Positions 1 to 64,000 of a DNA stretch of 64,000 bases are shown piece after piece. Position 1 is the stretch's first letter; the number at the start of each line of letters is the position of its first letter. The translations under genes and the position numbers were made by a program. Source of the DNA: Spirosoma luteum DSM 19990. Lineage in GTDB: Bacteria > Bacteroidota > Bacteroidia > Cytophagales > Spirosomataceae. The stretch spans positions 47,604 through 111,603 of the forward strand of contig NZ_KB893249.1 in NCBI RefSeq assembly GCF_000374065.1, read 5' to 3'. The notes under the pieces were generated by a model that did no database searches, was not told the origin of the DNA, and saw nothing but the letters and a program-made list of their open reading frames with translations.

Positions 1-139
1 CCTGCCAGTCCGGCAACGTGACCGATGCTGTCCATTTTGGGCCCAACGGTTGGGGTTGAGCCTGTGTCATAGGTTGTGGAAGAAGTGTCTCTTGAGCAAC
101 TACCCAAAATGGCATAAGAAACAGCAGGAACGTTTTCAT
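1..139 (-). CDS. Secreted protein, N-terminal fragment (runs off window)
   Basis: Reading the minus strand from an ATG at 139 gives 46 open codons up to the window edge. The peptide begins MKTFLLFLMPFWVVAQE, a typical short Bacteroidota signal peptide with likely cleavage after VVA, followed by a Pro/Gln-rich stretch. The start ATG overlaps the TGA stop of the upstream gene as ATGA (136-139), so the two are probably translationally coupled and form one operon. The remainder lies outside the window and the function cannot be told. Confidence 0.75.
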   Translation of the reverse strand, partial: MKTFLLFLMPFWVVAQETLLPQPMTQAQPQPLGPKWTASVTLPDWQ

Positions 140-738
140 GGCGTATATAACATAGCTTTCCTGACCTGATCGGTAATTGTGAACGTACGGAACCGCGCCG
201 GTACTTTAGTGGCTATAGATTGTCCTTTGGCATTAACTTCCTGGGATGCGACCCCACCAACGATCAAACCAACCAATGAGAAAGTAATACCAAAAAACGC
301 GGCTTTATCTCCCGCTGAAAAGGCCAGAAAACCAGGCTCATCGTCGCCAGCAATTAACCCGGATAAGGCACCAATTCCTGCACCAATTAAAAACCCTTTA
401 GCCGCTTGTCCTCGACGATGCAGTGTTAACCGCTTTATCTGCGAATACCGATACGTACGTAATGGTAAAAACAGCCTGACGGTATCCATCGAAGGTAACC
501 GCCCGCCGTAGTTGACCAGTTGTGTCCTCACCTTGTCATTTAGCCCATGAGCTGGCGCCAGTGTGAGCGTTGAATCATCCAGATCGAAGAGAATCCCGGA
601 CTCCGTCGTTTTTGAAAATAAATGTATGATTGTTACATAGTGCCGGAGCGCAGGCAACGACGATGAAGAAGTAGTTTGACTATGAGCCTGGTACCCTAGT
701 AGCAAAAGCCCAATGATGCTTATAAATCTTAATTTCAT
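136..738 (-). CDS. Hypothetical membrane-associated protein with glycine-rich helices
   Basis: The 200-aa product starts at MKLRFISIIGLLLLGY (ATG at 738), because this start gives a clean signal peptide (cut near AHS|Q); an upstream in-frame ATG at 798 would add 20 residues before it. Residues about 115-170 hold two Gly/Ala-rich hydrophobic stretches (KGFLIGAGIGALSGLIAG and FFGITFSLVGLIVGGVAS) resembling glycine-zipper helices. The N-terminal half has motifs about response to metabolic or sensory state that I cannot assign. Its stop overlaps the next gene's start by ATGA. The function is unknown; the glycine-zipper pattern suggests association with a membrane. Confidence 0.7.
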   Translation of the reverse strand: MKLRFISIIGLLLLGYQAHSQTTSSSSLPALRHYVTIIHLFSKTTESGILFDLDDSTLTLAPAHGLNDKVRTQLVNYGGRLPSMDTVRLFLPLRTYRYSQIKRLTLHRRGQAAKGFLIGAGIGALSGLIAGDDEPGFLAFSAGDKAAFFGITFSLVGLIVGGVASQEVNAKGQSIATKVPARFRTFTITDQVRKAMLYTP

Positions 739-828
739 CGAATTGATTAAGGTTATTGGGTTAATTGAACGATCAGCTATTGCCAGCATTTTCAACACCG
801 GGGTTCTGTGAAGCGTCTTAACCTATTA

Positions 829-1551
829 CTAGCGGCTATGTAAGCGAAAGCCGATGCCTACGGTGAACGAAACCCGGTTGAAACTCAGGTCAAATGGTAT
901 TGTTCGCTTTCCACGAATCGTATTGGTATAGGTTAGTTCATTATGTAACTGGCCAAATGCCACCTCGTAATGCCCACCTAACTCAGCAAAAAACGGCGTG
1001 TGGGCCGGAAACCGCACCGCTGCGTCGATGACAAATCCGGGCATAATACGGGCCTTTCCGACGAGAGGGGGTGAAGTACTAAAAAAACCGTAACTCTTTT
1101 CCCCGGCTTCGGTCTGCCCCCATTGAAGAGCGGGGCCCACGCTAATACGGGTGGTGCGTTGCCGTGAATAGTAGCTATAGAGTAAAGACAACGAAATGGC
1201 CCGCCACCGCACAAAGGCATCATCAGTTCCCAGAACAGAGCCCCCCATAACATTCAGGGCGCCACCGAAACTAGATCGGGGCCGGAAAAACTCAACGTGC
1301 ATCCCAAAGCTGGGTATCGCCTTTTTAGTGGGATAAGTAACCCCTCCAGCATAACTGGAGGAAGAGCCACCCAGCCCATTATTCTCCATAAATGCTTCAA
1401 TTGATGAAGAGGGGGTACTAATCGGTACACCTAGTTGAAACGTAACGGCCCTAGTAGCTGTAGAGGGAGCCAGATCCTGCGCATAGGCTAAACCAGCACT
1501 GACCAGATATGTACTCCAGAGAAGTACCGAAATACGTAGCGTATTAATCAT
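829..1551 (-). CDS. Putative outer membrane beta-barrel protein
   Basis: This 240-aa protein has a signal peptide (MINTLRISVLLWSTYLVSAG, cut after AYA). The rest alternates short polar and aromatic strands, for example SLSLLYSYYS, RISVGPALQWG, FFAELGGHYEVAFGQL, and ends in FTVGIGFRLHSR, the amphipathic ending expected of an outer membrane barrel. It lies in a run of minus-strand envelope genes. No close family is recognised; the barrel assignment rests on strand pattern and terminus only. Confidence 0.65.
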   Translation of the reverse strand: MINTLRISVLLWSTYLVSAGLAYAQDLAPSTATRAVTFQLGVPISTPSSSIEAFMENNGLGGSSSSYAGGVTYPTKKAIPSFGMHVEFFRPRSSFGGALNVMGGSVLGTDDAFVRWRAISLSLLYSYYSRQRTTRISVGPALQWGQTEAGEKSYGFFSTSPPLVGKARIMPGFVIDAAVRFPAHTPFFAELGGHYEVAFGQLHNELTYTNTIRGKRTIPFDLSFNRVSFTVGIGFRLHSR

Positions 1552-1602
1552 CGTCTTGATCTGTTTAAACTAGTATGGAACCAGAGGTCTGTCGACCAAC
1601 CG

Positions 1603-2811
1603 TCAGTTATTAGTGGCAATCGGAGAGCGCCAATGGAGCGTTTTATCCGGATTCGTTTTGGTTAGGCTGAATCCCCCGGACGAACTGGGGCCAACCAAAA
1701 CAAACGAGCCATCCAGCAGGCGAATAAGGTCGCCGTTTTCTTTGGTAAGAGACCCACTCACAGACCGACGGCTTTGTTCATCACCGGTCAGCGTGGTAGT
1801 CAACAGTTCAACACTGTCGTTAGTAGCGTGGACCAGTACATAATCACTGCCCGATGGAAAGACGCCTAGTGGGGTACTAAATTGACCAGTAGGTAATGGA
1901 TACAACTTAACCCATTCGATGTGCCCGTCTTTGGTTAATTTGTATAAGACGGTGTTGGCTGAGTTGCCGGTAAATCGACCGAATAAAACGAATCCTTTAT
2001 CATTCGTTTCGCTCAATACCGGGCTGGCGATAAAGTAGCCGTATTTTTTGAGCCATTCCTGCTCACCGTTCGCACTAATTTTCAGGAACAAAGACTCATT
2101 ATTTTGGGCACTTATATAGTTTGCCCATGAGAGCATAAAGCCTCCATCGGACGTAGCCGCCAAATCATAGGTATTGGCAATAGGGCCGTACGTTTGTTGC
2201 CATTGGAGATGCCCCTGCGCATCGAAGCGAGTCAGAACAGGAGCTGGACCAGCCGCAGTAGAGGTATAGCCACTGATAATAAACCCTTTGTCTGGCAGTG
2301 AATAAATGCCCACCGCCTTAAAGCTATCATCCTGCTTTAACCCTTCTACCGATTGCCGATTGATAACCTCACCGGTGCTACTGATGTGAATAAGTAGCAT
2401 CTCAGGGTAATTACGCTCGTTTAAGTTCTGCCGAACCAATACCAAAACAAAGTAACCACCATCACTCAATGGGTGAATCAGTGGCCTGGAACTGCTGGAA
2501 GACGGCCCTGACCAGGCCATTTTTTTCCATAGTAGCTTCCCCTGTCGGTCCGTTTTAATAACTGCTACCTCAAAGCGTGATGCAGCGGGCGAACTGTAAT
2601 TAGTAGTACCCGGTCCATAATTCGATGCTATGCGCAGAAGCACGGTCGTTAATCCGCCATCCGCAGCGGAACAAACGTTACCCGCGTTCTGATAGATTTT
2701 ATGGGGCAGTTCCTCTTCCTGAATGGGCGCTTGATTAACGCCCGGTTTAATTGGAGTGATTGATTCGCAGGCAGTAAGTAGCCCAAAAAGAATATAGAGA
2801 AGATTTTTCAT
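1603..2811 (-). CDS. Seven-bladed beta-propeller lipoprotein
   Basis: This 402-aa protein starts with a lipoprotein signal (MKNLLYILFGLLTAC, lipid Cys near residue 15). The body contains about seven repeats centred on D-G/K-G-[FY]-[VIL]-[LI]-x-G or close variants (DGGYFVLV, DKGFIISGY, DGGFMLSW, DKGFVLFGR, DGSFVLVG), each followed by a strand with a K-D/N-G-x-x-x-W turn such as LTKDGHIEWVK. This is the pattern of a beta-propeller of the delta-60 / WD40-like type. It is a paralogue of the adjacent upstream gene 2919-4169. It probably sits on the cell surface or in the periplasm as a binding or scaffold protein; the ligand is unknown. Confidence 0.75.
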   Translation of the reverse strand: MKNLLYILFGLLTACESITPIKPGVNQAPIQEEELPHKIYQNAGNVCSAADGGLTTVLLRIASNYGPGTTNYSSPAASRFEVAVIKTDRQGKLLWKKMAWSGPSSSSSRPLIHPLSDGGYFVLVLVRQNLNERNYPEMLLIHISSTGEVINRQSVEGLKQDDSFKAVGIYSLPDKGFIISGYTSTAAGPAPVLTRFDAQGHLQWQQTYGPIANTYDLAATSDGGFMLSWANYISAQNNESLFLKISANGEQEWLKKYGYFIASPVLSETNDKGFVLFGRFTGNSANTVLYKLTKDGHIEWVKLYPLPTGQFSTPLGVFPSGSDYVLVHATNDSVELLTTTLTGDEQSRRSVSGSLTKENGDLIRLLDGSFVLVGPSSSGGFSLTKTNPDKTLHWRSPIATNN

Positions 2812-2918
2812 GTGGCTAGGATTTACTAAAAGCGTTTACCAATCGACAGACCCGGGCTTGGTTTCAACTACGTCTTCTTTTGCCAGACCAAGTCACCAGA
2901 ACTGGCAATTGTATACAC

Positions 2919-4169
2919 CTAAAGACTGGCTATTGTCCGTTGCCAGATCTCCTTACCATCCGCCCCAATACGGCGCAGCATAATGACTTTTGTCTGGAAA
3001 CGCCCCTGATCGATTCGTTCAGCTATTAATATGTCGTTATTGGCAAGGGCCAGCATAACGGGCATGTTTAGCAGACTCAGGAGTTTGGTGGTTATCGGCA
3101 TCGGTTTTGGAGAGCCACCATTGGTATCCAACAGGGTAAGCGTCAGCAGTCCATCTGACTTCCAGGTGGCTAGTACGAACCGGCCATCAGCTCGCTTCAT
3201 GAGAATTTCACTTCTATTATCATACGAAGACGATCCTGTATCAAACCACTGTACCGACTCCGTGTTACCGTTGGCATCAACTTTTAGTAATACAACCTGA
3301 CCCTGACCCTGGAGGAGCGCAGAGCCTGCCAACAGAAAACCTCCGTCGGCCGTGGCGTAAAGCTGCCGGGGCATTAACTGGTTCACACCACTGGCAAACT
3401 GTGTCCAGCGTACAATACCATCGGGACTTATTTTCCTGAAATAAACCTGCGACAACGAGTTTACGGGTTTTCTGCTGGCAATCAGCAAACTACCGTCATC
3501 GGTGAAATCGAAGATCGATCCCTCCGCCAGCAGCGTTGTTGAATCGGTTGATGACAAGGTCCAGCGCGCTGTACTGCCATCCGGACTAAGCCTGGTTATC
3601 AAGTCGGCCTGTTTTTTGGTCAGATCACCCGCTTTCGACTGGTGGCCCGCAAGAAACAAATCCCCAGTTATGCCGATTTTAAGGTCGCTCAGCGTTAGCC
3701 CGGTTCCCGGTTTAGCCAGCTGGCTGCTTGTCTGTTCCGCCCCGTTGGGGCCAAGTTCACTCAGGATAACATCCTGTAAGGTAAGGCCTTTGTTGCGCAC
3801 ATTACCGGCCAATAGGTAGTTGCCACCAGGCAATAGAACCAGTTTAGCACCTACCTGGAACTCAGGCTTTTCAAGTACTTTTTCCCACTGCCGATTGCCG
3901 CTGGCATCAGTTTTTATTACCGCCAAATCGGCGTAGGTAGAGGCTGGATAGTACTGGTAGGTTGGATGCAGCAGGTCGGTGGTTGTGGTAACGGTTGCTA
4001 TCGAATGATATCGGGTTGCACCCAGCAGGTATCCCCCGTCCGGTGTGGCAATCAGGCCGAAAAGCTGCTCGTAATACAATTCCTCTTCTTGATGGGAACC
4101 CGCCAAATCAATGGGTTTACAGCCTGAGCCCAGCCAGGTCAGCAGGAGTAAGAGTAGAACCGCTTTCAT
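2919..4169 (-). CDS. Seven-bladed beta-propeller lipoprotein (paralogue of 1603-2811)
   Basis: This 416-aa protein has the lipoprotein signal MKAVLLLLLLTWLGSGC (lipid Cys17). It shares with its downstream neighbour the early EEEL segment and repeated blades (DGGYLLGA, GGNYLLAG, GDLFLAGH, DGSLLIAS, DGGFLLAG, DGRFVLAT, NDILIAER), each separated by roughly 45-60 residues and linked by K-x-D/S-x-[DN]-G turns. The two genes are 107 bp apart on one strand and look like a tandem duplication that has diverged strongly. The function is not known beyond a surface-anchored propeller. Confidence 0.75.
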   Translation of the reverse strand: MKAVLLLLLLTWLGSGCKPIDLAGSHQEEELYYEQLFGLIATPDGGYLLGATRYHSIATVTTTTDLLHPTYQYYPASTYADLAVIKTDASGNRQWEKVLEKPEFQVGAKLVLLPGGNYLLAGNVRNKGLTLQDVILSELGPNGAEQTSSQLAKPGTGLTLSDLKIGITGDLFLAGHQSKAGDLTKKQADLITRLSPDGSTARWTLSSTDSTTLLAEGSIFDFTDDGSLLIASRKPVNSLSQVYFRKISPDGIVRWTQFASGVNQLMPRQLYATADGGFLLAGSALLQGQGQVVLLKVDANGNTESVQWFDTGSSSYDNRSEILMKRADGRFVLATWKSDGLLTLTLLDTNGGSPKPMPITTKLLSLLNMPVMLALANNDILIAERIDQGRFQTKVIMLRRIGADGKEIWQRTIASL

Positions 4170-4279
4170 GATTAGAGAAGTAAGGTGTGCAGTATGGACA
4201 TGTGGTTGCTTTTTGACCGAATTTGGGGCAAAACCCTTTACATGTATATTCTTCTAGTTGAGCCTGACAAGTAGAACAT

Positions 4280-5106
4280 CTACGTAGTACCAACAGCCAC
4301 GATTGCTCTATAAAAGCGCGCAAAGACATTTAACCCGATTGTCATTCCACTAAACATATCCTCTTCAGCCCGAATAAGAATACCAGTTAATCCAACTGCT
4401 CCCAATACGATAGCTAAATCAATTGTCTTGTCAGGTGCGGGACGCTTCTCCACGGTATAAAGTGCATTGGGCTGGCCTTTCTGAAATAATCCATATACCT
4501 TGGTCAGTTCGCCAATTTGTATCACCTGAATTTTATCGACCCAGAACGAATGTGCGATCTGGTGCGGAGCCGTCAGGCTTGTATCGAACGAGTATGTTAG
4601 CTGATGGCTTAGGCGCAGTGGCGCGTTCTCTTTCGTATAGGTATATACTTTCTCTTTAGTTTTCCTATACAATACAACATGCTGAATGGGGATGTCGGCA
4701 ATGGCTACAAACGTCTGCGGTTGCACTTCGGTTAGCTGACCATCCTGTACCGATCTTCGGTACGGCTCAACAAATGTATTGTTGTATATATACTTTACCG
4801 TATCGGCCACTCCTTTTTTAGAAGGTGCAGGAAGCTGGCTATAGCGAATGATACTGTCGTTACGCATTATAAAGCTTTTCGACCAGTCGATATAAATTGG
4901 CTGGTCCGTTTTGTTGAACAACAGAAAGCGCATCCGGCCACCCGGCTCCCACAGGTTGTAGGTGCCTTTAGGTGTTCATTCTCAAAGGCAAAATCCTTCC
5001 CCACAAGTTTTACCTGTTCGGATTGCACCGAAGAAACGTGGTAGATGGCGTTGGTACAGCTTGCTAGTAGCAAGACAAATGGCAGAAAGGGTAGGAGTTT
5101 TTTCAT
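4280..5106 (-). pseudogene. Frameshifted copy of the tandem lipoprotein family (copy A)
   Basis: The 5' part (from ATG 5106) encodes MKKLLPFLPFVLLLASC, a lipoprotein signal, and stays in frame through ENEHLK. It then leaves the family frame: the reading there becomes a Cys-rich out-of-frame peptide that stops soon after. The 3' part (from about 4960 to 4280) resumes the family sequence in another frame, with GGRMRFLLFNKTDQP. Aligned with copies B and C, one base is missing near 4961-4963, where the paralogues have 12 bases between the EH and YN codons and this copy has 11. The rest of the body, including FWVDKIQV and a C-terminal hydrophobic segment, is intact, so the damage is recent or is a sequencing error. 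Confidence 0.8.
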
Positions 5107-5235
5107 GGGACTTACTGGATTGCAGTCAATTTACCGATCACCCCCTATAGCATTGCGAAATAGGCAGGTTAATAAATGAGTTAGAAGTGTGGATAGAAGT
5201 CGATTCAAAAGTGCAGCCCCCCTTCCCCGAAAACT

Positions 5236-5282
5236 ACCGGCAATTGCTAAATGCCGGGGTTGAGTTGACTAGCGGGGAAATT
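5236..5282 (-). repeat. Upstream segment homologous to 7510-7558
   Basis: About 47 bases lying about 130-175 bp upstream of copy A align with a segment at the same distance upstream of copy C, sharing TTGAGTTGA and a following GCGGG in the same order. This indicates that the duplication unit included upstream sequence, or that the segment is a conserved control site. It also lies just downstream of copy B. Confidence 0.5.
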
Positions 5283-5349
5283 CTGCCAGTGACCGGCGAC
5301 AAAAAACCAGCGTAGTCAGGCTTTCAAAGACTAGTGTAAGGTGGCTAAA

Positions 5350-6117
5350 TCAATTAAAACCCCATCCCATATCCTGTAAAGTCAGCAGAAAAATACCGGC
5401 TAATCCAGCGGTTACAACTACGCCTACTATAGCTGTTTTGCCATGTGCCGTACGTTCCTCAACCGCGTATAAGGCATTGGGTTGGCCTTTCTGCAATGAG
5501 CCATATAACCTGGTTAATTGTTCATAGCGTACCACCTGAATTGTATCAACCCAGAACGAATGCTCAATCTGGTGTGTGTTCGTCCCGGTTTTATCCAATG
5601 AATAAGCCAATTGCTGCCTTATTCGCAACGGGGAATTCTGCTTCGTATAGGTAAATAGTTTCTCTTTGGTTTTTTTATGCAGAACCGTCTGCTGTATCAG
5701 GAAGTCGGCGATGGCAACGAAGGCCTGTGGCGGAACTTCGGTAAACTGATTTCCCCGCGCTGTTCTCCGGTAAGGTTGGGCAAGCAAATTATGGTAGAAA
5801 TAATGGACGGTGTCAGCCGCAGCATGTTTGGCAAGCGGAGGAAGCTGACTGTACGATAGGGGGATGTCGTTACGCAGCAAAACGCTTTTCGACCAGTCGA
5901 TGTACAGCGGCTGGTCCGTTTTGTTGAACAGCAGGAACCGCATTCGTCCCCCCTCTTCCCACAGGTTATACACGACTTTCAAGTGCTCATTTTCAATCAC
6001 AAAGTCCCGGTCGATGAGCTTTACCTGCTCGGATTGCACTGACGCCACGTGGTAAATCGAGTTGGTGCAGCTCGCTAACAACAGGACAGGAACTAGAAGA
6101 GATAGTAATTTTTTCAT
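5350..6117 (-). CDS. Tandem-family lipoprotein, copy B
   Basis: The 255-aa product starts at MKKLLSLLVPVLLLASC (ATG 6117); the longer frame upstream adds 32 residues that would bury the lipoprotein signal. The lipid Cys is near residue 17. Family landmarks are YHVASVQSEQVKL, a strand-rich core with GGRMRFLLFNKTDQPLYIDW, an FWVDTIQV segment, and a C-terminal hydrophobic helix (IVGVVVTAGLAGIFLL). It has intact copies on one side (copy C) and a broken copy on the other (copy A). The family is not recognised; the N-terminal sheet may be immunoglobulin-like. The protein is probably anchored in the periplasm or on the surface by the lipid and by the C-terminal helix. Confidence 0.75.
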   Translation of the reverse strand: MKKLLSLLVPVLLLASCTNSIYHVASVQSEQVKLIDRDFVIENEHLKVVYNLWEEGGRMRFLLFNKTDQPLYIDWSKSVLLRNDIPLSYSQLPPLAKHAAADTVHYFYHNLLAQPYRRTARGNQFTEVPPQAFVAIADFLIQQTVLHKKTKEKLFTYTKQNSPLRIRQQLAYSLDKTGTNTHQIEHSFWVDTIQVVRYEQLTRLYGSLQKGQPNALYAVEERTAHGKTAIVGVVVTAGLAGIFLLTLQDMGWGFN

Positions 6118-6600
6118 AGATATTACTGAATTGCGATTCAATGAGCGTAATACATAAACTGATACGTATGGGTTGGGCAGGTTTAGACAGACGGGAGTGC
6201 TTAATAAATACACAGTCTGGTTTGATTAAGCTGCTCTCCAACCGTGTACTAACGGAATCGCCCTTTGGCTTGGGTGCTTGAATTGCATAAAAAACGTGTG
6301 GATAGAAGCAAAAATAACTCGATGTAAAGGGCCGGTCAGGTAGGGTATCCATGATGAAACGCCGGAGGGTTATGCTGTCACTGGCCTGGTCAACGGGCTA
6401 CCCCTGGGCGAATCGTTGGCAATCAGCCAAACGGAGAACAATAAACCTATAAACTGTTGCATAGTCAGGGCAATTGGTCTCCGTCACTGACTCGTAAAGT
6501 AATACACTGCAGGCCCTAAGCTTAGCCAGCTATTAGCGAACAGTTGTGCGGTATTTTTCATGGTGTGGATAGAATTAATTCCTGTAAAGCCAGGGCTTTA
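6118..6600. other. Intergenic region, no supported gene
   Basis: This 483-bp gap between copies B and C holds no convincing gene. A recurring 12-mer (GTGTGGATAGAA) occurs at about 6295 and 6562 and again at about 5188 in the neighbouring gap, probably a relic of the tandem duplication. Short frames on both strands (25-30 codons) were examined and none has coding support. Confidence 0.5.
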
Positions 6601-7377
6601 TTAGCAGCAAATTGAAATTGAGCTGAAAGCACTCTCGATTCCTTTCATGACCATATAGATGCTTACCGATACTACACCCAATCCCAGAAGGACAGTTCTT
6701 CCTTCCTCAGGGCGTGACTCGACAGTATAGAGGGCGTTGGGTTGGCCTGTTTTCCTGGATCCGAATAAGCGGGTTAGCTCGCTGATGCCTACTACCTGAA
6801 TCTGATTTACCCAGAACGAATGCGCTATGGAATGAGCGTTTGTCCCTTCTTTGTCGAATGAGTAGCATAGCTGCTGTCCTACCCGCAGGGGCGAGTTTTC
6901 CTTTGTGTAGGTAAAATTTTTCTGGTTGGTTTTTTGATGCAGGACTGCCTGCTGAATGGGAAAGTCTGCAATAGCAACGAAGGTCTGAGATGGGATTTCG
7001 GCTACTCTATTGGCCCGTGCCGTCATTCTATAGGGCTCTACATACCCGCTCCTGTACACGTATCGAACCGTGTCGGCATATGCTCTTTTAGGAAGCGGAG
7101 GAAGCTGGCTGTAGGAAAGCGTAGTGTCGTTGCGTGTCAGCTGACTTTTTCCCCAGTCAATGTATATTGGCTGGTCCGTTTTGTTGAACAGCAGAAACCG
7201 CATGCGACCGCCGGGCTCCCACAGGTTGTAAACAACCCTGAGGTGTTCGTTTTCAAAAACGAAGTCTTTGTCAACCAGCTTCACCTGCTCAGATTGCACC
7301 GTAGCTACGTGGTAGATCGACTTTGTACAGCCAAACAGCAGTACCAAAAAAACAAAAGGTAGTAGCAGTTTCTTCAT
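6601..7377 (-). CDS. Tandem-family lipoprotein, copy C
   Basis: The 258-aa product starts at MKKLLLPFVFLVLLFGC (ATG 7377), which puts a lipobox Cys near residue 17; the upstream extension of 40 residues is not credible. It carries the family blocks YHVATVQSEQVKLVDKDF, GGRMRFLLFNKTDQPIYIDW, FWVNQIQVV and a C-terminal hydrophobic helix, and ends in a short Cys pair. It is the first gene of the array in transcription order and is preceded by the shared upstream segment at 7510-7558. The function is unknown. Confidence 0.75.
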   Translation of the reverse strand: MKKLLLPFVFLVLLFGCTKSIYHVATVQSEQVKLVDKDFVFENEHLRVVYNLWEPGGRMRFLLFNKTDQPIYIDWGKSQLTRNDTTLSYSQLPPLPKRAYADTVRYVYRSGYVEPYRMTARANRVAEIPSQTFVAIADFPIQQAVLHQKTNQKNFTYTKENSPLRVGQQLCYSFDKEGTNAHSIAHSFWVNQIQVVGISELTRLFGSRKTGQPNALYTVESRPEEGRTVLLGLGVVSVSIYMVMKGIESAFSSISICC

Positions 7378-7509
7378 GATAGAGAGTAGGTTATAAGGGC
7401 CTAAAACTGATAAATAAAACGTACGAACAACCGCAGCCGCTTTAGAAGTAGATTCATTCCCGTGGGTAAGAGAACGAATCAAAATTATGCTCAACAATGC
7501 CTGAAAGCC

Positions 7510-7558
7510 ACCGTCAGTTGCCTATTGGAGGGATTGAGTTGAATAACGGCGGGATTTT
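7510..7558 (-). repeat. Upstream segment homologous to 5236-5282
   Basis: This is the counterpart of the 5236-5282 segment, about 135-180 bp upstream of copy C. The two align over about 48 bases with TTGAGTTGA as the best conserved word. Confidence 0.5.
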
Positions 7559-7578
7559 GGGACTAATCGGTAGGACAA

Positions 7579-7601
7579 AAGCCCGGGTATAGTCCGGGCT
7601 T
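7579..7601 (-). terminator. Intrinsic terminator of the 7TM-LytTR gene
   Basis: A perfect 8-bp stem (7579-7586 with 7594-7601) and a 7-base loop lie 40 bp downstream of the LytTR gene stop. Read on the minus strand the hairpin is followed directly by TTTTG, as expected of a Rho-independent terminator. Confidence 0.7.
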
Positions 7602-7640
7602 CTTCTTTTTAGAGTTGATTTTACTGGCGTGAAAGGCAGC

Positions 7641-9299
7641 TCACTCCTCTCCCACCAACCGTTTCATCAGGTCGGGTTTGGCCCGTCGGGAAACGTCCAC
7701 CGTAGCTCCATCGTTAAGTACTACCTGCCCTCCCTCTCCCCGCAGGTATTTGACAACGTGATTGAGGTTAACGATTGACGATTTATGCGTCCGGAAAAAG
7801 GCTTCCCCTTCGGAGCACAGGTGCTCAAATTCTGCCAGTCCCCGCGAGGCCAGTACGGTTCTCTGGTTCGAGAAATGAATGGTAGTATAGCTACCAGCCG
7901 CTTCGAGCCAGGTGATATCACCCACCGGAAAAAGCAGCATCCCATCCAGCGTTGGAATGGCTAGTTTACGAATCCGGTCCCGATCCTCCTTCATGGTGCG
8001 CAGCAGGTTCCGCATCTCAACGGGCAACGGCTCCTGGTGGTGTTCATACTGAAGTTTCTCCTCCAGCAGTTTATTATTTCGAACCAGCAACTGCTCATTT
8101 TCGCCCGCGCGCTGTAAGGCCAGCGCCTGCGCCGACTGGTAGTCGTCCTGGTAGGTTTGCAGCCGGTCGGCCAGGGCAAGGGTTAGCAGAGTAGCCTCGC
8201 AGGCGGCCCCAATCTGGTAGCCATACACGACCCAGAGATGCGTGAAGGGAATTATGTCCAATAAGCCCAGTACACTGGTCATTGCCCCTACAATGTAAAA
8301 ACTCCAGGCCAGCAGGTAGTAGCGGGCGGGCCGGTAGCCCTGCCGATAGGTTCGCCCGCCCAGCACCAGCAGCGATAAGAACCCTATCAGGGTTAGGCCA
8401 TAAAAAATACGCTCCAGTCCCGGCACATCCAGCAGGCGCAATAATGTGGTGAGCGCCACCAGACTCAGCAACCCGATAAAATAGCGATAGAATCCTGGCA
8501 GAAAATCGCGGGTACGCAGGAAGTTCATCGAGAACCAGATGGCCGCTCCAAACGTCAGCGCCGTAATGAGCAGGTACAGCCGCCCGTTATTCAGGGCCGG
8601 TGCCGAGCGCCAGAGCAAATTGTACAACAGACCCTCAAACGACAGAAACGTCAGACACGACAGGGTTATGTATACGGCATAGAGCAGATAAACCCGATCA
8701 CGCACGAGGCCGTACACAAACAGGTTAATAACAACCATCACCAGCATCAGGCCCATTACAGCCCCATTGAAGAGGGTTTCTTCCTGAAGGTGCTCCACAA
8801 CCGGCCGAACGGGGGCCAGCAGAACCGAGAAGTGAAGAATATTATCATCCCGCAGGGCTAAGAATACCGTACGGGGCCGCTGGCCGAGAGGTAGTACAAC
8901 GGTATTGGTGAGAAAATAGCGATTTTCAAACGGACGTAACATCCCGGAATGGTGCGCGGCAACGGCTCCTGTTTCGCTGATGGTGTACAGGTCAACGTAG
9001 TCAGCATCCTGCGTCATGAACAACAGGAACAGCGATTCATTAAGAGGGTTGTCCAGGTGGAATTTCAGCCAGATGCGCGAAGTGGTATGCCCAAAATTCA
9101 GTTTTTGCTGACGGCTGAGCCGGAAGGCAGAATCAGGCATGGCCGCTACCTGGGCGAACGTCAGTTGCAGGGTGGGGTCGTCCAGGATAAATGCTTTTGG
9201 CCCCAGCTCCACCAACTGGTCAGGAACGGGCCTAACTACGGGTTGCGCTATAGCTGATAGCCCACCAGCCATAAGTAGTATCATTGTTAAACGCAGCAT
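7641..9299 (-). CDS. 7TM-DISM sensor fused to a LytTR DNA-binding domain
   Basis: This 552-aa protein has a signal peptide (cut near SAIAQ), an extracellular sandwich domain of the 7TMR-DISMED2 type (about residues 25-165, with RIWLKFHLDNP and FLLFMTQDADYVDLY), a bundle of seven transmembrane helices (about 180-385), a short coiled coil (about 385-430) and a C-terminal LytTR domain (about 445-550, with GDITWLEAAGSYTTIHF, TVLASRGLAEFE, FFRTHKSSIVNL). It is therefore a one-component membrane receptor that binds DNA directly, not through a kinase. Known DISM proteins usually end in kinase or cyclase domains; fusion to LytTR is found in Bacteroidota. The stimulus is unknown. It lies beside the lipoprotein array, which it might regulate (inference). 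Confidence 0.85.
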   Translation of the reverse strand: MLRLTMILLMAGGLSAIAQPVVRPVPDQLVELGPKAFILDDPTLQLTFAQVAAMPDSAFRLSRQQKLNFGHTTSRIWLKFHLDNPLNESLFLLFMTQDADYVDLYTISETGAVAAHHSGMLRPFENRYFLTNTVVLPLGQRPRTVFLALRDDNILHFSVLLAPVRPVVEHLQEETLFNGAVMGLMLVMVVINLFVYGLVRDRVYLLYAVYITLSCLTFLSFEGLLYNLLWRSAPALNNGRLYLLITALTFGAAIWFSMNFLRTRDFLPGFYRYFIGLLSLVALTTLLRLLDVPGLERIFYGLTLIGFLSLLVLGGRTYRQGYRPARYYLLAWSFYIVGAMTSVLGLLDIIPFTHLWVVYGYQIGAACEATLLTLALADRLQTYQDDYQSAQALALQRAGENEQLLVRNNKLLEEKLQYEHHQEPLPVEMRNLLRTMKEDRDRIRKLAIPTLDGMLLFPVGDITWLEAAGSYTTIHFSNQRTVLASRGLAEFEHLCSEGEAFFRTHKSSIVNLNHVVKYLRGEGGQVVLNDGATVDVSRRAKPDLMKRLVGEE

Positions 9300-9544
9300 G
9301 GCTTTCAGAATTAATCAGCGCGCCGAGCCTATTGTCGTTGCTGGTGTGAATAAAGACAGTAATTATAGACAAATCTATAGCTATTTAGTTGAATAAAAGA
9401 CACTTGACCCCCGCAAGATTCTTATGTACTATTGCCCGTCATACAAATTCCAATGAATTCTATTCGGAAACAGTACCGTGTTTAATTACGGGGTTATTTG
9501 CTTATGTTAGGATTCTGTTTGGGCTAATCCCATCAACCGTTTGT

Positions 9545-10420
9545 ATGCGCCACTCCTATCACGAGCCCAAAGCAGGGGGTATTTTGTCACTCATTGCTCA
9601 CGAACCCGGTTTTGAACGTTATTCTTTTCAGGAAAGGCAAAACCGAGTCCTGACTATCGCCTGGAACCAGGGCAGCGACCAGACAGTGAGTATTGATGGC
9701 ATTGGTTATATATTCCCAGAGCAAACGGTGCTTCCGCTGATGGTGAACCAATCGTTTACGTTTGATCATCCTGAAACAATTGTGGCCTGGCAATTCGACC
9801 GGGAATTTTATTGCATCGTGGATCACGACAAAGAAGTTTCGTGTGTTGGGTTTCTATTTTATGGTGCTCACAACGCCCTGTTTTTACGGTTGGACAGCCC
9901 TGAAAAACACAAGTTTGACGCTTTGCTGCTAGTATTCGACGATGAATTTTCTACCCAGGACAGCATTCAGGGCGAGATGCTCAGGATGTTGTTGAAACGG
10001 TTGATTATCAAGTTGACCCGGCTCGCCAAAGAGCAGTATCTGGCTGATGAACTGACCGAACCTGACCTGGACCTGGTCCGGCGATTCAACCTATTAGTCG
10101 AAATCCATTTCCGACAGCTCCATACCGTGAGCAATTATGCCAATCTGCTGAACAAATCGCCCAAAACCCTTTCTAACCTATTTGCGCTGTACCATCAGCA
10201 AAGTCCACTACAGGTCATTCACGAACGTATTGCGCTGGAAGCCCGTCGGCTGTTGCTCTATACTGATAAATCAACGAAAGAGATCGGTTTTGAACTGGGA
10301 TTTGATGAGGTGCCTCACTTTAGTCGTTTTTTCAAAAAACATATCGGTTCACCGCCTTCAACTTTTAAAGAGCAGATGAAGCACAATGTAGCCCATTACC
10401 CATACATCGGGAAGAATTGA
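9545..10420 (+). CDS. AraC-family transcriptional regulator
   Basis: The 291-aa product is taken from ATG 9545 (MRHSYHEPKAGG), since the longer frame from 9389 adds 52 residues with no family resemblance. The N-terminal half (about 1-170) is a sensor-like beta domain. The C-terminal 100 residues carry the two helix-turn-helix motifs of AraC/XylS, with LNKSPKTLSNLFALYHQQSP and STKEIGFELGFDEVPHFSRF followed by the FKKHIGSPPSTFK signature. It diverges from the LytTR gene across 245 bp and precedes the cytochrome b/Mo enzyme cluster by 268 bp; control of that cluster is possible but not shown. Confidence 0.85.
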   Translation: MRHSYHEPKAGGILSLIAHEPGFERYSFQERQNRVLTIAWNQGSDQTVSIDGIGYIFPEQTVLPLMVNQSFTFDHPETIVAWQFDREFYCIVDHDKEVSCVGFLFYGAHNALFLRLDSPEKHKFDALLLVFDDEFSTQDSIQGEMLRMLLKRLIIKLTRLAKEQYLADELTEPDLDLVRRFNLLVEIHFRQLHTVSNYANLLNKSPKTLSNLFALYHQQSPLQVIHERIALEARRLLLYTDKSTKEIGFELGFDEVPHFSRFFKKHIGSPPSTFKEQMKHNVAHYPYIGKN

Positions 10421-10470
10421 TAACAGAGCGGGAAATACAGCCATTTTAAGGGTTATTTGGGAGGTGCACC

Positions 10471-10492
10471 TTTGTCTTGTTAGCAAGACAAA
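10471..10492. terminator. Perfect 9-bp inverted repeat, 4-base loop
   Basis: The arms 10471-10479 and 10484-10492 pair perfectly. The repeat lies 51 bp after the AraC stop and about 200 bp before the cytochrome gene. It could end the AraC transcript, though no T-run follows, or serve as an operator. The surrounding 268 bp holds only one 26-codon frame (from 10508) with no coding support. Confidence 0.4.
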
Positions 10493-10688
10493 CAGAATAG
10501 CCTATCAATGAAAACGTTAGTTGTACCAAAGGCTGAACTATTGTTTTTGGCTTATACACGTAACTGTGAGACATCATTCAACGGCTGAAATTGAATCTGG
10601 GAAACGTACAGAATGCTGGAAATAGTAACCCCGAAAAGTTGCGTATATACCCACAAACCAATACCTTAACTGACTGAAAATAACCACC

Positions 10689-11453
10689 ATGAAACGAATT
10701 GTTCACAAACACCCTTTAGCCATTCGGTGGTTTCACTGGATCAACTTTCCGGTTCTATTCGTTATGATCTGGAGTGGACTGCTTATTTACTGGGCCTATG
10801 ACCCTTATAAAATCAGCTTTGGTGACTATACACTTGTATCGTTTTTTCCGGATGGGTTCTACAAGTTTCTGAACGTTCCTTTTCGGCTGGCCGAGGGGAT
10901 GGCCTGGCACTGGGTGTTCATGTGGTTATTTATGTTAAACGGATTACTATACATCGGATACACCTTTCTTTCGGGCGAGTGGCGGCATCTGGTTCCTGAC
11001 CGAAACTCATTCCGGGAGGCTATAGACGTAACTCTATATGACCTTGGCCTCCGCAAAACACAACCCCCGTTCATTAAGTATAACGGTGCCCAGAAAATCG
11101 CTTATTTCTCCATCATGCTCATGGGCGTTGGCTCTGTACTAACGGGATTTGCTATCTATAAACCCGCCCAGTTTTCGTGGCTGACCGCTATACTCGGTGG
11201 CTACGAAGCAGCCCGACTAGAGCACTTTATCCTGACGATTGGCTATGTCCTATTCTTTTTTATCCACGTCGGCCAGGTTATCCGGGCTGGCTGGCAAAAC
11301 TTTCAGTCGATGGTAACAGGGTTTGAGTTTACCAAAAACACCGGGACGCCGGACCGCGGGACGCCGGACCGCGATCCTCCCGTAACACCCGACCCAGTCA
11401 ACAACCAGCCTGTTGCTCCCTCACCAACGCCAAACCCGCTGCTACCCGCATGA
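10689..11453 (+). CDS. Cytochrome b561-type membrane subunit
   Basis: This 254-aa integral membrane protein begins KRIVHKHPLAIRWFHWINF, with the histidines typical of the diheme cytochrome b of Ni/Fe hydrogenase and thiosulfate-reductase type. Four hydrophobic helices follow (about 20-45, 70-95, 135-160, 180-200), with further candidate haem His residues in AWHWVFMW and FFIHVGQV. The C-terminal 40 residues are a Pro-rich tail with a repeated GTPDR. It overlaps the next gene by ATGA, so it is very likely the membrane electron partner of that molybdenum enzyme. Confidence 0.85.
   Translation: MKRIVHKHPLAIRWFHWINFPVLFVMIWSGLLIYWAYDPYKISFGDYTLVSFFPDGFYKFLNVPFRLAEGMAWHWVFMWLFMLNGLLYIGYTFLSGEWRHLVPDRNSFREAIDVTLYDLGLRKTQPPFIKYNGAQKIAYFSIMLMGVGSVLTGFAIYKPAQFSWLTAILGGYEAARLEHFILTIGYVLFFFIHVGQVIRAGWQNFQSMVTGFEFTKNTGTPDRGTPDRDPPVTPDPVNNQPVAPSPTPNPLLPA
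11342..11371 (+). repeat. 15-bp tandem duplication inside the cytochrome b gene
   Basis: Two identical 15-bp units (11342-11356 and 11357-11371) encode GTPDR twice in the Pro-rich tail. The unit length is a multiple of three, so gain or loss changes the tail without breaking the frame. Confidence 0.8.
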
Positions 11454-12250
11454 GCCAGTTAAAAGAGCCAAACCTGCCCGAAAGTGATGTGCCCGAATCA
11501 ACGGCCCGTCGACGCATGATTACTTCCTTCAGCCTGTTTGCGCTGGCGGCAGCCATACCGGTTGGCGTGTACGAATGGATTACCAACAGCCCAAAACTAT
11601 ACGGTGCCCGTAAACCCCTTCGGCGGGTGCTGGATGCCAATGCAGCCCTTGCCAAAACGTATTTTAGCAACACCCATCTGGTAGCCACATTTCCGGTAGA
11701 AGAAGCCGCTAAAAAACCTCGTCAGAACGGTTACGATGGATTAAAGACTCCCCTGCCGGAAGACTGGAAACTACAGATAGACAGACCACAGGGCGCTCCT
11801 TTACTGATTACGATGGATGAGGTAAAAGCGCTGCCGAAGCACGAAATCGTATATGAATTTAAGTGCATTGAGGGTTGGAGTCAGGTGCAGCACTGGGGCG
11901 GGGTTCGACTATCCGATTTCATGGCGAACTATAAACTGGGCACGAAAAGTGGCAACGCCCCTAATCCGGAAAGCGCTGACGATCTGTATAGCTACGTTGG
12001 CATGGAAACGCCCGATAAAGGCTATTACGTAGGTATCGATATGGAAAGTGCCATGCACCCTCAAACCCTGCTGGCCTATGAGATGAACGGTCAGCCTATT
12101 TCGGCCCCGCACGGTGCCCCGCTCCGGCTGATTATTCCGGTAAAGTATGGGGTGAAGAACTTAAAGCGCATTGGCCGGATGTTTTTTTCCGACGAACGTC
12201 CCCGCGACTTCTGGGCCGAACGGGGTTACGACTATTACGTTGGCTTATAA
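11450..12250 (+). CDS. Molybdopterin-dependent oxidoreductase (sulfite oxidase / MsrP fold)
   Basis: This 266-aa protein carries a likely twin-arginine signal (RRRMITSFSLFALAAA, about residues 21-36), so it would be exported folded. The sulfite-oxidase-type Mo-cofactor domain includes EFKCIEGWSQVQHWGG, where Cys139 is the expected Mo ligand, and later SAPHGAPLRLIIPVKYGVKN, a signature of this family. It overlaps the cytochrome b gene by ATGA. The pair resembles MsrPQ-like or related periplasmic oxidoreductase systems, but the substrate cannot be told from sequence. Confidence 0.85.
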   Translation: MSQLKEPNLPESDVPESTARRRMITSFSLFALAAAIPVGVYEWITNSPKLYGARKPLRRVLDANAALAKTYFSNTHLVATFPVEEAAKKPRQNGYDGLKTPLPEDWKLQIDRPQGAPLLITMDEVKALPKHEIVYEFKCIEGWSQVQHWGGVRLSDFMANYKLGTKSGNAPNPESADDLYSYVGMETPDKGYYVGIDMESAMHPQTLLAYEMNGQPISAPHGAPLRLIIPVKYGVKNLKRIGRMFFSDERPRDFWAERGYDYYVGL

Positions 12251-12267
12251 GGAAAACTAAACTCATT

Positions 12268-12996
12268 ATGAACTACTTACTGATATTTCTGATAGCTGTT
12301 GGTATAGAAATCAATCCGCCTGCTGGTGAACCCATGGCTCAGCCCGTGGTGGTACTGGAATTATTTACTTCGCAGGGTTGCTCCAGTTGTCCACCTGCCG
12401 ATAAGGCATTACAGGACATAACCCAGCAGGCTGCCCGCTCTGGTCAGGCAATTTACGGTTTGTCATTTCATGTCGATTACTGGAATCGGCTGGGCTGGCA
12501 GGACCCGTTCAGCACCAAACAATTTACGGATCGTCAGCGAAACTACGACCGGGCACTAAAAACCCAAACGTACACGCCCCAGCTTATTATTAACGGAAAA
12601 CAAGATGAAGTGGGCGGGCAACGAGGCCGCATTGAGCAGGTTATTCAAACCATCCAAAAACAACCTGCAACAACGTTTATACGTGTAGATGGCAACGTTA
12701 GTCAGGACGCCAATCAGGTAACGGTCAAATACACCCTCTCCACCGCCGGACCATACCGGGTCAATGTAGCTCTGGTGCAAAAAGAAGCTCGAACATCCGT
12801 CAAAAATGGCGAAAACGGGGGTCGGACACTGGTTAATACGAACGTTGTACGACAGTTCAAAACGATTGACGAAGCCGACAAAACCGGTAGCATTTCGCTC
12901 CCTCTTCCTATTAACCTTCCCGCCAGCCAGACAGCCGTACTGGTGTACGTGCAGCGTACGGATAGCGGGCAGGTTGTGGGCGCAAAAATGTTTTAG
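12268..12996 (+). CDS. DUF1223 thioredoxin-like secreted protein
   Basis: This 242-aa protein has an N-terminal hydrophobic signal and the DUF1223 hallmark VVLELFTSQGCSSCPPADK, in which Cys38 and Cys41 form a CxxC pair, then SFHVDYWNRLGWQDPF and YTPQLIINGK, also typical. It starts 17 bp after the Mo enzyme and is probably in the same operon. Known DUF1223 proteins are exported and thioredoxin-folded with unclear role; a redox or maturation function for the neighbouring periplasmic oxidoreductase is inference. Confidence 0.85.
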   Translation: MNYLLIFLIAVGIEINPPAGEPMAQPVVVLELFTSQGCSSCPPADKALQDITQQAARSGQAIYGLSFHVDYWNRLGWQDPFSTKQFTDRQRNYDRALKTQTYTPQLIINGKQDEVGGQRGRIEQVIQTIQKQPATTFIRVDGNVSQDANQVTVKYTLSTAGPYRVNVALVQKEARTSVKNGENGGRTLVNTNVVRQFKTIDEADKTGSISLPLPINLPASQTAVLVYVQRTDSGQVVGAKMF

Positions 12997-13000
12997 ACGC

Positions 13001-13813
13001 TCACTTTCGGGCTCTAAAGTCGAGGTCGTAATCGACGTTCAGCCGGAAGCCAGTGTCTATATCGAAGATGGGTTTTTTAGTCACCGGCTCCGGTTCAGCG
13101 TGCTGTAGGATGCGGCTAAAGTAGTTGAACTCCAACCTAAAGTTATCCCGAATCTGGTAGCCTAACCCGCCCGATATACGGTTCTGGTTAAACACATTAT
13201 TACCCACGTTCCGACCAAAACTGATAAATAGTTCATCAAACGCATTGAGGTAAAACTCTCCGTCGTCAATAGTAGAACCACGGAGCGGAAAGGTGGCTGC
13301 TATCTGGTAACGGGCCCGGTGCTGGTATTCCCAGTCAGCTATATCACGCGGATTAGTATCGGACGATTGCCCAATCCATCGCTGCTCCAGCCGGAAGCGG
13401 TGCGTTAGTTTTAGCCGACCAAACGTATCTGCCAGACTAATGTCTTCGTAAATACGGTGCTCAGGTTTCGGTACTCCCGCATTGGCAGATGGGTAGTTGC
13501 CGTAGGGATACGTGACAAACAGCGTATAGCCACCCGATACCTTAACCCGATCGGCCAGTTTATACACCAACCCCACCCGTGCCAGTGATTGCTGCCACGA
13601 ACGGATAAGGTCAATCCGGCGCCATTGGTATTCGGTATGCAGTTCCCAGCGGCTGGCCAGTTTATGGTCGCCGTTGTAGGTATACCAGCCAACCGTATTA
13701 CGCTCCAGTACTCTATTTCCCTGAGCAAACCCATTGCTTGTTTGCAGCGCAAAGAAGAGTACCACCTGGTACCACCTTATGCGTGTTATTTGTTCGAAAG
13801 TGTAACGTATCAT
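13001..13813 (-). CDS. DUF2490 outer membrane protein
   Basis: This 270-aa protein has a signal sequence (VVLFFALQTSNGFAQ) and the DUF2490 pattern of paired strands, with ERNTVGWYTYNGDHKL, WELHTEYQWRRIDL, LTHRFRLEQRW, RARYQIAATFPL and a C-terminal NVDYDLDFRARK. DUF2490 members are predicted outer membrane barrels. It is convergent with the DUF1223 gene with only 4 bp between stops, so no terminator hairpin fits there. Confidence 0.8.
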   Translation of the reverse strand: MIRYTFEQITRIRWYQVVLFFALQTSNGFAQGNRVLERNTVGWYTYNGDHKLASRWELHTEYQWRRIDLIRSWQQSLARVGLVYKLADRVKVSGGYTLFVTYPYGNYPSANAGVPKPEHRIYEDISLADTFGRLKLTHRFRLEQRWIGQSSDTNPRDIADWEYQHRARYQIAATFPLRGSTIDDGEFYLNAFDELFISFGRNVGNNVFNQNRISGGLGYQIRDNFRLEFNYFSRILQHAEPEPVTKKPIFDIDTGFRLNVDYDLDFRARK

Positions 13814-13833
13814 CCGAGAGTAGACTCATCCCG

Positions 13834-13880
13834 TTGATAATATGTTTTATCAATGCACTTTAAGAGGCTATAAAAGTGCA
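13834..13880 (-). terminator. Two short hairpins downstream of the rhamnosidase
   Basis: An 8-bp stem (13854-13861 with 13873-13880) lies just after the rhamnosidase stop and a 7-bp AT-rich stem (13834-13840 with 13847-13853) follows, both in the 73-bp gap before the DUF2490 start. They could end the rhamnosidase transcript; the second could equally be a control site of DUF2490. Confidence 0.45.
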
Positions 13881-13886
13881 GTTGTT

Positions 13887-16325
13887 TCATTGTAAACTCA
13901 CTGTTTGTAGACCACCCTTTAGCTGAACCGTTTTTCCCTTCCAGCGTAGGGTGCCGGTGAGTTTTTCGGGCAGCGTAACGATGCCCGTCAAACCGCCCGT
14001 CGCGGTTTTCTGAAACTGCACAGCAATGTCACCCAATGGATGCGGCATTTTGCCTTCTACACGGGTCAAATCACCGAAAGCTGGCTCAATAGTGACGGAT
14101 GTAAAACCGGGTTCGGCCGGTCGAATGCCGCAGGTAATGGATAGAAATTCGTAGAGGGGCGAGGCACTCCAGGCGTGGCAGTCGGAGCGGGAGGATGGTC
14201 CGTCAATACGGTCTGGTTGCTCGGCAAAGGTGGTCAGCCCCAACGCCAGCATATCGCGCCAGGGTTTCAACTGCGGGATAAACTGGTCGCCGAGGCCCGT
14301 TTTTTTAAGCGCTTCGAACAGGTAGAATTTAAAGTAAAATGTAGCCTGAGTCAGGGAGTCGGAACCATCGTTACGGGTTGCCATCGTTTGCTGCAATAAA
14401 GCCGCCTGCTTCGCGACGGGTACAGCATCGGTCAGTACAGCCAGAATAGTAGCGTGCTGGCTGAACGAGTTCTTTGCGGGTGTATCGGCAAACAGGCCAC
14501 GTCCGGCATCCCAGCACTGTTCATACACCGCTTTGTTCAATTGGCGGCCCAGGGCGCGGTAATGCTCGGCGCGTTCATTCTGCCCGTAGTGCGCCAGCAA
14601 ATCACCCGCCCGAAAGTAGGTGTACGCCTGTTGCAGCGTCAGTACACTAGACCCGCCCGTACGCGCCCCATTTGGTACGCCCCCGGCAATTTCCTGTTTC
14701 GCATTTTTCCAGTCGGCCCAATCCACAAAATTCCACCATTCCAGCGGCCCGTTCAGTCCGGTTTTGGCGATACGCTGCTCGTGCCAGTCCAGCACGGCCA
14801 GCATACCGGGTAGCATGGACTCTATGAATGCATCGTCCTGCCGGTGCATCCAGTAGTCATGAAGCATACACACCCAGAATAGGGAAAAGGTTGGAATCAC
14901 CTGAAAATCGGCCGATGGATAGCGGCTTTGCGTTAGCCCATCGTTGAACCGGCTATGGTCATAATCCTGAATGGCCTTGCGCATAAGCCGGTCATCGCCC
15001 GCCACGTACAGCGAAATCAGGGCCTGAATCCGCGTATCGCCGGTGTATTGCAACTGTTCGTAATAGGGGCAGTCATAATAAGTTTCACCCGCACAGAGCT
15101 GGGCGGTTCGCCAGCCTACATTCCAGATGGGGGTAAGGGTAGTGTCACTGGTCGCAAACCGCGCTTTCTCTTCGAATGGGTACCCCGTAAACTTCCCCAC
15201 CAAATCATTCAGCACCACCGTATCATTCTTCGTTTCTACCGTCAGTTGCAGGTAGCGATACGTACGAAACCAGAGCGGACGAAAAATACGTTTGCCCCAC
15301 CCCGCCGAATCACTGCCATCGGCAATAAACTGGTCGTCAAAACCGCGCATCGTCCGCCCCTCCACCTCATTCCGGTTACCCTTCCGTCCTTTGGCGTCGA
15401 ACAGCGCTTCGGCATACGATAACGTTATAACAGCACCCTTTCCCCGGCTGACGGTCAGTTCAGGGTAGGCATTCGTCAATACGCCGTTATCGAGCAAAAA
15501 AACGGCTTTTGTGTTTTTGGGCACCTTAACGGGGGATTTTCCCTCTAAAAAGTCATTGCTCATGGTGCCGTTCTCCACCCGCCGAACGGTTGCCAGCCGG
15601 GTTGTCCGTTCGGCCATCATAGGAATGGTGCGTGGTACCAGTGCCCAGTTACCATCCGTACCCAGCCCGCGCGGTTTGGTGGGGAAGCCAAAAACCCTGG
15701 CCGCTACCCAGGCTTTGTCATCAAACTCCGGCTGCTCCCAGCCCCAGGGATAGTTGGCCGCATCAACCCGGTCTCCGTCGCCCATTACGATGTAGGTACG
15801 GAGTTTTGGTATATCGTTTTTAATGGGTGAGTAGGCCGGATTCTGATACACTTTCCAGGTAGCGTCGGTGTTGGCTATTTTTTCCGTTTCGCCATCACCC
15901 TGCAACAAGAAGCCAAGCTGGTAACTCATCTGGGCAAAGGGAGCGCTCTCACCCATGTACCACACCTGTGCTGCCAGCACGTTCCGGCCTGCCTTCAAAA
16001 AAGGAGAGAGGTCAATGGTTTCATAATTCCAGTTTTGAGTATCGCTCCGGGCCGGACCTAGTGCCACCGCTTTCCCATTCACAAACAGCCGGTAGCGGTT
16101 ATCGGCTGATACATGCACCACAAACCGGGTGGGTTTTTGCGGCAGGTCGATGGCTTTGCGGAAGTGAAAAATACCGTACTGTCGGGCGGGCGCCGTGGGA
16201 TGCACCAGCCAGCGGGCAGGCCAGTACTGGTTGGTCCAGTTGGTTCCTTCCAGTACTTTCGTTTGTCCAAAAGAAATCGACAACGACACAAAAAAAAGGA
16301 TGGCAAGTCGCAGAGCAGGTTTCAT
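13887..16325 (-). CDS. Alpha-L-rhamnosidase-like glycoside hydrolase (GH78 type)
   Basis: This 812-aa secreted protein (signal cut near SISFGQ) has an N-terminal beta-sandwich of rhamnosidase type (about 30-200, with FHFRKAIDLP and RYRLFVNGKAVALGPARSD), a second sandwich, then an (alpha/alpha)6 barrel. The barrel carries DCPYYEQLQYTGDTRIQAL at about residue 420, where the Glu in YYEQ matches the region of the GH78 general acid. A C-terminal sandwich closes the protein. It would release terminal L-rhamnose from plant or microbial glycans. Exact specificity is open, since the barrel motif differs from the common GH78 DER(M/L)GWTGD form. Confidence 0.75.
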   Translation of the reverse strand: MKPALRLAILFFVSLSISFGQTKVLEGTNWTNQYWPARWLVHPTAPARQYGIFHFRKAIDLPQKPTRFVVHVSADNRYRLFVNGKAVALGPARSDTQNWNYETIDLSPFLKAGRNVLAAQVWYMGESAPFAQMSYQLGFLLQGDGETEKIANTDATWKVYQNPAYSPIKNDIPKLRTYIVMGDGDRVDAANYPWGWEQPEFDDKAWVAARVFGFPTKPRGLGTDGNWALVPRTIPMMAERTTRLATVRRVENGTMSNDFLEGKSPVKVPKNTKAVFLLDNGVLTNAYPELTVSRGKGAVITLSYAEALFDAKGRKGNRNEVEGRTMRGFDDQFIADGSDSAGWGKRIFRPLWFRTYRYLQLTVETKNDTVVLNDLVGKFTGYPFEEKARFATSDTTLTPIWNVGWRTAQLCAGETYYDCPYYEQLQYTGDTRIQALISLYVAGDDRLMRKAIQDYDHSRFNDGLTQSRYPSADFQVIPTFSLFWVCMLHDYWMHRQDDAFIESMLPGMLAVLDWHEQRIAKTGLNGPLEWWNFVDWADWKNAKQEIAGGVPNGARTGGSSVLTLQQAYTYFRAGDLLAHYGQNERAEHYRALGRQLNKAVYEQCWDAGRGLFADTPAKNSFSQHATILAVLTDAVPVAKQAALLQQTMATRNDGSDSLTQATFYFKFYLFEALKKTGLGDQFIPQLKPWRDMLALGLTTFAEQPDRIDGPSSRSDCHAWSASPLYEFLSITCGIRPAEPGFTSVTIEPAFGDLTRVEGKMPHPLGDIAVQFQKTATGGLTGIVTLPEKLTGTLRWKGKTVQLKGGLQTVSLQ

Positions 16326-16431
16326 ACGGGGCTGTAAAGTATAGCCAAGATAAGGTACATTTTAGTTACACTTACTGATTTTGCGGTTCTCGTTGTACTT
16401 TAGCAACGGATTTTCCTAACTCCTCAACCGC

Positions 16432-17913
16432 ATGTATTTTATTGGATTTGATCTTGGTAGTTCGTCTGTCAAAGCCTGTTTACTGGAAGCTGATAGTGGT
16501 CATGTCGTTGCTTCGGCCTTCTTCCCTGAAACCGAAATGCCCATCGAAGCCCCTCAGCCGGGCTTTGCCGAGCAACAGCCGTCAGCCTGGTGGAAAAACG
16601 CCTGCCGGGCCAGTAAGGCCGTTATGCAGCAGGCCAACGTCCGGCCCGAGGATGTAAAAGCCATCGGCATTTCGTATCAGATGCACGGACTGGTCATTGT
16701 CGATAAAGAGTTCAATGTACTGCGCCCGTCTATTATCTGGTGCGACAGCCGGGCTGTTCCCTACGGCAACCGGGCTTTCGACAAACTGGGCCATGAATAT
16801 ACGCTCCATCACCTGCTCAACTCGCCGGGCAATTTTACGGCTGCCAAACTGGCTTGGGTGAAAGAGAACGAGCCTGATGTGTACGCTCAGGCAACGAATT
16901 TTATGCTGCCTGGCGATTACCTGGCGGCTTGTATGACAGGTGAGATTGTCACGACTGCATCGGGTTTATCAGAAGGGGCTTTCTGGGATTTCCAGGAAAA
17001 CCAGCCGGCCCAATTTCTGCTGGACTATTTTGGTTTCGACCCCGCCCTGATACCGACCATTAAACCCACATTTGCGCCACAGGGAGAGATAACCGCGTCG
17101 GCAGCCGCTGAACTGGGCCTTGCCGCCGGTACCCCCGTCACCTACCGCGCGGGCGACCAGCCCAACAATGCCTGGTCGCTAAATGTGCTGGAACCGGGTC
17201 AAATTGCCGCCACTGCCGGTACATCGGGGGTGGTATACGGCGTTAGTGACCAGGCCAAATATGACCCGCAATCGCGGGTGAACACGTTCCTGCATGTTAG
17301 CAACACCAAAGAAGCCCCACGCTACGGCGTTTTGCTGTGCGTGAATGGTACTGGTATTCTGAATAGCTGGTTACGAAATCAGGTACTGCAACGGTCCATT
17401 AGCTATTCCGACATGAACAAATTGGCCCACGAAGCGCCCATTGGCGCTGATGGGCTGTTCTGTTTACCGTTCGGCAACGGGGCCGAACGGATGCTCGAGA
17501 ACGCTGATTTAGGTGCGTCTTTTCACGGACTGCAGCTAACACGTCACGGCCTGCCGCACCTGATTCGGGCTGCGCAGGAAGGCATTGTGTTTGCGCTCTA
17601 CTACGGTATTCAAATCATGGAAAGCGTTGGCGTTGGGCTGCAAAAAATTAGGGCGGGAGAGGCTAATATGTTTCAGAGTCCGCTCTTCCGCGATACGCTG
17701 GCCAACCTCACCGGAGCTACCATCGAACTCTACAATACCGACGGTGCCCAGGGTGCCGCCCGTGGCGCCGGACTGGGACTGGGCCACTACAAAAACGCGC
17801 AAGAAGCCTTCACCGGCCTGCACGTAACGAAAACCATCGAACCCGACATGCGGGCGCAGGAAGCCTACCGGGATGCCTATGGAAAGTGGCTGGTCAAATT
17901 AAATCACCTTTGA
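16432..17913 (+). CDS. xylB: Xylulokinase (FGGY family)
   Basis: This 493-aa protein matches the FGGY carbohydrate kinases: an N-terminal phosphate-binding FDLGSSSVK motif, an SYQMHGLVIVDKE block with the sugar-binding MHG, the WCDSRAVPY segment, and YRAGDQPNNAW with Asp242 as the predicted catalytic base. It phosphorylates D-xylulose to xylulose-5-phosphate. It diverges from the rhamnosidase, and its xylose isomerase partner is 36 kb away rather than adjacent. A relative of xylulokinase with another pentulose substrate is less likely but not excluded. Confidence 0.85.
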   Translation: MYFIGFDLGSSSVKACLLEADSGHVVASAFFPETEMPIEAPQPGFAEQQPSAWWKNACRASKAVMQQANVRPEDVKAIGISYQMHGLVIVDKEFNVLRPSIIWCDSRAVPYGNRAFDKLGHEYTLHHLLNSPGNFTAAKLAWVKENEPDVYAQATNFMLPGDYLAACMTGEIVTTASGLSEGAFWDFQENQPAQFLLDYFGFDPALIPTIKPTFAPQGEITASAAAELGLAAGTPVTYRAGDQPNNAWSLNVLEPGQIAATAGTSGVVYGVSDQAKYDPQSRVNTFLHVSNTKEAPRYGVLLCVNGTGILNSWLRNQVLQRSISYSDMNKLAHEAPIGADGLFCLPFGNGAERMLENADLGASFHGLQLTRHGLPHLIRAAQEGIVFALYYGIQIMESVGVGLQKIRAGEANMFQSPLFRDTLANLTGATIELYNTDGAQGAARGAGLGLGHYKNAQEAFTGLHVTKTIEPDMRAQEAYRDAYGKWLVKLNHL

Positions 17914-17943
17914 TATACCAATTAGAGTATTAGTATAAATTTG
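17909..17943 (+). promoter_or_regulatory. Candidate promoter (TTTG, 23 bp, TAAATTTG)
   Basis: A TTTG at 17909-17912, overlapping the end of xylB, is followed after 23 bases by TAAATTTG at 17936-17943, which fits the Bacteroidota TTG / TAnnTTTG pattern at the long end of its spacing. A start about 7 bases later gives a 10-base leader before the lipoprotein ATG at 17960. Confidence 0.4.
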
Positions 17944-17959
17944 CCAGAAACAATGCGCT

Positions 17960-18715
17960 ATGAAATTCACCTTGTTTCTCCTTGCTTCACTAGCACTGTT
18001 AACCAGCTGCAGCCCTAATATCCAGGTTGTTACGTTGCGCGGGTCCAACGTTCAGCCCGTTGAGGAAGGGCTGGTACTCGATAACGATACCCTGACGCTG
18101 CAGTACAATTTTGCCAGCGAACGGGGCCGCATGAACTTGTCTATCGTTAATAAACTTGATCGGCCGCTCTACATCGACTGGAAGCGATCGTCATTTATCA
18201 TTGGTCAGGACAAAATAGATTATTGGCGTGATGTATCCGATGTGCAGTTATCGGGGTCATCCACTTCCTACGCTGCCCTTTACAATCGCTACGCGGTTGG
18301 GTACATGAATGGGCAAATATCGAGAGACGATGCGGTCGGGTTTATTCCGCCCAAGACCAAACTCGAAAAACAGCAGTTTGTCATCGTACCCAATGGCTCG
18401 CTCAGATTACCCGGTGACTTCACTGTTGAACAGGAAAAAGCGAATTGGGTGGACCGAAAAAAACCGGTCGATGTTAAACTGTACACCTACGATGACAACA
18501 AATCACCCCTGACGTTCCGCAACTACCTGACTCTTTCGACGGATAAAGATTTCAAAACGGAATTTCACATCGACACCAAGTTCTGGGCATCAGACGTGAA
18601 AGTACTCCCTCGTGATCAGGTCCTTACCCGTAAAATGAGTAGTGAGTACGATTACTCCCTGCCGATTCCGTTCAAAAAAGCCGATAGCTTTTACGTAACA
18701 CTGCCGGTGCAATAG
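17960..18715 (+). CDS. Distant member of the tandem lipoprotein family
   Basis: This 251-aa protein has the lipoprotein signal MKFTLFLLASLALLTSC (Cys17). The core aligns with the array at 4280-7377: the GRMNLSIVNKLDRPLYIDW block corresponds to GRMRFLLFNKTDQPLYIDW, and KFWASDVKVL corresponds to FWVDTIQVV. It differs by having a longer centre (EQEKANWVDRKKPVDVKL) and by lacking the C-terminal hydrophobic helix. It lies 46 bp after xylB, with a candidate promoter of its own. The function is unknown. Confidence 0.75.
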   Translation: MKFTLFLLASLALLTSCSPNIQVVTLRGSNVQPVEEGLVLDNDTLTLQYNFASERGRMNLSIVNKLDRPLYIDWKRSSFIIGQDKIDYWRDVSDVQLSGSSTSYAALYNRYAVGYMNGQISRDDAVGFIPPKTKLEKQQFVIVPNGSLRLPGDFTVEQEKANWVDRKKPVDVKLYTYDDNKSPLTFRNYLTLSTDKDFKTEFHIDTKFWASDVKVLPRDQVLTRKMSSEYDYSLPIPFKKADSFYVTLPVQ

Positions 18716-18728
18716 TTTCTGATTACAA

Positions 18729-19547
18729 TTATGGCTTTCCCCACTGCGGCTTGCGCTTTTCCAGAAAAGCAGCAATGCCTTCTCTGGCATCGGGCGTTTG
18801 CTGAAGTCGCTGAAACTCATCCTGTAAAAAAGCCTGTCTCTGCTCCGGCGACAGGCTTTTTAGTTCCTGGGCGGCTCGCAGGCCAAACTGCATCGCTGTG
18901 GGCGAAAATTGCTTCAATTCATCGGTTAGTTGCGTAATGGCGGTATCCAGTTCGTTGGCCGGTACTACGCTGGTGACCAGTCCAACCGCCATTGCCTCCA
19001 TAGCCGTCAGCGTTTTGGCACGTAGGCAAAGGTCGAGCGCGGTACGGACGGTCATGATGTCCAGTAACACGTCCAGCACCTGAAACGGAAACAGGCCGCG
19101 CTTTACTTCGGGTAAACTGAATGTGGCTGACTCAGCCGCAACGACGTACGTACTGCCTCCTACCAGCAAAAACCCGCCGGCATATACTGACCCCTGCACC
19201 CTAGCGATACAGGGTTTATGCAGGCCCGCCATCAACTCGCCCAACCGAATTGGGCCGGATGGTTCGGGAACCGAAAACGTTTCAGAATCCCCCGACGATA
19301 GGCTCTTCAAGTCCATACCAGCACAAAAAGTGTCGCCTGTAGCGGCCAGCACTACTATCCACACATCGGTAGTATAGTATGCATAAGTCAGTGCAAAAGC
19401 CAATTCGGCCAGCAGGGGCGGATTGAGGGCGTTCTTTTTTTCGGGCCGGTTTAGCGTGATGGTCAAAACATGATCATCGAATAAGGTCAATAGATAACGA
19501 AAACCGTCAACCGGTAGCTGAACTGTTTGAGAAGCCGTGTAAACCAT
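18729..19547 (-). CDS. Enoyl-CoA hydratase/isomerase family protein
   Basis: This 272-aa crotonase-fold protein has the expected blocks: ITLNRPEKKNALNPPLL, VVLAATGDTFCAGMDLKSL (first oxyanion-hole segment) and CIARVQGSVYAGGFLLVGGS (second). In classical hydratases two Glu residues act in the latter segments; here the second loop reads TFSLPEVKRGLFPF, with one Glu in place. It may act in fatty-acid or amino-acid beta-oxidation. It is convergent with the lipoprotein gene, with 13 bp between stops. Confidence 0.8.
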   Translation of the reverse strand: MVYTASQTVQLPVDGFRYLLTLFDDHVLTITLNRPEKKNALNPPLLAELAFALTYAYYTTDVWIVVLAATGDTFCAGMDLKSLSSGDSETFSVPEPSGPIRLGELMAGLHKPCIARVQGSVYAGGFLLVGGSTYVVAAESATFSLPEVKRGLFPFQVLDVLLDIMTVRTALDLCLRAKTLTAMEAMAVGLVTSVVPANELDTAITQLTDELKQFSPTAMQFGLRAAQELKSLSPEQRQAFLQDEFQRLQQTPDAREGIAAFLEKRKPQWGKP

Positions 19548-19651
19548 AGCAGAAAGGTACGAATATACCGTTTACGAAACTTTTAGCGGGAGGTATATGG
19601 CTAGTTACCCATTCAGAGTTATAGGATAAATCTAACGCTTCCTGCTCACCC

Positions 19652-20779
19652 ATGAAAACGGTTTTACTTCTGGTTCTGGTACTCTTCAGCATGGGGATGG
19701 CACAGGCTTCTCATTTGCTGGGTGGCTATATCCGGGCAACGCCCGTTTCGGGTTCATCACTCACCTACCAAATCTCAGCCGTGCTTTATCTGGATGAGGT
19801 CACTGGAAAAACAGCAACGAATCAGACGGATGCCATCCAAATCTGTCTGGGTGATGGCACTACAGCCACTGCCTACCGGGCGAGTCGGATGATACTTACC
19901 AATCAAACGACCAGCATCAACAGCTACACGCTGATTCATACCTACGTCGGGCCGGGTACGTATACGCTAACAACGTCTGTTTCCAACCGGACGCCCAATA
20001 AAGTGATACCTAACGCCGAAAATCTGTTGCTCACCCTCAATACTACGTTTACGACCAATACAACAGCCGCAAACCAAACACCAGCAGCGGGCTTCCCTCC
20101 TACTAGTTTTCGCATTGGCGTTAACAGCCGAGCGGTGCTATCATTGAAGGCTACCGATGCCGAGGGAGATAGCCTTGTTTACGGTCTGGCGAAGCCACTA
20201 ACGACGCTGAGCATTAGTCAGTCCTGTACAGCGCAGGTTATTCCTACTTATCAGTATCCTAATGATATTACTAAGCGTGGTACGTTCAAAGTCAATAGTA
20301 CTACGGGAGATTTAGTTTGGGATAGCCCTGTTGAAGTAGGGTTATATAGTGTTGCCCTGAACATAAGTGAATATCGAACTGGTGTTCTGATTAGTCAGAC
20401 AACGCAGGAAATTACGCTGTTTGTCGATGACCTGCCCGGTACGCCCGGTGTTAGTCCACCTTACGAACCAGCCATTCAGGGCGTAGGCGGTGGCCTGGTA
20501 ATGGCAACGACCTCGTATGCCGACACCGATTTCCTGCTAACTACCTTTCCCAGCCCGGTTGATGACCAGTTACAGGTCGTAATTCAGACGAGTAATCTTA
20601 CTTCTCCAATGGTTGAGATGACCGATATAAACGGCCGAATTCTCCATAAACTGATATTCAACCGGCTAGCCCGGCAGCACGAGCAGGTCATTGGCATGGG
20701 TAGTATGACACCCGGAGTTTACATTCTTCGGGTCAGTATTGGGGAGCGGTCTATTTCGCGGAAGATTGTGAAACGCTAG
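19652..20779 (+). CDS. Secreted protein with T9SS type A sorting domain
   Basis: This 375-aa protein has a signal peptide followed by ASHLLGGYIRATP, a start common among Bacteroidota surface proteins, then beta-rich Thr-rich domains (about 25-270). The last 80 residues form a Por_Secre_tail: TTFPSPVDDQLQVVIQ, MTDINGRILHK and TPGVYILRVSIGERSISRK, ending in KIVKR. The tail directs export by the type IX system and removal at the cell surface. It is a surface protein of unknown binding role. Its stop abuts the stop of the radical SAM gene with no intergenic base. Confidence 0.85.
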   Translation: MKTVLLLVLVLFSMGMAQASHLLGGYIRATPVSGSSLTYQISAVLYLDEVTGKTATNQTDAIQICLGDGTTATAYRASRMILTNQTTSINSYTLIHTYVGPGTYTLTTSVSNRTPNKVIPNAENLLLTLNTTFTTNTTAANQTPAAGFPPTSFRIGVNSRAVLSLKATDAEGDSLVYGLAKPLTTLSISQSCTAQVIPTYQYPNDITKRGTFKVNSTTGDLVWDSPVEVGLYSVALNISEYRTGVLISQTTQEITLFVDDLPGTPGVSPPYEPAIQGVGGGLVMATTSYADTDFLLTTFPSPVDDQLQVVIQTSNLTSPMVEMTDINGRILHKLIFNRLARQHEQVIGMGSMTPGVYILRVSIGERSISRKIVKR

Positions 20780-21763
20780 TCAAAGCAACTGTTTCCAGGT
20801 GCCTTTCACCCAGTTGTATCTGAGCGTACTGGGCAGGGCCTGCCAGAAATATTTGCTGACTTCAACGGCAAAGGATGGCTGCATGTAGCAATTGATGGCG
20901 CAGCCCTGGCAGGCGGGTAAGCGCCCTTCCAAAGCGACTAATTTTTGTACGTCGGCCGAATTATACAGTTCGTACAGGTTATCGGCTATCGCAAATTCTT
21001 TCAGGCCCAGGTGATAGCATGGAAGCACCAGTTTATTCTCCGGCGAAATGACAATGGTGGTGCTTCCCGCCCGGCAGACAGGCTTTTCAATGTGGTTACC
21101 CCCATCCCGCCGAAGCTGAATAAACCCTTCATTCAGGTAAACCATCTTCTGCTTACCCCAGGCAGATAGTTGTTGCAACGCATCTTCCGAAAGACTCCCC
21201 CCGGTTTCAACGGTGTTATAGTCGAATACGGGATTCAGGATGAGAACAAGGTCATTAGGGCGGCAGATTTCCTCATACATCGGTCTGATTTGATGTACGT
21301 TGTGGGGAAATACCGTGAATAAAATATCCGGCCGTTCGCCCAGTTTTCGGGCTAAGGCAATGGATTCCATCACCTTATCGAAGCACTTTACCCCGCGCGA
21401 CTGGTCATGTTCAGTTCCTACCGGCGAATCGAGCGAGAAGTGAAGCATATCCACCAGGCCCCGGAGCCGTTCGGCTAGTTTGGGATACAGCAGGGCGTTG
21501 GTCGTGAGAGTGGTAATGAAGCCCAGTTCTTTAGCTTCGCGGAGCAGTTCGGGCAACTGCCGATGCAGTAGCGGTTCGCCCCCGGTAAAATCAATAACCC
21601 GAACGCCTAACTTCTTGAGGTCACGGAAGTTTTGCCGGGCATTGTCGAGGGTGACATAAGGCGAGGGACGCTCCCATATATCGCAGAAACTACAGGTCGC
21701 ATTGCAGCGATAGGTCAGGTAATAATTGCACAGAACCGGGTGGGAGACAAGGCGCATAGGCAT
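20780..21763 (-). CDS. Radical SAM protein with C-terminal Cys cluster
   Basis: This 327-aa protein has the radical SAM CxxxCxxC motif (Cys20, Cys24, Cys27 in RCNATCSFC), the GGEPLLHRQ segment and a TNALLYP block. C-terminal cysteines (CRAGSTT, LPCYHLGL, CQGCAINC) resemble a SPASM or twitch extension that binds a further Fe-S cluster. Members of this type modify proteins, peptides or small molecules; no precursor peptide or partner gene is visible nearby, so the substrate is unknown. The family is common as a single conserved gene in Cytophagales (recollection, not searched). Confidence 0.8.
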   Translation of the reverse strand: MPMRLVSHPVLCNYYLTYRCNATCSFCDIWERPSPYVTLDNARQNFRDLKKLGVRVIDFTGGEPLLHRQLPELLREAKELGFITTLTTNALLYPKLAERLRGLVDMLHFSLDSPVGTEHDQSRGVKCFDKVMESIALARKLGERPDILFTVFPHNVHQIRPMYEEICRPNDLVLILNPVFDYNTVETGGSLSEDALQQLSAWGKQKMVYLNEGFIQLRRDGGNHIEKPVCRAGSTTIVISPENKLVLPCYHLGLKEFAIADNLYELYNSADVQKLVALEGRLPACQGCAINCYMQPSFAVEVSKYFWQALPSTLRYNWVKGTWKQLL

Positions 21764-21773
21764 GAGACTTGGG

Positions 21774-21833
21774 GCACAGGGCTAAGGGTTAACAGGAAGA
21801 ATATCCCCTACGCTCCAAACCCCTGCCCTGTGC
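21774..21833 (-). terminator. Inverted repeat between accD and the radical SAM gene
   Basis: A 9-bp perfect pair (21774-21782 with 21825-21833) encloses about 42 bases containing GGG and CCCC runs that could extend the stem imperfectly. It lies exactly in the gap after the accD stop and may attenuate readthrough into the radical SAM gene. Confidence 0.4.
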
Positions 21834-22675
21834 TACAAAAGCATTTTAAACAAACTAACCACCTTGTCTTTCAAATCTTTCCGGTCGACGATAAAATCCA
21901 GAAAGCCATGGTCGAGCACGAATTCGGCACTCTGAAAGTCTTTGGGCAGGTCTTTGCCGATGGTTTCGCGGATAACGCGTGGCCCGGCAAATCCAATCAG
22001 TGCTTCGGGTTCGGCAATGTTAAAATCACCGAGCATAGCGTACGAAGCCGTTACGCCCCCGGTGGTTGGATCGGTTAGCAACGATATATAGGGTAATCTG
22101 GCTTTGTCCAGCAGGGCCAGTTTAGCGGAAGTTTTAGCCATTTGCATCAGCGAAAAACCGGCTTCCATCATACGTGCCCCTCCCGACCGGGAAACCATCA
22201 GAAACGGGGTCCTGTGCTGAATAGCGTGATCGATGGCACGGGCTATTTTTTCCCCAACTACGGACCCCATGGAACCGCCAATAAAATTAAAATCCATAAC
22301 GGCCACCGTCACGGTCAGCCCATACATCGGCCCGTGGGCAGTACGTACGGCATCGTTCAACCCGGTTTTCTCAATGGTTGCTTTTACCCGGGCCGGATAC
22401 GGTTTTGTATCGGTAAACTTCAGTGGATCGGCGGAGGTCATGCTGGCATCCAGTTCGGTGAACGTATCTTCATCGAACAGAAGGGAAAAATAGGCTTCAG
22501 AACCAATCCGGTCGTGGTAATTACAATGAACACAGGTGTAAGCATTGAGCTTATGTTCCCGGGTTTGCATTGCTTTTTTACAGTTCGGACACTGATACCA
22601 CAACCCATCGGGAGCTTCCCGCTTCATTTCGGTTGGGGTCTGAATACCTTTATCTTTTCGGACGAACCAGGACAT
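21833..22675 (-). CDS. accD: Acetyl-CoA carboxylase carboxyltransferase, beta subunit
   Basis: This 280-aa protein carries the N-terminal four-Cys zinc ribbon (Cys29, Cys32, Cys48, Cys51 in CPNCKK and CVHC) and the carboxyltransferase core with [37 protein letters not shown] and [16 protein letters not shown]. It transfers carboxyl from biotin to acetyl-CoA to make malonyl-CoA. Length and motifs are those of bacterial AccD. A TACCTTTA box at 22713-22706 is a weak -7 candidate. No accA neighbour is present. Confidence 0.95.
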
Positions 22676-22869
22676 TTTCAGTAAGTAATTAGCAAGAAAG
22701 GACTGTAAAGGTACAAAGAAATCAAGTCCAACGATTATATAAAGCAGTTGTCATACCTTCGCCGAAAAATGTTCCCAGCCTAAAACGTGGCTCGATTACC
22801 CCAAAACCAGATAGTCAGTTTCCGATTGCTTCGGTTTTTTTATGGCTGATAAAGTTGTTGCTTTGCTTC

Positions 22870-23310
22870 ATGAAACATCTCTTAGCTGTCCTGTTATTGG
22901 GCTTTACCCTGTCGGCATCTGGTCAGGCATCGGTGGCCTATTACCCGTGGAGTGATTTGATTACGGTCAGTTCCAATGCCGACCGGGCTTTCTGGGTTGA
23001 TGCCCGTGTTCAGACCAATACCCTGTTTGGTTCATTGAGTACTACCATCTGCCCGATGGTAAACGTGGCCCGCCGGTCGCAGGTAAATTATTATACTGGT
23101 TTGGGAATTCGATTCAACGCGTTAAACGTAATCGATAACCGCGATGTGCTGGAAGGATACTCGCTGCACGTCGGTGTCCGGATCATGCCCCTCACGTTTA
23201 TGCCTAACCTGCGTGTTGCATTCGAGTTGGCACCTTATTCACGTAAGGATTTCAAGACAGGCAACTTGCAGTCGTTCCTGGGACTGGCATGTCAGTTTGG
23301 CAAAAAATAG
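22870..23310 (+). CDS. Small secreted beta-rich protein
   Basis: The 146-aa product is taken from ATG 22870 (MKHLLAVLLLGFTLSASGQ), which gives a clean signal peptide; a start 15 bp upstream is possible. The remainder has aromatic strands (VDARVQTNTLFGSLS, VNYYTGLGIRF, GYSLHVGVRIMPL) and ends SFLGLACQFGKK, consistent with a small outer membrane barrel. It is convergent with the ctp protease gene, from which a long hairpin separates it. The function is unknown. Confidence 0.65.
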   Translation: MKHLLAVLLLGFTLSASGQASVAYYPWSDLITVSSNADRAFWVDARVQTNTLFGSLSTTICPMVNVARRSQVNYYTGLGIRFNALNVIDNRDVLEGYSLHVGVRIMPLTFMPNLRVAFELAPYSRKDFKTGNLQSFLGLACQFGKK

Positions 23311-23375
23311 GTTCACGGTTTACAGTAGCTGACGCATACATGTGTTTATGCGTCAGCTACTGTAAACCGTGAACC
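23310..23375. terminator. Long perfect hairpin (29-bp stem, 8-base loop) between convergent genes
   Basis: Arms 23310-23338 and 23347-23375 pair without mismatch; the left arm begins at the last base of the upstream stop codon. The gap after the right arm carries a second echo of the arm sequence (TTTAAACCGTAACC, about 23382-23395). No T-run follows on either strand. It probably ends transcription from both directions, and is far longer than usual intrinsic terminators. Confidence 0.75.
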
Positions 23376-23395
23376 GAATACTTTAAACCGTAACC

Positions 23396-25123
23396 CTACT
23401 TCTGATTATACGACATTGCGCCGTGCTCCAGTTTATCGGCCCGGTCAAACAGTTGGAGGGCTTTCTGATAGGTATCGTCCGTTTGGCTGATGACCCGGAA
23501 GAATTCGTTGTTTTGGCCGGACTTGTTTTCCTTCTGATAAATAGACCGGGCTACCAGTGCTTTAATCTGGTTCCGGATGTAATTCTTGGAGCGGTTATAC
23601 TCTTTCTCGTTGAATTTAATCCCTTCAGCCGTCGCATCTTTCACCAGCCGGTTCATTTGCTCATCGGTAATGGTAACGGTGCGGTTAAACTCGGCAAAAG
23701 GCATCTTTTCGAGTTTCTGCTTATTCTCATTCGTGTACTCCATCGCGAATTCGCGAATAATACTCTTTCCGTAAAGCTGCACCAGGTATGCAGTCTGCCA
23801 GGTTGAGTCACGCGGAATAAAGTAGTCGGGCGTGATACCACCCCCGCCGTACACAACCCGGCCACCGTCGGTTTTGAATTTCAGTTTAGGATCGTTTTTG
23901 ATGGAATCGGCAATATAATATTCACCCCGTTTTGAGCGCAATTCGAGGTCTTTTTCATAATCGCCTTCCTGCCCCAGCACATAAGGTTTCTGGATGCTCC
24001 GGCCACTTGGCGTGTAATAGCGCGAGATGGTGAGCCGCAACTCCGACCCATCGGAGAGCGTTACCGGCATCTGCACCAGGCCTTTACCAAACGACCGCCG
24101 ACCCGCAACCAGGGCACGGTCATGGTCCTGCAACGCTCCTGACACAATTTCGGAAGCTGACGCGCTACCCTCATCAATCAACACAACCAGAGCTCCCTCC
24201 TCAAACTGACCGGCAATATGGGCATAGGTTTTACGGTCGTAGCGGTTGTCTTTCCCATCCGTATATACCAGTAGTTTATTACCCGAAATAAATTCGTCGG
24301 CAATGTTGGTAGCCCGGTCCATATAACCGCCGGGGTTGTTACGGAGGTCCATCAACAATTGCGTCATTCCTTTCGATTTGAGGGAGGCCAGCGCAGTTTT
24401 GAATTCGTCGTAGGTTGTTTCGGAGAACCGGTTGATCTTGATATAGCCCGTTTTTCCATCAATCATATAAGCCGCGTCAATCGAGTACGTCGGAATACGG
24501 TCTCGGGTAACAATAAAGTCCTTAGGCTTCGGATCCCCCTTCCGCAAAACAGTCAGTTTAACGTCGGTACCGCGTTTGCCACGAAGGGCTTTAAACACGG
24601 CACTGTTCTCGATTTTACCGTTTCCCAGCGGTTTGTCATCCACCTCAATAATCTTGTCGCCACTCCGAATACCAACCGCTTCGGACGGACCACCCGCCAG
24701 GGGCGTTACCACGTAAACCGTGTCTTTATAGATGTTGAACTCAACACCAATCCCGTCGAAGCCCCCCTCCAGCTGCGACCGGGCGGCAACAGCATCCTGT
24801 GGGTTCATGTAGGCGGTATGCGGGTCGAGTTTCTCGAGCATTTTCTCGATTGAATAATCCACCAGTTCGTCGGTATTAACCGAGTCAACGTAGTTATTTT
24901 CGATCAACTGCAAAATTTCCCGGTACTTGGTATACCCGCGTCCAATCCCATTCATGCTTTTTGTTGCACCAAAGAATGTAGCGCCAATGAGCATCCCCCC
25001 GGCCAGTGTAATACCCAGCAGCATGGGTAGCCTAACCGTTGCTTTATTGTTCTGAATGCCCGATTTTGTTGATGAGGATCTACGCCCGGCCCATTCATTT
25101 TCGGCCTTATTATCTTTCTCCAT
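23396..25123 (-). CDS. C-terminal processing protease (S41, CtpA type)
   Basis: The 575-aa product is taken from ATG 25123 (MEKDNKAENEW); the longer frame adds 51 residues with no signal. A membrane anchor (PMLLGITLAGGMLIGATFF) precedes the N-terminal helical part, a PDZ domain (GIGVEFNIY, VTPLAGGPSEAVGIRSGD) and the S41 core with DEGSASASEIVSGALQD (nucleophile Ser) and SFGKGLVQ (general base Lys). It is a periplasmic or outer-face protease that trims or degrades envelope proteins. A long C-terminal extension is typical of the Bacteroidota members. Confidence 0.9.
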   Translation of the reverse strand: MEKDNKAENEWAGRRSSSTKSGIQNNKATVRLPMLLGITLAGGMLIGATFFGATKSMNGIGRGYTKYREILQLIENNYVDSVNTDELVDYSIEKMLEKLDPHTAYMNPQDAVAARSQLEGGFDGIGVEFNIYKDTVYVVTPLAGGPSEAVGIRSGDKIIEVDDKPLGNGKIENSAVFKALRGKRGTDVKLTVLRKGDPKPKDFIVTRDRIPTYSIDAAYMIDGKTGYIKINRFSETTYDEFKTALASLKSKGMTQLLMDLRNNPGGYMDRATNIADEFISGNKLLVYTDGKDNRYDRKTYAHIAGQFEEGALVVLIDEGSASASEIVSGALQDHDRALVAGRRSFGKGLVQMPVTLSDGSELRLTISRYYTPSGRSIQKPYVLGQEGDYEKDLELRSKRGEYYIADSIKNDPKLKFKTDGGRVVYGGGGITPDYFIPRDSTWQTAYLVQLYGKSIIREFAMEYTNENKQKLEKMPFAEFNRTVTITDEQMNRLVKDATAEGIKFNEKEYNRSKNYIRNQIKALVARSIYQKENKSGQNNEFFRVISQTDDTYQKALQLFDRADKLEHGAMSYNQK

Positions 25124-25147
25124 TCGTTCGTATCTTCTATAAGCAAT

Positions 25148-25170
25148 TAACGGTCTTAAGGTAGCGAAAT
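25148..25170 (+). other. 23-bp match to conserved 23S rRNA segment (I-CeuI-site region)
   Basis: The + strand here matches the universally conserved 23S segment that contains the I-CeuI site at 22 of 23 positions from memory, the difference being T for C at 25156. Flanking bases do not match, so this is not an rRNA gene. On the minus strand it lies 25-47 bp upstream of the ctp start codon, where it includes TACCTTAA, a weak -7-like box. It may be coincidence. Confidence 0.5.
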
Positions 25171-25388
25171 GTTTACCGGAAATGTTATTTGTTGTTAAAA
25201 AATGTAGCTGCACCCATTGGCTATTCCAGGTTATGAACAGCCGGTTATCACCCGTCTTATACGCTGAACGATGCACGACCGGATTGACTCAGTACAGGCA
25301 CGCAAATAAGATGATTTTAGCCAGAACACCCGAACCGACTGCTCAGCTAACAGGAGAGTATTTTTCATACGACCTGATAGTAACAAAA

Positions 25389-25420
25389 ACGCCATTCCCG
25401 GGTCAAACCAGGAATGGCGT
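25389..25420 (-). terminator. Intrinsic terminator of the Ohr gene
   Basis: A 10-bp perfect stem (25389-25398 with 25411-25420) and 12-base loop lie 24 bp after the Ohr stop. Read on the minus strand it is followed by TTTTTG. The rest of the roughly 320 bp gap between ctp and Ohr holds no supported gene. Confidence 0.7.
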
Positions 25421-25443
25421 GTCTATTGACTGAGTGGACCGGC

Positions 25444-25857
25444 TTACACCATCACCTCAATTTTCATGTCCATATTGCCCTTCACTGCTTTGGAGTAAGG
25501 ACAAACCGCATGGGCAGTTTCGGCTAACTGCTGGAGTTCGTCATGGTCCATGCCTGGTGCTTTCACCGTGATTTTCCCAGACAGAAACATGTTGTTCCCG
25601 TCTTTATTGAGCGATATTCCTACCTCCACAGCGTGCTGGGGCAGAATAACCTTTTTGCGTTCGGCAACGGCCATCAGTGCACCGTTGTAACACGCGCTGT
25701 AAGCAGCGGCAAACAACATTTCCGGATTGGGTTTTCCCCCTTCGCCATGCATTTCGAGCGGGCGTTTCACATCCAGTTCCAGAATACCATCGAGCGATTT
25801 CACGTCGCCATCGCGGCCACCGACATTACTGACGATGGCAGTATACAAGGTCTCCAT
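25444..25857 (-). CDS. Organic hydroperoxide resistance protein (OsmC/Ohr family)
   Basis: This 137-aa protein has the Ohr/OsmC catalytic pair, Cys56 in AAAYSACYNGAL and Cys119 in AHAVCPYSKA, which reduce organic hydroperoxides by a thiol cycle; the GGKPNPEMLFAA block is also typical. Length and spacing fit Ohr better than OsmC. It stands alone, with its own terminator. Confidence 0.9.
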   Translation of the reverse strand: METLYTAIVSNVGGRDGDVKSLDGILELDVKRPLEMHGEGGKPNPEMLFAAAYSACYNGALMAVAERKKVILPQHAVEVGISLNKDGNNMFLSGKITVKAPGMDHDELQQLAETAHAVCPYSKAVKGNMDMKIEVMV

Positions 25858-26083
25858 TTTTCTTTTTAGTTCTCGTTTATTGTATCAGCAACTACTGCTT
25901 TTATAAGTAGTAAACCCTTCATCTATCGAAAAGTTATCTATTTAAGGTATCACCCTACACGGACATAAGTCGGATTTAACCAGTAAGTTCCTTTTTTTGC
26001 CACGTTAGAACGGGAGGATCACGAACGAAACAGGCACAATCCTGACTTGCATACCGCTTCACCGACATTCCATCATTTTGAAC

Positions 26084-26091
26084 TACCTTTG
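26084..26091 (+). promoter_or_regulatory. Candidate -7 box (TACCTTTG)
   Basis: TACCTTTG fits the Bacteroidota TAnnTTTG -7 consensus, 86 bp before the TPR-protein ATG. A good -33 TTG is not present at the usual distance (only TTC at 26058-26060), so support is partial. Confidence 0.4.
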
Positions 26092-26176
26092 TTTAAGGAC
26101 TTTATTAACCCCAAAGCCGCAATAGAACGGCAGAGAACGCGTTTTTTTAGACAGGTTCCACTATACGCTGACCAGC

Positions 26177-27958
26177 ATGAATACGGTATACAAATTTTAC
26201 ACAAGCCGGGTCCTGATTGGGTGGATTGGTAGTTATGGGTTGATCTTATGGGTCATCCTAACACCCGCCCAGGCTCAGCGTCGACGCGAAAAAATCCTTC
26301 CTGATACGAGCCTTGCCCGAGTTGTATCGACCACAACCAACCGCATTGAAGCCGAAACGCAGTTTACGGAAGGAGTCCGGTATCTGATGACCGATGAGCC
26401 AGCTAAGGCCATTGCCCAGTTTGGTAAAGTATTGCAGAAAGACCCGAACAATGCTGCCGCGCAGTACGCTACAGCCAGTGCCTTGCAGAAAACCGGCAAA
26501 GTTGCGGAGGCTATTCCGTTTGCGCTTAAAGCGTACGGGCTGGATAATCAAAACAAGTACTACACCCTCCTGCTGGCCGAACTGTACGTGAAGCAAAAAC
26601 GCTACACGGAAGCCGAAGATCTTTACGAAAAGCTACTAAAAAAAGGCCCCGAAAATGCTGAATACGGGGTTGAACTGGCCGCCATTTACCTCTTTAATGA
26701 CAAGCCGGATAAGGCTCTGGACACCTACAACCGGGTAGAGCGTGAACTAGGCCTGAATGAGGAAATTATCCGGCAGAAGCAACGCATCTATCTGAAGCAG
26801 AATAAAATAGACAAAGCCATTGAAGAAGCCGAGAAATTAGTGGCTTCAGAACCAGCCGAACCGGAATACCTGCTCGAAGGTGCCGAAATGTTGATTGCCA
26901 ATGACCGGGCCGATAAGGCCATTAGCTGGATAGACCAGGCGCTGAAACTCAACCCTGATTTACCGCAAGCCCACGTTTTACTAGCCGACATTTACCGGCA
27001 GAAAGGGGATATGGCCCGCGTAACGCAGGAGTTGAATCAGGTGCTGGCCAACCCGAACCTCGAAGCGGGCCTGAAAGCCAGAATCCTGTCGAGTTACGTA
27101 GGCATGACCGGCGAAAGTGCAGCGGGGCAAAAAGATGCGCTGGGCATGGCGCAGAATTTAGCAAAGTCCTCCCCCAATGACCCTAAAACACAGATAATGC
27201 TGGCCGATTTGCTCATGCAGCAGGGCAAGAAAGTAGAAGCTCGTGATGCCTACGCCAGGGCCTCCCAGCTTGATGGCTCTGTTTATGAAGTGTGGGGCGC
27301 CTTGCTCCAATTGGATGGTGAACTCAATCAGGTAGACAGTTTGCTGATTCACTCTGAGAAAGCGCTGGAGGTTTTCCCAACGCAAGGATTGTTCTGGTAT
27401 TCCAATGGCTCCGCCAATTTGTTCAAACGCAAGTATCAGCAGGCCGTCGATGCGCTGGAAGAAAGCCAGAAATTGTTAGCCGCCACCTCGAATAACGAAC
27501 TTAAAAAAGGCATTGGCGTACAGTTAGGTGATGCCTACAACGGCCTTGGCGACCACGCCAAGTCGGATGAGTACTACGAAGCCGTCTTGAAAGTAGACCC
27601 GCTGAACGATCACGTACTCAACAATTACAGCTACTTTCTGTCATTGCGCAATGAAAAATTACCCCGCGCCTTACAACTTGCCCAGAAACTGGTGGAACGC
27701 CACCCAGCCAATGCTACCTATCTGGATACCTATGCCTGGGTATTGTACGTGTCCAAAGACTATGCGAAAGCAAAGCAATACCTGGAAAAAGCCCTGGCCG
27801 ATCCGGCCAATGTGAGTGGTACAATCATTGAGCATTACGGAGATGTTCTGTATAAGTTGGGCCAGCCCGAAAAAGCCGTTGACCAGTGGAAAGCGGCTAA
27901 GGCAAAGGGGAACGCTGGCCCTGATATAGATAAAAAGATTACTACCGGAAAGTTGTAA
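26177..27958 (+). CDS. Tetratricopeptide-repeat protein, secreted
   Basis: This 593-aa protein has an N-terminal hydrophobic signal (LILWVILTPAQAQ) and roughly 12-14 TPR units, for example AIAQFGKVLQKDPNNAAAQY, AEDLYEKLLKKGPENAEY, AISWIDQALKLNPDLPQAH and VEPARALAQKLVERHPA-like repeats toward the end. It heads a three-gene cluster with DUF4292 and M23 genes that is conserved in Bacteroidota in this order (recollection). It probably scaffolds an envelope complex. Alternative start codons exist upstream of the signal but were not preferred. Confidence 0.85.
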   Translation: MNTVYKFYTSRVLIGWIGSYGLILWVILTPAQAQRRREKILPDTSLARVVSTTTNRIEAETQFTEGVRYLMTDEPAKAIAQFGKVLQKDPNNAAAQYATASALQKTGKVAEAIPFALKAYGLDNQNKYYTLLLAELYVKQKRYTEAEDLYEKLLKKGPENAEYGVELAAIYLFNDKPDKALDTYNRVERELGLNEEIIRQKQRIYLKQNKIDKAIEEAEKLVASEPAEPEYLLEGAEMLIANDRADKAISWIDQALKLNPDLPQAHVLLADIYRQKGDMARVTQELNQVLANPNLEAGLKARILSSYVGMTGESAAGQKDALGMAQNLAKSSPNDPKTQIMLADLLMQQGKKVEARDAYARASQLDGSVYEVWGALLQLDGELNQVDSLLIHSEKALEVFPTQGLFWYSNGSANLFKRKYQQAVDALEESQKLLAATSNNELKKGIGVQLGDAYNGLGDHAKSDEYYEAVLKVDPLNDHVLNNYSYFLSLRNEKLPRALQLAQKLVERHPANATYLDTYAWVLYVSKDYAKAKQYLEKALADPANVSGTIIEHYGDVLYKLGQPEKAVDQWKAAKAKGNAGPDIDKKITTGKL

Positions 27959-28045
27959 AAATGAGGGTAGCATTTGGTAGTCGGCTTTCGGTAGCCGGTT
28001 TACGCCGGTCTGACAATCGGTAACCCGTTACCCCAATTAGTTCAA

Positions 28046-28924
28046 ATGAATAACTACTTGTTTTTCATCCTATTGGTGAGCGTTCTGGCCAGTTCGGAAG
28101 GTTGTCGGCGCAACGCTATGCCACGCGCTTCCCGTTCTACTCAATCTTCGCCTTCGGATACATCAAACTCAGCCTCACAAACGGCAGGTATTTCTGCTGG
28201 TACTACCACTACTACCACAGTATCATCGTCAGGGTCAGTGCCTGTGGAAGCCAGCGCCAGCGTAGCAGCGGTTGATTTCCGCTACCTCACGGCCAAATCG
28301 AGAATCTCGTTCAAAAGTGAAAAGCAGGAAATTGATAATGCCAGCGTAACCATCCGTATTCAGCAGGATAGTCTTATCTGGGTATCCGTTTCCAAGCTGG
28401 GCATCGAAGCGGCCAGGGTACTAATCACCCGCGACTCCATCATGATTCTGGATAAAATAAACCGGGCGTACGCAGTAGCTGATTTTGCTACTCTGAGCAG
28501 GCAATTTTCGTTCAGCCTGAGTTATCCACTACTACAGACCCTGATTGTTGGTAACCTGCCGCTACCAAACCGCATGGCTCACAAAAGTAGATCCGCCGAC
28601 GAAGCAAATTACCTGTTGCTTCGTCAACAGGAAGGCCCGGTTCTGGTTGAAAACTACATCGATGAAACCGACCGTAAACTAAAGAAGCTGGTGATGACCC
28701 AGCAACCAGCCAACAATACATTACGGATAGCCTACACCGATTTTGCCCCACTCGATAGCTTTCTGTTTCCTTTGTCCAGCGTGCTGACGCTCGATTACCG
28801 GTCACAAACGGATGGACAGTTTTCTCAGACTGTGTTGCGCAGTAAGTACACCAAAGTTGAATTGATCGACAAAAATCCGGGCTTCCCCTTCACCGTTCCG
28901 GCTACTTATCAGCGTCGGCCGTAA
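28046..28924 (+). CDS. DUF4292 lipoprotein-like protein
   Basis: This 292-aa protein has a signal ending ASSEGC, where a Cys could be lipidated although the lipobox is poor, then a Ser/Thr-rich linker (about 25-70) and the DUF4292 domain (about 75-290, LIWVSVSKLGIEAARVLITRDS, MILDKINRAYA). The fold resembles LolA/LolB-type outer membrane sorting proteins (family knowledge). Between the TPR gene and the M23 gene, it fits an envelope-assembly role. Confidence 0.85.
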   Translation: MNNYLFFILLVSVLASSEGCRRNAMPRASRSTQSSPSDTSNSASQTAGISAGTTTTTTVSSSGSVPVEASASVAAVDFRYLTAKSRISFKSEKQEIDNASVTIRIQQDSLIWVSVSKLGIEAARVLITRDSIMILDKINRAYAVADFATLSRQFSFSLSYPLLQTLIVGNLPLPNRMAHKSRSADEANYLLLRQQEGPVLVENYIDETDRKLKKLVMTQQPANNTLRIAYTDFAPLDSFLFPLSSVLTLDYRSQTDGQFSQTVLRSKYTKVELIDKNPGFPFTVPATYQRRP

Positions 28925-28947
28925 AAATATTCGTTAGTTTTAGGCCT

Positions 28948-30384
28948 ATGTATTCTAACAGTCTATCTTCTTCCCGGTTTTCGTTCCGGGCCGTCATCTA
29001 TCTCGCTTTGTTCGGTCTGGTATGGTGTAGCAACCCGGTACGGGCACAGCAAACCCAGCGAAGCCGACAGGTACTGGAGAAAGAAAAGAAGCAGAATCTG
29101 GAAAAAATGAACCAGATACGCACAATACTCAAACAAACATCGTCGGAAAAACAGGCTGGTTTGGGTCAGTTGAAAGCCCTGAATCAGCAGATTCAGATTC
29201 AGTCCAAACAGATAGGCCTGCTGAGTAAAGACCTCCAGTTGACCGAATCGGAAATCACCGAACTTCGCCAGGCCAGTAACTCCCTGACTCAGGATCTGGA
29301 CAAACTCAAGGACGAGTACAGTTCCATGATCTATGCCGCCGACAAACGACGGCAACAGGTAAATCCGCTGGGTTTTCTATTCGCAGCCGAAAATTTCAAT
29401 CAAATCGTCGCCCGGTACCGGTATTTGCGGCAGTACTCCAATGCCCGCCAGAGTCAGGTACGGCAAATGAATAATGTAAAGTCCATGTTACAGGCCAAGC
29501 AACAGGCCACGCAGCGCAAACGCCAGGAGCAGAAAAGTACCATCGGAACCAAGTTAAACGAAGGTAAAAAACTCGAAGCGCTGAAGGAAGAAAAGAATGT
29601 TGTTGTGAAGGAACTGAGCCAGAAGGAAACGGAACTTCAAACGGAGCTGACTGAAAGCCGCCGGGCCATCAATCGGCTTGAGAGTATGATTACGCGCATC
29701 ATTGCCCGCGAAGCGAAAGAAAGGGCGGAGCGGGAAGCCCGCGAACGGGCCGCCCGCGTAGAACGGGAACGGATTGCCCGGCTTGAAGCCGCCCGGAAAG
29801 CTGCGGAACGGAAACGGGCGCAGGAGGCCATAGCAGCCGCCGAGAAAGTAGGCGAAAAACCCGCCCCTGCCGATGTTGCCAAGGCGGAAAAACCGCCCGA
29901 ACCAGAACCTGTTGCCGCAAAACCGGACGAACGACGTAACAATAACCTTAATGACGAAGAGAGTAAACTGGCTTCTTCATTCACCGCTTCGCGGGCGCAC
30001 CTGCCCTGGCCGGTTACCAAAGGCTTTATTTCCGATCACTTCGGCCGTAAACCCCACCCCGTTCTGAGAGGAATTTTCGTTGAAAATCAGGGTGTCGATA
30101 TTCAAACCAATGTTGGTGAAGGAGTTCGAACCGTCTATGATGGTATTGTTCAGGATGTAACCAGTATGCCGGGTATGAACAATGTGGTGGCTATACAACA
30201 TGGCGATTACTTTACGGTGTATGCCAAACTGAAGAGTGTTTCGGTTCGGATAGGGCAGCGCGTAAAGGCCCGGGAATCCATTGGTACGGTAGCTACGGAT
30301 AAAAACGGTGTGTCTGAAATTCAGTTTCAGATATGGAAAGAGTTTACCAAGCTCAACCCCGAATCGTGGCTCACGCCAAGATAA
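28948..30384 (+). CDS. M23 peptidoglycan peptidase, EnvC-like
   Basis: This 478-aa protein has a signal peptide, a long coiled coil (about 35-265, Gln/Glu/Lys/Arg-rich), an Ala/Pro/Glu-rich linker (about 270-335) and a C-terminal LytM/M23 domain (about 350-478, HFGRKPHPVLRGIFVENQGVDI, VAIQHGDYFTVYAKL). The HPVLRG and HGDYFTVY segments match degenerate LytM of EnvC, in which metal-binding residues are missing and the protein activates amidases rather than cutting itself. Here the first block lacks the usual HxxxD order (ENQGVD). It is likely an amidase activator in cell separation. Confidence 0.85.
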   Translation: MYSNSLSSSRFSFRAVIYLALFGLVWCSNPVRAQQTQRSRQVLEKEKKQNLEKMNQIRTILKQTSSEKQAGLGQLKALNQQIQIQSKQIGLLSKDLQLTESEITELRQASNSLTQDLDKLKDEYSSMIYAADKRRQQVNPLGFLFAAENFNQIVARYRYLRQYSNARQSQVRQMNNVKSMLQAKQQATQRKRQEQKSTIGTKLNEGKKLEALKEEKNVVVKELSQKETELQTELTESRRAINRLESMITRIIAREAKERAEREARERAARVERERIARLEAARKAAERKRAQEAIAAAEKVGEKPAPADVAKAEKPPEPEPVAAKPDERRNNNLNDEESKLASSFTASRAHLPWPVTKGFISDHFGRKPHPVLRGIFVENQGVDIQTNVGEGVRTVYDGIVQDVTSMPGMNNVVAIQHGDYFTVYAKLKSVSVRIGQRVKARESIGTVATDKNGVSEIQFQIWKEFTKLNPESWLTPR

Positions 30385-30412
30385 GTTTGATTGGTGCGCC
30401 GATGTGGTTTGT

Positions 30413-30464
30413 AGTTTGATGTTTGTAGTTTTGATGGTTGGATGATAACTACAAACATCAAACT
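30413..30464. repeat. Long perfect inverted repeat (18-bp arms, 16-base loop)
   Basis: Arms 30413-30430 and 30447-30464 pair exactly. It lies in the 86-bp gap between the M23 gene and panB, six bases before the panB ATG, so an RNA hairpin would end next to the start codon. It could terminate the upstream transcript or affect panB translation. Confidence 0.65.
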
Positions 30465-30470
30465 GACCGC

Positions 30471-31289
30471 ATGTCCGTTCATAATCCCGATATCAAGCGC
30501 GTTACGACGCATACCATTCAGGAACTCAAGAATAAGGGAGAAAAAATTTCGGCCCTCACTGCCTATGATTATTCCATGGCCCGGGCCGTTGATCTGGCTG
30601 GTGTCGAAGTAATTCTGGTAGGCGACTCCGCTTCGAATGTGATGGCAGGTTACGAAACAACGCTGCCCATAACCCTCGATCAGATGATTTACCACGCCAG
30701 TTCGGTGGTGCGGGGTGTAAAACGGGCATTGGTTGTAGTCGACTTACCGTTTGGTTCGTATCAGGGTAACTCCTCCATTGCGTTACAATCGGCTATTCGG
30801 ATCATGAAAGAGTCGGGCGCACACGCCGTTAAAATGGAGGGCGGTTTGGAAATAAGAGAATCGATCACCCGGATTCTGAGTGCTGGTGTACCCGTTATGG
30901 GCCACCTCGGCCTCACCCCCCAATCCATCTACAAGTTTGGGACGTATGCCGTTCGGGCCAAAGAGGAAGCTGAAGCCGAAAAATTAATGACGGATGCCCG
31001 CATGCTGGAAGACATCGGTTGTTTTGGTGTTGTACTCGAAAAGATACCGGCTTCCCTAACCAAAACGGTATCGGCCAGCCTAACGATTCCAACCATTGGT
31101 ATTGGTGCCGGACCCGATGCGGACGGACAAATTCTGGTGGTTCATGATTTGCTGGGAATCAACAACGAGTTCAAGCCCCGTTTCCTCCGCCGATATGCTG
31201 ACCTGCATAGCATTATGACCGAGGCCATTGCTCACTACGTCGATGATGTAAAAGCCAACGATTTCCCGAACGAGAAAGAGGCATATTAA
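30471..31289 (+). CDS. panB: 3-methyl-2-oxobutanoate hydroxymethyltransferase
   Basis: This 272-aa protein (ATG 30471, chosen over an upstream in-frame ATG at 30438 that lies within the inverted repeat) has [20 protein letters not shown], the [12 protein letters not shown] segment, and [20 protein letters not shown] with the metal- and substrate-binding region of PanB. It catalyses the first step of pantothenate synthesis, adding hydroxymethyl to alpha-ketoisovalerate. No panC or panD is adjacent. Confidence 0.95.
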
Positions 31290-31377
31290 GTTAGGTTAAA
31301 GAGGTAAGGCCCAGTAAGAAAGACAAATCGTTCGCATCTTTTCGTATGGCTTACCGCTTAGTTAAGCTATTATACGT

Positions 31378-32124
31378 ATGAAAAAAAAACCATATCAGGT
31401 CGTTTTCGAAGATAACCACCTGCTAATCGTCAATAAAGATCCGGGTATTCTGGTACAGGGCGACCGTACCGGGGATGTTACCTTACTGGATGTATTGAAA
31501 GACTATATCAAGGAAAAATACGATAAACCCGGCGAGGTATTCCTTGGGCTGGTTCACCGACTCGACAGGCCGGTGAGTGGTTTGGTTGTGTTTGCCCGTA
31601 CCTCCAAAGCCCTAGAGCGGATGAATGAAATTTTCCGCAAACGGCTGGTTCAGAAAACCTATTGGGCCGTGGTTCGGCAGAAGCCCCCCAAAGATACCGA
31701 CAAGCTGGTAAACTGGCTGATAAAAGACGAGCAGAAAAACCAGGTAACGGTGTACGACTACGAGGCCCCCAAGTCGCAGAAGGCCGAATTATCATACCGG
31801 ATATTGGGGAAAATTAACGAACACTATCTCCTGGAAGTAAGCCCCATTACCGGTCGCCCGCATCAGATTCGGGCGCAATTGGCCCATATGGGCTGCCCCA
31901 TTCGGGGTGATGCCAAGTACGGTTACGACCGGGTTGTGGCCGACAAGAAAATCTACCTGCATGCCCGCCGACTCTACTTTATTCATCCGGTCAAACCAGC
32001 CGGAGCGCCAGACCGGCCAATTATCTGTAAAGCAGGTTTGCCTAATGATCCGTTCTGGGAGGAGTTTCTTGACCTGGACGACGAGCAGTATAAGGACAAG
32101 AACATGGATTTTATTTTCGAATAA
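31378..32124 (+). CDS. RluA-family pseudouridine synthase
   Basis: This 248-aa protein has the RluA/RluC/RluD catalytic motif VHRLDRPVSGL with Asp63 as nucleophile and the C-terminal TGRPHQIRAQLAHMG block. It isomerises uridine in RNA. There is no N-terminal S4 domain, so it belongs to the short single-domain subgroup; the target site is not predictable. It ends in a clear terminator. Confidence 0.9.
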   Translation: MKKKPYQVVFEDNHLLIVNKDPGILVQGDRTGDVTLLDVLKDYIKEKYDKPGEVFLGLVHRLDRPVSGLVVFARTSKALERMNEIFRKRLVQKTYWAVVRQKPPKDTDKLVNWLIKDEQKNQVTVYDYEAPKSQKAELSYRILGKINEHYLLEVSPITGRPHQIRAQLAHMGCPIRGDAKYGYDRVVADKKIYLHARRLYFIHPVKPAGAPDRPIICKAGLPNDPFWEEFLDLDDEQYKDKNMDFIFE

Positions 32125-32175
32125 TTCACCGACCGTATCTTGCTTTTCCCAGCTTCTGACGGCTGTACCCAAAAG

Positions 32176-32219
32176 AAAAGAGCCGCACTATCCGTTCCCC
32201 AGATAATGCGGCTCTTTTT
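32176..32219 (+). terminator. Intrinsic terminator of the pseudouridine synthase gene
   Basis: A 16-bp stem (32176-32191 with 32203-32218, one mismatch) with an 11-base loop is followed by a short T-run. It lies 52 bp after the stop. Its opposite strand has an A-run before the stem, so it could also end the small minus-strand gene at 32251. Confidence 0.8.
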
Positions 32220-32250
32220 ATATAAAAAAAGGAAAAGAAAGACTAGCTTT

Positions 32251-32424
32251 CTATAGTCGTTGTTGGGCTTGCTCAGAAGGCATCACGTCCGAAACGATCT
32301 GCTCCATTACCCTTTCCACCATTTGTACAATCCCACGAAGCGCACCAAAAATGATGCATAACGGCAGTATTATTGGCAGAAAGAAAACCCACTGAAAAAT
32401 CATGTACAGGCGAACATTTTTCAT
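32251..32424 (-). CDS. 57-residue small membrane protein
   Basis: A complete minus-strand frame of 58 codons runs from ATG 32424 to TAG 32251. The product begins MKNVRLYMIFQWVFFLPIIL, continues through PLCIIFGALRGIVQMVERVM and ends in an acidic/Gln-rich tail. One hydrophobic helix (about 8-28) is followed by an amphipathic helix of alternating charged and hydrophobic residues. It is too short for standard gene calls and does not overlap another gene. The product is probably a single-pass inner membrane protein; it is translated only if expression is shown. Confidence 0.6.
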   Translation of the reverse strand: MKNVRLYMIFQWVFFLPIILPLCIIFGALRGIVQMVERVMEQIVSDVMPSEQAQQRL

Positions 32425-32521
32425 CGGCTGAATAGTTTAAAGTTAAGGTTACGGTCTGTAGTGATTAAACAACTTAACTTTAATAAGTATAAAGGCGGGT
32501 TCTAATCATATTCAAAATTAA

Positions 32522-32545
32522 CCTTGTTTTAGTACTAAAACAAGG
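32522..32545. promoter_or_regulatory. 24-bp perfect palindrome
   Basis: The 24 bases are their own reverse complement (two 12-base arms, no spacer). It is upstream of the small membrane protein by about 98 bp on its strand and downstream of the T9SS-tail remnant. It could be a dimeric-repressor operator or, as RNA, a terminator of a minus-strand transcript from the remnant side. Confidence 0.5.
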
Positions 32546-32609
32546 CTGCCGGTAAAAAAAATAAATTAAATTTATAAACCATCAGCAACGTCAATGAAGT
32601 TGTTGTCAC

Positions 32610-32756
32610 TTATTCAACTCCCATAATCTTATCAATTATAATGCCAGTTTTTTCTGTAGTATACCAAGTTAATGAGTAAACACCAGAAGTTTCCATATTG
32701 ATTAAAATTTTAGTCAAAATGGTTAAACTACTAACATCTAGTATAGCATTTACTGT
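32610..32756 (-). pseudogene. Remnant of a T9SS sorting-domain tail
   Basis: On the minus strand 48 codons are open between stops at 32757-32759 and 32610-32612. The last part reads METSGVYSLTWYTTEKTG then IIIDKIMGVE, which matches the end of Por_Secre_tail domains (a GVYxLxW strand, then a charged Lys-Ile-Met-type ending). No signal peptide, start codon or body precedes it. It is AT-rich compared with neighbours, consistent with the decayed end of a lost surface-protein gene. Confidence 0.6.
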
Positions 32757-32827
32757 TTAAAAACCACATATGAAATGAGCCGCGCCCGAGCCACACAGAA
32801 TTAGCAATAAGAAACTCGGTTAAGTTT

Positions 32828-34045
32828 CTAGTGTAGGGTAGCTACAGCGTCTTTGATTCGTTGTACCGCTTCAGCCAGCGATTCGTCGGAAGCGGCCGTT
32901 GAAATACGCAGACAGTTGGGCGCCCCGAAGCCAGAACCAGCTACGGTCGATACGTAAACGGTATTGAGCAACCAGGATGCGAAGTCATCTGAATTTTCGA
33001 TGAGCGTTGTTCCATCCGATTTGCCAAAATAGTAGCTAATATCAGGGAAAGCATAGAAAGCTCCCTCCGGTACATTAGTACGGAAGTGGGGTACCTCCTC
33101 TAGTAATTTCACGACTAAATCACGCCGACGATGGTATGCTTTGGCCATCTCCATGGATGGTTCCAGCGGGCCATTCAGGGCGGCAACGGTTGCCTTCTGG
33201 GCAATTGAGTTTGTACCGGAGGTAACCTGCCCCTGCAATTTTTCAACCCCTTCCGCAATCCATTTGGCGGCTCCAATGTAGCCAATCCGCCAGCCGGTCA
33301 TGGCATATCCTTTAGCCACCCCATTCACGGTAATGACACGCTCCGCAATTTCCGGCATAGACCCCATACTAAAGTGGCCTTCGGGCGTGAAGTTGATGTA
33401 CTCATAAATCTCATCAGCGAGTACATGAATAGTCTCATGACGGGCTACTATGGCACCAATGGCACGGAGTTCGGCTTCCGAATAGATAGACCCTGTCGGA
33501 TTGTTTGGCGATGCATACATGACAATTTTAGTCCGATCCGTAATAGCAGCTTCAAACTGCTCGGGAGTCACTTTAAAATTATTCTCGAACGACCCATCCA
33601 CAACCACAGCTTTTCCTTCGGCCAGCTTTACCATTTCGGAGTAGCTGACCCAGTAAGGAGAGAAAATGATTACCTCATCGCCGGGATTGACCAATACCTG
33701 AATGACATTAGCCAGCGAGTGCTTGGCCCCCGTTGAGACGACGATGTTTTCAGGTTTCCAGTCGATGTTATTATCGCGCTTGAATTTGTCGGCAATGGCT
33801 TTGCGAAGGTCAGGATATCCAGCCACGGGGGAGTAGCCATGAAACCCATCGTCAATGGCTTTTTTAGCCGCTTCGCAGATGTGGGCGGGGGTTTTAAAAT
33901 CCGGCTCACCTACACTCAGGCTAATCACTTTGTGGCCCAGTGCGGCTAATTCGCGGGCTTTTTTGGTCATCCCCAGCGTGGACGACTCTTCCAGCGCGTT
34001 GATGCGGTCGGCTAACAAACTCACGGTGTCAAGCGTGGCAGACAT
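32828..34045 (-). CDS. Pyridoxal-phosphate aminotransferase class I (aspartate type)
   Basis: This 405-aa protein has the class I fold motifs SVGEPDFKTP, SPYWVSYSEMVKL, YASPNNPTGSIY, and NGVAKGYAMTGWRIGY, in which the Lys binds the cofactor, and a C-terminal CLRISTAASDESL with the substrate-carboxylate Arg. It matches the Bacteroidota aspartate aminotransferase group (Asp + 2-oxoglutarate to oxaloacetate + Glu). A TACCTTTG box on the minus strand (34092-34085) is a candidate -7, though no TTG lies at the usual distance. A short stem at 32811-32828 follows its stop. Confidence 0.9.
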   Translation of the reverse strand: MSATLDTVSLLADRINALEESSTLGMTKKARELAALGHKVISLSVGEPDFKTPAHICEAAKKAIDDGFHGYSPVAGYPDLRKAIADKFKRDNNIDWKPENIVVSTGAKHSLANVIQVLVNPGDEVIIFSPYWVSYSEMVKLAEGKAVVVDGSFENNFKVTPEQFEAAITDRTKIVMYASPNNPTGSIYSEAELRAIGAIVARHETIHVLADEIYEYINFTPEGHFSMGSMPEIAERVITVNGVAKGYAMTGWRIGYIGAAKWIAEGVEKLQGQVTSGTNSIAQKATVAALNGPLEPSMEMAKAYHRRRDLVVKLLEEVPHFRTNVPEGAFYAFPDISYYFGKSDGTTLIENSDDFASWLLNTVYVSTVAGSGFGAPNCLRISTAASDESLAEAVQRIKDAVATLH

Positions 34046-34203
34046 AATGGCTCTATTTTTAGGAAACTGATAACAAACTGGTCACAAAGGTACTACGTTT
34101 TCAGTGGAGGGGTGAATATTTTGGAGAATTAAAAATCGCTGACCACCTCGCCGGTATAAATCCGAAGTACCCCTGTTGATAGGCGAGGTTAGTCGGCTAA
34201 ATT

Positions 34204-34220
34204 GTTCACTTATAGTGAAC
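34204..34220. promoter_or_regulatory. Operator-like palindrome upstream of the toxin-antitoxin pair
   Basis: Perfect 7-base arms (34204-34210 with 34214-34220) and a 3-base spacer lie about 77 bp before the toxin start. HigA antitoxins bind palindromes of about this size in their own promoters, so this is the likely autoregulation site. Confidence 0.6.
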
Positions 34221-34296
34221 TTAGTATTGAGATAACCCGTTCCATATCAAAATACCAGATGCAAAGAGGCTGCGGACGGCTGTACAGTTCAATGCT

Positions 34297-34608
34297 ATGT
34301 TTAACATTATAGCAAGACCCACTTTACTTGCCTATTGCCAACAATATCCTTCCGCTGCCAACGCACTAAAGCAATGGTACGCAGAATTACACGAACTCGA
34401 TTTCAGTAACTTCAATGACTTGAAAGCCGTTTACGGATCAGTGAGTATTATTAGTGACAATCGAGTTGTTTTTAATATAATGGGTAATAAGTATCGCTTG
34501 GTAGTTCGTATGGTGTTTGCGTATAAAGCTGTACAGATCAAGTGGTTTGGTACGCATGCCGAATACGACAAGATTGACGTAACAACTGTACAATATCGAA
34601 AATCATGA
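34297..34608 (+). CDS. HigB-like toxin (mRNA interferase)
   Basis: This 103-aa protein has the HigB/RelE-superfamily pattern, with ARPTLLAYCQQYPSAANALK near the start, a central VVFNIMGNKYRLVVRMVFAYK segment and WFGTHAEYDKID at the end, the usual layout of HigB toxins that cut mRNA on the ribosome. It precedes the antitoxin, as in higBA. The stop overlaps the next ATG by ATGA. Confidence 0.85.
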   Translation: MFNIIARPTLLAYCQQYPSAANALKQWYAELHELDFSNFNDLKAVYGSVSIISDNRVVFNIMGNKYRLVVRMVFAYKAVQIKWFGTHAEYDKIDVTTVQYRKS

Positions 34609-34961
34609 AACTCCGGCCAATCAGGAATGAGCAGCAGTATGATGAAATGATGAAGTGGGTTGACGGGGAGTTCGACAAAAATATACCGCCCGATAGTCCG
34701 GAGGGTGAAACAGTACAAATCGCTTTATTACTGATTAAAGCGTACGAAGATGAACACTATGCAATTCCAGCTCCTGACCCAATCGAAGCGATAAGACTCA
34801 AAATGGCAGAGAAGGGATTCAAAAATAACGATTTTGTTGGCAAAATAGGCAGCAAGAGTTACGTGTCCGCCGTATTGAACCGACACAAGCCATTGACACT
34901 TGAAATGGCCAAATTCTTCCATAAACAGTTAGGCATCCCGGCAAGCGTATTGCTGAGTTAG
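34605..34961 (+). CDS. HigA-like antitoxin with helix-turn-helix
   Basis: This 118-aa protein has an acidic N-terminal half (about 1-60, with a stretch rich in Glu and Asp) and a C-terminal HTH (about 65-112, GFKNNDFVGKIGSKSYVSAV and LTLEMAKFFHKQLGIP). It overlaps the toxin by ATGA, giving co-translation. As a HigA-type protein it would bind the toxin and the palindrome upstream. Its stop abuts folK with no gap. Confidence 0.85.
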   Translation: MKLRPIRNEQQYDEMMKWVDGEFDKNIPPDSPEGETVQIALLLIKAYEDEHYAIPAPDPIEAIRLKMAEKGFKNNDFVGKIGSKSYVSAVLNRHKPLTLEMAKFFHKQLGIPASVLLS

Positions 34962-35459
34962 TTAGTCTTGTTTGTTAGGCAAAACCAATGTAGCCTTACC
35001 TGTATCATTGCAATCTGCCAGTAGCTCAATAGTCGTTTTCTGCAAAACCGGATGTACAAATGCCGGTGCAATCTCAGCCAGGGGTACGAGTGTAAAGCGT
35101 CGCTGGTGTAAATAAGGGTGCGGAATGGTCAGCCGGTCGGTTTGCAGCGTGAGCTGTTCATAATACAAAAGGTCAATATCAATCAGCCGGGCGCCCCATT
35201 TCTCCAACCGAACGCGCCCCAACTCCTGCTCGATGGCCTGCGTTTGATTTAATATTTCTTCGGGTTCCCGCCTTGTTTCCACCATCAGCACCTGATTCAA
35301 AAAAGCCGGTTGGTCGATTACACCCCAGGGTGCCGTTTCGTACAGCCCCGATTGCCGAATTACCGGGCCGATGCGTTGTGTGATCAGATCGGTAGCCCGG
35401 CCTAATGTGGTTATCCGGTCACCGAGGTTTGCGCCGAGAAGGAGAAAGAGTTGCGGCAT
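34962..35459 (-). CDS. folK: 2-amino-4-hydroxy-6-hydroxymethyldihydropteridine diphosphokinase
   Basis: The 165-aa product is taken from ATG 35459 (MPQLFLLLGANLGDR), which begins at the family's usual position; a start at 35495 adds 12 residues. Motifs are LLLGANLGDR, the FLNQVLMVET strand, and GRVRLEKWGARLIDIDLLYY with the Asp pair that binds the magnesium ions. It transfers pyrophosphate from ATP in folate synthesis. Confidence 0.95.
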   Translation of the reverse strand: MPQLFLLLGANLGDRITTLGRATDLITQRIGPVIRQSGLYETAPWGVIDQPAFLNQVLMVETRREPEEILNQTQAIEQELGRVRLEKWGARLIDIDLLYYEQLTLQTDRLTIPHPYLHQRRFTLVPLAEIAPAFVHPVLQKTTIELLADCNDTGKATLVLPNKQD

Positions 35460-35497
35460 GTTCAGGCAAAATAAAGCCATTATCGGCACGAACATTA

Positions 35498-36502
35498 TTA
35501 ATAGTCTTTTATCGGCTTGATATCATAGTACGCTTTAATGTCTGCTTCGCCAGGGGTTTTAGCGGGGCGTACAATGCGGAATCCCACGAAGGAAGCGGAG
35601 GTCAGCCACCAGTCGGATTTGGGGCTTTGCGGGTCGAGCATTTTCCAGGCCGGGGCTGATGGCGTACGGGCCGCCGAGCGGAGTACTTCCGGGCCATCGT
35701 CCCACGAGCCACCCCGTACCGAGTTAGGGTAAAGTGCTGTGGTTGGTGCATACGGTTCTTTGACGGTGCCACTGTCTACCTGTTTATAATAGTCCTCGAT
35801 GTACTGGTCCTGCGTCCATTCCATTACGTTGCCGTGCATATCGTACAAGCCGAATGGATTGGGCTTTTTGCTACCCACCGGCTTGTAAGCACCACCGCTG
35901 CTACTCACGTACACAGCGTACTCATCAATTTTTTTTACGTCATCACCAAACGAGTAGGCCGTTGTGGTACCTGCCCGACAGGCATACTCCCACTCAGCTT
36001 CGGTTGGTAACCGGTAAAACACACCCGTTTTGGCGTAGAGCCAGGCGCAGAATTTAATGGCCGCGTACTGGGTCATATTAATAGCCGGATACCCCGCCCG
36101 CCCCATGCCGAACGACATATCTACGTACGGCGGGCTGGGCCGTGTAGTAGCATCGGTTTTACTTAGGTTGGCCTCGGTTGTTTTGTATTTTTCGGCCATT
36201 TCCTTTTCCATATTGGTAAAGGCAAACAGGTCGTACAAGTCCCAGGTCACCTCGTACTTACCCATGTAAAACGGCTCGATTTGCACCGTATGCTGCGGCC
36301 CTTCGTCGGGGTTGTGGCCTTTTTCAGTGGCGGGGCTACCCATCATAAACGTACCACCCGGAATAGCGACCATCGCGTAAGTCTGGTTACTGCCCGGTAT
36401 AGTTTGAGTATAGGATGCCAGACCGGTGGCAGTTTGAGCATGGGCAAAAACTGATATGCCGGTTGTTATCAGGACGGTCAAAAAAAGAGAGTTCAAACGC
36501 AT
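35498..36502 (-). CDS. SUMF1-domain secreted protein, no catalytic Cys pair
   Basis: This 334-aa protein (signal cut near AHA|Q) carries the formylglycine-generating-enzyme fold, including VAIPGGTFMMGSPATEKG, YEVTWDLYDLF, RLPTEAEWEYACRAG, GLYDMHGNVMEWTQD, NSVRGGSWDDGPEVLR and VGFRIVRP. In true formylglycine enzymes two Cys sit in the region after RGGS; here that stretch (WDDGPEVLRSAARTPSAPAW) has no Cys at all. It is therefore unlikely to form formylglycine and may be a structural or binding relative such as the GldJ/GldK group of gliding/T9SS proteins; the assignment to that group is inference. Confidence 0.75.
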   Translation of the reverse strand: MRLNSLFLTVLITTGISVFAHAQTATGLASYTQTIPGSNQTYAMVAIPGGTFMMGSPATEKGHNPDEGPQHTVQIEPFYMGKYEVTWDLYDLFAFTNMEKEMAEKYKTTEANLSKTDATTRPSPPYVDMSFGMGRAGYPAINMTQYAAIKFCAWLYAKTGVFYRLPTEAEWEYACRAGTTTAYSFGDDVKKIDEYAVYVSSSGGAYKPVGSKKPNPFGLYDMHGNVMEWTQDQYIEDYYKQVDSGTVKEPYAPTTALYPNSVRGGSWDDGPEVLRSAARTPSAPAWKMLDPQSPKSDWWLTSASFVGFRIVRPAKTPGEADIKAYYDIKPIKDY

Positions 36503-36565
36503 TTTTGGTTTGTAGTATCAGGAATTGTAATGGATTAGTAAAAGTACGAACGATTTTCTTTGTTG

Positions 36566-36573
36566 TACCTTTG
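36566..36573 (+). promoter_or_regulatory. Candidate -7 box (TACCTTTG)
   Basis: TACCTTTG fits the Bacteroidota -7 consensus 49 bp before the ABC-F start codon. No good -33 TTG lies at the expected distance, so support is partial. Confidence 0.4.
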
Positions 36574-36621
36574 TGTTTTCAAACCCACCAGGTTTCCAAA
36601 ACCTGACTGGCATCGCTTAGT

Positions 36622-38517
36622 ATGAATTACCTATCAGCCGAAAATCTTACGAAGTCCTACGGTGACCGTACCCTGTTCAAAAATCTCACTTTTGGGATAA
36701 ACCGGGGCGATAAAGTGGCCATCGTTGGCGCCAATGGGTCGGGCAAAACGACCCTGCTTTCCATTCTGGCTGGTGCCATGCCTCCCGATTCAGGCATTGT
36801 TACCCATCGGAAAGACATAACCATTGGCTATCTCGACCAGCAACCAGACCTGAACGATGCCCTAACTGTGATGGAAGTGGTGCTGGCGGGCGAAAGTGCC
36901 CAGCTCGATGCCGTACGCGCTTATGAGCATGCCCTCGCTACGGAAGACCATGCCGCCCTCGAACAGACAATGGTTGATATGGAGAAATTGGAAGCCTGGG
37001 ACTACGAGGCCCAGATCCGGCAGATTCTGGGCGAATTGGGTATTCAGGATGTCAACCAACCGGTTAGTTCGCTCTCGGGTGGACAACGCAAACGGGTAGC
37101 TCTGGCACGGGTACTGATTCAGGCACCCGACCTGGTAATTCTGGATGAGCCGACTAACCACCTTGACCTGGAAGCGATTGAATACCTGGAAAGCTATCTC
37201 AATACTAACAATGGTACTCTGCTGATGGTATCGCACGATCGGTACTTTTTAGACCGGGTCTGCAACCAGATTGCCGAGATGGATAACGGCCAACTTTTCA
37301 CCTATAAAGGCAACTACGCCTACTTTCTGGAGAAAAAAGATGAACGGGAAACGGCCGCAGCCTCTGAGTTGAGTAAAGACCGCAACACATTTCGGCGAGA
37401 GTTGGAATGGATGCGTCGGCAGCCGAAAGCACGGGGCACTAAGGCCCAGTACCGAATCGATGCGTTTGAAGACCTGAAAGAAAAAACCAGCGGCAAGCGA
37501 AACGACGGCGAACTGGACCTGAACCTACGCATGGCTCGCCTGGGCAGCAAGATTCTGGAAGTCGAGAACCTGAGCAAACGCTTTGGCGATAAAGTGCTGC
37601 TCGACCATTTTAACTACACCTTCAAACGGCCCGACCGGGTGGGGCTGATTGGCAAAAATGGCATGGGCAAAACCACGCTCATGAACATGCTTACCGGCCA
37701 GATTCGACCCGATTCAGGCAAAATATCGACTGGCGGCACCGTAAAATTTGGCTACTATACCCAAACCGAACTGGACTTACCCGAAAACCAGCGGGTCATC
37801 GATGTGGTGCAGGACGTGGCCGAAGTAATGAAGCTAGCCAACGGCGACACGATAACGGCTACACAACTCTTGAGCCGTTTTCTGTTCGACCGCTCGAAGC
37901 AGTACGATTTTGTGGCTAAACTGAGCGGGGGAGAAAAACGACGGCTGCAACTCTTACTGGTGCTGGTTCAGAACCCGAATTTCCTGATTCTGGACGAGCC
38001 CACCAACGACCTCGATATCACGACCCTGAATGTGCTGGAGGATTTCCTGCTCAACTTCCCGGGCTGCGTACTAATCGTTACCCACGACCGGTATTTTATG
38101 GACCGGCTGGTAGAGCACGTTTTTGTGATGGAAGGCGAGGGTAAAGTCCGTGACTACCCCGGCAACTATACCGACTACCGCGAATGGCGGGATACCCAGC
38201 CCAAAAAGTCGTCGGCTCAAAATGGGAAAGCGACCCCGGCGGTTTCGCAGATACAAGCAGCCCAGCCCGTAAACGCACCCGGTATGATTGCCGAGACCGG
38301 CAACAAGAAAAAACTGTCGTTTAAGGAGATAAAAGAACACGAAACGCTGGAAAAAGAGATTGAATCGCTGGAGGAGCGGAAAGTTGAGGTGGTGAACCTG
38401 CTCAATACGGGTGGTCATCACGAACAACTAATCGACTGGGCGCGTGAAATTGAGCAGATTGACCAACAGATTGCCGAAAAATCAGATCGCTGGCTGGAAC
38501 TGGCGGAGTTTATATAA
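36622..38517 (+). CDS. ABC-F family ATPase (Uup/EttA type)
   Basis: This 631-aa protein has two ABC domains, with Walker A GANGSGKTT (about residue 36) and GKNGMGKTT (about 348), signatures LSGGQRKRVALARVL and LSGGEKRRLQLLLVL, and DEPTNHLDLEAIEYL / DEPTNDLDITTLNVL. There are no membrane segments. The stretch between the domains (about 220-310, MRRQPKARGTK) is the ABC-F linker, and the C-terminal residues (about 570-631) form a coiled coil as in Uup. ABC-F proteins act on the ribosome, often to relieve stalls. It is followed by a hairpin. Confidence 0.9.
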   Translation: MNYLSAENLTKSYGDRTLFKNLTFGINRGDKVAIVGANGSGKTTLLSILAGAMPPDSGIVTHRKDITIGYLDQQPDLNDALTVMEVVLAGESAQLDAVRAYEHALATEDHAALEQTMVDMEKLEAWDYEAQIRQILGELGIQDVNQPVSSLSGGQRKRVALARVLIQAPDLVILDEPTNHLDLEAIEYLESYLNTNNGTLLMVSHDRYFLDRVCNQIAEMDNGQLFTYKGNYAYFLEKKDERETAAASELSKDRNTFRRELEWMRRQPKARGTKAQYRIDAFEDLKEKTSGKRNDGELDLNLRMARLGSKILEVENLSKRFGDKVLLDHFNYTFKRPDRVGLIGKNGMGKTTLMNMLTGQIRPDSGKISTGGTVKFGYYTQTELDLPENQRVIDVVQDVAEVMKLANGDTITATQLLSRFLFDRSKQYDFVAKLSGGEKRRLQLLLVLVQNPNFLILDEPTNDLDITTLNVLEDFLLNFPGCVLIVTHDRYFMDRLVEHVFVMEGEGKVRDYPGNYTDYREWRDTQPKKSSAQNGKATPAVSQIQAAQPVNAPGMIAETGNKKKLSFKEIKEHETLEKEIESLEERKVEVVNLLNTGGHHEQLIDWAREIEQIDQQIAEKSDRWLELAEFI

Positions 38518-38518
38518 A

Positions 38519-38555
38519 GAGTGAAAGAGTGAGTATGAATCATTCTCTTTCGCTC
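38519..38555. terminator. 11-bp hairpin with one wobble pair
   Basis: Arms 38519-38529 and 38545-38555 pair with one G-U and a 15-base loop in the short gap after the ABC-F stop. It could end or attenuate transcription before the DedA gene. Confidence 0.4.
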
Positions 38556-38586
38556 CGCACCGGCGGCCCGGTTTCACTCATTAATC

Positions 38587-39228
38587 ATGTCTCAAATCGT
38601 CGACTTTTTCCAGTACCTGCTCAATTCGGAAGAAATTATCCGGACGGGGGGACTGGTACTGATAACCCTTATCGTACTAATTGAAAATGGGTTCTTTTTC
38701 GGCTTCTTTCTGCCGGGAGATTACCTGCTGTTCCTGTCGGGTGTATTCGCGGGGACCAAGCTGCTGAATGTTCCGCTCTGGCTGTTGCTATCGTGTATTT
38801 TCGGGGCTGCGGTGATAGGGGCCCTCATTGGCTACCTGACAGGCTACTACTTTGGAGGCCGGATAAAAGAGCGGCCCGACTCGCTCTTCTTCAAACAAAA
38901 ATACATCGACAATACACGGGAAGCGTTTATAAAATACGGCAACGGAGCGTTAATCATTTCCCGGTTTCTGCCCATTGTGCGCACGTTTGCCCCCCTGCTG
39001 GCGGGACTGATACACATGCCGGTCCGTTTTTTCATGCTCTACAACGTTATCGGCGGGGCAATTTGGGTAATCACACTGGTGGGAGGAGGGTTTTTCTTCG
39101 GCGAGCGGTTTCCCTGGATTGTCGATTATGTGCAGTACATCGTCATTTTCTTTCTGGCCATTACTACCTTCACCGTTATTAAAGGTTATCTGAACGCCCG
39201 CAAAGAGAACAAAACAAAGGAAGCTTGA
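38587..39228 (+). CDS. DedA-family membrane protein
   Basis: This 213-aa protein has several membrane helices and the DedA/SNARE-associated signature, ENGFFFGFFLPGDYLLFLSG near the start, GYYFGGRIKERPDS in the cytoplasmic loop and KYGNGALIISRFLPIVRTFAPL, with the Arg and Pro residues conserved in the family. DedA proteins take part in polyprenyl-phosphate or lipid flipping at the inner membrane. It is convergent with the aldehyde dehydrogenase across a long hairpin. Confidence 0.9.
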   Translation: MSQIVDFFQYLLNSEEIIRTGGLVLITLIVLIENGFFFGFFLPGDYLLFLSGVFAGTKLLNVPLWLLLSCIFGAAVIGALIGYLTGYYFGGRIKERPDSLFFKQKYIDNTREAFIKYGNGALIISRFLPIVRTFAPLLAGLIHMPVRFFMLYNVIGGAIWVITLVGGGFFFGERFPWIVDYVQYIVIFFLAITTFTVIKGYLNARKENKTKEA

Positions 39229-39229
39229 A

Positions 39230-39289
39230 CTACTCCTGTGGTCTGTAATGACGGCTTCAGGAATCGGTCATTACAGACCACAGGAGTAG
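39230..39289. terminator. Long perfect hairpin (23-bp stem, 14-base loop) between convergent genes
   Basis: Arms 39230-39252 and 39267-39289 pair without mismatch. The structure nearly fills the 65-bp gap between the DedA stop and the dehydrogenase stop, so it can terminate transcription from either side. No T-run follows. Confidence 0.75.
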
Positions 39290-39293
39290 GGGC

Positions 39294-40667
39294 TCACTCT
39301 TTCTCCACCCATACCGTCTTCACGTTCACGAACTCTTTCATCCCTTCTTCTGATAGCTCACGGCCAAAACCGGAGGTCTTGATACCGCCAAACGGAACTC
39401 GGGCATCGGAACGCATCAGTCCGTTTACAAATACGGAACCCGCCTGAATTTGCCGGGCCAGCCGGGCACCCTTTTCGATATCCTGCGTCCATAGGGCCGA
39501 GCCAAGGCCAAAATCGGATTGATTGGCGAGCCGGATGGCATCGGCTTCATCTTTCGCTTCGATGAGCACCGCCAGCGGGCCGAATGTTTCTTCATCGAAG
39601 GCCGCCATGCCGGGCTTTACCCTGTCGAGCAGGATTGGCTGCATGTTGCACCCATCCCGTTGCCCGCCAAATAGCCGTTTAGCTCCTTTGGCTATAGAGG
39701 ACTGACTCTGGCGTTCGATATCGTCGGCCAGACTGGTTCGGGCCATTGGCCCCATGGTCGTATCGTCGGCCATGGGGTCTCCTTGTCTTATCTGCTCGAT
39801 GTGGTGGAGTACCAGGTCGGTGAACTGTTTTTTTACGGACTTTTCGATAATGAATCGCTTGGCCGCAATACAGCTCTGCCCCGCATTCTGCATACGGGAT
39901 TTTACCGCAGTTTCAGCCGCTTTTTCCAGGTTGGCATCCGCCAGTACGACCAGCGCATCGGAGCCACCCAGCTCCAGTACCGATTTCTTGATCTGACTAC
40001 CGGCAATACTGGCTACCGATGCGCCCGCCGGGCCGCTGCCCGTCAGCGTAACGGCTTTCACCCGCTTATCTTTCAGAATACCTTCTACCGATTTAGAGCC
40101 AATCAGCAAGGTCTGGAAAGTTCCTTCCGGTAATCCGCTTTCCCGGAATATATCTTCCAATGCCAGGGCGCACCCCATTACGTTGGATGCGTGCTTGAGT
40201 AAGCCTACGTTGCCCGCAATCAGTCCGGGAATGGCGAAACGCATCACCTGCCAGAAGGGGAAGTTCCAGGGCATCACGGCCAGTACTGGTCCCAGCGGCT
40301 GATACGCGATGAAGCTTTTCTGAGCCGGTCCATTGCTGCGGTCTGTTTCAATGGATTTGTCAGCCAGAAAAGCGTTGGCATTATCGGCATAGAAGGTGCA
40401 CGTAGTGGCACACTTCTCCACTTCCGCGATAGCCTCCTTGAGCGTCTTCCCCATTTCGGCGGTCATCAGTTCACCGTACTGCCGCTTATTTTTAGTTAGC
40501 GTGTCGCCTACTTTTCGCAGGTAATCGACACGGTCTGCCAATGGCAAAGCCGACCAGTCGGCAAAGGCCCGGTCGGCTTGTTTCAGTTTCCGCTCAATGG
40601 CCGTCTGGCTATCGGGGCGGTATGTCTTCAGTTTCTTCTGATTGTATGGGTTAACGGAGGTGAACAT
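39294..40667 (-). CDS. NAD(P)-dependent aldehyde dehydrogenase (succinate-semialdehyde type)
   Basis: This 457-aa protein has the ALDH fold: VMPWNFPFWQVMRFAIPGLI at the cofactor site, KHASNVMG, TGSGPAGASVASIAG, SVLELGGSDALVVLADANLE (catalytic Glu region) and NAGQSCIAAKRFIIE with the catalytic Cys. The GGIKTSGFGRELSEEGMKEF ending matches succinate-semialdehyde dehydrogenases of the GabD group. It oxidises an aldehyde, probably succinic semialdehyde. The exact substrate is inferred from similarity only. Confidence 0.85.
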   Translation of the reverse strand: MFTSVNPYNQKKLKTYRPDSQTAIERKLKQADRAFADWSALPLADRVDYLRKVGDTLTKNKRQYGELMTAEMGKTLKEAIAEVEKCATTCTFYADNANAFLADKSIETDRSNGPAQKSFIAYQPLGPVLAVMPWNFPFWQVMRFAIPGLIAGNVGLLKHASNVMGCALALEDIFRESGLPEGTFQTLLIGSKSVEGILKDKRVKAVTLTGSGPAGASVASIAGSQIKKSVLELGGSDALVVLADANLEKAAETAVKSRMQNAGQSCIAAKRFIIEKSVKKQFTDLVLHHIEQIRQGDPMADDTTMGPMARTSLADDIERQSQSSIAKGAKRLFGGQRDGCNMQPILLDRVKPGMAAFDEETFGPLAVLIEAKDEADAIRLANQSDFGLGSALWTQDIEKGARLARQIQAGSVFVNGLMRSDARVPFGGIKTSGFGRELSEEGMKEFVNVKTVWVEKE

Positions 40668-40743
40668 ACAGTTTGCGGGTTTACATTTCCAGAAGCAGAA
40701 GCATCCAGCTAAAGGGCTGCGGGGCTACTATACCGATAAAACC

Positions 40744-41241
40744 TCAAACGCCCTTACACTGTTCTTCGCTCTCCAGGGTGTTGGCTAATAACAACATGGT
40801 ATCAATGACCTGTTCCATGTGGTCGTGTCCTACAATACCATCAAATTTATCCCGGACTTCCTGCATGCATTCCCGAAGCGCGATGAAGAGTTCTTTACCC
40901 CGTTCATTCAGGAAGATGATGCTGGACCTTGAATCAACGGGGTTTTTCTTCGTATAGATATAGCCCTCGTTCTCGAGCAGACCAACAATTTTACTCATCA
41001 TCTGCTTAGTCACGCAGGCTTTCCGGGCCAACTCATTATTCGTCGTTCCCTCCTCCTGAATATTGGCCAGAAACATCAGGTAACTCATCTTGAAATCCGT
41101 ATAGCCCAACTCCTGCAACCGTGGCTCCATAAAGCTATCCGTGTACCGCTTGAGCCGCCAGAATAAACGGCCCATTGCCCGCTCACGGACAAGCTTGTAT
41201 TGGTCAAAATCAAAGGACTTGTTATCTGTTTCCACGATCAT
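40744..41241 (-). CDS. MarR-family transcriptional repressor
   Basis: This 165-aa protein has the winged-helix MarR layout, with NNELARKACVTKQMMSKIVG as recognition helices, then ENEGYIYTKKNPVDSRSSIIFLNERGKEL as the wing. It diverges from the HlyD/MFS/TolC set over about 175 bp. Three 17-bp inverted repeats lie between them, so it very likely represses itself and the efflux genes, and is released by a small ligand. Confidence 0.9.
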   Translation of the reverse strand: MIVETDNKSFDFDQYKLVRERAMGRLFWRLKRYTDSFMEPRLQELGYTDFKMSYLMFLANIQEEGTTNNELARKACVTKQMMSKIVGLLENEGYIYTKKNPVDSRSSIIFLNERGKELFIALRECMQEVRDKFDGIVGHDHMEQVIDTMLLLANTLESEEQCKGV

Positions 41242-41288
41242 GAAATAAAATTAACGAATACTGAAACAATTCGCTTTAAAACATTGTA

Positions 41289-41322
41289 CAAAAATAGTCA
41301 ACTTATTTGACTTCATAGTCAA
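41289..41322 (-). promoter_or_regulatory. Candidate promoter of the MarR gene (minus strand)
   Basis: On the minus strand TTG at 41322-41320 is followed after 23 bases by TATTTTTG at 41296-41289, an exact TAnnTTTG. Operator 1 lies between these boxes and operator 2 overlaps the -33 box, so repressor binding would block the repressor's own gene. Confidence 0.45.
41296..41312. promoter_or_regulatory. MarR-type operator 1
   Basis: A 17-bp perfect inverted repeat, AGTCAA-5-TTGACT. It covers the -33 region of the efflux promoter and touches the -7 box of the repressor promoter. Confidence 0.65.
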
Positions 41323-41337
41323 CCTGGTTTACTTTTG
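41306..41337 (+). promoter_or_regulatory. Candidate promoter of the efflux operon
   Basis: TTTG at 41306-41309 and TACTTTTG at 41330-41337, 20 bases apart, fit the Bacteroidota TTG / TAnnTTTG pattern well. Operator 1 overlaps the -33 box and operator 2 overlaps the -7 box; the expected start is about 41344, just before operator 3. Confidence 0.6.
41317..41333. promoter_or_regulatory. MarR-type operator 2
   Basis: The same 17-bp pattern, AGTCAA-5-TTTACT, with one mismatch between arms. It starts 21 bp after operator 1 (two helical turns) and overlaps the -7 box of the efflux promoter. Confidence 0.6.
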
Positions 41338-41346
41338 CACCGTGAT

Positions 41347-41363
41347 AGTAAAACAAGTTGACT
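41347..41363. promoter_or_regulatory. MarR-type operator 3
   Basis: The same 17-bp pattern, AGTAAA-5-TTGACT, with one mismatch between arms, starting 30 bp after operator 2, at or just after the expected transcription start of the efflux operon. Confidence 0.55.
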
Positions 41364-41416
41364 ACACATTAGCGTTCAGACCGACGGCTGACTACGATTA
41401 AAACGATACAGAACGA

Positions 41417-42529
41417 ATGGCAACCTTAACAGAGGAAATGACAACCACAGAAGAAAAGAGCAGCTTCAGAACCTACTTACCCCGAATCATCATTGCACTC
41501 GTCGTGCTGGTTGGTGGCTATTTCGGCTATCAGGCGTACCAACACAGTCAGCAGTACGAAACAACCGACAATGCACAGATTGACGGAAACTCAGCCCCAG
41601 TACTGGCCCGTGTAGCGGGCTATGTAACGTCGGTAAACGTGAGTGATTACACAACTGTAAAACAGGGGCAGTTACTAGTGACGATTGACTCACAGGAGTA
41701 TGACGTGGCCATGGCCCAGGCCGAAGCCGACTATCAGCAATCGATGGCCGATTTGGCCAACGCCCGCGCTGATCTCCAGACCGCACAGGCCAATGTGCGT
41801 AATGTAGCGCAGAATGTTCGCCTGGCTCAATCGAACGCACAGGTACAGGATGCCCGGCTGGACAAGTCAAAACAGGATTTGCAGCGCGACCAGAATCTGT
41901 ACAAAGCGCAGTCGCTGACCAAGAAACAACTGGAAGATGCCCAGAACAACGCCGAAGTGCAGAATCGCCAGTATGATGCCAGTAAAGAGCAGATCGGTCT
42001 GGCCAAAACGGCGCAGGGCGTGGCGCAGGCGGGCATTGCCAAAGCACAGGCCACTATTCAGAAGATTCAGGCAGTACTAAAGGTGAAGCAGGCAGCTATC
42101 GACAATGCCAGACTGCGGCTTGGCTACGCCCGTGTAACGGCCCCGATTGCCGGTAAAATTGGCCGTAAAAACGTGGTGACTGGCCAGTATGTTCAACCCG
42201 GTCAGAATATGTTCACCATTGTGGCCGATTCTACATTTTGGGTCATAGCGAACTTCAAAGAAACACAACTGGAAAAAATGAAGCTGGGTCAGGAAGTCGA
42301 TGTTAAGCTGGACGCCTACCCAAACTTGGACATCAAAGGGCGGGTGTCCTCCTTATCCGACGCTACCGGAGCCAAGTTTGCGCTGCTTCCTGCCGACAAC
42401 GCATCGGGCAATTTCGTTAAAATCACCCAGCGCGTGCCGGTGAAAATCGAAATCCTCAATCCAGAGAAATACAAAGAGCAATTACGGGCCGGCCTGAGCG
42501 TGGAGGCAGAAGTACGGGTACAGGAATAA
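41417..42529 (+). CDS. HlyD-family periplasmic adaptor (EmrA type)
   Basis: This 370-aa protein has one N-terminal membrane helix (about 20-40), a lipoyl-like half (DNAQIDGNSAPVLARVAGYV), a long coiled-coil hairpin (about 95-220) and a beta-barrel region with YARVTAPIAGKIGRKNVVTG, the EmrA/HlyD signature. It links the inner membrane transporter encoded next to the outer membrane channel. It is the first gene of the efflux set, under the triple-operator region. Confidence 0.9.
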   Translation: MATLTEEMTTTEEKSSFRTYLPRIIIALVVLVGGYFGYQAYQHSQQYETTDNAQIDGNSAPVLARVAGYVTSVNVSDYTTVKQGQLLVTIDSQEYDVAMAQAEADYQQSMADLANARADLQTAQANVRNVAQNVRLAQSNAQVQDARLDKSKQDLQRDQNLYKAQSLTKKQLEDAQNNAEVQNRQYDASKEQIGLAKTAQGVAQAGIAKAQATIQKIQAVLKVKQAAIDNARLRLGYARVTAPIAGKIGRKNVVTGQYVQPGQNMFTIVADSTFWVIANFKETQLEKMKLGQEVDVKLDAYPNLDIKGRVSSLSDATGAKFALLPADNASGNFVKITQRVPVKIEILNPEKYKEQLRAGLSVEAEVRVQE

Positions 42530-42608
42530 GTTTGCAACCTATGGTTTATGATTTTTTCCTGCTTCAACTGACCGTACGCTATAAGCCACGAACCACCAAC
42601 TTATAATT

Positions 42609-44222
42609 ATGGCAACGCAAACCCTGACCGCACCTGCTCAGACGGATTATCCTACCGGCCTTAAACGGTGGATTATTGTCCTCACAGCTATTTCGGCAGC
42701 CATCATTGAACTGATTGACATTTCTATCGTAAACGTCGGCCTGACCGACATTGCCGGGAATCTCGGCGTCACGATTGAAGATGTAGCCTGGGTAGTAACC
42801 GCCTACGCCATCGCCAACGTCATTGTAATACCAATGACAGGTTTTTTACAGCGGTATTTTGGTCGCAAGAATTACTTCATCACCTCTATCATTATCTTCA
42901 CCGTAGCTTCGTACGGCTGCGGCTTTGCGGATAACCTATGGACGTTGGTTGCCTTTCGTTTTTTGCAGGGTATTGGCGGTGGCGCCCTACTTTCCACGTC
43001 GCAGGGTATTTTGTTCGATGCGTTTCCACCGGCAAATAAGGCATTGGCCTCAGCTTTGTTCGGTATGGGCATCGTGCTTGGGCCCACGCTTGGCCCTACC
43101 CTGGGTGGTTATATTATCGACAATTACCATTGGAGTTGGATGTTCTACATCAACGTGCCAATCGGTATTCTGGCCGTATTCCTTAGCTACACGTACCTGG
43201 ACAAAAAGCCCGAAGAGGAAAACATCAACCGAAGTACTATAAAAATTGATTACTTTGGTATTCTTCTTCTGGCCGTTGGGATTGGTAGTTTGCAGTACGT
43301 GCTGGAGCGGGGTGAAGCCGACGACTGGTTCGATAGCTCGTCTATATTATGGCTCTCGGTAGCAACCGTCATATCTATCCCACTTTTTGTATGGTGGGAG
43401 TTGCGCGGCACCAAAGACCCGGTGGTGGACCTGCGCGCGTTGAAAAACCGGAACCTGGCCGTTGGTTCGCTGCTGATGATCATTATCGGCTATGGACTCT
43501 TTACATCGGTGTTATTGTACCCCCTGTTTGCCCAGCGGATTGTGGGTTTGACGGCTACGCAAACGGGTCAGTTGCTGATTCCCGGCGGGCTGGTAACCTT
43601 ACCCATGTTTGCACTGGTGGGGCGACTACTGTCCAAAAACGTGTCGCCAACGTTGCTGGTAGGCATTGGATACGTCGCTTTTTCCAGCTTCTGCTTCATC
43701 TTGTCTACCTACAATATGGATGCCTCCAACGGCGATTTTATCGTCGGGCTTATCATCCGGGGTATTGGACTCGCCTTTGTAAACGTGCCGCTCATTAATC
43801 AGTCGGTCGCTACGCTGGAACCACGTCAACTGCCTACGGGTATTGCTATTGTAAACATGACCCGCCAGATTGGTGGCGCCTTTGGGGTAGCTATTACGAA
43901 CACGTACGTTACGCAACGGGTAGCCGTCCACCGGGGTGATCTGGTATCCAACCTGCAACCGGGGGATATACTCACCACCGAGCGACTCAATGCCCTGACG
44001 CAGGGCCTGATGGCCAGAGGAATAAACGCCTTCGATGCGGTGACGGGAGCCTACAAAAACCTCGATCTGATTATATCGAGGCAAGCCCTGATGCTGTCTT
44101 ATCTGGATACTTTCAAACTGGCGGGGCTGTTTTTCGTTGTCTCGTTCCCGCTGTTATTTCTGTTACAAAATAGAAAAATGGACGCTGCCCGGGCGAAAGC
44201 CGTGGCCGATGCCGCACACTGA
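42609..44222 (+). CDS. MFS multidrug transporter, DHA2 family (EmrB type)
   Basis: This 537-aa protein has 13-14 hydrophobic helices and DHA2 motifs including DISIVNVGLTDIAGNLG, GFLQRYFGRKNYF, GIVLGPTLGPTLGGYIID, and FYINVPIGILAVFLSY. It is a proton-driven exporter of hydrophobic compounds and, with the adjacent EmrA-like adaptor and TolC-like channel, forms a three-part pump. A 79-bp gap follows the adaptor gene. Confidence 0.9.
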   Translation: MATQTLTAPAQTDYPTGLKRWIIVLTAISAAIIELIDISIVNVGLTDIAGNLGVTIEDVAWVVTAYAIANVIVIPMTGFLQRYFGRKNYFITSIIIFTVASYGCGFADNLWTLVAFRFLQGIGGGALLSTSQGILFDAFPPANKALASALFGMGIVLGPTLGPTLGGYIIDNYHWSWMFYINVPIGILAVFLSYTYLDKKPEEENINRSTIKIDYFGILLLAVGIGSLQYVLERGEADDWFDSSSILWLSVATVISIPLFVWWELRGTKDPVVDLRALKNRNLAVGSLLMIIIGYGLFTSVLLYPLFAQRIVGLTATQTGQLLIPGGLVTLPMFALVGRLLSKNVSPTLLVGIGYVAFSSFCFILSTYNMDASNGDFIVGLIIRGIGLAFVNVPLINQSVATLEPRQLPTGIAIVNMTRQIGGAFGVAITNTYVTQRVAVHRGDLVSNLQPGDILTTERLNALTQGLMARGINAFDAVTGAYKNLDLIISRQALMLSYLDTFKLAGLFFVVSFPLLFLLQNRKMDAARAKAVADAAH

Positions 44223-44231
44223 TTTTATCGT

Positions 44232-44298
44232 TTGTTGTTCGACGTTTGTCCTTCTTCCGGCCGTATCTATTCTGGCAACGACAAACGTCGAACAACAA
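44232..44298. repeat. Long perfect inverted repeat (19-bp arms, 29-base loop)
   Basis: Arms 44232-44250 and 44280-44298 pair exactly and lie between the transporter stop and the TolC start at 44317. If it acts in RNA, the hairpin would uncouple or attenuate the last gene of an otherwise compact operon; an alternative long TolC frame runs through it and is not preferred. Confidence 0.65.
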
Positions 44299-44316
44299 CT
44301 CTCAAACTACGATTAC

Positions 44317-45648
44317 ATGAACCTACAATTTTTCATATTTGCTTCCCTGCTGACAACGGGGATTGTTCGGGCGCAAAGCCAACCGGTGGTAACAGTTCCC
44401 GACGAACTTCGGACGCTGGTACAGCAGGCGAATACCAATTATCCGGTGCTGAAGCAACAGCAGGAACAGATCAGGGCGGGTGAACTGCGGGTCGATATTT
44501 CCCGTACGGCCATGCGGCCCAATGTCAATCTGAATGGGAACTACACCTATATTACACCCGTACCGCAGTTTGCCGTGCCGCTCAATGGTCAGGAGGTAAT
44601 TGCGAAACTGGCCCCCAACCACAGCCTCAATGGCAACGTGTCGGTCGGGCAAACGATTTACGATTTCGGGCGTACCGATGCGGCCATTCGGCAAGCCCAG
44701 GATAATGTGCAGGTGCTGCGTCGGGGTCTGGAAATTAGCCAGCAAAATCTGGCGTATCAGGTGGCCGCTACGTACTATGGCATTGGCTTTTTGCAACGGA
44801 GCCTGATTGTGCAGGATTCAGTCATTAAAACGGCGGGGGCCAATGTGCAGTTGCTGATTACGCGGCTGCAAAATGGAGACGCACTGCAATACGATGTACT
44901 GACGCAGCAGGTGCGGGTTAAGGCGGCTCAGAATCGCAAAATCGATATTCAGAATCAGTTGGACCGGCAACTGGCCAACCTGACTTTCCTGACCGGCAGT
45001 ACAACGCCCAGCGTCAGTCAGGCTATCAATCAATTTGATTTAGGCTCGGCCATGAACATAGCCACGCAACCGTACGCACTCGACGGCGACCTGACAGTAG
45101 CGTTGGCAGGCAACAAAGACGTTCAACTGGCGCAGGACCGGCTCCGGTCGGCCGAAACGGATATCGTCGTGACTAGCAAAACCGGTAAACCCAACATCGC
45201 TTTCAGCGGGAACGCGGGGTATAAAAACGGCTATCCACTAAATGTTCAGGAGTTGAGGCCTAACCTGGCCGCTGGTGTAGGGCTGGTTGTGCCGCTATAC
45301 GCCGGAAAACGCTACCAACTGCAAAACCAGGTGGCGCAACTCAACCTAAACGCCAGCCGGTACGCCGTTGAAACAGCCAATGCCCAGTTTCGGCAGAGTA
45401 TTGCCCAGCTCAACGCCGATATTCGAAGCAATCAAACCCGCCTGACTAACCTGGAAACGCAGGTGCAGCAGTCCCGGCAAGCCCTACAGATTGCCAACGC
45501 CCGGCTACAGAACGGGGTCATTACGAACGTAGAACTGCAAAGTGCCGAAACGGGTGTGGAAGAAGCCGAACTGGGCCGCCTGAATTTCAAGTATCAGTTA
45601 TTGCTGAATCAGCTGGAGTTAAAGCGGTTATTGGGAGAAAGTTTGTAG
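44317..45648 (+). CDS. TolC-family outer membrane efflux channel
   Basis: The 443-aa product is taken from ATG 44317 (MNLQFFIFASLLTTGIVRAQ), which has a signal peptide; the longer frame from 44137 overlaps the transporter gene and hairpin. Repeated coiled-coil segments (AIRQAQDNVQVLRRGLEISQ, LQNGDALQYDVLTQQVRV), NLNGNYTYITPV strands and a duplicated structure are those of TolC/OEP channels. It completes the tripartite efflux system. Confidence 0.9.
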   Translation: MNLQFFIFASLLTTGIVRAQSQPVVTVPDELRTLVQQANTNYPVLKQQQEQIRAGELRVDISRTAMRPNVNLNGNYTYITPVPQFAVPLNGQEVIAKLAPNHSLNGNVSVGQTIYDFGRTDAAIRQAQDNVQVLRRGLEISQQNLAYQVAATYYGIGFLQRSLIVQDSVIKTAGANVQLLITRLQNGDALQYDVLTQQVRVKAAQNRKIDIQNQLDRQLANLTFLTGSTTPSVSQAINQFDLGSAMNIATQPYALDGDLTVALAGNKDVQLAQDRLRSAETDIVVTSKTGKPNIAFSGNAGYKNGYPLNVQELRPNLAAGVGLVVPLYAGKRYQLQNQVAQLNLNASRYAVETANAQFRQSIAQLNADIRSNQTRLTNLETQVQQSRQALQIANARLQNGVITNVELQSAETGVEEAELGRLNFKYQLLLNQLELKRLLGESL

Positions 45649-45883
45649 AAACGTGAGTACGGGAGTAAAAATGGCCTGTATTGACGTTAAAGAAAGCCTC
45701 TGGCTATACGGTTCCTGACAACTACTTTCTACTTACTAATCAGGAACAACTATCATTGACCATGAAGGAGTCAGATTGACCGCTTCCTAAAAAATGGTAA
45801 GAATCCGGTTCTATTTATACTAAATCGCCCCGAAAGTCCCTTTACTAGAGAAGAGCATAGGTTGTAAAAATAGAAAGATCGTT

Positions 45884-46114
45884 ATGAAGAAGCAGGTAAC
45901 TGAGATTTTGAAACAATTCGGCATACCCGAATCAGCCATCACCGACCAAACTCATTTCTCCCGCGATCTGGGCCTGGACAGCCTCGACAATGTTGATCTG
46001 ATCATGCGGCTCGAACAAACGTTCGGCATCCGCATTCCCGACGAAGATTATTCAAAACTAACCACCATGCAGGAGGTTATTGACTACCTACAGGCCGAAC
46101 AGTCGGTGGCGTAA
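45884..46114 (+). CDS. Acyl carrier protein
   Basis: This 76-aa acidic four-helix protein has the phosphopantetheine site LGLDSLDNVDLIMRLEQTFG, with Ser33 as the attachment point, and IRIPDEDYSKLTTMQEVIDYL at the end. It is close to AcpP but stands alone, without fabD, fabG or fabF beside it, so it may serve another pathway. The 235-bp gap before it holds an imperfect 7-bp inverted repeat and no supported gene. Confidence 0.85.
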   Translation: MKKQVTEILKQFGIPESAITDQTHFSRDLGLDSLDNVDLIMRLEQTFGIRIPDEDYSKLTTMQEVIDYLQAEQSVA

Positions 46115-46135
46115 GCCGTCTATCTGCTTTGTGCC

Positions 46136-46184
46136 CGTCAGCCATTCAACGGAACTAACTTATGTGTCCGTTGAATGGCTGACG
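46136..46184. repeat. Long perfect inverted repeat (18-bp arms, 13-base loop)
   Basis: Arms 46136-46153 and 46167-46184 pair exactly in the 125-bp gap between the ACP and esterase genes. It may end the ACP transcript; no T-run follows. Confidence 0.65.
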
Positions 46185-46239
46185 AGTTTAGAAACGGTAT
46201 GAAAACGCACACCAGGCTTTCTTCATAAACCGATTTGAC

Positions 46240-47115
46240 ATGACCATAACTACCCCCTTATTTTTCCTGTTATTTTTCCCAGCATTAACGTTTGCGCAGG
46301 CGAGTCAGCCCAGGCAAACAGATAGTAGTAAACCGTTCGTGCTGGGGCGTATTGAGGAAATCAACTCCATGCAGCTAGCCGAGAAACGAACGCTGAACAT
46401 TTATCTGCCCGCAGGGTACAACGCTAACGATACCCTGCGCTATCCGGTTATCTATCTACTGGATGGCTCGGCCGATGAAGATTTCATTCACATCGTTGGC
46501 CTGGTTCAGTTCAATAATTTTTCGTGGATTAACCGCGTCCCAAAATCCATTGTTGTGGGTATTGCCAATGTAGACCGAAGGCGGGATTTCACATACCCTA
46601 CAACCATTGAAGCAGATAAAAAACGCTTCCCTACCACGGGTCATTCCGACAGGTTCATCGCCTTCATGGGCGACGAGTTACAGCCGTTTATTGACCAGAA
46701 ATACAAAACCACCACGGCTAAAACTATCATTGGTCAATCGCTGGGCGGGCTACTGGCAACGGAAGTTTTACTCAAACAACCCCGCCTGTTCGATAGATAC
46801 ATCATCGTCAGTCCAAGTTTATGGTGGGATAATGGCTCGCTGTTAAATCAGCCGTCTGCGCTGTTGCAGTCAGATTATGCCAAAGAGACCGCCGTTTATA
46901 TTGGTGTTGGAAAGGAGGGATTAACGCCTGGCGATGCCCCCCGGGTGATGGAAGTAGATGCCAACGTGCTGGCTGAGAGGATAAGGAAGACGAAGAGTAG
47001 ACGGGTAACGGTGTACTTCGATTACCTGCCTCAGGAAGACCACGCCACCGTAACGCACCAGGCCGTTTTTAACGCCCTGCGCCTGCTATATCCTGCGCCA
47101 GTAACCAATAAATAA
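46240..47115 (+). CDS. Alpha/beta hydrolase, putative esterase (Fes/IroE type)
   Basis: This 291-aa secreted protein (signal LFFPALTFAQ) has the alpha/beta hydrolase elements TLNIYLPAGYN, YPVIYLLDGSADEDFIHIVG, IIGQSLGGLLATEVLL with the nucleophile Ser in GQSLG, and a late DHATVTHQA with the catalytic His. The family includes trilactone esterases and antigen-85-like proteins; the substrate is not set. A short stem follows the stop. Confidence 0.8.
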   Translation: MTITTPLFFLLFFPALTFAQASQPRQTDSSKPFVLGRIEEINSMQLAEKRTLNIYLPAGYNANDTLRYPVIYLLDGSADEDFIHIVGLVQFNNFSWINRVPKSIVVGIANVDRRRDFTYPTTIEADKKRFPTTGHSDRFIAFMGDELQPFIDQKYKTTTAKTIIGQSLGGLLATEVLLKQPRLFDRYIIVSPSLWWDNGSLLNQPSALLQSDYAKETAVYIGVGKEGLTPGDAPRVMEVDANVLAERIRKTKSRRVTVYFDYLPQEDHATVTHQAVFNALRLLYPAPVTNK

Positions 47116-47225
47116 AGAGGGGCTACAGATTGTAAAGTCTGTGGCGTAAGGCAATCCATTTGCCTGATATATACCATTCTGTCACTCAGTAGAAGCAGCC
47201 CTGAACGCTTGCTATATATTAAGAC

Positions 47226-47870
47226 TCAGAACGTAAATTTCAACTGTGTCTGCAAACCGAACAGGTAGTCGTTGAAGCGGGTATAATTTAACGGATAGCC
47301 TGAAGATGGTTTGTTCAATCGGTAAGCGGCTGTTGGCTGAACAATCAGCGCAAGCCGGGGCGTAATTCGGTAGTGCGCTCCGATGCCAATCATGGCGTAA
47401 GTCGTTAACGCATTAGGCGCATCTATTTTCTGATTTGTCTGCGTACCATTCGCTGTTATGCGGTAGTTATAATTGGTTAGTAAGCCTGCTGACAGATAAG
47501 GTGACAGTCGATGAGACGATGGCGTGAAATTCAATAAAACAGGTACCTGGAAACTTTGCAGCTGCCTAGAATAAGTTGTTACGCCCGAAGCATTCTCAAA
47601 GCGGCTATCGCCCGAAAAACGGGTGTGTAACAAACCCGCCGACAGCGACCATTTAGGCGTAAATGCGTAATAGGCGATCAAGCCCAGCGAAAGCCCCCGG
47701 TATGATTGTGACCCGCTGGCTAGGTTAACATCACCCAGAGAAAAATCGAGATTATGAAAACCCGGCGTGACAGTTGCCGCTACAGAAAACCGCCCCTGCC
47801 CTACTGTGATTGTCGTTGTGAGTACACTAACGACAATGGTGGTGAAAATAATTTTTGCCCGGTTTTTCAT
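47226..47870 (-). CDS. Outer membrane beta-barrel protein
   Basis: This 214-aa protein has a signal peptide (cut after TITVG) and repeated aromatic strands (YYAFTPKWSLSAGLLHTRF, SFQVPVLLNFTPSSHRLSPY, MIGIGAHYRITPRLALIV), ending LFGLQTQLKFTF, as in OMP_b-brl_2 proteins of Bacteroidota. It is convergent with the esterase. The substrate or role is unknown. Confidence 0.75.
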   Translation of the reverse strand: MKNRAKIIFTTIVVSVLTTTITVGQGRFSVAATVTPGFHNLDFSLGDVNLASGSQSYRGLSLGLIAYYAFTPKWSLSAGLLHTRFSGDSRFENASGVTTYSRQLQSFQVPVLLNFTPSSHRLSPYLSAGLLTNYNYRITANGTQTNQKIDAPNALTTYAMIGIGAHYRITPRLALIVQPTAAYRLNKPSSGYPLNYTRFNDYLFGLQTQLKFTF

Positions 47871-48195
47871 ACGAGAAGTAAATAAGGTTGATATGAAAGT
47901 TGGTTTTAAAACTAATCAATAGACCCTCGTTAAGCGTAAAGGGTTGTACGGATACAGTGTTTAGTTTCATCCTTCGGGCAGCTACAGTTGAAGTAACTGG
48001 TGCGGTTCGTAGGTAACCATAATTAACATTACATCACTTGTACCCCTGGCAGGATGGCTCCTGGCGTTCGTTGTACTCGCAGCTACAACCAGTTGGGAAG
48101 GTTGACACCTGGCTTCTGGTAGCATTTTACTATTGAAACAATATGCTGGTCCAGCGGTATAGAACAGATTTCCTAAATCTGTTCCTGCATTCTCC
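47871..48195. other. Intergenic region with one hairpin
   Basis: This 325-bp stretch holds no supported gene. A 10-bp stem with a 3-base loop (48162-48171 with 48175-48184) lies 12 bp after the end of the next gene and may act as a terminator for that minus-strand gene. Two similar GCAGCTACA words at about 47980 and 48080 were seen, with no clear role. Confidence 0.5.
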
Positions 48196-49758
48196 CTAAT
48201 TCAACGGTACAATAAACAAGGCTGACGACCCAGGGGCCGAAGTCCAGTAAGAAGCATCAATTGACGTAGAATAATCTGCTGGCGAAGTGGAAAATAGCCT
48301 TTTGTAAAAACTATGCCTGTTCAAGGGATATACAGCCATTTTATGCCGCGTCTTATGGACTGCATAATACTCATTAACAGGCAATGAAACTGGTTTTATA
48401 TTGACAATCTGGTCATCAATTGAAAAAGAAGCCTTCTGCAAGGCTGGTTTTTTACTCATTTCAAGTATTTTTCTACTCTTTTCAACGGCGCTTTCAGGGG
48501 GAATATACTGACCGGACTGGTAAAACTTATACCAACGTTCCGAGTAATATTTTTCGGTAAATGGCGGATATATGTCTAACATACCGCTATACCGCCAATT
48601 AAAAAAATGAGCGAACAACAGCCGGGAATGTATGTCGAACATAACAGTATAACGACTGTAACTTGTTAACCCAAAAAGTAATCCCGCTATTAACGCAATC
48701 CTGACAATACGTTGACTCTTCTCAATCCAATTTATTAGCAAAATATAGGTTAAAGAAATAACTATCGTAGAATATAATTTATAGCGGCTTACGGAGAGGA
48801 CACTATGTACGTCCCGATTAAAGCTAATTGCTGCAATTGTTAGCAGAGTAAAGGCTAAGCAGCATATAAGAAATTGTTGAGGCTTATTGTGCCTGATAGG
48901 GTGAACAATGAATCTGTGGTAGCCTACGAATACAAGCGCACCTAGTACAGAAAGCCCCAGCAATAAAGATAAAAAAGAGAAAGTTTGTGTGTAAATGATG
49001 CCACCAACTAAACTTGTAAATACACGTAGAAAATTAAAAATATGGAATGATTCGCCAAAACCTTTTCCTGAATGCTCATTGGCAGAAAACCCTTGCCAAT
49101 ACAAATAAATACTGCCGGCACCCACAATAAGCCATACTATTCCCAAAAACCACTCTCTTTTGTAAAGCAGCAATAATATGCCTATGAGGAACACAAACAT
49201 GCCATTCGCACTGGTAAAGACAGCCAATATGGCTACAATAACAGGTAAGAATTTATTGTTTTTAAGGGTTAACTGATAAAAAGCTATTGTAGATAGGGCA
49301 ATAACACCAATATTCTGTAGAGCAGCCATACCCCAATACATTAATTCATAATGCACTGGCTGGAGTAAGACTAATAAAACTGGTATAAATAGTTTTATGC
49401 GATGATTTGTAAACTCCGTTTTGAAATACAGATAAAGAACCAGAAACAATAACACATTCCCAATAATAATCCACCCTATTACATTAATGACCTGACCCTG
49501 AATATGGTAAATCAGAATAGTTACAAGACGAGGAATTACGATTCTGTGCTCGTTATGGAAAGCAAATAAGGTTTTGTATTTCAGATACCAACTGGGTTCA
49601 TGGTGAATATCGTAAAGGGAGGCCAATACTGATAAGTCGTCAGCAAATGGAATATTCTCCGCGTAGACTACTATGGTTAGCAAATAAATTAGTGCTACAA
49701 GTACCCCAACAACATACCACCTGAGCGGATACACAGTGACAAAAAGCTGTTTTAACAT
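48196..49758 (-). CDS. AT-rich polytopic membrane protein of GT-C appearance
   Basis: This 520-aa protein has about 11-12 hydrophobic helices (about 15-35, 90-110, 125-140, 150-170, 175-200 and further to 365) and a 140-residue C-terminal soluble part. The early loop ENIPFADDLSVL places acidic residues just after the first helix, as in GT-C glycosyltransferases, in which such residues bind the lipid-linked sugar donor. No other motif is recognised. Its base composition and codon use are clearly more AT-rich than its neighbours, suggesting acquisition from another source. Confidence 0.6.
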   Translation of the reverse strand: MLKQLFVTVYPLRWYVVGVLVALIYLLTIVVYAENIPFADDLSVLASLYDIHHEPSWYLKYKTLFAFHNEHRIVIPRLVTILIYHIQGQVINVIGWIIIGNVLLFLVLYLYFKTEFTNHRIKLFIPVLLVLLQPVHYELMYWGMAALQNIGVIALSTIAFYQLTLKNNKFLPVIVAILAVFTSANGMFVFLIGILLLLYKREWFLGIVWLIVGAGSIYLYWQGFSANEHSGKGFGESFHIFNFLRVFTSLVGGIIYTQTFSFLSLLLGLSVLGALVFVGYHRFIVHPIRHNKPQQFLICCLAFTLLTIAAISFNRDVHSVLSVSRYKLYSTIVISLTYILLINWIEKSQRIVRIALIAGLLFGLTSYSRYTVMFDIHSRLLFAHFFNWRYSGMLDIYPPFTEKYYSERWYKFYQSGQYIPPESAVEKSRKILEMSKKPALQKASFSIDDQIVNIKPVSLPVNEYYAVHKTRHKMAVYPLNRHSFYKRLFSTSPADYSTSIDASYWTSAPGSSALFIVPLN

Positions 49759-50587
49759 ATAGAACTTTAAGGTGTGGCAGGGAATAAAAATTCCTTAATT
49801 ATCAACTAATTATCTCTAAAAATAGCTAGTTCAAAACGTATTGAAGGCTGAGATTTCTCTGCAAGTCATAAGAGGATACCTTATGCCGACAGATGGCTAA
49901 ATGAACCAGATAAAAACCCTTGATGTGTTTATTAAAAATAAGAAGACGGGTAATTAATTTGCCCAAAAATACATCAATAGAGGGTACTTTACATGATGAA
50001 ATCCAGAAGCTGGAAATTTGTGGTGCCCAGGGATGTGTTCCCAATTGCAGCTAAGCGCCTGTTACGCATGAATACAGCTCCGTGTAGCCCCTGGCCAACT
50101 GCCAACCCGTCGGCAACCACCACAGGCTCAGCTAAGCAATTATCTATCAACCCATTAAACTACCTTTCAGGCATCTCCGCCGGTGCCTGCTCCTCGAAAA
50201 AGTACCCTGGCTGACTCAGTTCAGCTATTCTATCGCGTGATGAAACTGGGCTGTCGGCACGGCCTACAATTAGGGAGCCGTTAGATTGGATTTAACCATT
50301 AATTAACGTAGCCAGGGCTGATCGTCTCCGAGGAAGCCAGCGTAGCTTCCTGTGATTTGCGAGTATCTACTTACACCCTGTACCAGCGGTTAAATGGACC
50401 AGCGTATTCCTAGTGAATACAATGACAGATAGTAAATAACTGTGCGTGAAGCACATAAGAAATGGGAAAGCAGCATAGAGAGCAACAACGTATAAACTTG
50501 TTGAAACCTGGGACGTTGGTCAGTAAGTTTACGCGTTGTTGCAAAGTACGAACCAGTAATCTCCCTCAGCCAACCAATAAACAAGCG
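49759..50587. other. Gene-poor stretch, possibly decayed coding DNA
   Basis: About 830 bp have no supported gene. Short frames on both strands give weak protein-like runs, for example a minus-strand run from about 50291 to about 50162 reading DSPVSSRDRIAELSQPG, closed by a stop, then an in-frame continuation downstream. No database match could be attempted. Hairpin arms 50331-50337 and 50345-50351 (7 bp) lie in the right part. Confidence 0.4.
50404..50420. promoter_or_regulatory. Short palindrome, possible operator
   Basis: Arms GTATTC and GAATAC (50404-50409 and 50415-50420) with a 5-base spacer lie about 168 bp before the glycosidase start. The geometry (6-5-6) is that of many repressor sites, though no repressor is assigned. 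Confidence 0.35.
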
Positions 50588-52729
50588 ATGTATATACCGG
50601 CTAAGCTTACATATTATATCAACCTTTGGTGGCTATTAATCAGCATTATTATTTCGTTGGGAGCACAGGCGCAACCAACCCGTAATCAACCAGCCAACGG
50701 CCCGAAAAAGCAACTACTCACTAAGCCAAACGCGACCGGGCACGGCCCGATTGAGCGCAGCCCGACTGACCGTAGCCCGACCCGGCGTTTTTTCGGGATG
50801 CACTTCGATTTCCACGCTAACTCCAGCGATGCTCAACTTGGTCGGAACCTTTCGGAGCAAAGCCTGGATTCGTTCCTGACAGCCGTAAAACCAGACTTTA
50901 TTCAGATTGACTGCAAAGGCCATCCGGGCGTTACCAGTTATCCCTCCAGGGTGCCTAATGCCACCGCAGCCCCGGATTTCGCTAAAGATCCACTGGCGTT
51001 TTACCGGGCTGTAACCCGAAAACACGGCGTAGCTTTGTACGTGCATTATTCGGGTGTTTTTGATATCGCTGCTCTGCAAAAGCATCCGAACTGGGGTGTT
51101 GTAAAAGCAGATGGCAGCCTGGACAAAGCCAACACATCCGTATACGGGCCCTACGCCGATTCCCTGCTCATTCCGCAGTTGAAGGAGGTAGCCGATTACG
51201 GTGTTGATGGCGTTTGGATAGACGGCGACTGCTGGGCAACGATCCCGGATTATTCACCAGTTGCTCTCGCCCGGTTTCAGGCAGCAACGGGCATACCTGT
51301 TGGTCCTGGGCATGACCCGCCCCGCTCAGAAAAGGATGCGAATTACGACGCGTTCAAAAACGCGGCCCGTCAGGCATTTATCCGGTACGTTGGGCATTAT
51401 ACCGACGAACTGCACAAACACAATCCTGCCTTTCGGGTGGCTTCCAACTGGGCGTATTCGTCCATGATGCCGGAACCAATCACCACTAATGTCGATTACC
51501 TGTCGGGCGATTTAACGCCTGGCAATAGTGTCAATACGGCCGCCATGGAAGGGCGGATTCTGGCGGCCCAGGGCCAACATTTTCATAAACCGTGGGATTT
51601 GATGTCGTGGACTTTCTGGTATCAGTTCGGCCCTACCATGAGTGGCGACCAGAAAACGGCGGTACACATGAAGCAGGAGGCTGCCGAAGTCATTGCGCTC
51701 GGTGGTGGCTTTCAGGGCTACGTCCGCCAGAAGGGCGATGCTTCTATTCCACTGAACGAACTGCCGGTTATGACCGAACTCAGCCAGTTTGTGCGGGCGC
51801 GGCAACCGTTTTGTCAGGGCATCACCCCTATTCCGCAGGTAGCCGTTTTGTATAGCGATGCCACCGTCAGGAAGTTTGACCAGAAACTGTTCAGTCGGGA
51901 TCAGGCCTACCGGATGCAGGGCGTACTGACTGCCCTGCTGGATGCTCAGTTTCCGGTGGGGGTTCTTTCGGAGCATCACCTGACCGGCCGCATGAGCCAG
52001 TACCCGCTCATTGTGGTGTCGCAGCAAGATTCACTGGCTCCGGCGTTCCGGCAGGAGTTGCTGGATTATGCCCGGCAGGGGGGAAACCTGCTCCTGATTG
52101 GAGTAGAAACAACCAGGAACTTCGCCAATGAACTGGGCGTCGAACCCATTGGTCAGGCGACGGCCAGTAACCGATGGGTTCATTACGGCGGGGCTACAAT
52201 GGTACTCAACTCGCTGTTTCAACCCGTTCAGCCAAAGGCCGGTGTGGCTTCTTTTGGGCAGATAAGCGCCCGCGAATATGATGCGATACTGCCGGGCGTT
52301 GCGGCAAGTACCGTACCCTTCGGCAAGGGGAAACTGATGGGCGTATACGCCGACTTAAGCCAGGATTATATTCAGCACCAATCATCCAAGGCCCGTGATT
52401 TTATAGCCACGCTGACCCATACCCTACTACCCAATCCGGTAGTGACCGTAACAGGCTCTCATCTGGTGCATGTCATAGCCAACCGATTGGGGAGTCAGCT
52501 AGCCATAAACCTGATCAACACCGGCGGCCGCCACGCCGACCCACGCGTATTTACGTACGACGAAGTACCGCCCCTCTCGAACCTGACCATTACGATTCGC
52601 ACCGAAAAAAAACCCTTCAAGGTTGTACAGCAACCGGAGAATACTGCCCTAGCGTTTACTTATCAGGCGGGTATCGCCACTGTTACGGTACCAAACCTGT
52701 TGATTCATTCGGTTTTGGTTGTGGAATGA
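50588..52729 (+). CDS. Secreted glycoside hydrolase, (beta/alpha)8 type, family not settled
   Basis: The 713-aa product is taken from ATG 50588 (MYIPAKLTYYINLWWLLISI), which begins a signal peptide; the frame from 50462 adds 42 residues with no function. A basic/Pro-rich linker with NRSPTDRSPTR-like repeats follows, then the barrel: FFGMHFDFHANSSDAQLGR, DFIQIDCKGHPG, ALYVHYSGVFDI, GVDGVWIDGDCWA with candidate catalytic Asp, WDLMSWTFWYQFG, and a C-terminal sandwich. It resembles alpha-L-fucosidase- or beta-galactosidase-like enzymes but no family was assigned. It lies just upstream of xylA and may release sugars from plant polymers. Confidence 0.65.
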   Translation: MYIPAKLTYYINLWWLLISIIISLGAQAQPTRNQPANGPKKQLLTKPNATGHGPIERSPTDRSPTRRFFGMHFDFHANSSDAQLGRNLSEQSLDSFLTAVKPDFIQIDCKGHPGVTSYPSRVPNATAAPDFAKDPLAFYRAVTRKHGVALYVHYSGVFDIAALQKHPNWGVVKADGSLDKANTSVYGPYADSLLIPQLKEVADYGVDGVWIDGDCWATIPDYSPVALARFQAATGIPVGPGHDPPRSEKDANYDAFKNAARQAFIRYVGHYTDELHKHNPAFRVASNWAYSSMMPEPITTNVDYLSGDLTPGNSVNTAAMEGRILAAQGQHFHKPWDLMSWTFWYQFGPTMSGDQKTAVHMKQEAAEVIALGGGFQGYVRQKGDASIPLNELPVMTELSQFVRARQPFCQGITPIPQVAVLYSDATVRKFDQKLFSRDQAYRMQGVLTALLDAQFPVGVLSEHHLTGRMSQYPLIVVSQQDSLAPAFRQELLDYARQGGNLLLIGVETTRNFANELGVEPIGQATASNRWVHYGGATMVLNSLFQPVQPKAGVASFGQISAREYDAILPGVAASTVPFGKGKLMGVYADLSQDYIQHQSSKARDFIATLTHTLLPNPVVTVTGSHLVHVIANRLGSQLAINLINTGGRHADPRVFTYDEVPPLSNLTITIRTEKKPFKVVQQPENTALAFTYQAGIATVTVPNLLIHSVLVVE

Positions 52730-52795
52730 AGCTATTAACACAAATGAATCCACCAGATCAGTTCCGGTCAGAAAGCCCGTAGCCTATAAAAGACA

Positions 52796-52825
52796 TTGCC
52801 CAAATAACAGGAGAAACTACCTTTG
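52796..52825 (+). promoter_or_regulatory. Promoter of xylA (TTG, 19 bp, TACCTTTG)
   Basis: TTG at 52796-52798 and TACCTTTG at 52818-52825, separated by 19 bases, match the Bacteroidota promoter closely. A start about 7 bases downstream leaves a leader of about 30 bases before the xylA ATG at 52863. Confidence 0.65.
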
Positions 52826-52862
52826 ACTTTCTTTGGTACGTACTACCTCAATTTTCATTTTC

Positions 52863-54203
52863 ATGTCTGACATCAAACTAACACTTGGCGAAAAAACATA
52901 TTTCCCATTCGTCGAGAAACCGATTCAATACGAAGGCCGCGAGTCTGATAACCCGATGGCGTTCAAATTCTACGATGCCAATCGTACCATTCTGGGAAAA
53001 CCCATGAAGGATCTGTTCCGGTTTGCAACCGCTTACTGGCATACCTTCTGCGGTACCGGGGCCGACCCCTTTGGTCCGGGAGTGAAGCATTTCCCCTGGG
53101 ATGCCAACGCCGACCCACTCGCTGCGGCCCACGACAAGATGGATGCAGCGTTTGAGTTCATCACCAAAATAGGCATGGAGTTTTACTGCTTTCACGATGT
53201 GGACGTGGCGCCGGAAGGCAACTCGAATGCGGAGTTTGAGAAGAATTTCCGCGCCATTGTGGATTACGCCAAACAAAAGCAGGCGGCTAGTGGCGTCAAA
53301 CTACTCTGGGGTACGGCCAACCTGTTCTCGCACGAACGCTACATGAACGGAGCCTCTACCAACCCCGATTTTCATGTGCTGGCGCATGGCGGCTGGCAGG
53401 TGAAAAACGCCATCGACGCCACCATTGAGCTGGATGGTTCGGGCTACACGTTTTGGGGAGGTCGTGAGGGATACATGTCGCTGCTGAATACGAACATGAA
53501 GCGCGAAACGGAGCACCTCGGCAAGTTCCTGCAAATGAGCCGGGACTATGCCCGCAAGCAGGGGTTCAAAGGAGCGTTCTACATCGAACCGAAGCCCATG
53601 GAGCCCAGCAAGCACCAGTACGATTTCGACGCGGCTACGGTTGTTGGCTTCCTGAATCAGTATGGTTTGCAGGATGATTTCGAGTTAAACATCGAAACCA
53701 ATCACGCCACCCTGGCCAACCACACATTCGCCCACGAATTGCAGGTAGCCGCCGACAATAACATGCTGGGTAGTCTCGATGCCAACCGGGGCGATTACCA
53801 GAACGGCTGGGATACCGACCAGTTTCCGGTGGACGTATATGAGCTGACCGAGGCCATGCTGGTCATTCTGGAAGCCGGTGGACTGAAATCGGGCGGGGTA
53901 AACTTCGATGCTAAAACGCGCCGGAACTCCACCGACCTCGAAGATATTTTCATCGCCCACATTGGCGGGATGGACACCTTTGCACGGGCGGCCATTGCTG
54001 CTGAAGCCATCCTGAATAAATCCCAGTATAAAAAACTCCGTACCGACCGGTATGCCAGCTTCGATTCGGGCGAGGGAGCAAAGTTCGAAAAAGGGGAGTT
54101 GACCCTCGAGAACCTGCGCGAGTACGCCATGAACAACGGCGAGCCAAAACAACGCAGCGGCCAGCAGGAGTTGTACGAAATGATTGTAAATCAGTATATT
54201 TAG
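52863..54203 (+). CDS. xylA: Xylose isomerase
   Basis: The 446-aa product is taken from ATG 52863 ([14 protein letters not shown]), 10 residues inside a longer frame. Family motifs are [26 protein letters not shown] with the catalytic His, [16 protein letters not shown], and [17 protein letters not shown] with metal-binding Glu and Asp residues. The length fits class II isomerases. It converts D-xylose to D-xylulose for XylB at 16.4 kb. A strong promoter precedes it. Confidence 0.97.
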
Positions 54204-54212
54204 CCTCCAAAC

Positions 54213-54245
54213 AGCCCTTATCGGTGTTGAAAACCGATAAGGGCT
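54213..54245 (+). terminator. Intrinsic terminator of xylA
   Basis: A 13-bp perfect stem (54213-54225 with 54233-54245) and 7-base loop lie 9 bp after the xylA stop, followed by a short T-run. It ends just before the next gene. Confidence 0.75.
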
Positions 54246-54260
54246 TTACACAACAATCGG

Positions 54261-54479
54261 ATGTACACACTTATAGGTATAGGCGTGCCGGAACTCATCC
54301 TTATCCTGCTGGCAGGCGCCGTAGTTTTTCTCTTGCCTATAATGGCCCTTGTAGATGTAGTCCGGAGTGAATTTCGGGGTCAGAACGATAAAGTGATCTG
54401 GGTCATTGTGATCCTCTTCCTGAATATAATTGGGGCGGCTCTTTACTTTTTCATTGGTCGAAATCAGCGAATATCATGA
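54261..54479 (+). CDS. Small two-helix membrane protein, PLDc_N type
   Basis: This 72-aa protein has two hydrophobic helices (about 10-32 and 45-65) joined by the DVVRSEFRGQNDKVIW loop, the pattern of phospholipase D N-terminal (PLDc_N) proteins, here without any PLD domain. It overlaps the next gene by ATGA (54476-54479), so the two are co-translated. Confidence 0.75.
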   Translation: MYTLIGIGVPELILILLAGAVVFLLPIMALVDVVRSEFRGQNDKVIWVIVILFLNIIGAALYFFIGRNQRIS

Positions 54480-54946
54480 AGCACTTATTCCTGCTAATCA
54501 CGCTCCTGTCGGGTATTTCGGCATCTGCTCAACATAACAGCAGCGAAGAAGCTGCCGTGAAAGCAACCATAAACAAGCTTTTTGCCGGCATGCAGAAAGC
54601 GGACTCAACGCTGCTAAAACCACTATTTACCCCAACGGCCCGGCTTCAGACAGTAGTAAACAAAGACGGAGCCGTAACGGTACGTGATGATGCCATAGGG
54701 GCGTTTATCAACTCTATTGGCAAAGCGAAAGCCGGTACGCTGGATGAGCGTTTATCGGGAATGGAAATCAGGATTGATGCCGACCTGGCAACGGCCTGGA
54801 CGCCTTACGTTTTTTACGTTCAGGACAAAAAAAACCATTGTGGTGTCAATGCCTTTACCCTCGTAAAGGTGAACGGCAACTGGACGATTCAAACCATCAT
54901 AGACACGCGCCGAAAAGACAATTGCCCGGATTTACCGAAACAATAA
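54476..54946 (+). CDS. NTF2-like (SnoaL / lumazine-binding type) secreted protein
   Basis: This 156-aa protein has a signal peptide (ISASAQ) and an NTF2-like alpha/beta fold (about 25-150), with EEAAVKATINKLFAGMQKAD, LKPLFTPTARLQTVV and FTLVKVNGNWTIQTIIDTRR. Members of this fold are small ligand binders or enzymes; no catalytic residue is recognised. The gene overlaps the membrane protein gene upstream, suggesting joint function. Confidence 0.75.
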   Translation: MKHLFLLITLLSGISASAQHNSSEEAAVKATINKLFAGMQKADSTLLKPLFTPTARLQTVVNKDGAVTVRDDAIGAFINSIGKAKAGTLDERLSGMEIRIDADLATAWTPYVFYVQDKKNHCGVNAFTLVKVNGNWTIQTIIDTRRKDNCPDLPKQ

Positions 54947-54959
54947 GCTTTCCCATTTT

Positions 54960-55001
54960 GTGTCCGATAAGGATCTATGCCGCCGGGACACTCTCCTTAT
55001 C
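54960..55001 (+). other. Two interleaved inverted repeats (possible pseudoknot)
   Basis: Arm pairs 54960-54965 with 54986-54991 (6 bp) and 54966-54973 with 54994-55001 (8 bp) interlock in the order A, B, A', B'. A third pair of 7 bp (CGCCGGG at about 54981 and CCCGGCG at about 55043) also lies in the 250-bp gap between the NTF2-like gene and the ROK gene. As RNA this could fold as an H-type pseudoknot; chance is possible. Confidence 0.4.
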
Positions 55002-55196
55002 ACCTATCTTCATCAGCCCCCATCCTACTTTTCGCCTGACTACCCGGCGAGCTACTTCGAACATACACGCCCGTTCTTCCCGCGTTTGTTATCAGGAAAT
55101 TCAGTAAAATGCGTTTCTTTGACTATCCAAAAGCACTCATTCACTCAACTGGTGCCAACATCACAACAGATAATCTATTTTACCGGCTAACAATCA

Positions 55197-56429
55197 ATGA
55201 ATGCTGACATTGCCTTTGACGAGGAACGCCCTGAGCAACAATCGGTCGTTGATTACAAGAAAAATCAGAAACAACGAAAGTTGCTGGCCTATCTCTACGC
55301 CGAAGAAACCTGCACCTTGGCCCGTCTGACCAAGGTGCTCCACAGCAGTGTGCCCTCCGTAACAAATCTGGTCGATGAACTGATTCAGGACCAGTGGGTA
55401 ACACCCATAGGCATGGGGTCGGGCAGCAATGGTAGGCGACCCGTACTTTTCGGTCTGAATAACCAGTATCATTATACGGCAGTGCTGGATGTCAGTACCC
55501 ACGATACTAAAATCCTGTTTATGAATACGCAGCGGATTGTTGTCCACCGCTCCGACTATCCGCTCCAGTTAATAAACAACCCTGATTACATACTCTCGCT
55601 GGTCGATTGTTTTACCCTGGCCCTGACCGATTCCGGCCTGTTGCTAGCTCAACTCGTTGCCGTTGGTGTATCCATGCCGGGTTTGGTCGATGCCCGGCGC
55701 GGGATAAATCTGACGTATAAAAATCTGAGCAATGGCTACGACTCCCTCACGCAATGCCTGTCGGAGAAGCTGAGCAAACCGGCTTATATACTGAACGATA
55801 CAAAGGCTACGGTGCTGGGCGAGAGCCGGTTTGGCAATGCGAAAGGTAAACAACAGATGCTGGCAATCAACATCGACTGGGGTGTTGGTTTGGGTATCCT
55901 GGTCAATGGCCACGTATTTCAGGGAGCCAGTGGATTTGCTGGTGAGTTAGGCCATATTCAGGTTGAACCGGAGGGAGAATTGTGCCACTGTGGTAAAATT
56001 GGCTGTTTGGACACTGTCACGTCAGCGTCGGCACTGGTCCGGCGGGTACAGCGCGATGTGCAGGCGGGTCAGGTGTCCAAGCTAGCTGTTTTCCGCCAGG
56101 AGGCAGACAGGATTGATATCGACGAAATCATTAGCGCGGCCCGTCATGGGGATTCGTACGCCATCGATATTCTGCACGGAGCCGGCTTGCAGTTGGGCAA
56201 GGGCCTGTCAGTGGCAATCAGCCTTTTCAACCCCGAAGTTATAATTATTGACGGCGTACTGGCCGAAGCCGCTACGTTCATCCTGAACACTATTGAGCAG
56301 GCCCTCAGCAAATACTGCCTGAGTGATTTTAGAAACGACTTAACCATTGAAATTACGCAGTTGAACGGAGCCGCCAAATGGCTGGGTACTCACGCGTATA
56401 TGATGGAAGATATTTTTGCCAACTATTGA
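55197..56429 (+). CDS. ROK-family repressor/kinase, candidate xylose or sugar repressor
   Basis: This 410-aa protein has an N-terminal winged HTH (about 20-85, LARLTKVLHSSVPSVTNLV), then a ROK domain (about 95-400) with AINIDWGVGLGILVNG, GELGHIQVEPEG, and CHCGKIGCLD, the ROK zinc site. The NDTKATVLGE segment holds the Asp expected in sugar kinases. HTH plus ROK is the XylR/NagC plan, so it would bind DNA and release it on sugar binding. Proximity to xylA suggests it controls xylose genes; which sugar is not shown. A Bacteroidota-specific longer N-terminus is present. Confidence 0.85.
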   Translation: MNADIAFDEERPEQQSVVDYKKNQKQRKLLAYLYAEETCTLARLTKVLHSSVPSVTNLVDELIQDQWVTPIGMGSGSNGRRPVLFGLNNQYHYTAVLDVSTHDTKILFMNTQRIVVHRSDYPLQLINNPDYILSLVDCFTLALTDSGLLLAQLVAVGVSMPGLVDARRGINLTYKNLSNGYDSLTQCLSEKLSKPAYILNDTKATVLGESRFGNAKGKQQMLAINIDWGVGLGILVNGHVFQGASGFAGELGHIQVEPEGELCHCGKIGCLDTVTSASALVRRVQRDVQAGQVSKLAVFRQEADRIDIDEIISAARHGDSYAIDILHGAGLQLGKGLSVAISLFNPEVIIIDGVLAEAATFILNTIEQALSKYCLSDFRNDLTIEITQLNGAAKWLGTHAYMMEDIFANY

Positions 56430-56476
56430 CGGAAGGGACTGCAGGGGCGAGCCTGAAAGAAAAATAAAAATGGATA

Positions 56477-57058
56477 ATGAGTAAGCAACAAGGGATAATG
56501 ACAGGTTTAGCTGGTCAATGCCGGTCATTTTTCGTCATCCTTTGTACCCTGTTCACTTGTTTTCTCGTAACCGGATTTGTCCCGCAGCAACATTCGTTGC
56601 GACAACCTCCATTCCGGCAACTTCCGTTGCGAGTCCTTATTTTTCTGGATACCGAATGCCCTATTTGTCAGCAAACAGCCCGCAGGGTTCAGGAAATGGC
56701 TACCCGGTATGATAACCGGGTGCAGTTTTTAGCCATATACCCCACCGAAACGGTTACGCTGGCTGACGTGACCGAATTTAACCGGGCGTATAAACTGACC
56801 ATCCCTCACCAGCTTGATCCGGCCCACAAACTGGTAAAGAAGTATAAGGCCACCACTACGCCGGAAGTCCTGCTACTCTCCGCTCAGAACAGGATTTTAT
56901 ACCGGGGCAGTGTCGATAACCAGTTCTACCGGTTGGGAAGAAGTCGCCCGGAACCCACCGAATTTTACCTCAACGATGCGCTGACGGCCGTTATGGTCGG
57001 CAAACCGGTCGCCATCCGGCAAACCAAACCCACCGGCTGTTTGATTAACCAGCCTTGA
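56477..57058 (+). CDS. Thioredoxin-like (redoxin) protein, membrane-anchored
   Basis: This 193-aa protein has one N-terminal hydrophobic helix (about 18-35), then a redoxin fold with FLDTECPICQQTARRVQEMA, in which Cys61 and Cys64 form a CxxC site, and TTTPEVLLLSAQNRILYRGS, with the cis-Pro region. It ends TGCLIN, with one extra Cys. The next gene encodes a haem and FG-GAP protein on the same strand after about 90 bp; the pair may act in periplasmic electron transfer. Confidence 0.8.
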   Translation: MSKQQGIMTGLAGQCRSFFVILCTLFTCFLVTGFVPQQHSLRQPPFRQLPLRVLIFLDTECPICQQTARRVQEMATRYDNRVQFLAIYPTETVTLADVTEFNRAYKLTIPHQLDPAHKLVKKYKATTTPEVLLLSAQNRILYRGSVDNQFYRLGRSRPEPTEFYLNDALTAVMVGKPVAIRQTKPTGCLINQP

Positions 57059-57147
57059 ATTTCCTGACCGGTACTTACGTTGACAGGCTGTACGCGGCAA
57101 CCGGCCAGAATAAATAACCCATTAGCAGAAAAGCCCCGACAGACCAA

Positions 57148-58689
57148 ATGAGTAGACCAGCCAACGTGATTCCGGTGTTTGTATTGCTGTCATTCCTGAC
57201 GGTTATTCAGGTATCGTTCCGGCAGCTGGACAAGCACGAAGGCGCCCAACTGGCCCGGCAGTATTGCGGCTCATGTCACCTGCCACCCAACCCTAAAAGC
57301 CTGCCCAGCCCCATCTGGCAACTGAATGTGCTACCAGCGATGGGCAGTTATGTGGGCATTCGCTACATGGGCTACGACCCGTATTATAAGCTAAAGCCAG
57401 AAGAAGTTATCCGGCTGAAAGAAGCGCATATATTTCCCGAAAAGCCGGTTATTGACGACGAAACGTGGCAGAAAATTGTGGCCTACTACGTCGAAAACTC
57501 CCCTGCCAAAAGTCCACTCGATTCAACGCGACGTTACCGCAGTAAGCCCCTTTCGCTGTTCCGTGCTCAACCCGTAGCACTGGGCAAACCAACGGGTTCG
57601 CTGGTAACCGCCGTTGCGTTTGATTCACTCCGCCAGGAGCTATGGGTGGCCGAACCGGACAAACTTTACCGCTGGAATTACACAAAGGGACTAACCCATA
57701 ATTACGACCTGCCCGGCACGATTGTAGACGTATCCTTCCGGCCAGACAACCGGTTGTTTACCGAAATTGGTACGCTGCTCCCCTCCGAAATCGCCAAAGG
57801 GTCTGTTTTCTCCTTCACCGGCGATAGCCTGAAAGCCATCCTGACCAATAGTCATCGGCCGGTCTGTTCGTTGCTGGTGGATTTGAATAATGATGGGACC
57901 GATGAGTTGATTACGGCTAACTATGGTCATCGGACCGGCTCGCTTTCGCTGTACACCATTCATAACCAGAGTGATAACTCAGATGAACTATCGGAAACGG
58001 TATTACTGAAGCAACCGGGGGCTATTAAACTGTATGCGAGGGATATGAATAATGACGGCCGGAAGGACATTATTGCTCTGTTTGCCCAGAACGACGAAGC
58101 CATCTATATTTTCTACCAGACGGGTAATCTGCAATTCAGGGCCGAGAAAGTGCTTCAGTTTGAACCGCAGTACGGCACCAGCGATTTTGTCTTGCTGGAT
58201 TATAACAACGATGGCATCAACGATATCGCCGTTGTACACGGCGACAACGCCGACTATTCGTATTGCCTCAAACCATTTCATGGCCTTCGCCTGCTGCTGG
58301 GCACTAAAGACCATCACTATAAAGAAGCGTTCTTCTACCCACTATACGGGGCCACCCGCCTACAGGCCGACGATTTTGATCAGGACGGCGATATTGACTT
58401 TGCCGTTTCAGCCTTTTTTCCGGAACTGACGTATCTGGCTACGGAGAGTTTCGTATTCCTGGAAAACACTAACGCCAGTCGGTTCCGGTTCACAGCCCGC
58501 ACCCTGAACATGGCTACTCCCGTTAAATCACTCACTCTCGAAAAAGCGGACATCGATCACGATGGCGACCAGGATTTAATTCTGGGACAGTTCGGGTATT
58601 CGCCGGTAGCGGTGCCCCCGGCTTTGCAGCAGCAATGGGATACGGTTCCTTATAAACTCGTCGTGCTCATCAATCAACTCCGCCCCTAG
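57148..58689 (+). CDS. Single-haem cytochrome c domain fused to FG-GAP (VCBS) repeats
   Basis: This 513-aa protein has an N-terminal signal anchor and a CGSCH haem-attachment motif at residues 40-44, in a cytochrome c-like module (about 30-115, LKPEEVIRLKEAHIFPEKP). The rest holds about five FG-GAP blades with Asp/Asn-rich calcium loops: DLNNDGTDELI, DMNNDGRKDII, DYNNDGINDIA, DFDQDGDIDFA, DIDHDGDQDLI. It is a redox-active propeller, exported, with calcium binding likely. Its neighbour is the redoxin, with which it may function. Confidence 0.8.
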   Translation: MSRPANVIPVFVLLSFLTVIQVSFRQLDKHEGAQLARQYCGSCHLPPNPKSLPSPIWQLNVLPAMGSYVGIRYMGYDPYYKLKPEEVIRLKEAHIFPEKPVIDDETWQKIVAYYVENSPAKSPLDSTRRYRSKPLSLFRAQPVALGKPTGSLVTAVAFDSLRQELWVAEPDKLYRWNYTKGLTHNYDLPGTIVDVSFRPDNRLFTEIGTLLPSEIAKGSVFSFTGDSLKAILTNSHRPVCSLLVDLNNDGTDELITANYGHRTGSLSLYTIHNQSDNSDELSETVLLKQPGAIKLYARDMNNDGRKDIIALFAQNDEAIYIFYQTGNLQFRAEKVLQFEPQYGTSDFVLLDYNNDGINDIAVVHGDNADYSYCLKPFHGLRLLLGTKDHHYKEAFFYPLYGATRLQADDFDQDGDIDFAVSAFFPELTYLATESFVFLENTNASRFRFTARTLNMATPVKSLTLEKADIDHDGDQDLILGQFGYSPVAVPPALQQQWDTVPYKLVVLINQLRP

Positions 58690-58705
58690 TAGCCAGTGGA
58701 TGGCA

Positions 58706-59860
58706 TTACCACAATCCCTGCACCAGTTTGTTCAGTAGTTTATCCTGCTCCAGATCGTGGTTATACTCCCAAAACATAACCCCGGCCAGTTTTTTGGCTT
58801 TCACGTAGTCAATCTTGGGTCCGAATGATTCCTCATCAGCGTAAGAAATGAAGGTTTTCAATGTTGGATTCCATAGGTATGGAGCCTTTGCATCATTATC
58901 CCAGTAGCGCACATACCCGTTTTTGTTGATATACTGCTCCGTCAGCTTGTCATGACTGATAAACGAATGCTCCCCCGCAGCCGGTTGAAAAAGGCCGTTG
59001 TTCTTATCCTGCACCTTACCCCAGCCTCGTCCGTAGAACGGTAGGCCCAGTACAATTTTACCCGCAGGTATCCCCGCCCGGATGTGGCCGTCCACTGCAT
59101 CGGCAGAACTGTTACGCGACTGATCACCCAGTTTAGACTGGTACAGCGGACTATGATGGCCCGTAACAACATCATTCCCATGATAGAGGTCATAGGTCAT
59201 GATATTAACGTAATCCAGATACGCCTGCGCCTTACCCAACTCCGTATGGCTCACAAAAGCGGTGTCGCCACCGGTAGCCGCTGTGAGCAGGTAATGGTTA
59301 GCATCGGTACGATTGTCCCGCTTTCCCTGCACATCCAGCCCATCCCGGATTGCTTTTAAGAACAGGGTAAAGTTTTGCTTGTCGACAGGTCGAAAAATAT
59401 TGCCCGCACCCACCTGCGCCGGATATTCCCAGTCAATATCAACCCCATCGAGCTTGTGTTTAACCAGTAAATTCACGGCACTAGTAGCAAATTTCGTACG
59501 GGCCGCATCGGTTAGAGCCGCATCCGAGAAATACTTGCAGCCACCCCATCCACCAATGGAGATAAGTATTTTCAGCTTCGGGTTGGCGGCTTTTAGTGAC
59601 ACGAGCGTAGCCAGATTGGCCTCATCCTTCTTCGATAGGGGGGCCAGTTCGCCATTTTGGGCGGGCACGGCGAAAGCGTAGTTGATGTGTGTCAGTTTGT
59701 TGGGATCAATCTGGCTTTTGGTCCAGCCATTACCCGTTACGTACCCAATAATAACGTACGGTTTTGTTGCACTCGCTGGCTGTCCGCTCACAGACGAACT
59801 GGTAGAGATGGTCAGTATCTGAACGCTGACTGTGGCCAAAAGAAGGAGCAAAAACTTCAT
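58706..59860 (-). CDS. Chitinase (GH18)
   Basis: The 384-aa product is taken from ATG 59860 (MKFLLLLLATVSVQIL), with a signal peptide; the longer frame adds 19 residues. The GH18 catalytic motif is LDGVDIDWEYP, with Glu145 as acid, plus LKILISIGGWGG and YVNIMTYDLYHG, also typical. It hydrolyses chitin or related GlcNAc polymers. It diverges from the SusC/SusD genes, so it may feed that uptake system. Confidence 0.9.
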   Translation of the reverse strand: MKFLLLLLATVSVQILTISTSSSVSGQPASATKPYVIIGYVTGNGWTKSQIDPNKLTHINYAFAVPAQNGELAPLSKKDEANLATLVSLKAANPKLKILISIGGWGGCKYFSDAALTDAARTKFATSAVNLLVKHKLDGVDIDWEYPAQVGAGNIFRPVDKQNFTLFLKAIRDGLDVQGKRDNRTDANHYLLTAATGGDTAFVSHTELGKAQAYLDYVNIMTYDLYHGNDVVTGHHSPLYQSKLGDQSRNSSADAVDGHIRAGIPAGKIVLGLPFYGRGWGKVQDKNNGLFQPAAGEHSFISHDKLTEQYINKNGYVRYWDNDAKAPYLWNPTLKTFISYADEESFGPKIDYVKAKKLAGVMFWEYNHDLEQDKLLNKLVQGLW

Positions 59861-60092
59861 CTGAAAAGGGTATGAGTAATTATGCTTATTTAACAATAAA
59901 ATTACAGTAAAGTCCAATAATAGTAAATATTTTAAAATTCTTAGATATGTTTCGAAATATTTTTAAAAATAAGAAGATATTTGCGGGTAATCTCATTTAC
60001 ACCAAATAGTATGGAGATCAACAAAAACTACTATTTTCGTATAAGTGACAGACACGTAATTATTATTACTTAACCAACTAGCAGTCCTACTT

Positions 60093-63000
60093 ATGAGACA
60101 AAAACTACGCGAAACCTTCAAGGAGGTTTTACTCTTTCTGGGCGTCTGGAGTTTGCTGGCCCTATCGCCTGCATTTGCTCTCGACAGCGAGGTAACGGGG
60201 CGGGTAACGGATGAAAAAGGCACCGATGTAATTGGCGCTTCTGTCACCATCAAAGGCTCTACCCGTGGTACCAATACCGATGCTAATGGCCAGTATAGAA
60301 TCAGTGTTCCCGATGGAAATGCAGTGCTGGTATTCTCCTACATTGGCTACAACAAGCAGGAGGTAACCGTTGGAAACCGGTCGGTTATCGACGTAAGACT
60401 GGAGCCCGGCAGTTCTGTTCTGGACGAAGTGGTGGTAACGGCCCTGGGCGTAACCAAAGATACCCGCAAAATAGGCTATGCCGTTACTACGATCAATGGT
60501 GATGCGCTGACCAAAGCCCGCGAAACTAACATCGGTAATTCACTGGCGGGCCGGATAGCGGGTGTAAACGTGAAAGGAACCAATGGTGGGCCGGGCGGAA
60601 CATCCAAAATTCTGCTCCGGGGCGTTCCCAGTATCAACTCGCCGGGTTCTCCCCTTATCATTATCAATGGCGTACCCATGGACAACACCCAGCGGGGTAG
60701 TGCCGGTGAGTGGGGTGGTGCCGATGGTGGCGATGGCCTGGGTAATATAAACCCGGACGACGTTGAAACCATGACGGTATTGAAAGGTCAGGCTGCTTCG
60801 GCGTTGTATGGCGCGAGAGCCTCGAACGGGGTTATCCTGATTACGACCAAAAAGGGGAAGCGTGGAGATTACGCCGTCGACTATAATATGAATCTGGTGG
60901 CCGAACAAGCCATCAACTACACGGATTTCCAGTACGAATACGGTCAGGGAATCGGTGGCGCAAAACCTGCTACGGTGGCAGCCGCTCAGGCAACGGCGCG
61001 TTTTAGCTGGGGTGCTAAACTGGATGGGACGCAGGCTATCCAGTTTGATGGCAACCAGTATGCATACTCGGCCCAGCGCGACAATATCAAGAACTTTTAC
61101 CGAATGGGGTCCACCTTTACCAATACGGTATCGGTTACGAAAGGGGGCGATAATGGCTCGTTCCGTCTGTCGGCATCCAACCTCGACAATAAGTCAATTC
61201 TGCCCAATAGTGGGCTGGGTCGTAAAACCTTCACACTCACCATTGACCAGAACGTAACGCCTAAGCTCAGTGTGAGCGTACTGGCCAACTACATCGACGA
61301 GAAGGTGATGAACAAGCCAATCCTGAGCGATGGTCCGATGAACGCTAACAACGGGCAGCTGTTGGCTACCAACATCGACGAGCGGATTCTGTCTCCGGGT
61401 TTTAATCCGATAACGGGCCGGGAGATTATTTTCAGCGATGATGAGTACGTTACCAACCCGTACTTTGTTCTTAACCAGTTTGTCAATGATGTAAGCCGGA
61501 AGCGGTTGATTTCGATGCTGTCTACCCGGTATCAGTTTGCCGACTGGATTTATGCGCAGGGACGTGTTGGCTACGACAATTCTGCCGACCGTATCTTCAA
61601 GGTAACCCCTTACGGAACAGCTTTCTCGAATGGTACGAAAGGAGGGCTGGACGAACTATCAAACGCCCAGCGTGGGGAGTTGAACATCGACGGGTTGATT
61701 GGTATCAACAAATCAATCACGTCCGATTTGACCCTCGATGCCCTTCTGGGCGGTAACATCCGGAGGAACAACTACGAGAAAATCGGCGTGAGCGGTAGTC
61801 CCTTCGTACTGCCTTACCTGTACAGTTTCAACAACGTTGTCAATTTTGGCCGTAGCTATGATGTGGCCAATACGGAAGTGCATTCGGGTTATTACAGCGT
61901 TGACTTAGGCTATAAAAACTTCCTGAACATTACCACAACGGGTCGGTATGATGCGTACTCGACCCTACCATCGTCGGCACGGACCATCTTCACGCCCTCT
62001 GTAAATGCGGCCTTTGTTTTCAACGATTTCCTGAAAATACCAAGCCTGAGTTTTGGTAAGCTGCGGGCGGGTTACGCCGTTACCAGTGGTGAACCCACCA
62101 CCCCTTATGGTACCAGCATATACTACGGCGTAGGCAACGCCATCAATAGCATTGCAACGGGTAATTTCAGTTCTAATCTGCCCAACCTGTTTTTGAAGCC
62201 GTTCACCAAAACCGAACTGGAGGTTGGCCTGGAGCTGAAGTTTTTCGGCAATCGCCTGGGCTTCGATCTGGCTTATTACACCCAGCAAACGCACAACGAA
62301 ATCCTGCCGGCTCAATACAGTGCGTCGACCGGATTTACCAGTGGTGTGGTGGGCACCGGTTCCATCCAGAACCGGGGTCTGGAAGTGCTGATAACGGGCA
62401 CTCCCCTCAAGACTGCCAGTTTTGGCTGGAACACCTCGCTTAACCTCACATCGGTACAAAACAAAGTGCTGCAAACCGATGCCAACAATAACCCAATCGG
62501 CTTGGGATCCAACCGGGCCACGCTGGGCAATGCTACTACGGCGTTTGTAGTGGGTGAGGCCGGGCCGCAAATTCGGGCGTACGACTACAAATATGCCGCT
62601 AACGGGCAAATTGTGGTGGATGCTTCCGGGCTACCCGTTCGAGGAGAATTAGTCAATTTGGGTACCGTTCTGCCAACGCTTTACGGCGGCTGGAATAACG
62701 ATTTCACCTACCAGGGATTCAATCTGTCGTTCCTGATCGACTACAACTACGGTAATAAAATCCTGTCGGCTACTGAAAACTACGCTTACCGCCGGGGGCT
62801 ACACCAAGCCACACTGGTAGGTCGCGAGGGCGGTATCACTACGGGCGTTGCAGAAGGGGGCGCAGCCAATGCGGTTACAGCCACCGCTCAGGCTTACTAC
62901 ACGGCCTTAGCCAACAACGTAACCAAAATCAGCGTAGTGAACGGTGATTTCATCAAATTCCGTCAGTTCTCGTTAGGCTATACCATTCCGGCCAGTGTAC

Positions 63001-63194
63001 TGACCAACGTACCGCTGATTCGGACGGTGAGCGTATCGCTCGTGGGCAGAAACCTGTTTTACATCACCAAAAAGGCGACCAACATTGACCCCGAATCTAC
63101 GTTTGGAGCCAATCTGCAATACGCCGGTATCGAAGGCGCCAGCCTGCCCGCATCCCGTACGTATGGCTTCAACCTGAACATTAAGTTTAAATGA
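60093..63194 (+). CDS. SusC-like TonB-dependent outer membrane transporter
   Basis: This 1033-aa protein has a signal, a CarboxypepD_reg-like domain (about 35-115, VTGRVTDEKGTDVIGASV), a TonB box/plug (about 115-250, LDEVVVTALGVTKDTRKIGYAV, LKGQAASALYGARASNGV) and a barrel of about 22 strands, ending TYGFNLNIKFK. It imports oligosaccharides or other large ligands across the outer membrane with its SusD partner. The stop overlaps the SusD start by ATGA. The substrate is not determined; chitinase nearby suggests GlcNAc polymers. Confidence 0.95.
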   Translation: MRQKLRETFKEVLLFLGVWSLLALSPAFALDSEVTGRVTDEKGTDVIGASVTIKGSTRGTNTDANGQYRISVPDGNAVLVFSYIGYNKQEVTVGNRSVIDVRLEPGSSVLDEVVVTALGVTKDTRKIGYAVTTINGDALTKARETNIGNSLAGRIAGVNVKGTNGGPGGTSKILLRGVPSINSPGSPLIIINGVPMDNTQRGSAGEWGGADGGDGLGNINPDDVETMTVLKGQAASALYGARASNGVILITTKKGKRGDYAVDYNMNLVAEQAINYTDFQYEYGQGIGGAKPATVAAAQATARFSWGAKLDGTQAIQFDGNQYAYSAQRDNIKNFYRMGSTFTNTVSVTKGGDNGSFRLSASNLDNKSILPNSGLGRKTFTLTIDQNVTPKLSVSVLANYIDEKVMNKPILSDGPMNANNGQLLATNIDERILSPGFNPITGREIIFSDDEYVTNPYFVLNQFVNDVSRKRLISMLSTRYQFADWIYAQGRVGYDNSADRIFKVTPYGTAFSNGTKGGLDELSNAQRGELNIDGLIGINKSITSDLTLDALLGGNIRRNNYEKIGVSGSPFVLPYLYSFNNVVNFGRSYDVANTEVHSGYYSVDLGYKNFLNITTTGRYDAYSTLPSSARTIFTPSVNAAFVFNDFLKIPSLSFGKLRAGYAVTSGEPTTPYGTSIYYGVGNAINSIATGNFSSNLPNLFLKPFTKTELEVGLELKFFGNRLGFDLAYYTQQTHNEILPAQYSASTGFTSGVVGTGSIQNRGLEVLITGTPLKTASFGWNTSLNLTSVQNKVLQTDANNNPIGLGSNRATLGNATTAFVVGEAGPQIRAYDYKYAANGQIVVDASGLPVRGELVNLGTVLPTLYGGWNNDFTYQGFNLSFLIDYNYGNKILSATENYAYRRGLHQATLVGREGGITTGVAEGGAANAVTATAQAYYTALANNVTKISVVNGDFIKFRQFSLGYTIPASVLTNVPLIRTVSVSLVGRNLFYITKKATNIDPESTFGANLQYAGIEGASLPASRTYGFNLNIKFK

Positions 63195-64000
63195 AATCAA
63201 TCATGAAAAAAACGCTCATAGCCATAGTATTCCTGACCGGGCTGTTGCAGGTGTCGTGTACGGAAAATTTCGATGCACTCAACACCAGTCCAACCCAGTC
63301 ATCGGCGGCAAGTTTCGACGCTAACCTGCTGCTACCCAGTATTGAGTTCAACAGTGCTAACACGTTAACCGGGTATGCAGGGGCTATTCTGTTCCAGAGC
63401 ATGTGGGTACAGATTCTGTCCTCTACCAGTTCCGGAGCGGCCACGTATTACTCCAACGGCGATAAATACGTGATTTCGAGCAACACGAACGCGTATATTC
63501 AGAGTGTCTGGAATAACGATTATAGTGCCGCCAGCTACGCTTTCCAAATGGAGCAGCTCACGGCCGATAAGCCAGCGCTGGTTAACCTGAACAACATTGC
63601 CAAAATTATGCAGGTGTACTGTTTTGCAACCGTTACGGATGTGTATGGCGATGTACCTTATACGCAGGCTCTCCAGGCTAAATCGGGTACGACACTACCC
63701 GCCTACGATTCGCAGCAAAGTATTTATATGTCGATGCTGGCCAAACTTGAAACCGCTACGGCTGCTTTGAGTGCTGCGTCTCCATTACCGACGAATGACG
63801 CGTATGCCTACAAGGGCGACGTCAGCAAATGGAAAAAATTTGGCTATTCGATGATGCTCAAATTAGCCATGCGTCTGACCAAGGTGGACCCCGCTACGGC
63901 TAAAACCTACGCCGAAAAGGCCGCTGCCGGGGGTGTGTTTGCCAGTATCGATGATGACGCTTACATTATGTCCGACAACTCGAAAGGGTTTACCAATGGA
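63191..64000 (+). CDS. SusD-like lipoprotein (partial, runs off window)
   Basis: A frame open to the window edge starts at ATG 63191, with an in-frame alternative at 63203 (MKKTLIAIVFLTGLLQVSC). The latter gives a lipoprotein signal with lipid Cys near residue 16. 270 codons are visible, reading SusD-like segments such as NNIAKIMQVYCFATVTDVYG, DVPYTQALQ, KWKKFGYSMMLKLAMRL and DDDAYIMSDN. It overlaps the SusC stop by ATGA. It is the surface binding partner of SusC; it is probably of the SusD-like-2 subfamily. Confidence 0.9.
   Translation, partial: MKSIMKKTLIAIVFLTGLLQVSCTENFDALNTSPTQSSAASFDANLLLPSIEFNSANTLTGYAGAILFQSMWVQILSSTSSGAATYYSNGDKYVISSNTNAYIQSVWNNDYSAASYAFQMEQLTADKPALVNLNNIAKIMQVYCFATVTDVYGDVPYTQALQAKSGTTLPAYDSQQSIYMSMLAKLETATAALSAASPLPTNDAYAYKGDVSKWKKFGYSMMLKLAMRLTKVDPATAKTYAEKAAAGGVFASIDDDAYIMSDNSKGFTNG

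Follow-up and report, generated by a model that had tools for sequence, protein, structure and literature searches.

Long hairpins at gene ends in Spirosoma luteum: a constant place, changing letters and candidate footprints of template switching

The origin and maintenance of long paired RNA stems is an old question, and one proposed explanation is template switching. The question is raised here by a stretch of 64,000 nucleotides from Spirosoma luteum DSM 19990 (the window; contig NZ_KB893249.1). A preliminary description of this DNA noted five intergenic inverted repeats with long perfect arms, said to share architecture, to be unrelated in sequence and to lack T-runs. All five are present, and counting inward from the outer ends gives perfect arms of 29 (I1), 18 (I3), 23 (I2), 19 (I4) and 18 bp (I5); their features are given below with those of two further hairpins.

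23310..23375, no strand assigned: hairpin I1, perfect 29-bp arms with an 8-nt loop, a variant of the family with a GGCTGACGC core and 7-nt words; convergent gap between the ORF at 22855-23310, without Pfam match, and an S41 peptidase
23327..23358, no strand assigned: core stem of I1, AGCTGACGC ... GCGTCAGCT, with AGCTGACGC at 23327-23335 and reversed at 23350-23358
30413..30464, no strand assigned: hairpin I3, arms of 18 bp perfect or 23 with 2 mismatches, words GTAGTTT GATGTTT GTAGTTT; codirectional gap, ending 6 nt 5' of the panB ATG (30471)
32176..32218, no strand assigned: another member of the class, AAAAGAGCCGC/GCGGCTCTTTT; convergent gap, with A and T tracts, terminator-like
39230..39289, no strand assigned: hairpin I2, arms of 23 bp perfect or 29 with 2 mismatches; fills its convergent gap from 1 nt past one stop codon to 4 nt short of the other
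44232..44298, no strand assigned: hairpin I4, arms of 19 bp perfect or 22 with 1 mismatch; codirectional gap, flanked by an MFS transporter and an outer-membrane efflux protein
46136..46184, no strand assigned: hairpin I5, perfect 18-bp arms; codirectional gap with an esterase downstream
54213..54245, no strand assigned: further hairpin, arms of 13 bp perfect or 16 near-perfect, 9 nt past the stop codon that closes an ORF at 54203

With inward mismatches allowed, the arms extend to 29 (100%) in I1, 23 (91%) in I3, 29 (93%) in I2, 22 (95%) in I4 and 18 nt (100%) in I5. Folding z scores against 200 dinucleotide shuffles are -12.98, -6.13, -8.78, -6.93 and -7.65, in the same order. A scan of the window against Rfam at the gathering score returned 0 matches. 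All five are intergenic, in convergent gaps for I1 and I2 and in codirectional gaps for I3, I4 and I5. I4 is taken as intergenic because an in-frame ATG at 44318 is followed by a signal-peptide-like start (by eye); the gene caller placed the downstream start at 44209 and scored this hairpin as genic, and it is missing from the intergenic counts of gap densities, loop inversions and two-sided arm changes given below. The short ORF 5' of I5 (45884-46114) resembles an acyl carrier protein, as judged by eye and not by a search.

A genome scan finds hairpins of this kind neither at chance frequency nor mainly within genes. With the class defined by a perfect arm of at least 12 bp and a loop of at most 40 nt, 400 kb of the genome contain 63 hairpins, whereas three first-order Markov shuffles contain 1, 2 and 2, a contrast that rules out a chance origin; 100 kb of E. 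coli, by comparison, contain one. Extrapolation from 65 hairpins in 400 kb to the full 6.6 Mb gives on the order of a thousand per genome, and the longest arms in the class reach 52 bp. A mainly genic class is likewise rejected, with 17 of the 223 classified hairpins (226 minus three close to stretch ends) within genes as called by a home-made script. The impression, gained from one gap, that 5' arms are uniformly G-rich did not hold across the class, where G exceeds C in 90 arms and C exceeds G in 82 (p 0.59).

Pooled over seven stretches, hairpin density is 3.17 per kb in convergent gaps, 1.22 in codirectional gaps and 0.42 in divergent gaps, and median distances past the upstream gene end are 13-25 nt in convergent and codirectional gaps. 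The hairpins thus share the placement of intrinsic terminators, just 3' of genes and scarce in divergent gaps. About 40% of those in convergent and codirectional gaps carry a T-run, as does one of the five in the window. The reported lack of T-runs holds for four of these five, which have no TTTT within 12 nt past the stem, and fails for I1, where TATTTTTT follows on the minus strand. Among shorter hairpins, runs of at least four T have frequencies of 0.42 (codirectional) and 0.40 (convergent), where the 5' side gives 0.16 and 0.04; codirectional hairpins with arms of at least 18 bp show no such excess (0.31 versus 0.31 on the 5' side). Placement at 3' ends and the T-run enrichment of shorter members match terminators or mRNA 3' ends. 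In RNA the hairpins most likely end transcription, or mark and protect the end of the mRNA, and their position suggests that one hairpin may often serve both genes of a convergent pair. It is somewhat unlikely that protection is the whole of this role, with Rho or another system terminating downstream, exonucleases trimming back and the hairpin itself non-terminating: the long codirectional members, without T-run excess, would suit this arrangement, and the T-runs of shorter members speak against it. It differs from the explanation favored below in the last step only and leaves the template-switch part unaffected.

Comparison of orthologous gaps in relatives reveals a place that is kept and a sequence that changes. 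In 28 of the 30 species compared a hairpin occupies the I1 gap, mostly with a differing sequence, versus 0 of 30 shuffled gaps, and in the closest relative found (G048) that hairpin is unrelated. In the same relative I5 is conserved, I3 has an identical 5' arm and a 3' arm with a 14-nt insertion, I2 differs in both arms and pairs more poorly, and I4 is spelled differently with shorter pairing (by eye). Both species have a hairpin at 32 orthologous gaps, and 10 of these pairs are less than 60% identical between gene flanks of 89-96% identity, five of the 10 lying at clearly different distances from the gene, so that separate hairpins within a gap may have been compared. A hairpin in each of the two species is seen in 14 convergent gaps, hardly more than the 11.8 under independence. 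Wholly different hairpins in orthologous gaps, as at I1, and word styles that recur across species (by eye) might reflect the exchange of whole hairpins between strains by recombination or transfer, with no rewriting in place. Such exchange is an improbable explanation, as it does not predict what several loci show, namely arms rewritten in part or a loop inverted between retained arms.

Loop (spacer) inversion with arms kept is a trait of template switching, and it occurs at 10 of 56 scorable loops (67 orthologous loci), where the null gives 0.575 per 79 comparisons. One inverted loop spans 43 nt at 96%, and the loop at 32176 matches that of the closest relative at 0.79 when inverted versus 0.58 when direct. 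The arms have also changed together: two-sided Watson-Crick changes number 16 versus 1.4 expected (55 loci, strict set), although with two genomes per comparison the order of steps is not recoverable, and 7 of the 16 are other than A-T/G-C switches. At one locus (G007, 33179) the stem is altered on both sides at six pairs, with pairing intact in both species. One-sided changes in the strict set (82, comprising 22 GU, 31 AC and 29 transversions) outnumber the two-sided ones; those in codirectional gaps, taken in transcript sense, are few (8 GU and 5 AC). Two-sided changes, inverted loops and the lack of a G-U preference are consistent with templated copying, and the two-sided changes could alternatively reflect stepwise compensation under strong selection. 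In the Spirosoma lineage, covariation could mislead comparative RNA methods that treat it as proof of selection.

Stepwise compensation is central to another possibility, that these are ordinary intrinsic (often bidirectional) terminators in which substitutions accumulate under selection for RNA pairing with no special mutation process. The 3'-end position and the T-run excess in shorter hairpins agree with this, and compensatory switching is documented in Bacillus cereus terminators, for which 79% of switches are reported as AU-GC, with a GU intermediate in 89.5% of inferable ones (PMC5381666). The spectrum of one-sided changes in Spirosoma and the share of double changes that are not AU-GC are unlike that pattern, with the caveat that scoring differs between the studies, and pairing selection alone predicts neither loop inversion, 7-nt words, nor arms of such length. 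This possibility is considered unlikely.

The preferred reading, with a probability of roughly 0.6, is that selection for termination or for protection of the mRNA end, functions suggested by position, maintains hairpins at gene 3' ends, and that template switching makes, perfects and rewrites them. A polymerase switching template at a palindrome may copy one arm from the other, or cross to the other strand and return. Such switches would extend arms, correct mismatches, rewrite both arms together and invert loops, and selection for pairing at gene ends would retain the products. The footprints are seen by comparing relatives, and from them we infer the events. The preliminary description had offered recent templated copying or selection for pairing alone, and something of each survives: the two-sided changes, inverted loops and absent G-U preference favor copying, and the place at gene ends suggests selection.

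The description of these hairpins as unrelated in sequence is wrong for part of the class, because that part is a family with a common core stem and arms of 7-nt words. It fails for I1, a variant of this dispersed family that matches further loci in its own genome. I5 contains CGTCAGCC, and repeated 7-nt words are visible by eye in I1, I3 and I4, the latter two also flagged at lag 7 in the scan. In the family, tandem degenerate words of 7 nt (sometimes 8 nt) extend the arms outward from the conserved core stem GGCTGACGC/GCGTCAGCC. The genome has 27 exact core copies (1 for a reversed-pattern control) and 29 degenerate ones, these 29 all lying between genes (19 codirectional, 10 convergent, 0 divergent) and showing strong word periodicity (lag-7 z=17.1, lag-14 z=14.7). 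Over all own-genome arms of at least 16 the 7-nt signal is absent (z=0.2), which makes the word family a minority of the class. Lag 7 did not stand out when whole stretches were scanned at strict thresholds, but it did in a scan limited to gaps. The word arms probably grow and shrink by slippage, as their repeat pattern suggests.

Tens of copies of a dispersed extragenic palindrome are characteristic of REP elements, a trait found in the core subset only, and copy number is patchy within a genus (g22: 61, 69, 55, 2 and 0 per genome). Both features would suit a mobile palindrome of the REP kind, dispersed by a Y1 (RAYT/TnpA-REP) transposase, and Bacteroidetes TnpA-REP subclasses are described as having atypical flanking structures (PMC6006769). 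Against this very doubtful account, 55 cores occur in one genome (G124; 99% complete, 2 contigs) that yields no PF01797 match, core and Y1 counts are weakly correlated (rho 0.39, p 0.058, 24 of 101 genomes), and the arms vary among core copies. No unpaired GTAG/CGTC end tag is common to the 29 copies (by eye); the core is symmetric and its CGTC is paired. Dependence of the core on a Y1 transposase is unlikely. As to whether the class is the normal terminator form of the lineage or a distinct element, both have some truth: its place and the T-runs of shorter members are those of terminators, and some of its members form a distinct element family.

A broader reading is quite possible, if tentative. 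Spirosoma and some related genera may carry gene-end hairpins whose letters are disposable, long perfect palindromes regenerated in place by template switching and 7-nt-word slippage, such that structure would be inherited without sequence. In the extreme form, the GGCTGACGC core with its word arms would be a transposase-free element, spreading or re-forming by replication errors alone. These hairpins offer a natural system in which to study how errors of DNA copying make and mend such structures, and since inverted loops are common and hairpins by extrapolation number on the order of a thousand per genome in bacteria of a culturable genus, the process might be directly watchable. Among the titles and abstract starts listed in searches of an open-licence library, none dealt with hairpins in Spirosoma.

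Known systems resemble this class in part. Like intrinsic and bidirectional terminators (PMC5381666, PMC1852404), the hairpins follow stop codons and some have A and T tracts; unlike them, some have arms of 18-52 bp, many lack a T-run, and a GU preference is not seen. REP elements of the GTAG and CGTC families (PMC3733652) are also dispersed extragenic palindromes, and the own core copies avoid divergent gaps (0 of 29), but the unpaired end tag is absent, CGTC lies within the paired core, long variable arms lie outside it, and one core-rich genome has no Y1 match. The heptanucleotide TAACTGA repeats (PMC4679880, citing Mrazek 2007) are likewise tandem 7-nt words between genes, whereas the Spirosoma words are degenerate, occupy both hairpin arms and lie 3' of genes, not mainly before start codons. 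Template-switch mutations are reported to create and maintain hairpins both in genes for rRNA and microRNA and in coding genes of yeast (PMC8794818, PMC8604942); the shared traits are arm homogenization, loop inversion and probably multi-base compensatory change. Ten spacer inversions are reported in the yeast coding genes (PMC8604942), whereas the Spirosoma class is bacterial and lies at gene ends. In rRNA and microRNA genes one of the clearest footprints, compensatory change with an inverted loop, is described as extremely rare (PMC8794818); in the Spirosoma class inverted loops are common, at 10 of 56 orthologous loops.

All five inverted repeats reported for the window (G000:C5:47604-111603, in a 6.6 Mb genome of 68 contigs) in the preliminary description were located there:

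I1, 23310-23375: hairpin, perfect arms of 29 bp
I3, 30413-30464: hairpin, perfect arms of 18 bp
I2, 39230-39289: hairpin, perfect arms of 23 bp
I4, 44232-44298: hairpin, perfect arms of 19 bp
I5, 46136-46184: hairpin, perfect arms of 18 bp

Their folding energies lie 6 to 13 standard deviations under those of shuffles, and the named flanking genes encode an S41 peptidase, an M23 peptidase, PanB, a VTT protein, an aldehyde dehydrogenase, an MFS transporter, an outer-membrane efflux protein and an esterase. Relative to G048, the closest relative found, I3 and I5 are retained, both arms of I2 and of I4 are altered and pair less well in G048, and I1 is replaced by another hairpin. At 21740-21850 the window also contains an imperfect hairpin at a gene boundary, recognized by eye, with the 7-nt words AGGCATG, AGACTTG, GGGCACA and GGGCTAA. 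A near-perfect inverted repeat with a 34-nt spacer in a divergent gap (41295-41364), kept in G048, could represent an operator and not belong to the hairpin class.

Such hairpins occur well in excess of chance. In 400 kb of contig C1 of the same genome, 63 have arms of at least 12 bp and loops of at most 40 nt, and three Markov shuffles gave 1, 2 and 2; raising the loop limit to 45 nt gives 65 in the genome. For arms of at least 14 bp, densities per 100 kb are 13.5 in C1, 7.8 in the window and 14.4 in eight further stretches of this genome, the last figure being biased upward because five of the eight were fetched for holding a copy of the core family described below. Corresponding values are 13.0, 10.0, 11.0 and 8.5 in genomes G001, G019, G007 and G010, 23.8 in G102 (longest arm 52 bp), 10.0 in G142, 7.5 in G028, 3.8 in both G069 and G082, and 1.0 in E. 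coli (100 kb scanned); one shuffle of each sequence sampled yielded none. G069 and G082 represent two genera of the family that have low GC and lack the core, and 80 kb of each contained no arms of 18 bp or more. Samples of 20 kb held 1-5 hairpins (arms of at least 14 bp) in each of eight Spirosoma genomes and 0-3 in eight genomes from other families of the order.

The hairpins lie at gene ends. Pooling of C1, the window, G048, G001, G019, G007 and G010 (seven stretches) gave 226 hairpins, of which 223 were classified by position: 106 in codirectional, 78 in convergent and 22 in divergent gaps, with 17 within called genes. The class is thus not mainly genic, an outcome that the preliminary description had named as refuting. 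Per kb of codirectional, convergent and divergent gap this amounts to 1.22, 3.17 and 0.42, respectively. Hairpins in convergent and codirectional gaps sit a median of 13-25 nt past the end of the upstream gene; in divergent gaps the median to either gene is 61-167 nt. A 3'-side T-run of at least 4 accompanies 0.42 (arms 12-17 bp) and 0.31 (arms 18 bp or more) of codirectional hairpins and 0.40 and 0.47 of convergent ones; 5'-side fractions are 0.16 and 0.31 (codirectional) and 0.04 and 0.17 (convergent). Thus 3'-side T-runs are no commoner than 5'-side ones at long codirectional hairpins of the seven stretches. From gap densities, distances and T-run counts, the class is therefore linked to transcript ends, and some of its members resemble ordinary bidirectional terminators. 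RNA probably ends or gets protected at these hairpins.

Position is conserved while sequence changes. The gap holding I1 was read in 30 of 36 searched Spirosoma genomes, G000 included; 28 of the 30 carry a hairpin of score at least 13 (shuffled gaps, 0/30), and the 29 scoring at least 10 start from 3 nt before to 20 nt past the end of the stop codon. By eye, their sequences differ greatly between species, even between G000 and G048, in which the S41 gene is 89% identical and aligned blocks 74-90%; those of the close relatives G001 and G019 are similar to each other, as are those of G007 and G010. In contig C1 (8.85 Mb) of G042, both this S41 gene (26722, 8835861) and one core (17956, 8827096) occur twice with equal scores near both ends, suggesting that the contig ends overlap. 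Across 182 orthologous gaps in five collinear stretches (two, L314 and L315, picked for holding cores) from three species pairs, both species carry a hairpin in 14/32 convergent (11.8 expected under independence), 15/113 codirectional (4.0) and 3/37 divergent gaps (0.5). Identity within these 32 pairs is at least 85% in 15, 60-85% in seven and below 60% in ten. Five of the ten (G007 46364, 159510 and 181869; G001 149999 and 108919) may compare different hairpins, since their distances from the gene are clearly unequal; the window's I1 (23310), L315 9190, L314 14001, G007 33165 and G001 145136 are clear rewrites. Selection is likely to maintain the hairpins, and would hold them at gene ends.

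Changes between orthologous hairpins include loop inversions and two-sided arm changes above independence. From 102 records (three species pairs, both directions), 67 unique hairpins were built; 11 have loops below 4 nt, and the other 56 comprise 35 with the same loop orientation, 10 inverted (reverse-complement identity at least 0.7 and at least 0.2 over direct identity) and 11 ambiguous. Random loop reassignment gives 0.575 inverted per 79 comparisons. The largest inverted loop, 43 nt (G019 95855), is 96% identical to the reverse complement, and one in the window (32176) is weaker (0.79 inverted vs 0.58 direct). In a strict set of 55 loci with stem identity of at least 75% (12/67 excluded), 16 pairs are altered on both sides yet still Watson-Crick (1.4 expected under independence), seven of them other than A-T/G-C switches, and four are altered on both sides without pairing; one-sided changes comprise 22 GU, 31 AC and 29 transversions. 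With no identity cut, the figures are 38 paired (6.4 expected) and 27 unpaired, with 44 GU, 51 AC and 63 transversions. GU/AC counts in transcript sense at codirectional hairpins, 8/5 (strict) and 22/17 (all), are too small for any preference. At the locus of G001 191662, the G019 arm measures 32 bp vs 24, its extra 3' letters being complementary to G019's own 5' flank; this fits extension, although a loss from the other species would explain it just as well. Template switching, the probable cause of these changes, would rewrite arms and invert loops: arm homogenization and spacer inversion are stated outcomes of switching between inverted repeats in the part of PMC8604942 consulted, and the portion seen of PMC8794818 treats inverted loops as a strong mark of it, though rare in rRNA. 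Bacillus cereus terminators differ in switch pattern, although scoring methods are not identical: the section consulted of PMC5381666 gives AU-GC as 79% of switches, 89.5% of the AU-GC switches with an inferable intermediate passing via GU.

The preliminary description called the hairpins unrelated in sequence, which holds only in part: I1 matches further places in its own genome and is a variant of a dispersed core family. The inner-stem pattern GGCTGACGC-N3..33-GCGTCAGCC has 27 copies in G000 (reversed control, 1), and the I1 core, AGCTGACGC, falls outside these. Allowing one degenerate base per side gives 29 copies in G000 (19 codirectional, 10 convergent, 0 divergent) and at least one in 28/36 Spirosoma genomes, some single matches being chance, because the G007 and G010 copies observed fall inside genes. 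The core is present in 23/101 sampled genomes of the family (6/36 genera). Matches occur in seven of 395 sampled Bacteroidota genomes: three belong to the family and hold 29, 16 and 61 copies, and the four others hold one each, as expected by chance. Genomes G056, G102, G124 and G142 of genera g22 and g30 hold 47-69 cores, above Spirosoma genomes; G087 (g22) and G090 (g30) hold none.

Degenerate tandem 7-nt words continue the core outward. The 28 nt preceding the core in the 29 G000 copies self-match at lag 7 (0.59, z 17.1) and lag 14 (0.60, z 14.7). A lag-7 signal (z 6.8) is likewise present in the I1 gaps of 30 species, taken over their first 45 nt. Words are mainly GGTTTAC-like in G000 and, by eye, also TTAGGAG, GATGAAT, GAGTGAA and more in other species, and in many copies the words adjoining the core are the same in both arms. 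The hairpin class of G000 as a whole has no lag-7 signal (z 0.2), which makes the word family a minority of the class. Among gaps of the seven stretches, some without a hairpin, 17 pass the repeat threshold at lag 7, 16 at lag 14, 15 at lag 8 and 9 at lag 16; no other lag in the range 3 to 16 has more than 5. Words probably lengthen by slippage, which would extend them. Earlier work cited in PMC4679880, as far as consulted, proposed that 7-nt units mirror the DNA stretch contacting polymerase, for Spirosoma words a lead only.

In several core copies a second module, resembling GCCGGGCCGCCGGTGCGG, separates the core from the word arm on one side (in the G048 sequence aligned to L314 18543-18605, and in fetched stretches L273, L278, L279, L282, L241 and L262). 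Long GATGAGT/GATGAAT arrays that are not simple hairpins occupy divergent gaps in joined stretches of G007 (L216-L225, 67474-67893) and G010 (L226-L235, 122650-123115). The hairpin TTTTGTCATCCCGACGCAGGAGGGATCT (L026 12921-12995, G000:C1:372921-372995) is presumably similar to a repeat found across many bacterial genomes.

A transposase partner of the core was not found with the Y1_Tnp profile (PF01797) in 101 family genomes, 93 of which have matches. G124 combines 55 cores with zero matches, and core and Y1 counts correlate weakly and not decisively (rho 0.39, p 0.058) over 24 of the 101 genomes, namely all 23 with cores plus G023. Published REP families, in the part of PMC3733652 consulted, have a GTAG or CGTC tag that stays unpaired; no such tag was seen by eye in the 29 G000 copies of the core. 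No earlier description of this combination, its frequency and its word arms was found in searches of the open-licence literature; as a class, the hairpins are a variation on what is already known, namely terminators, REP-like repeats and template-switch hairpins.
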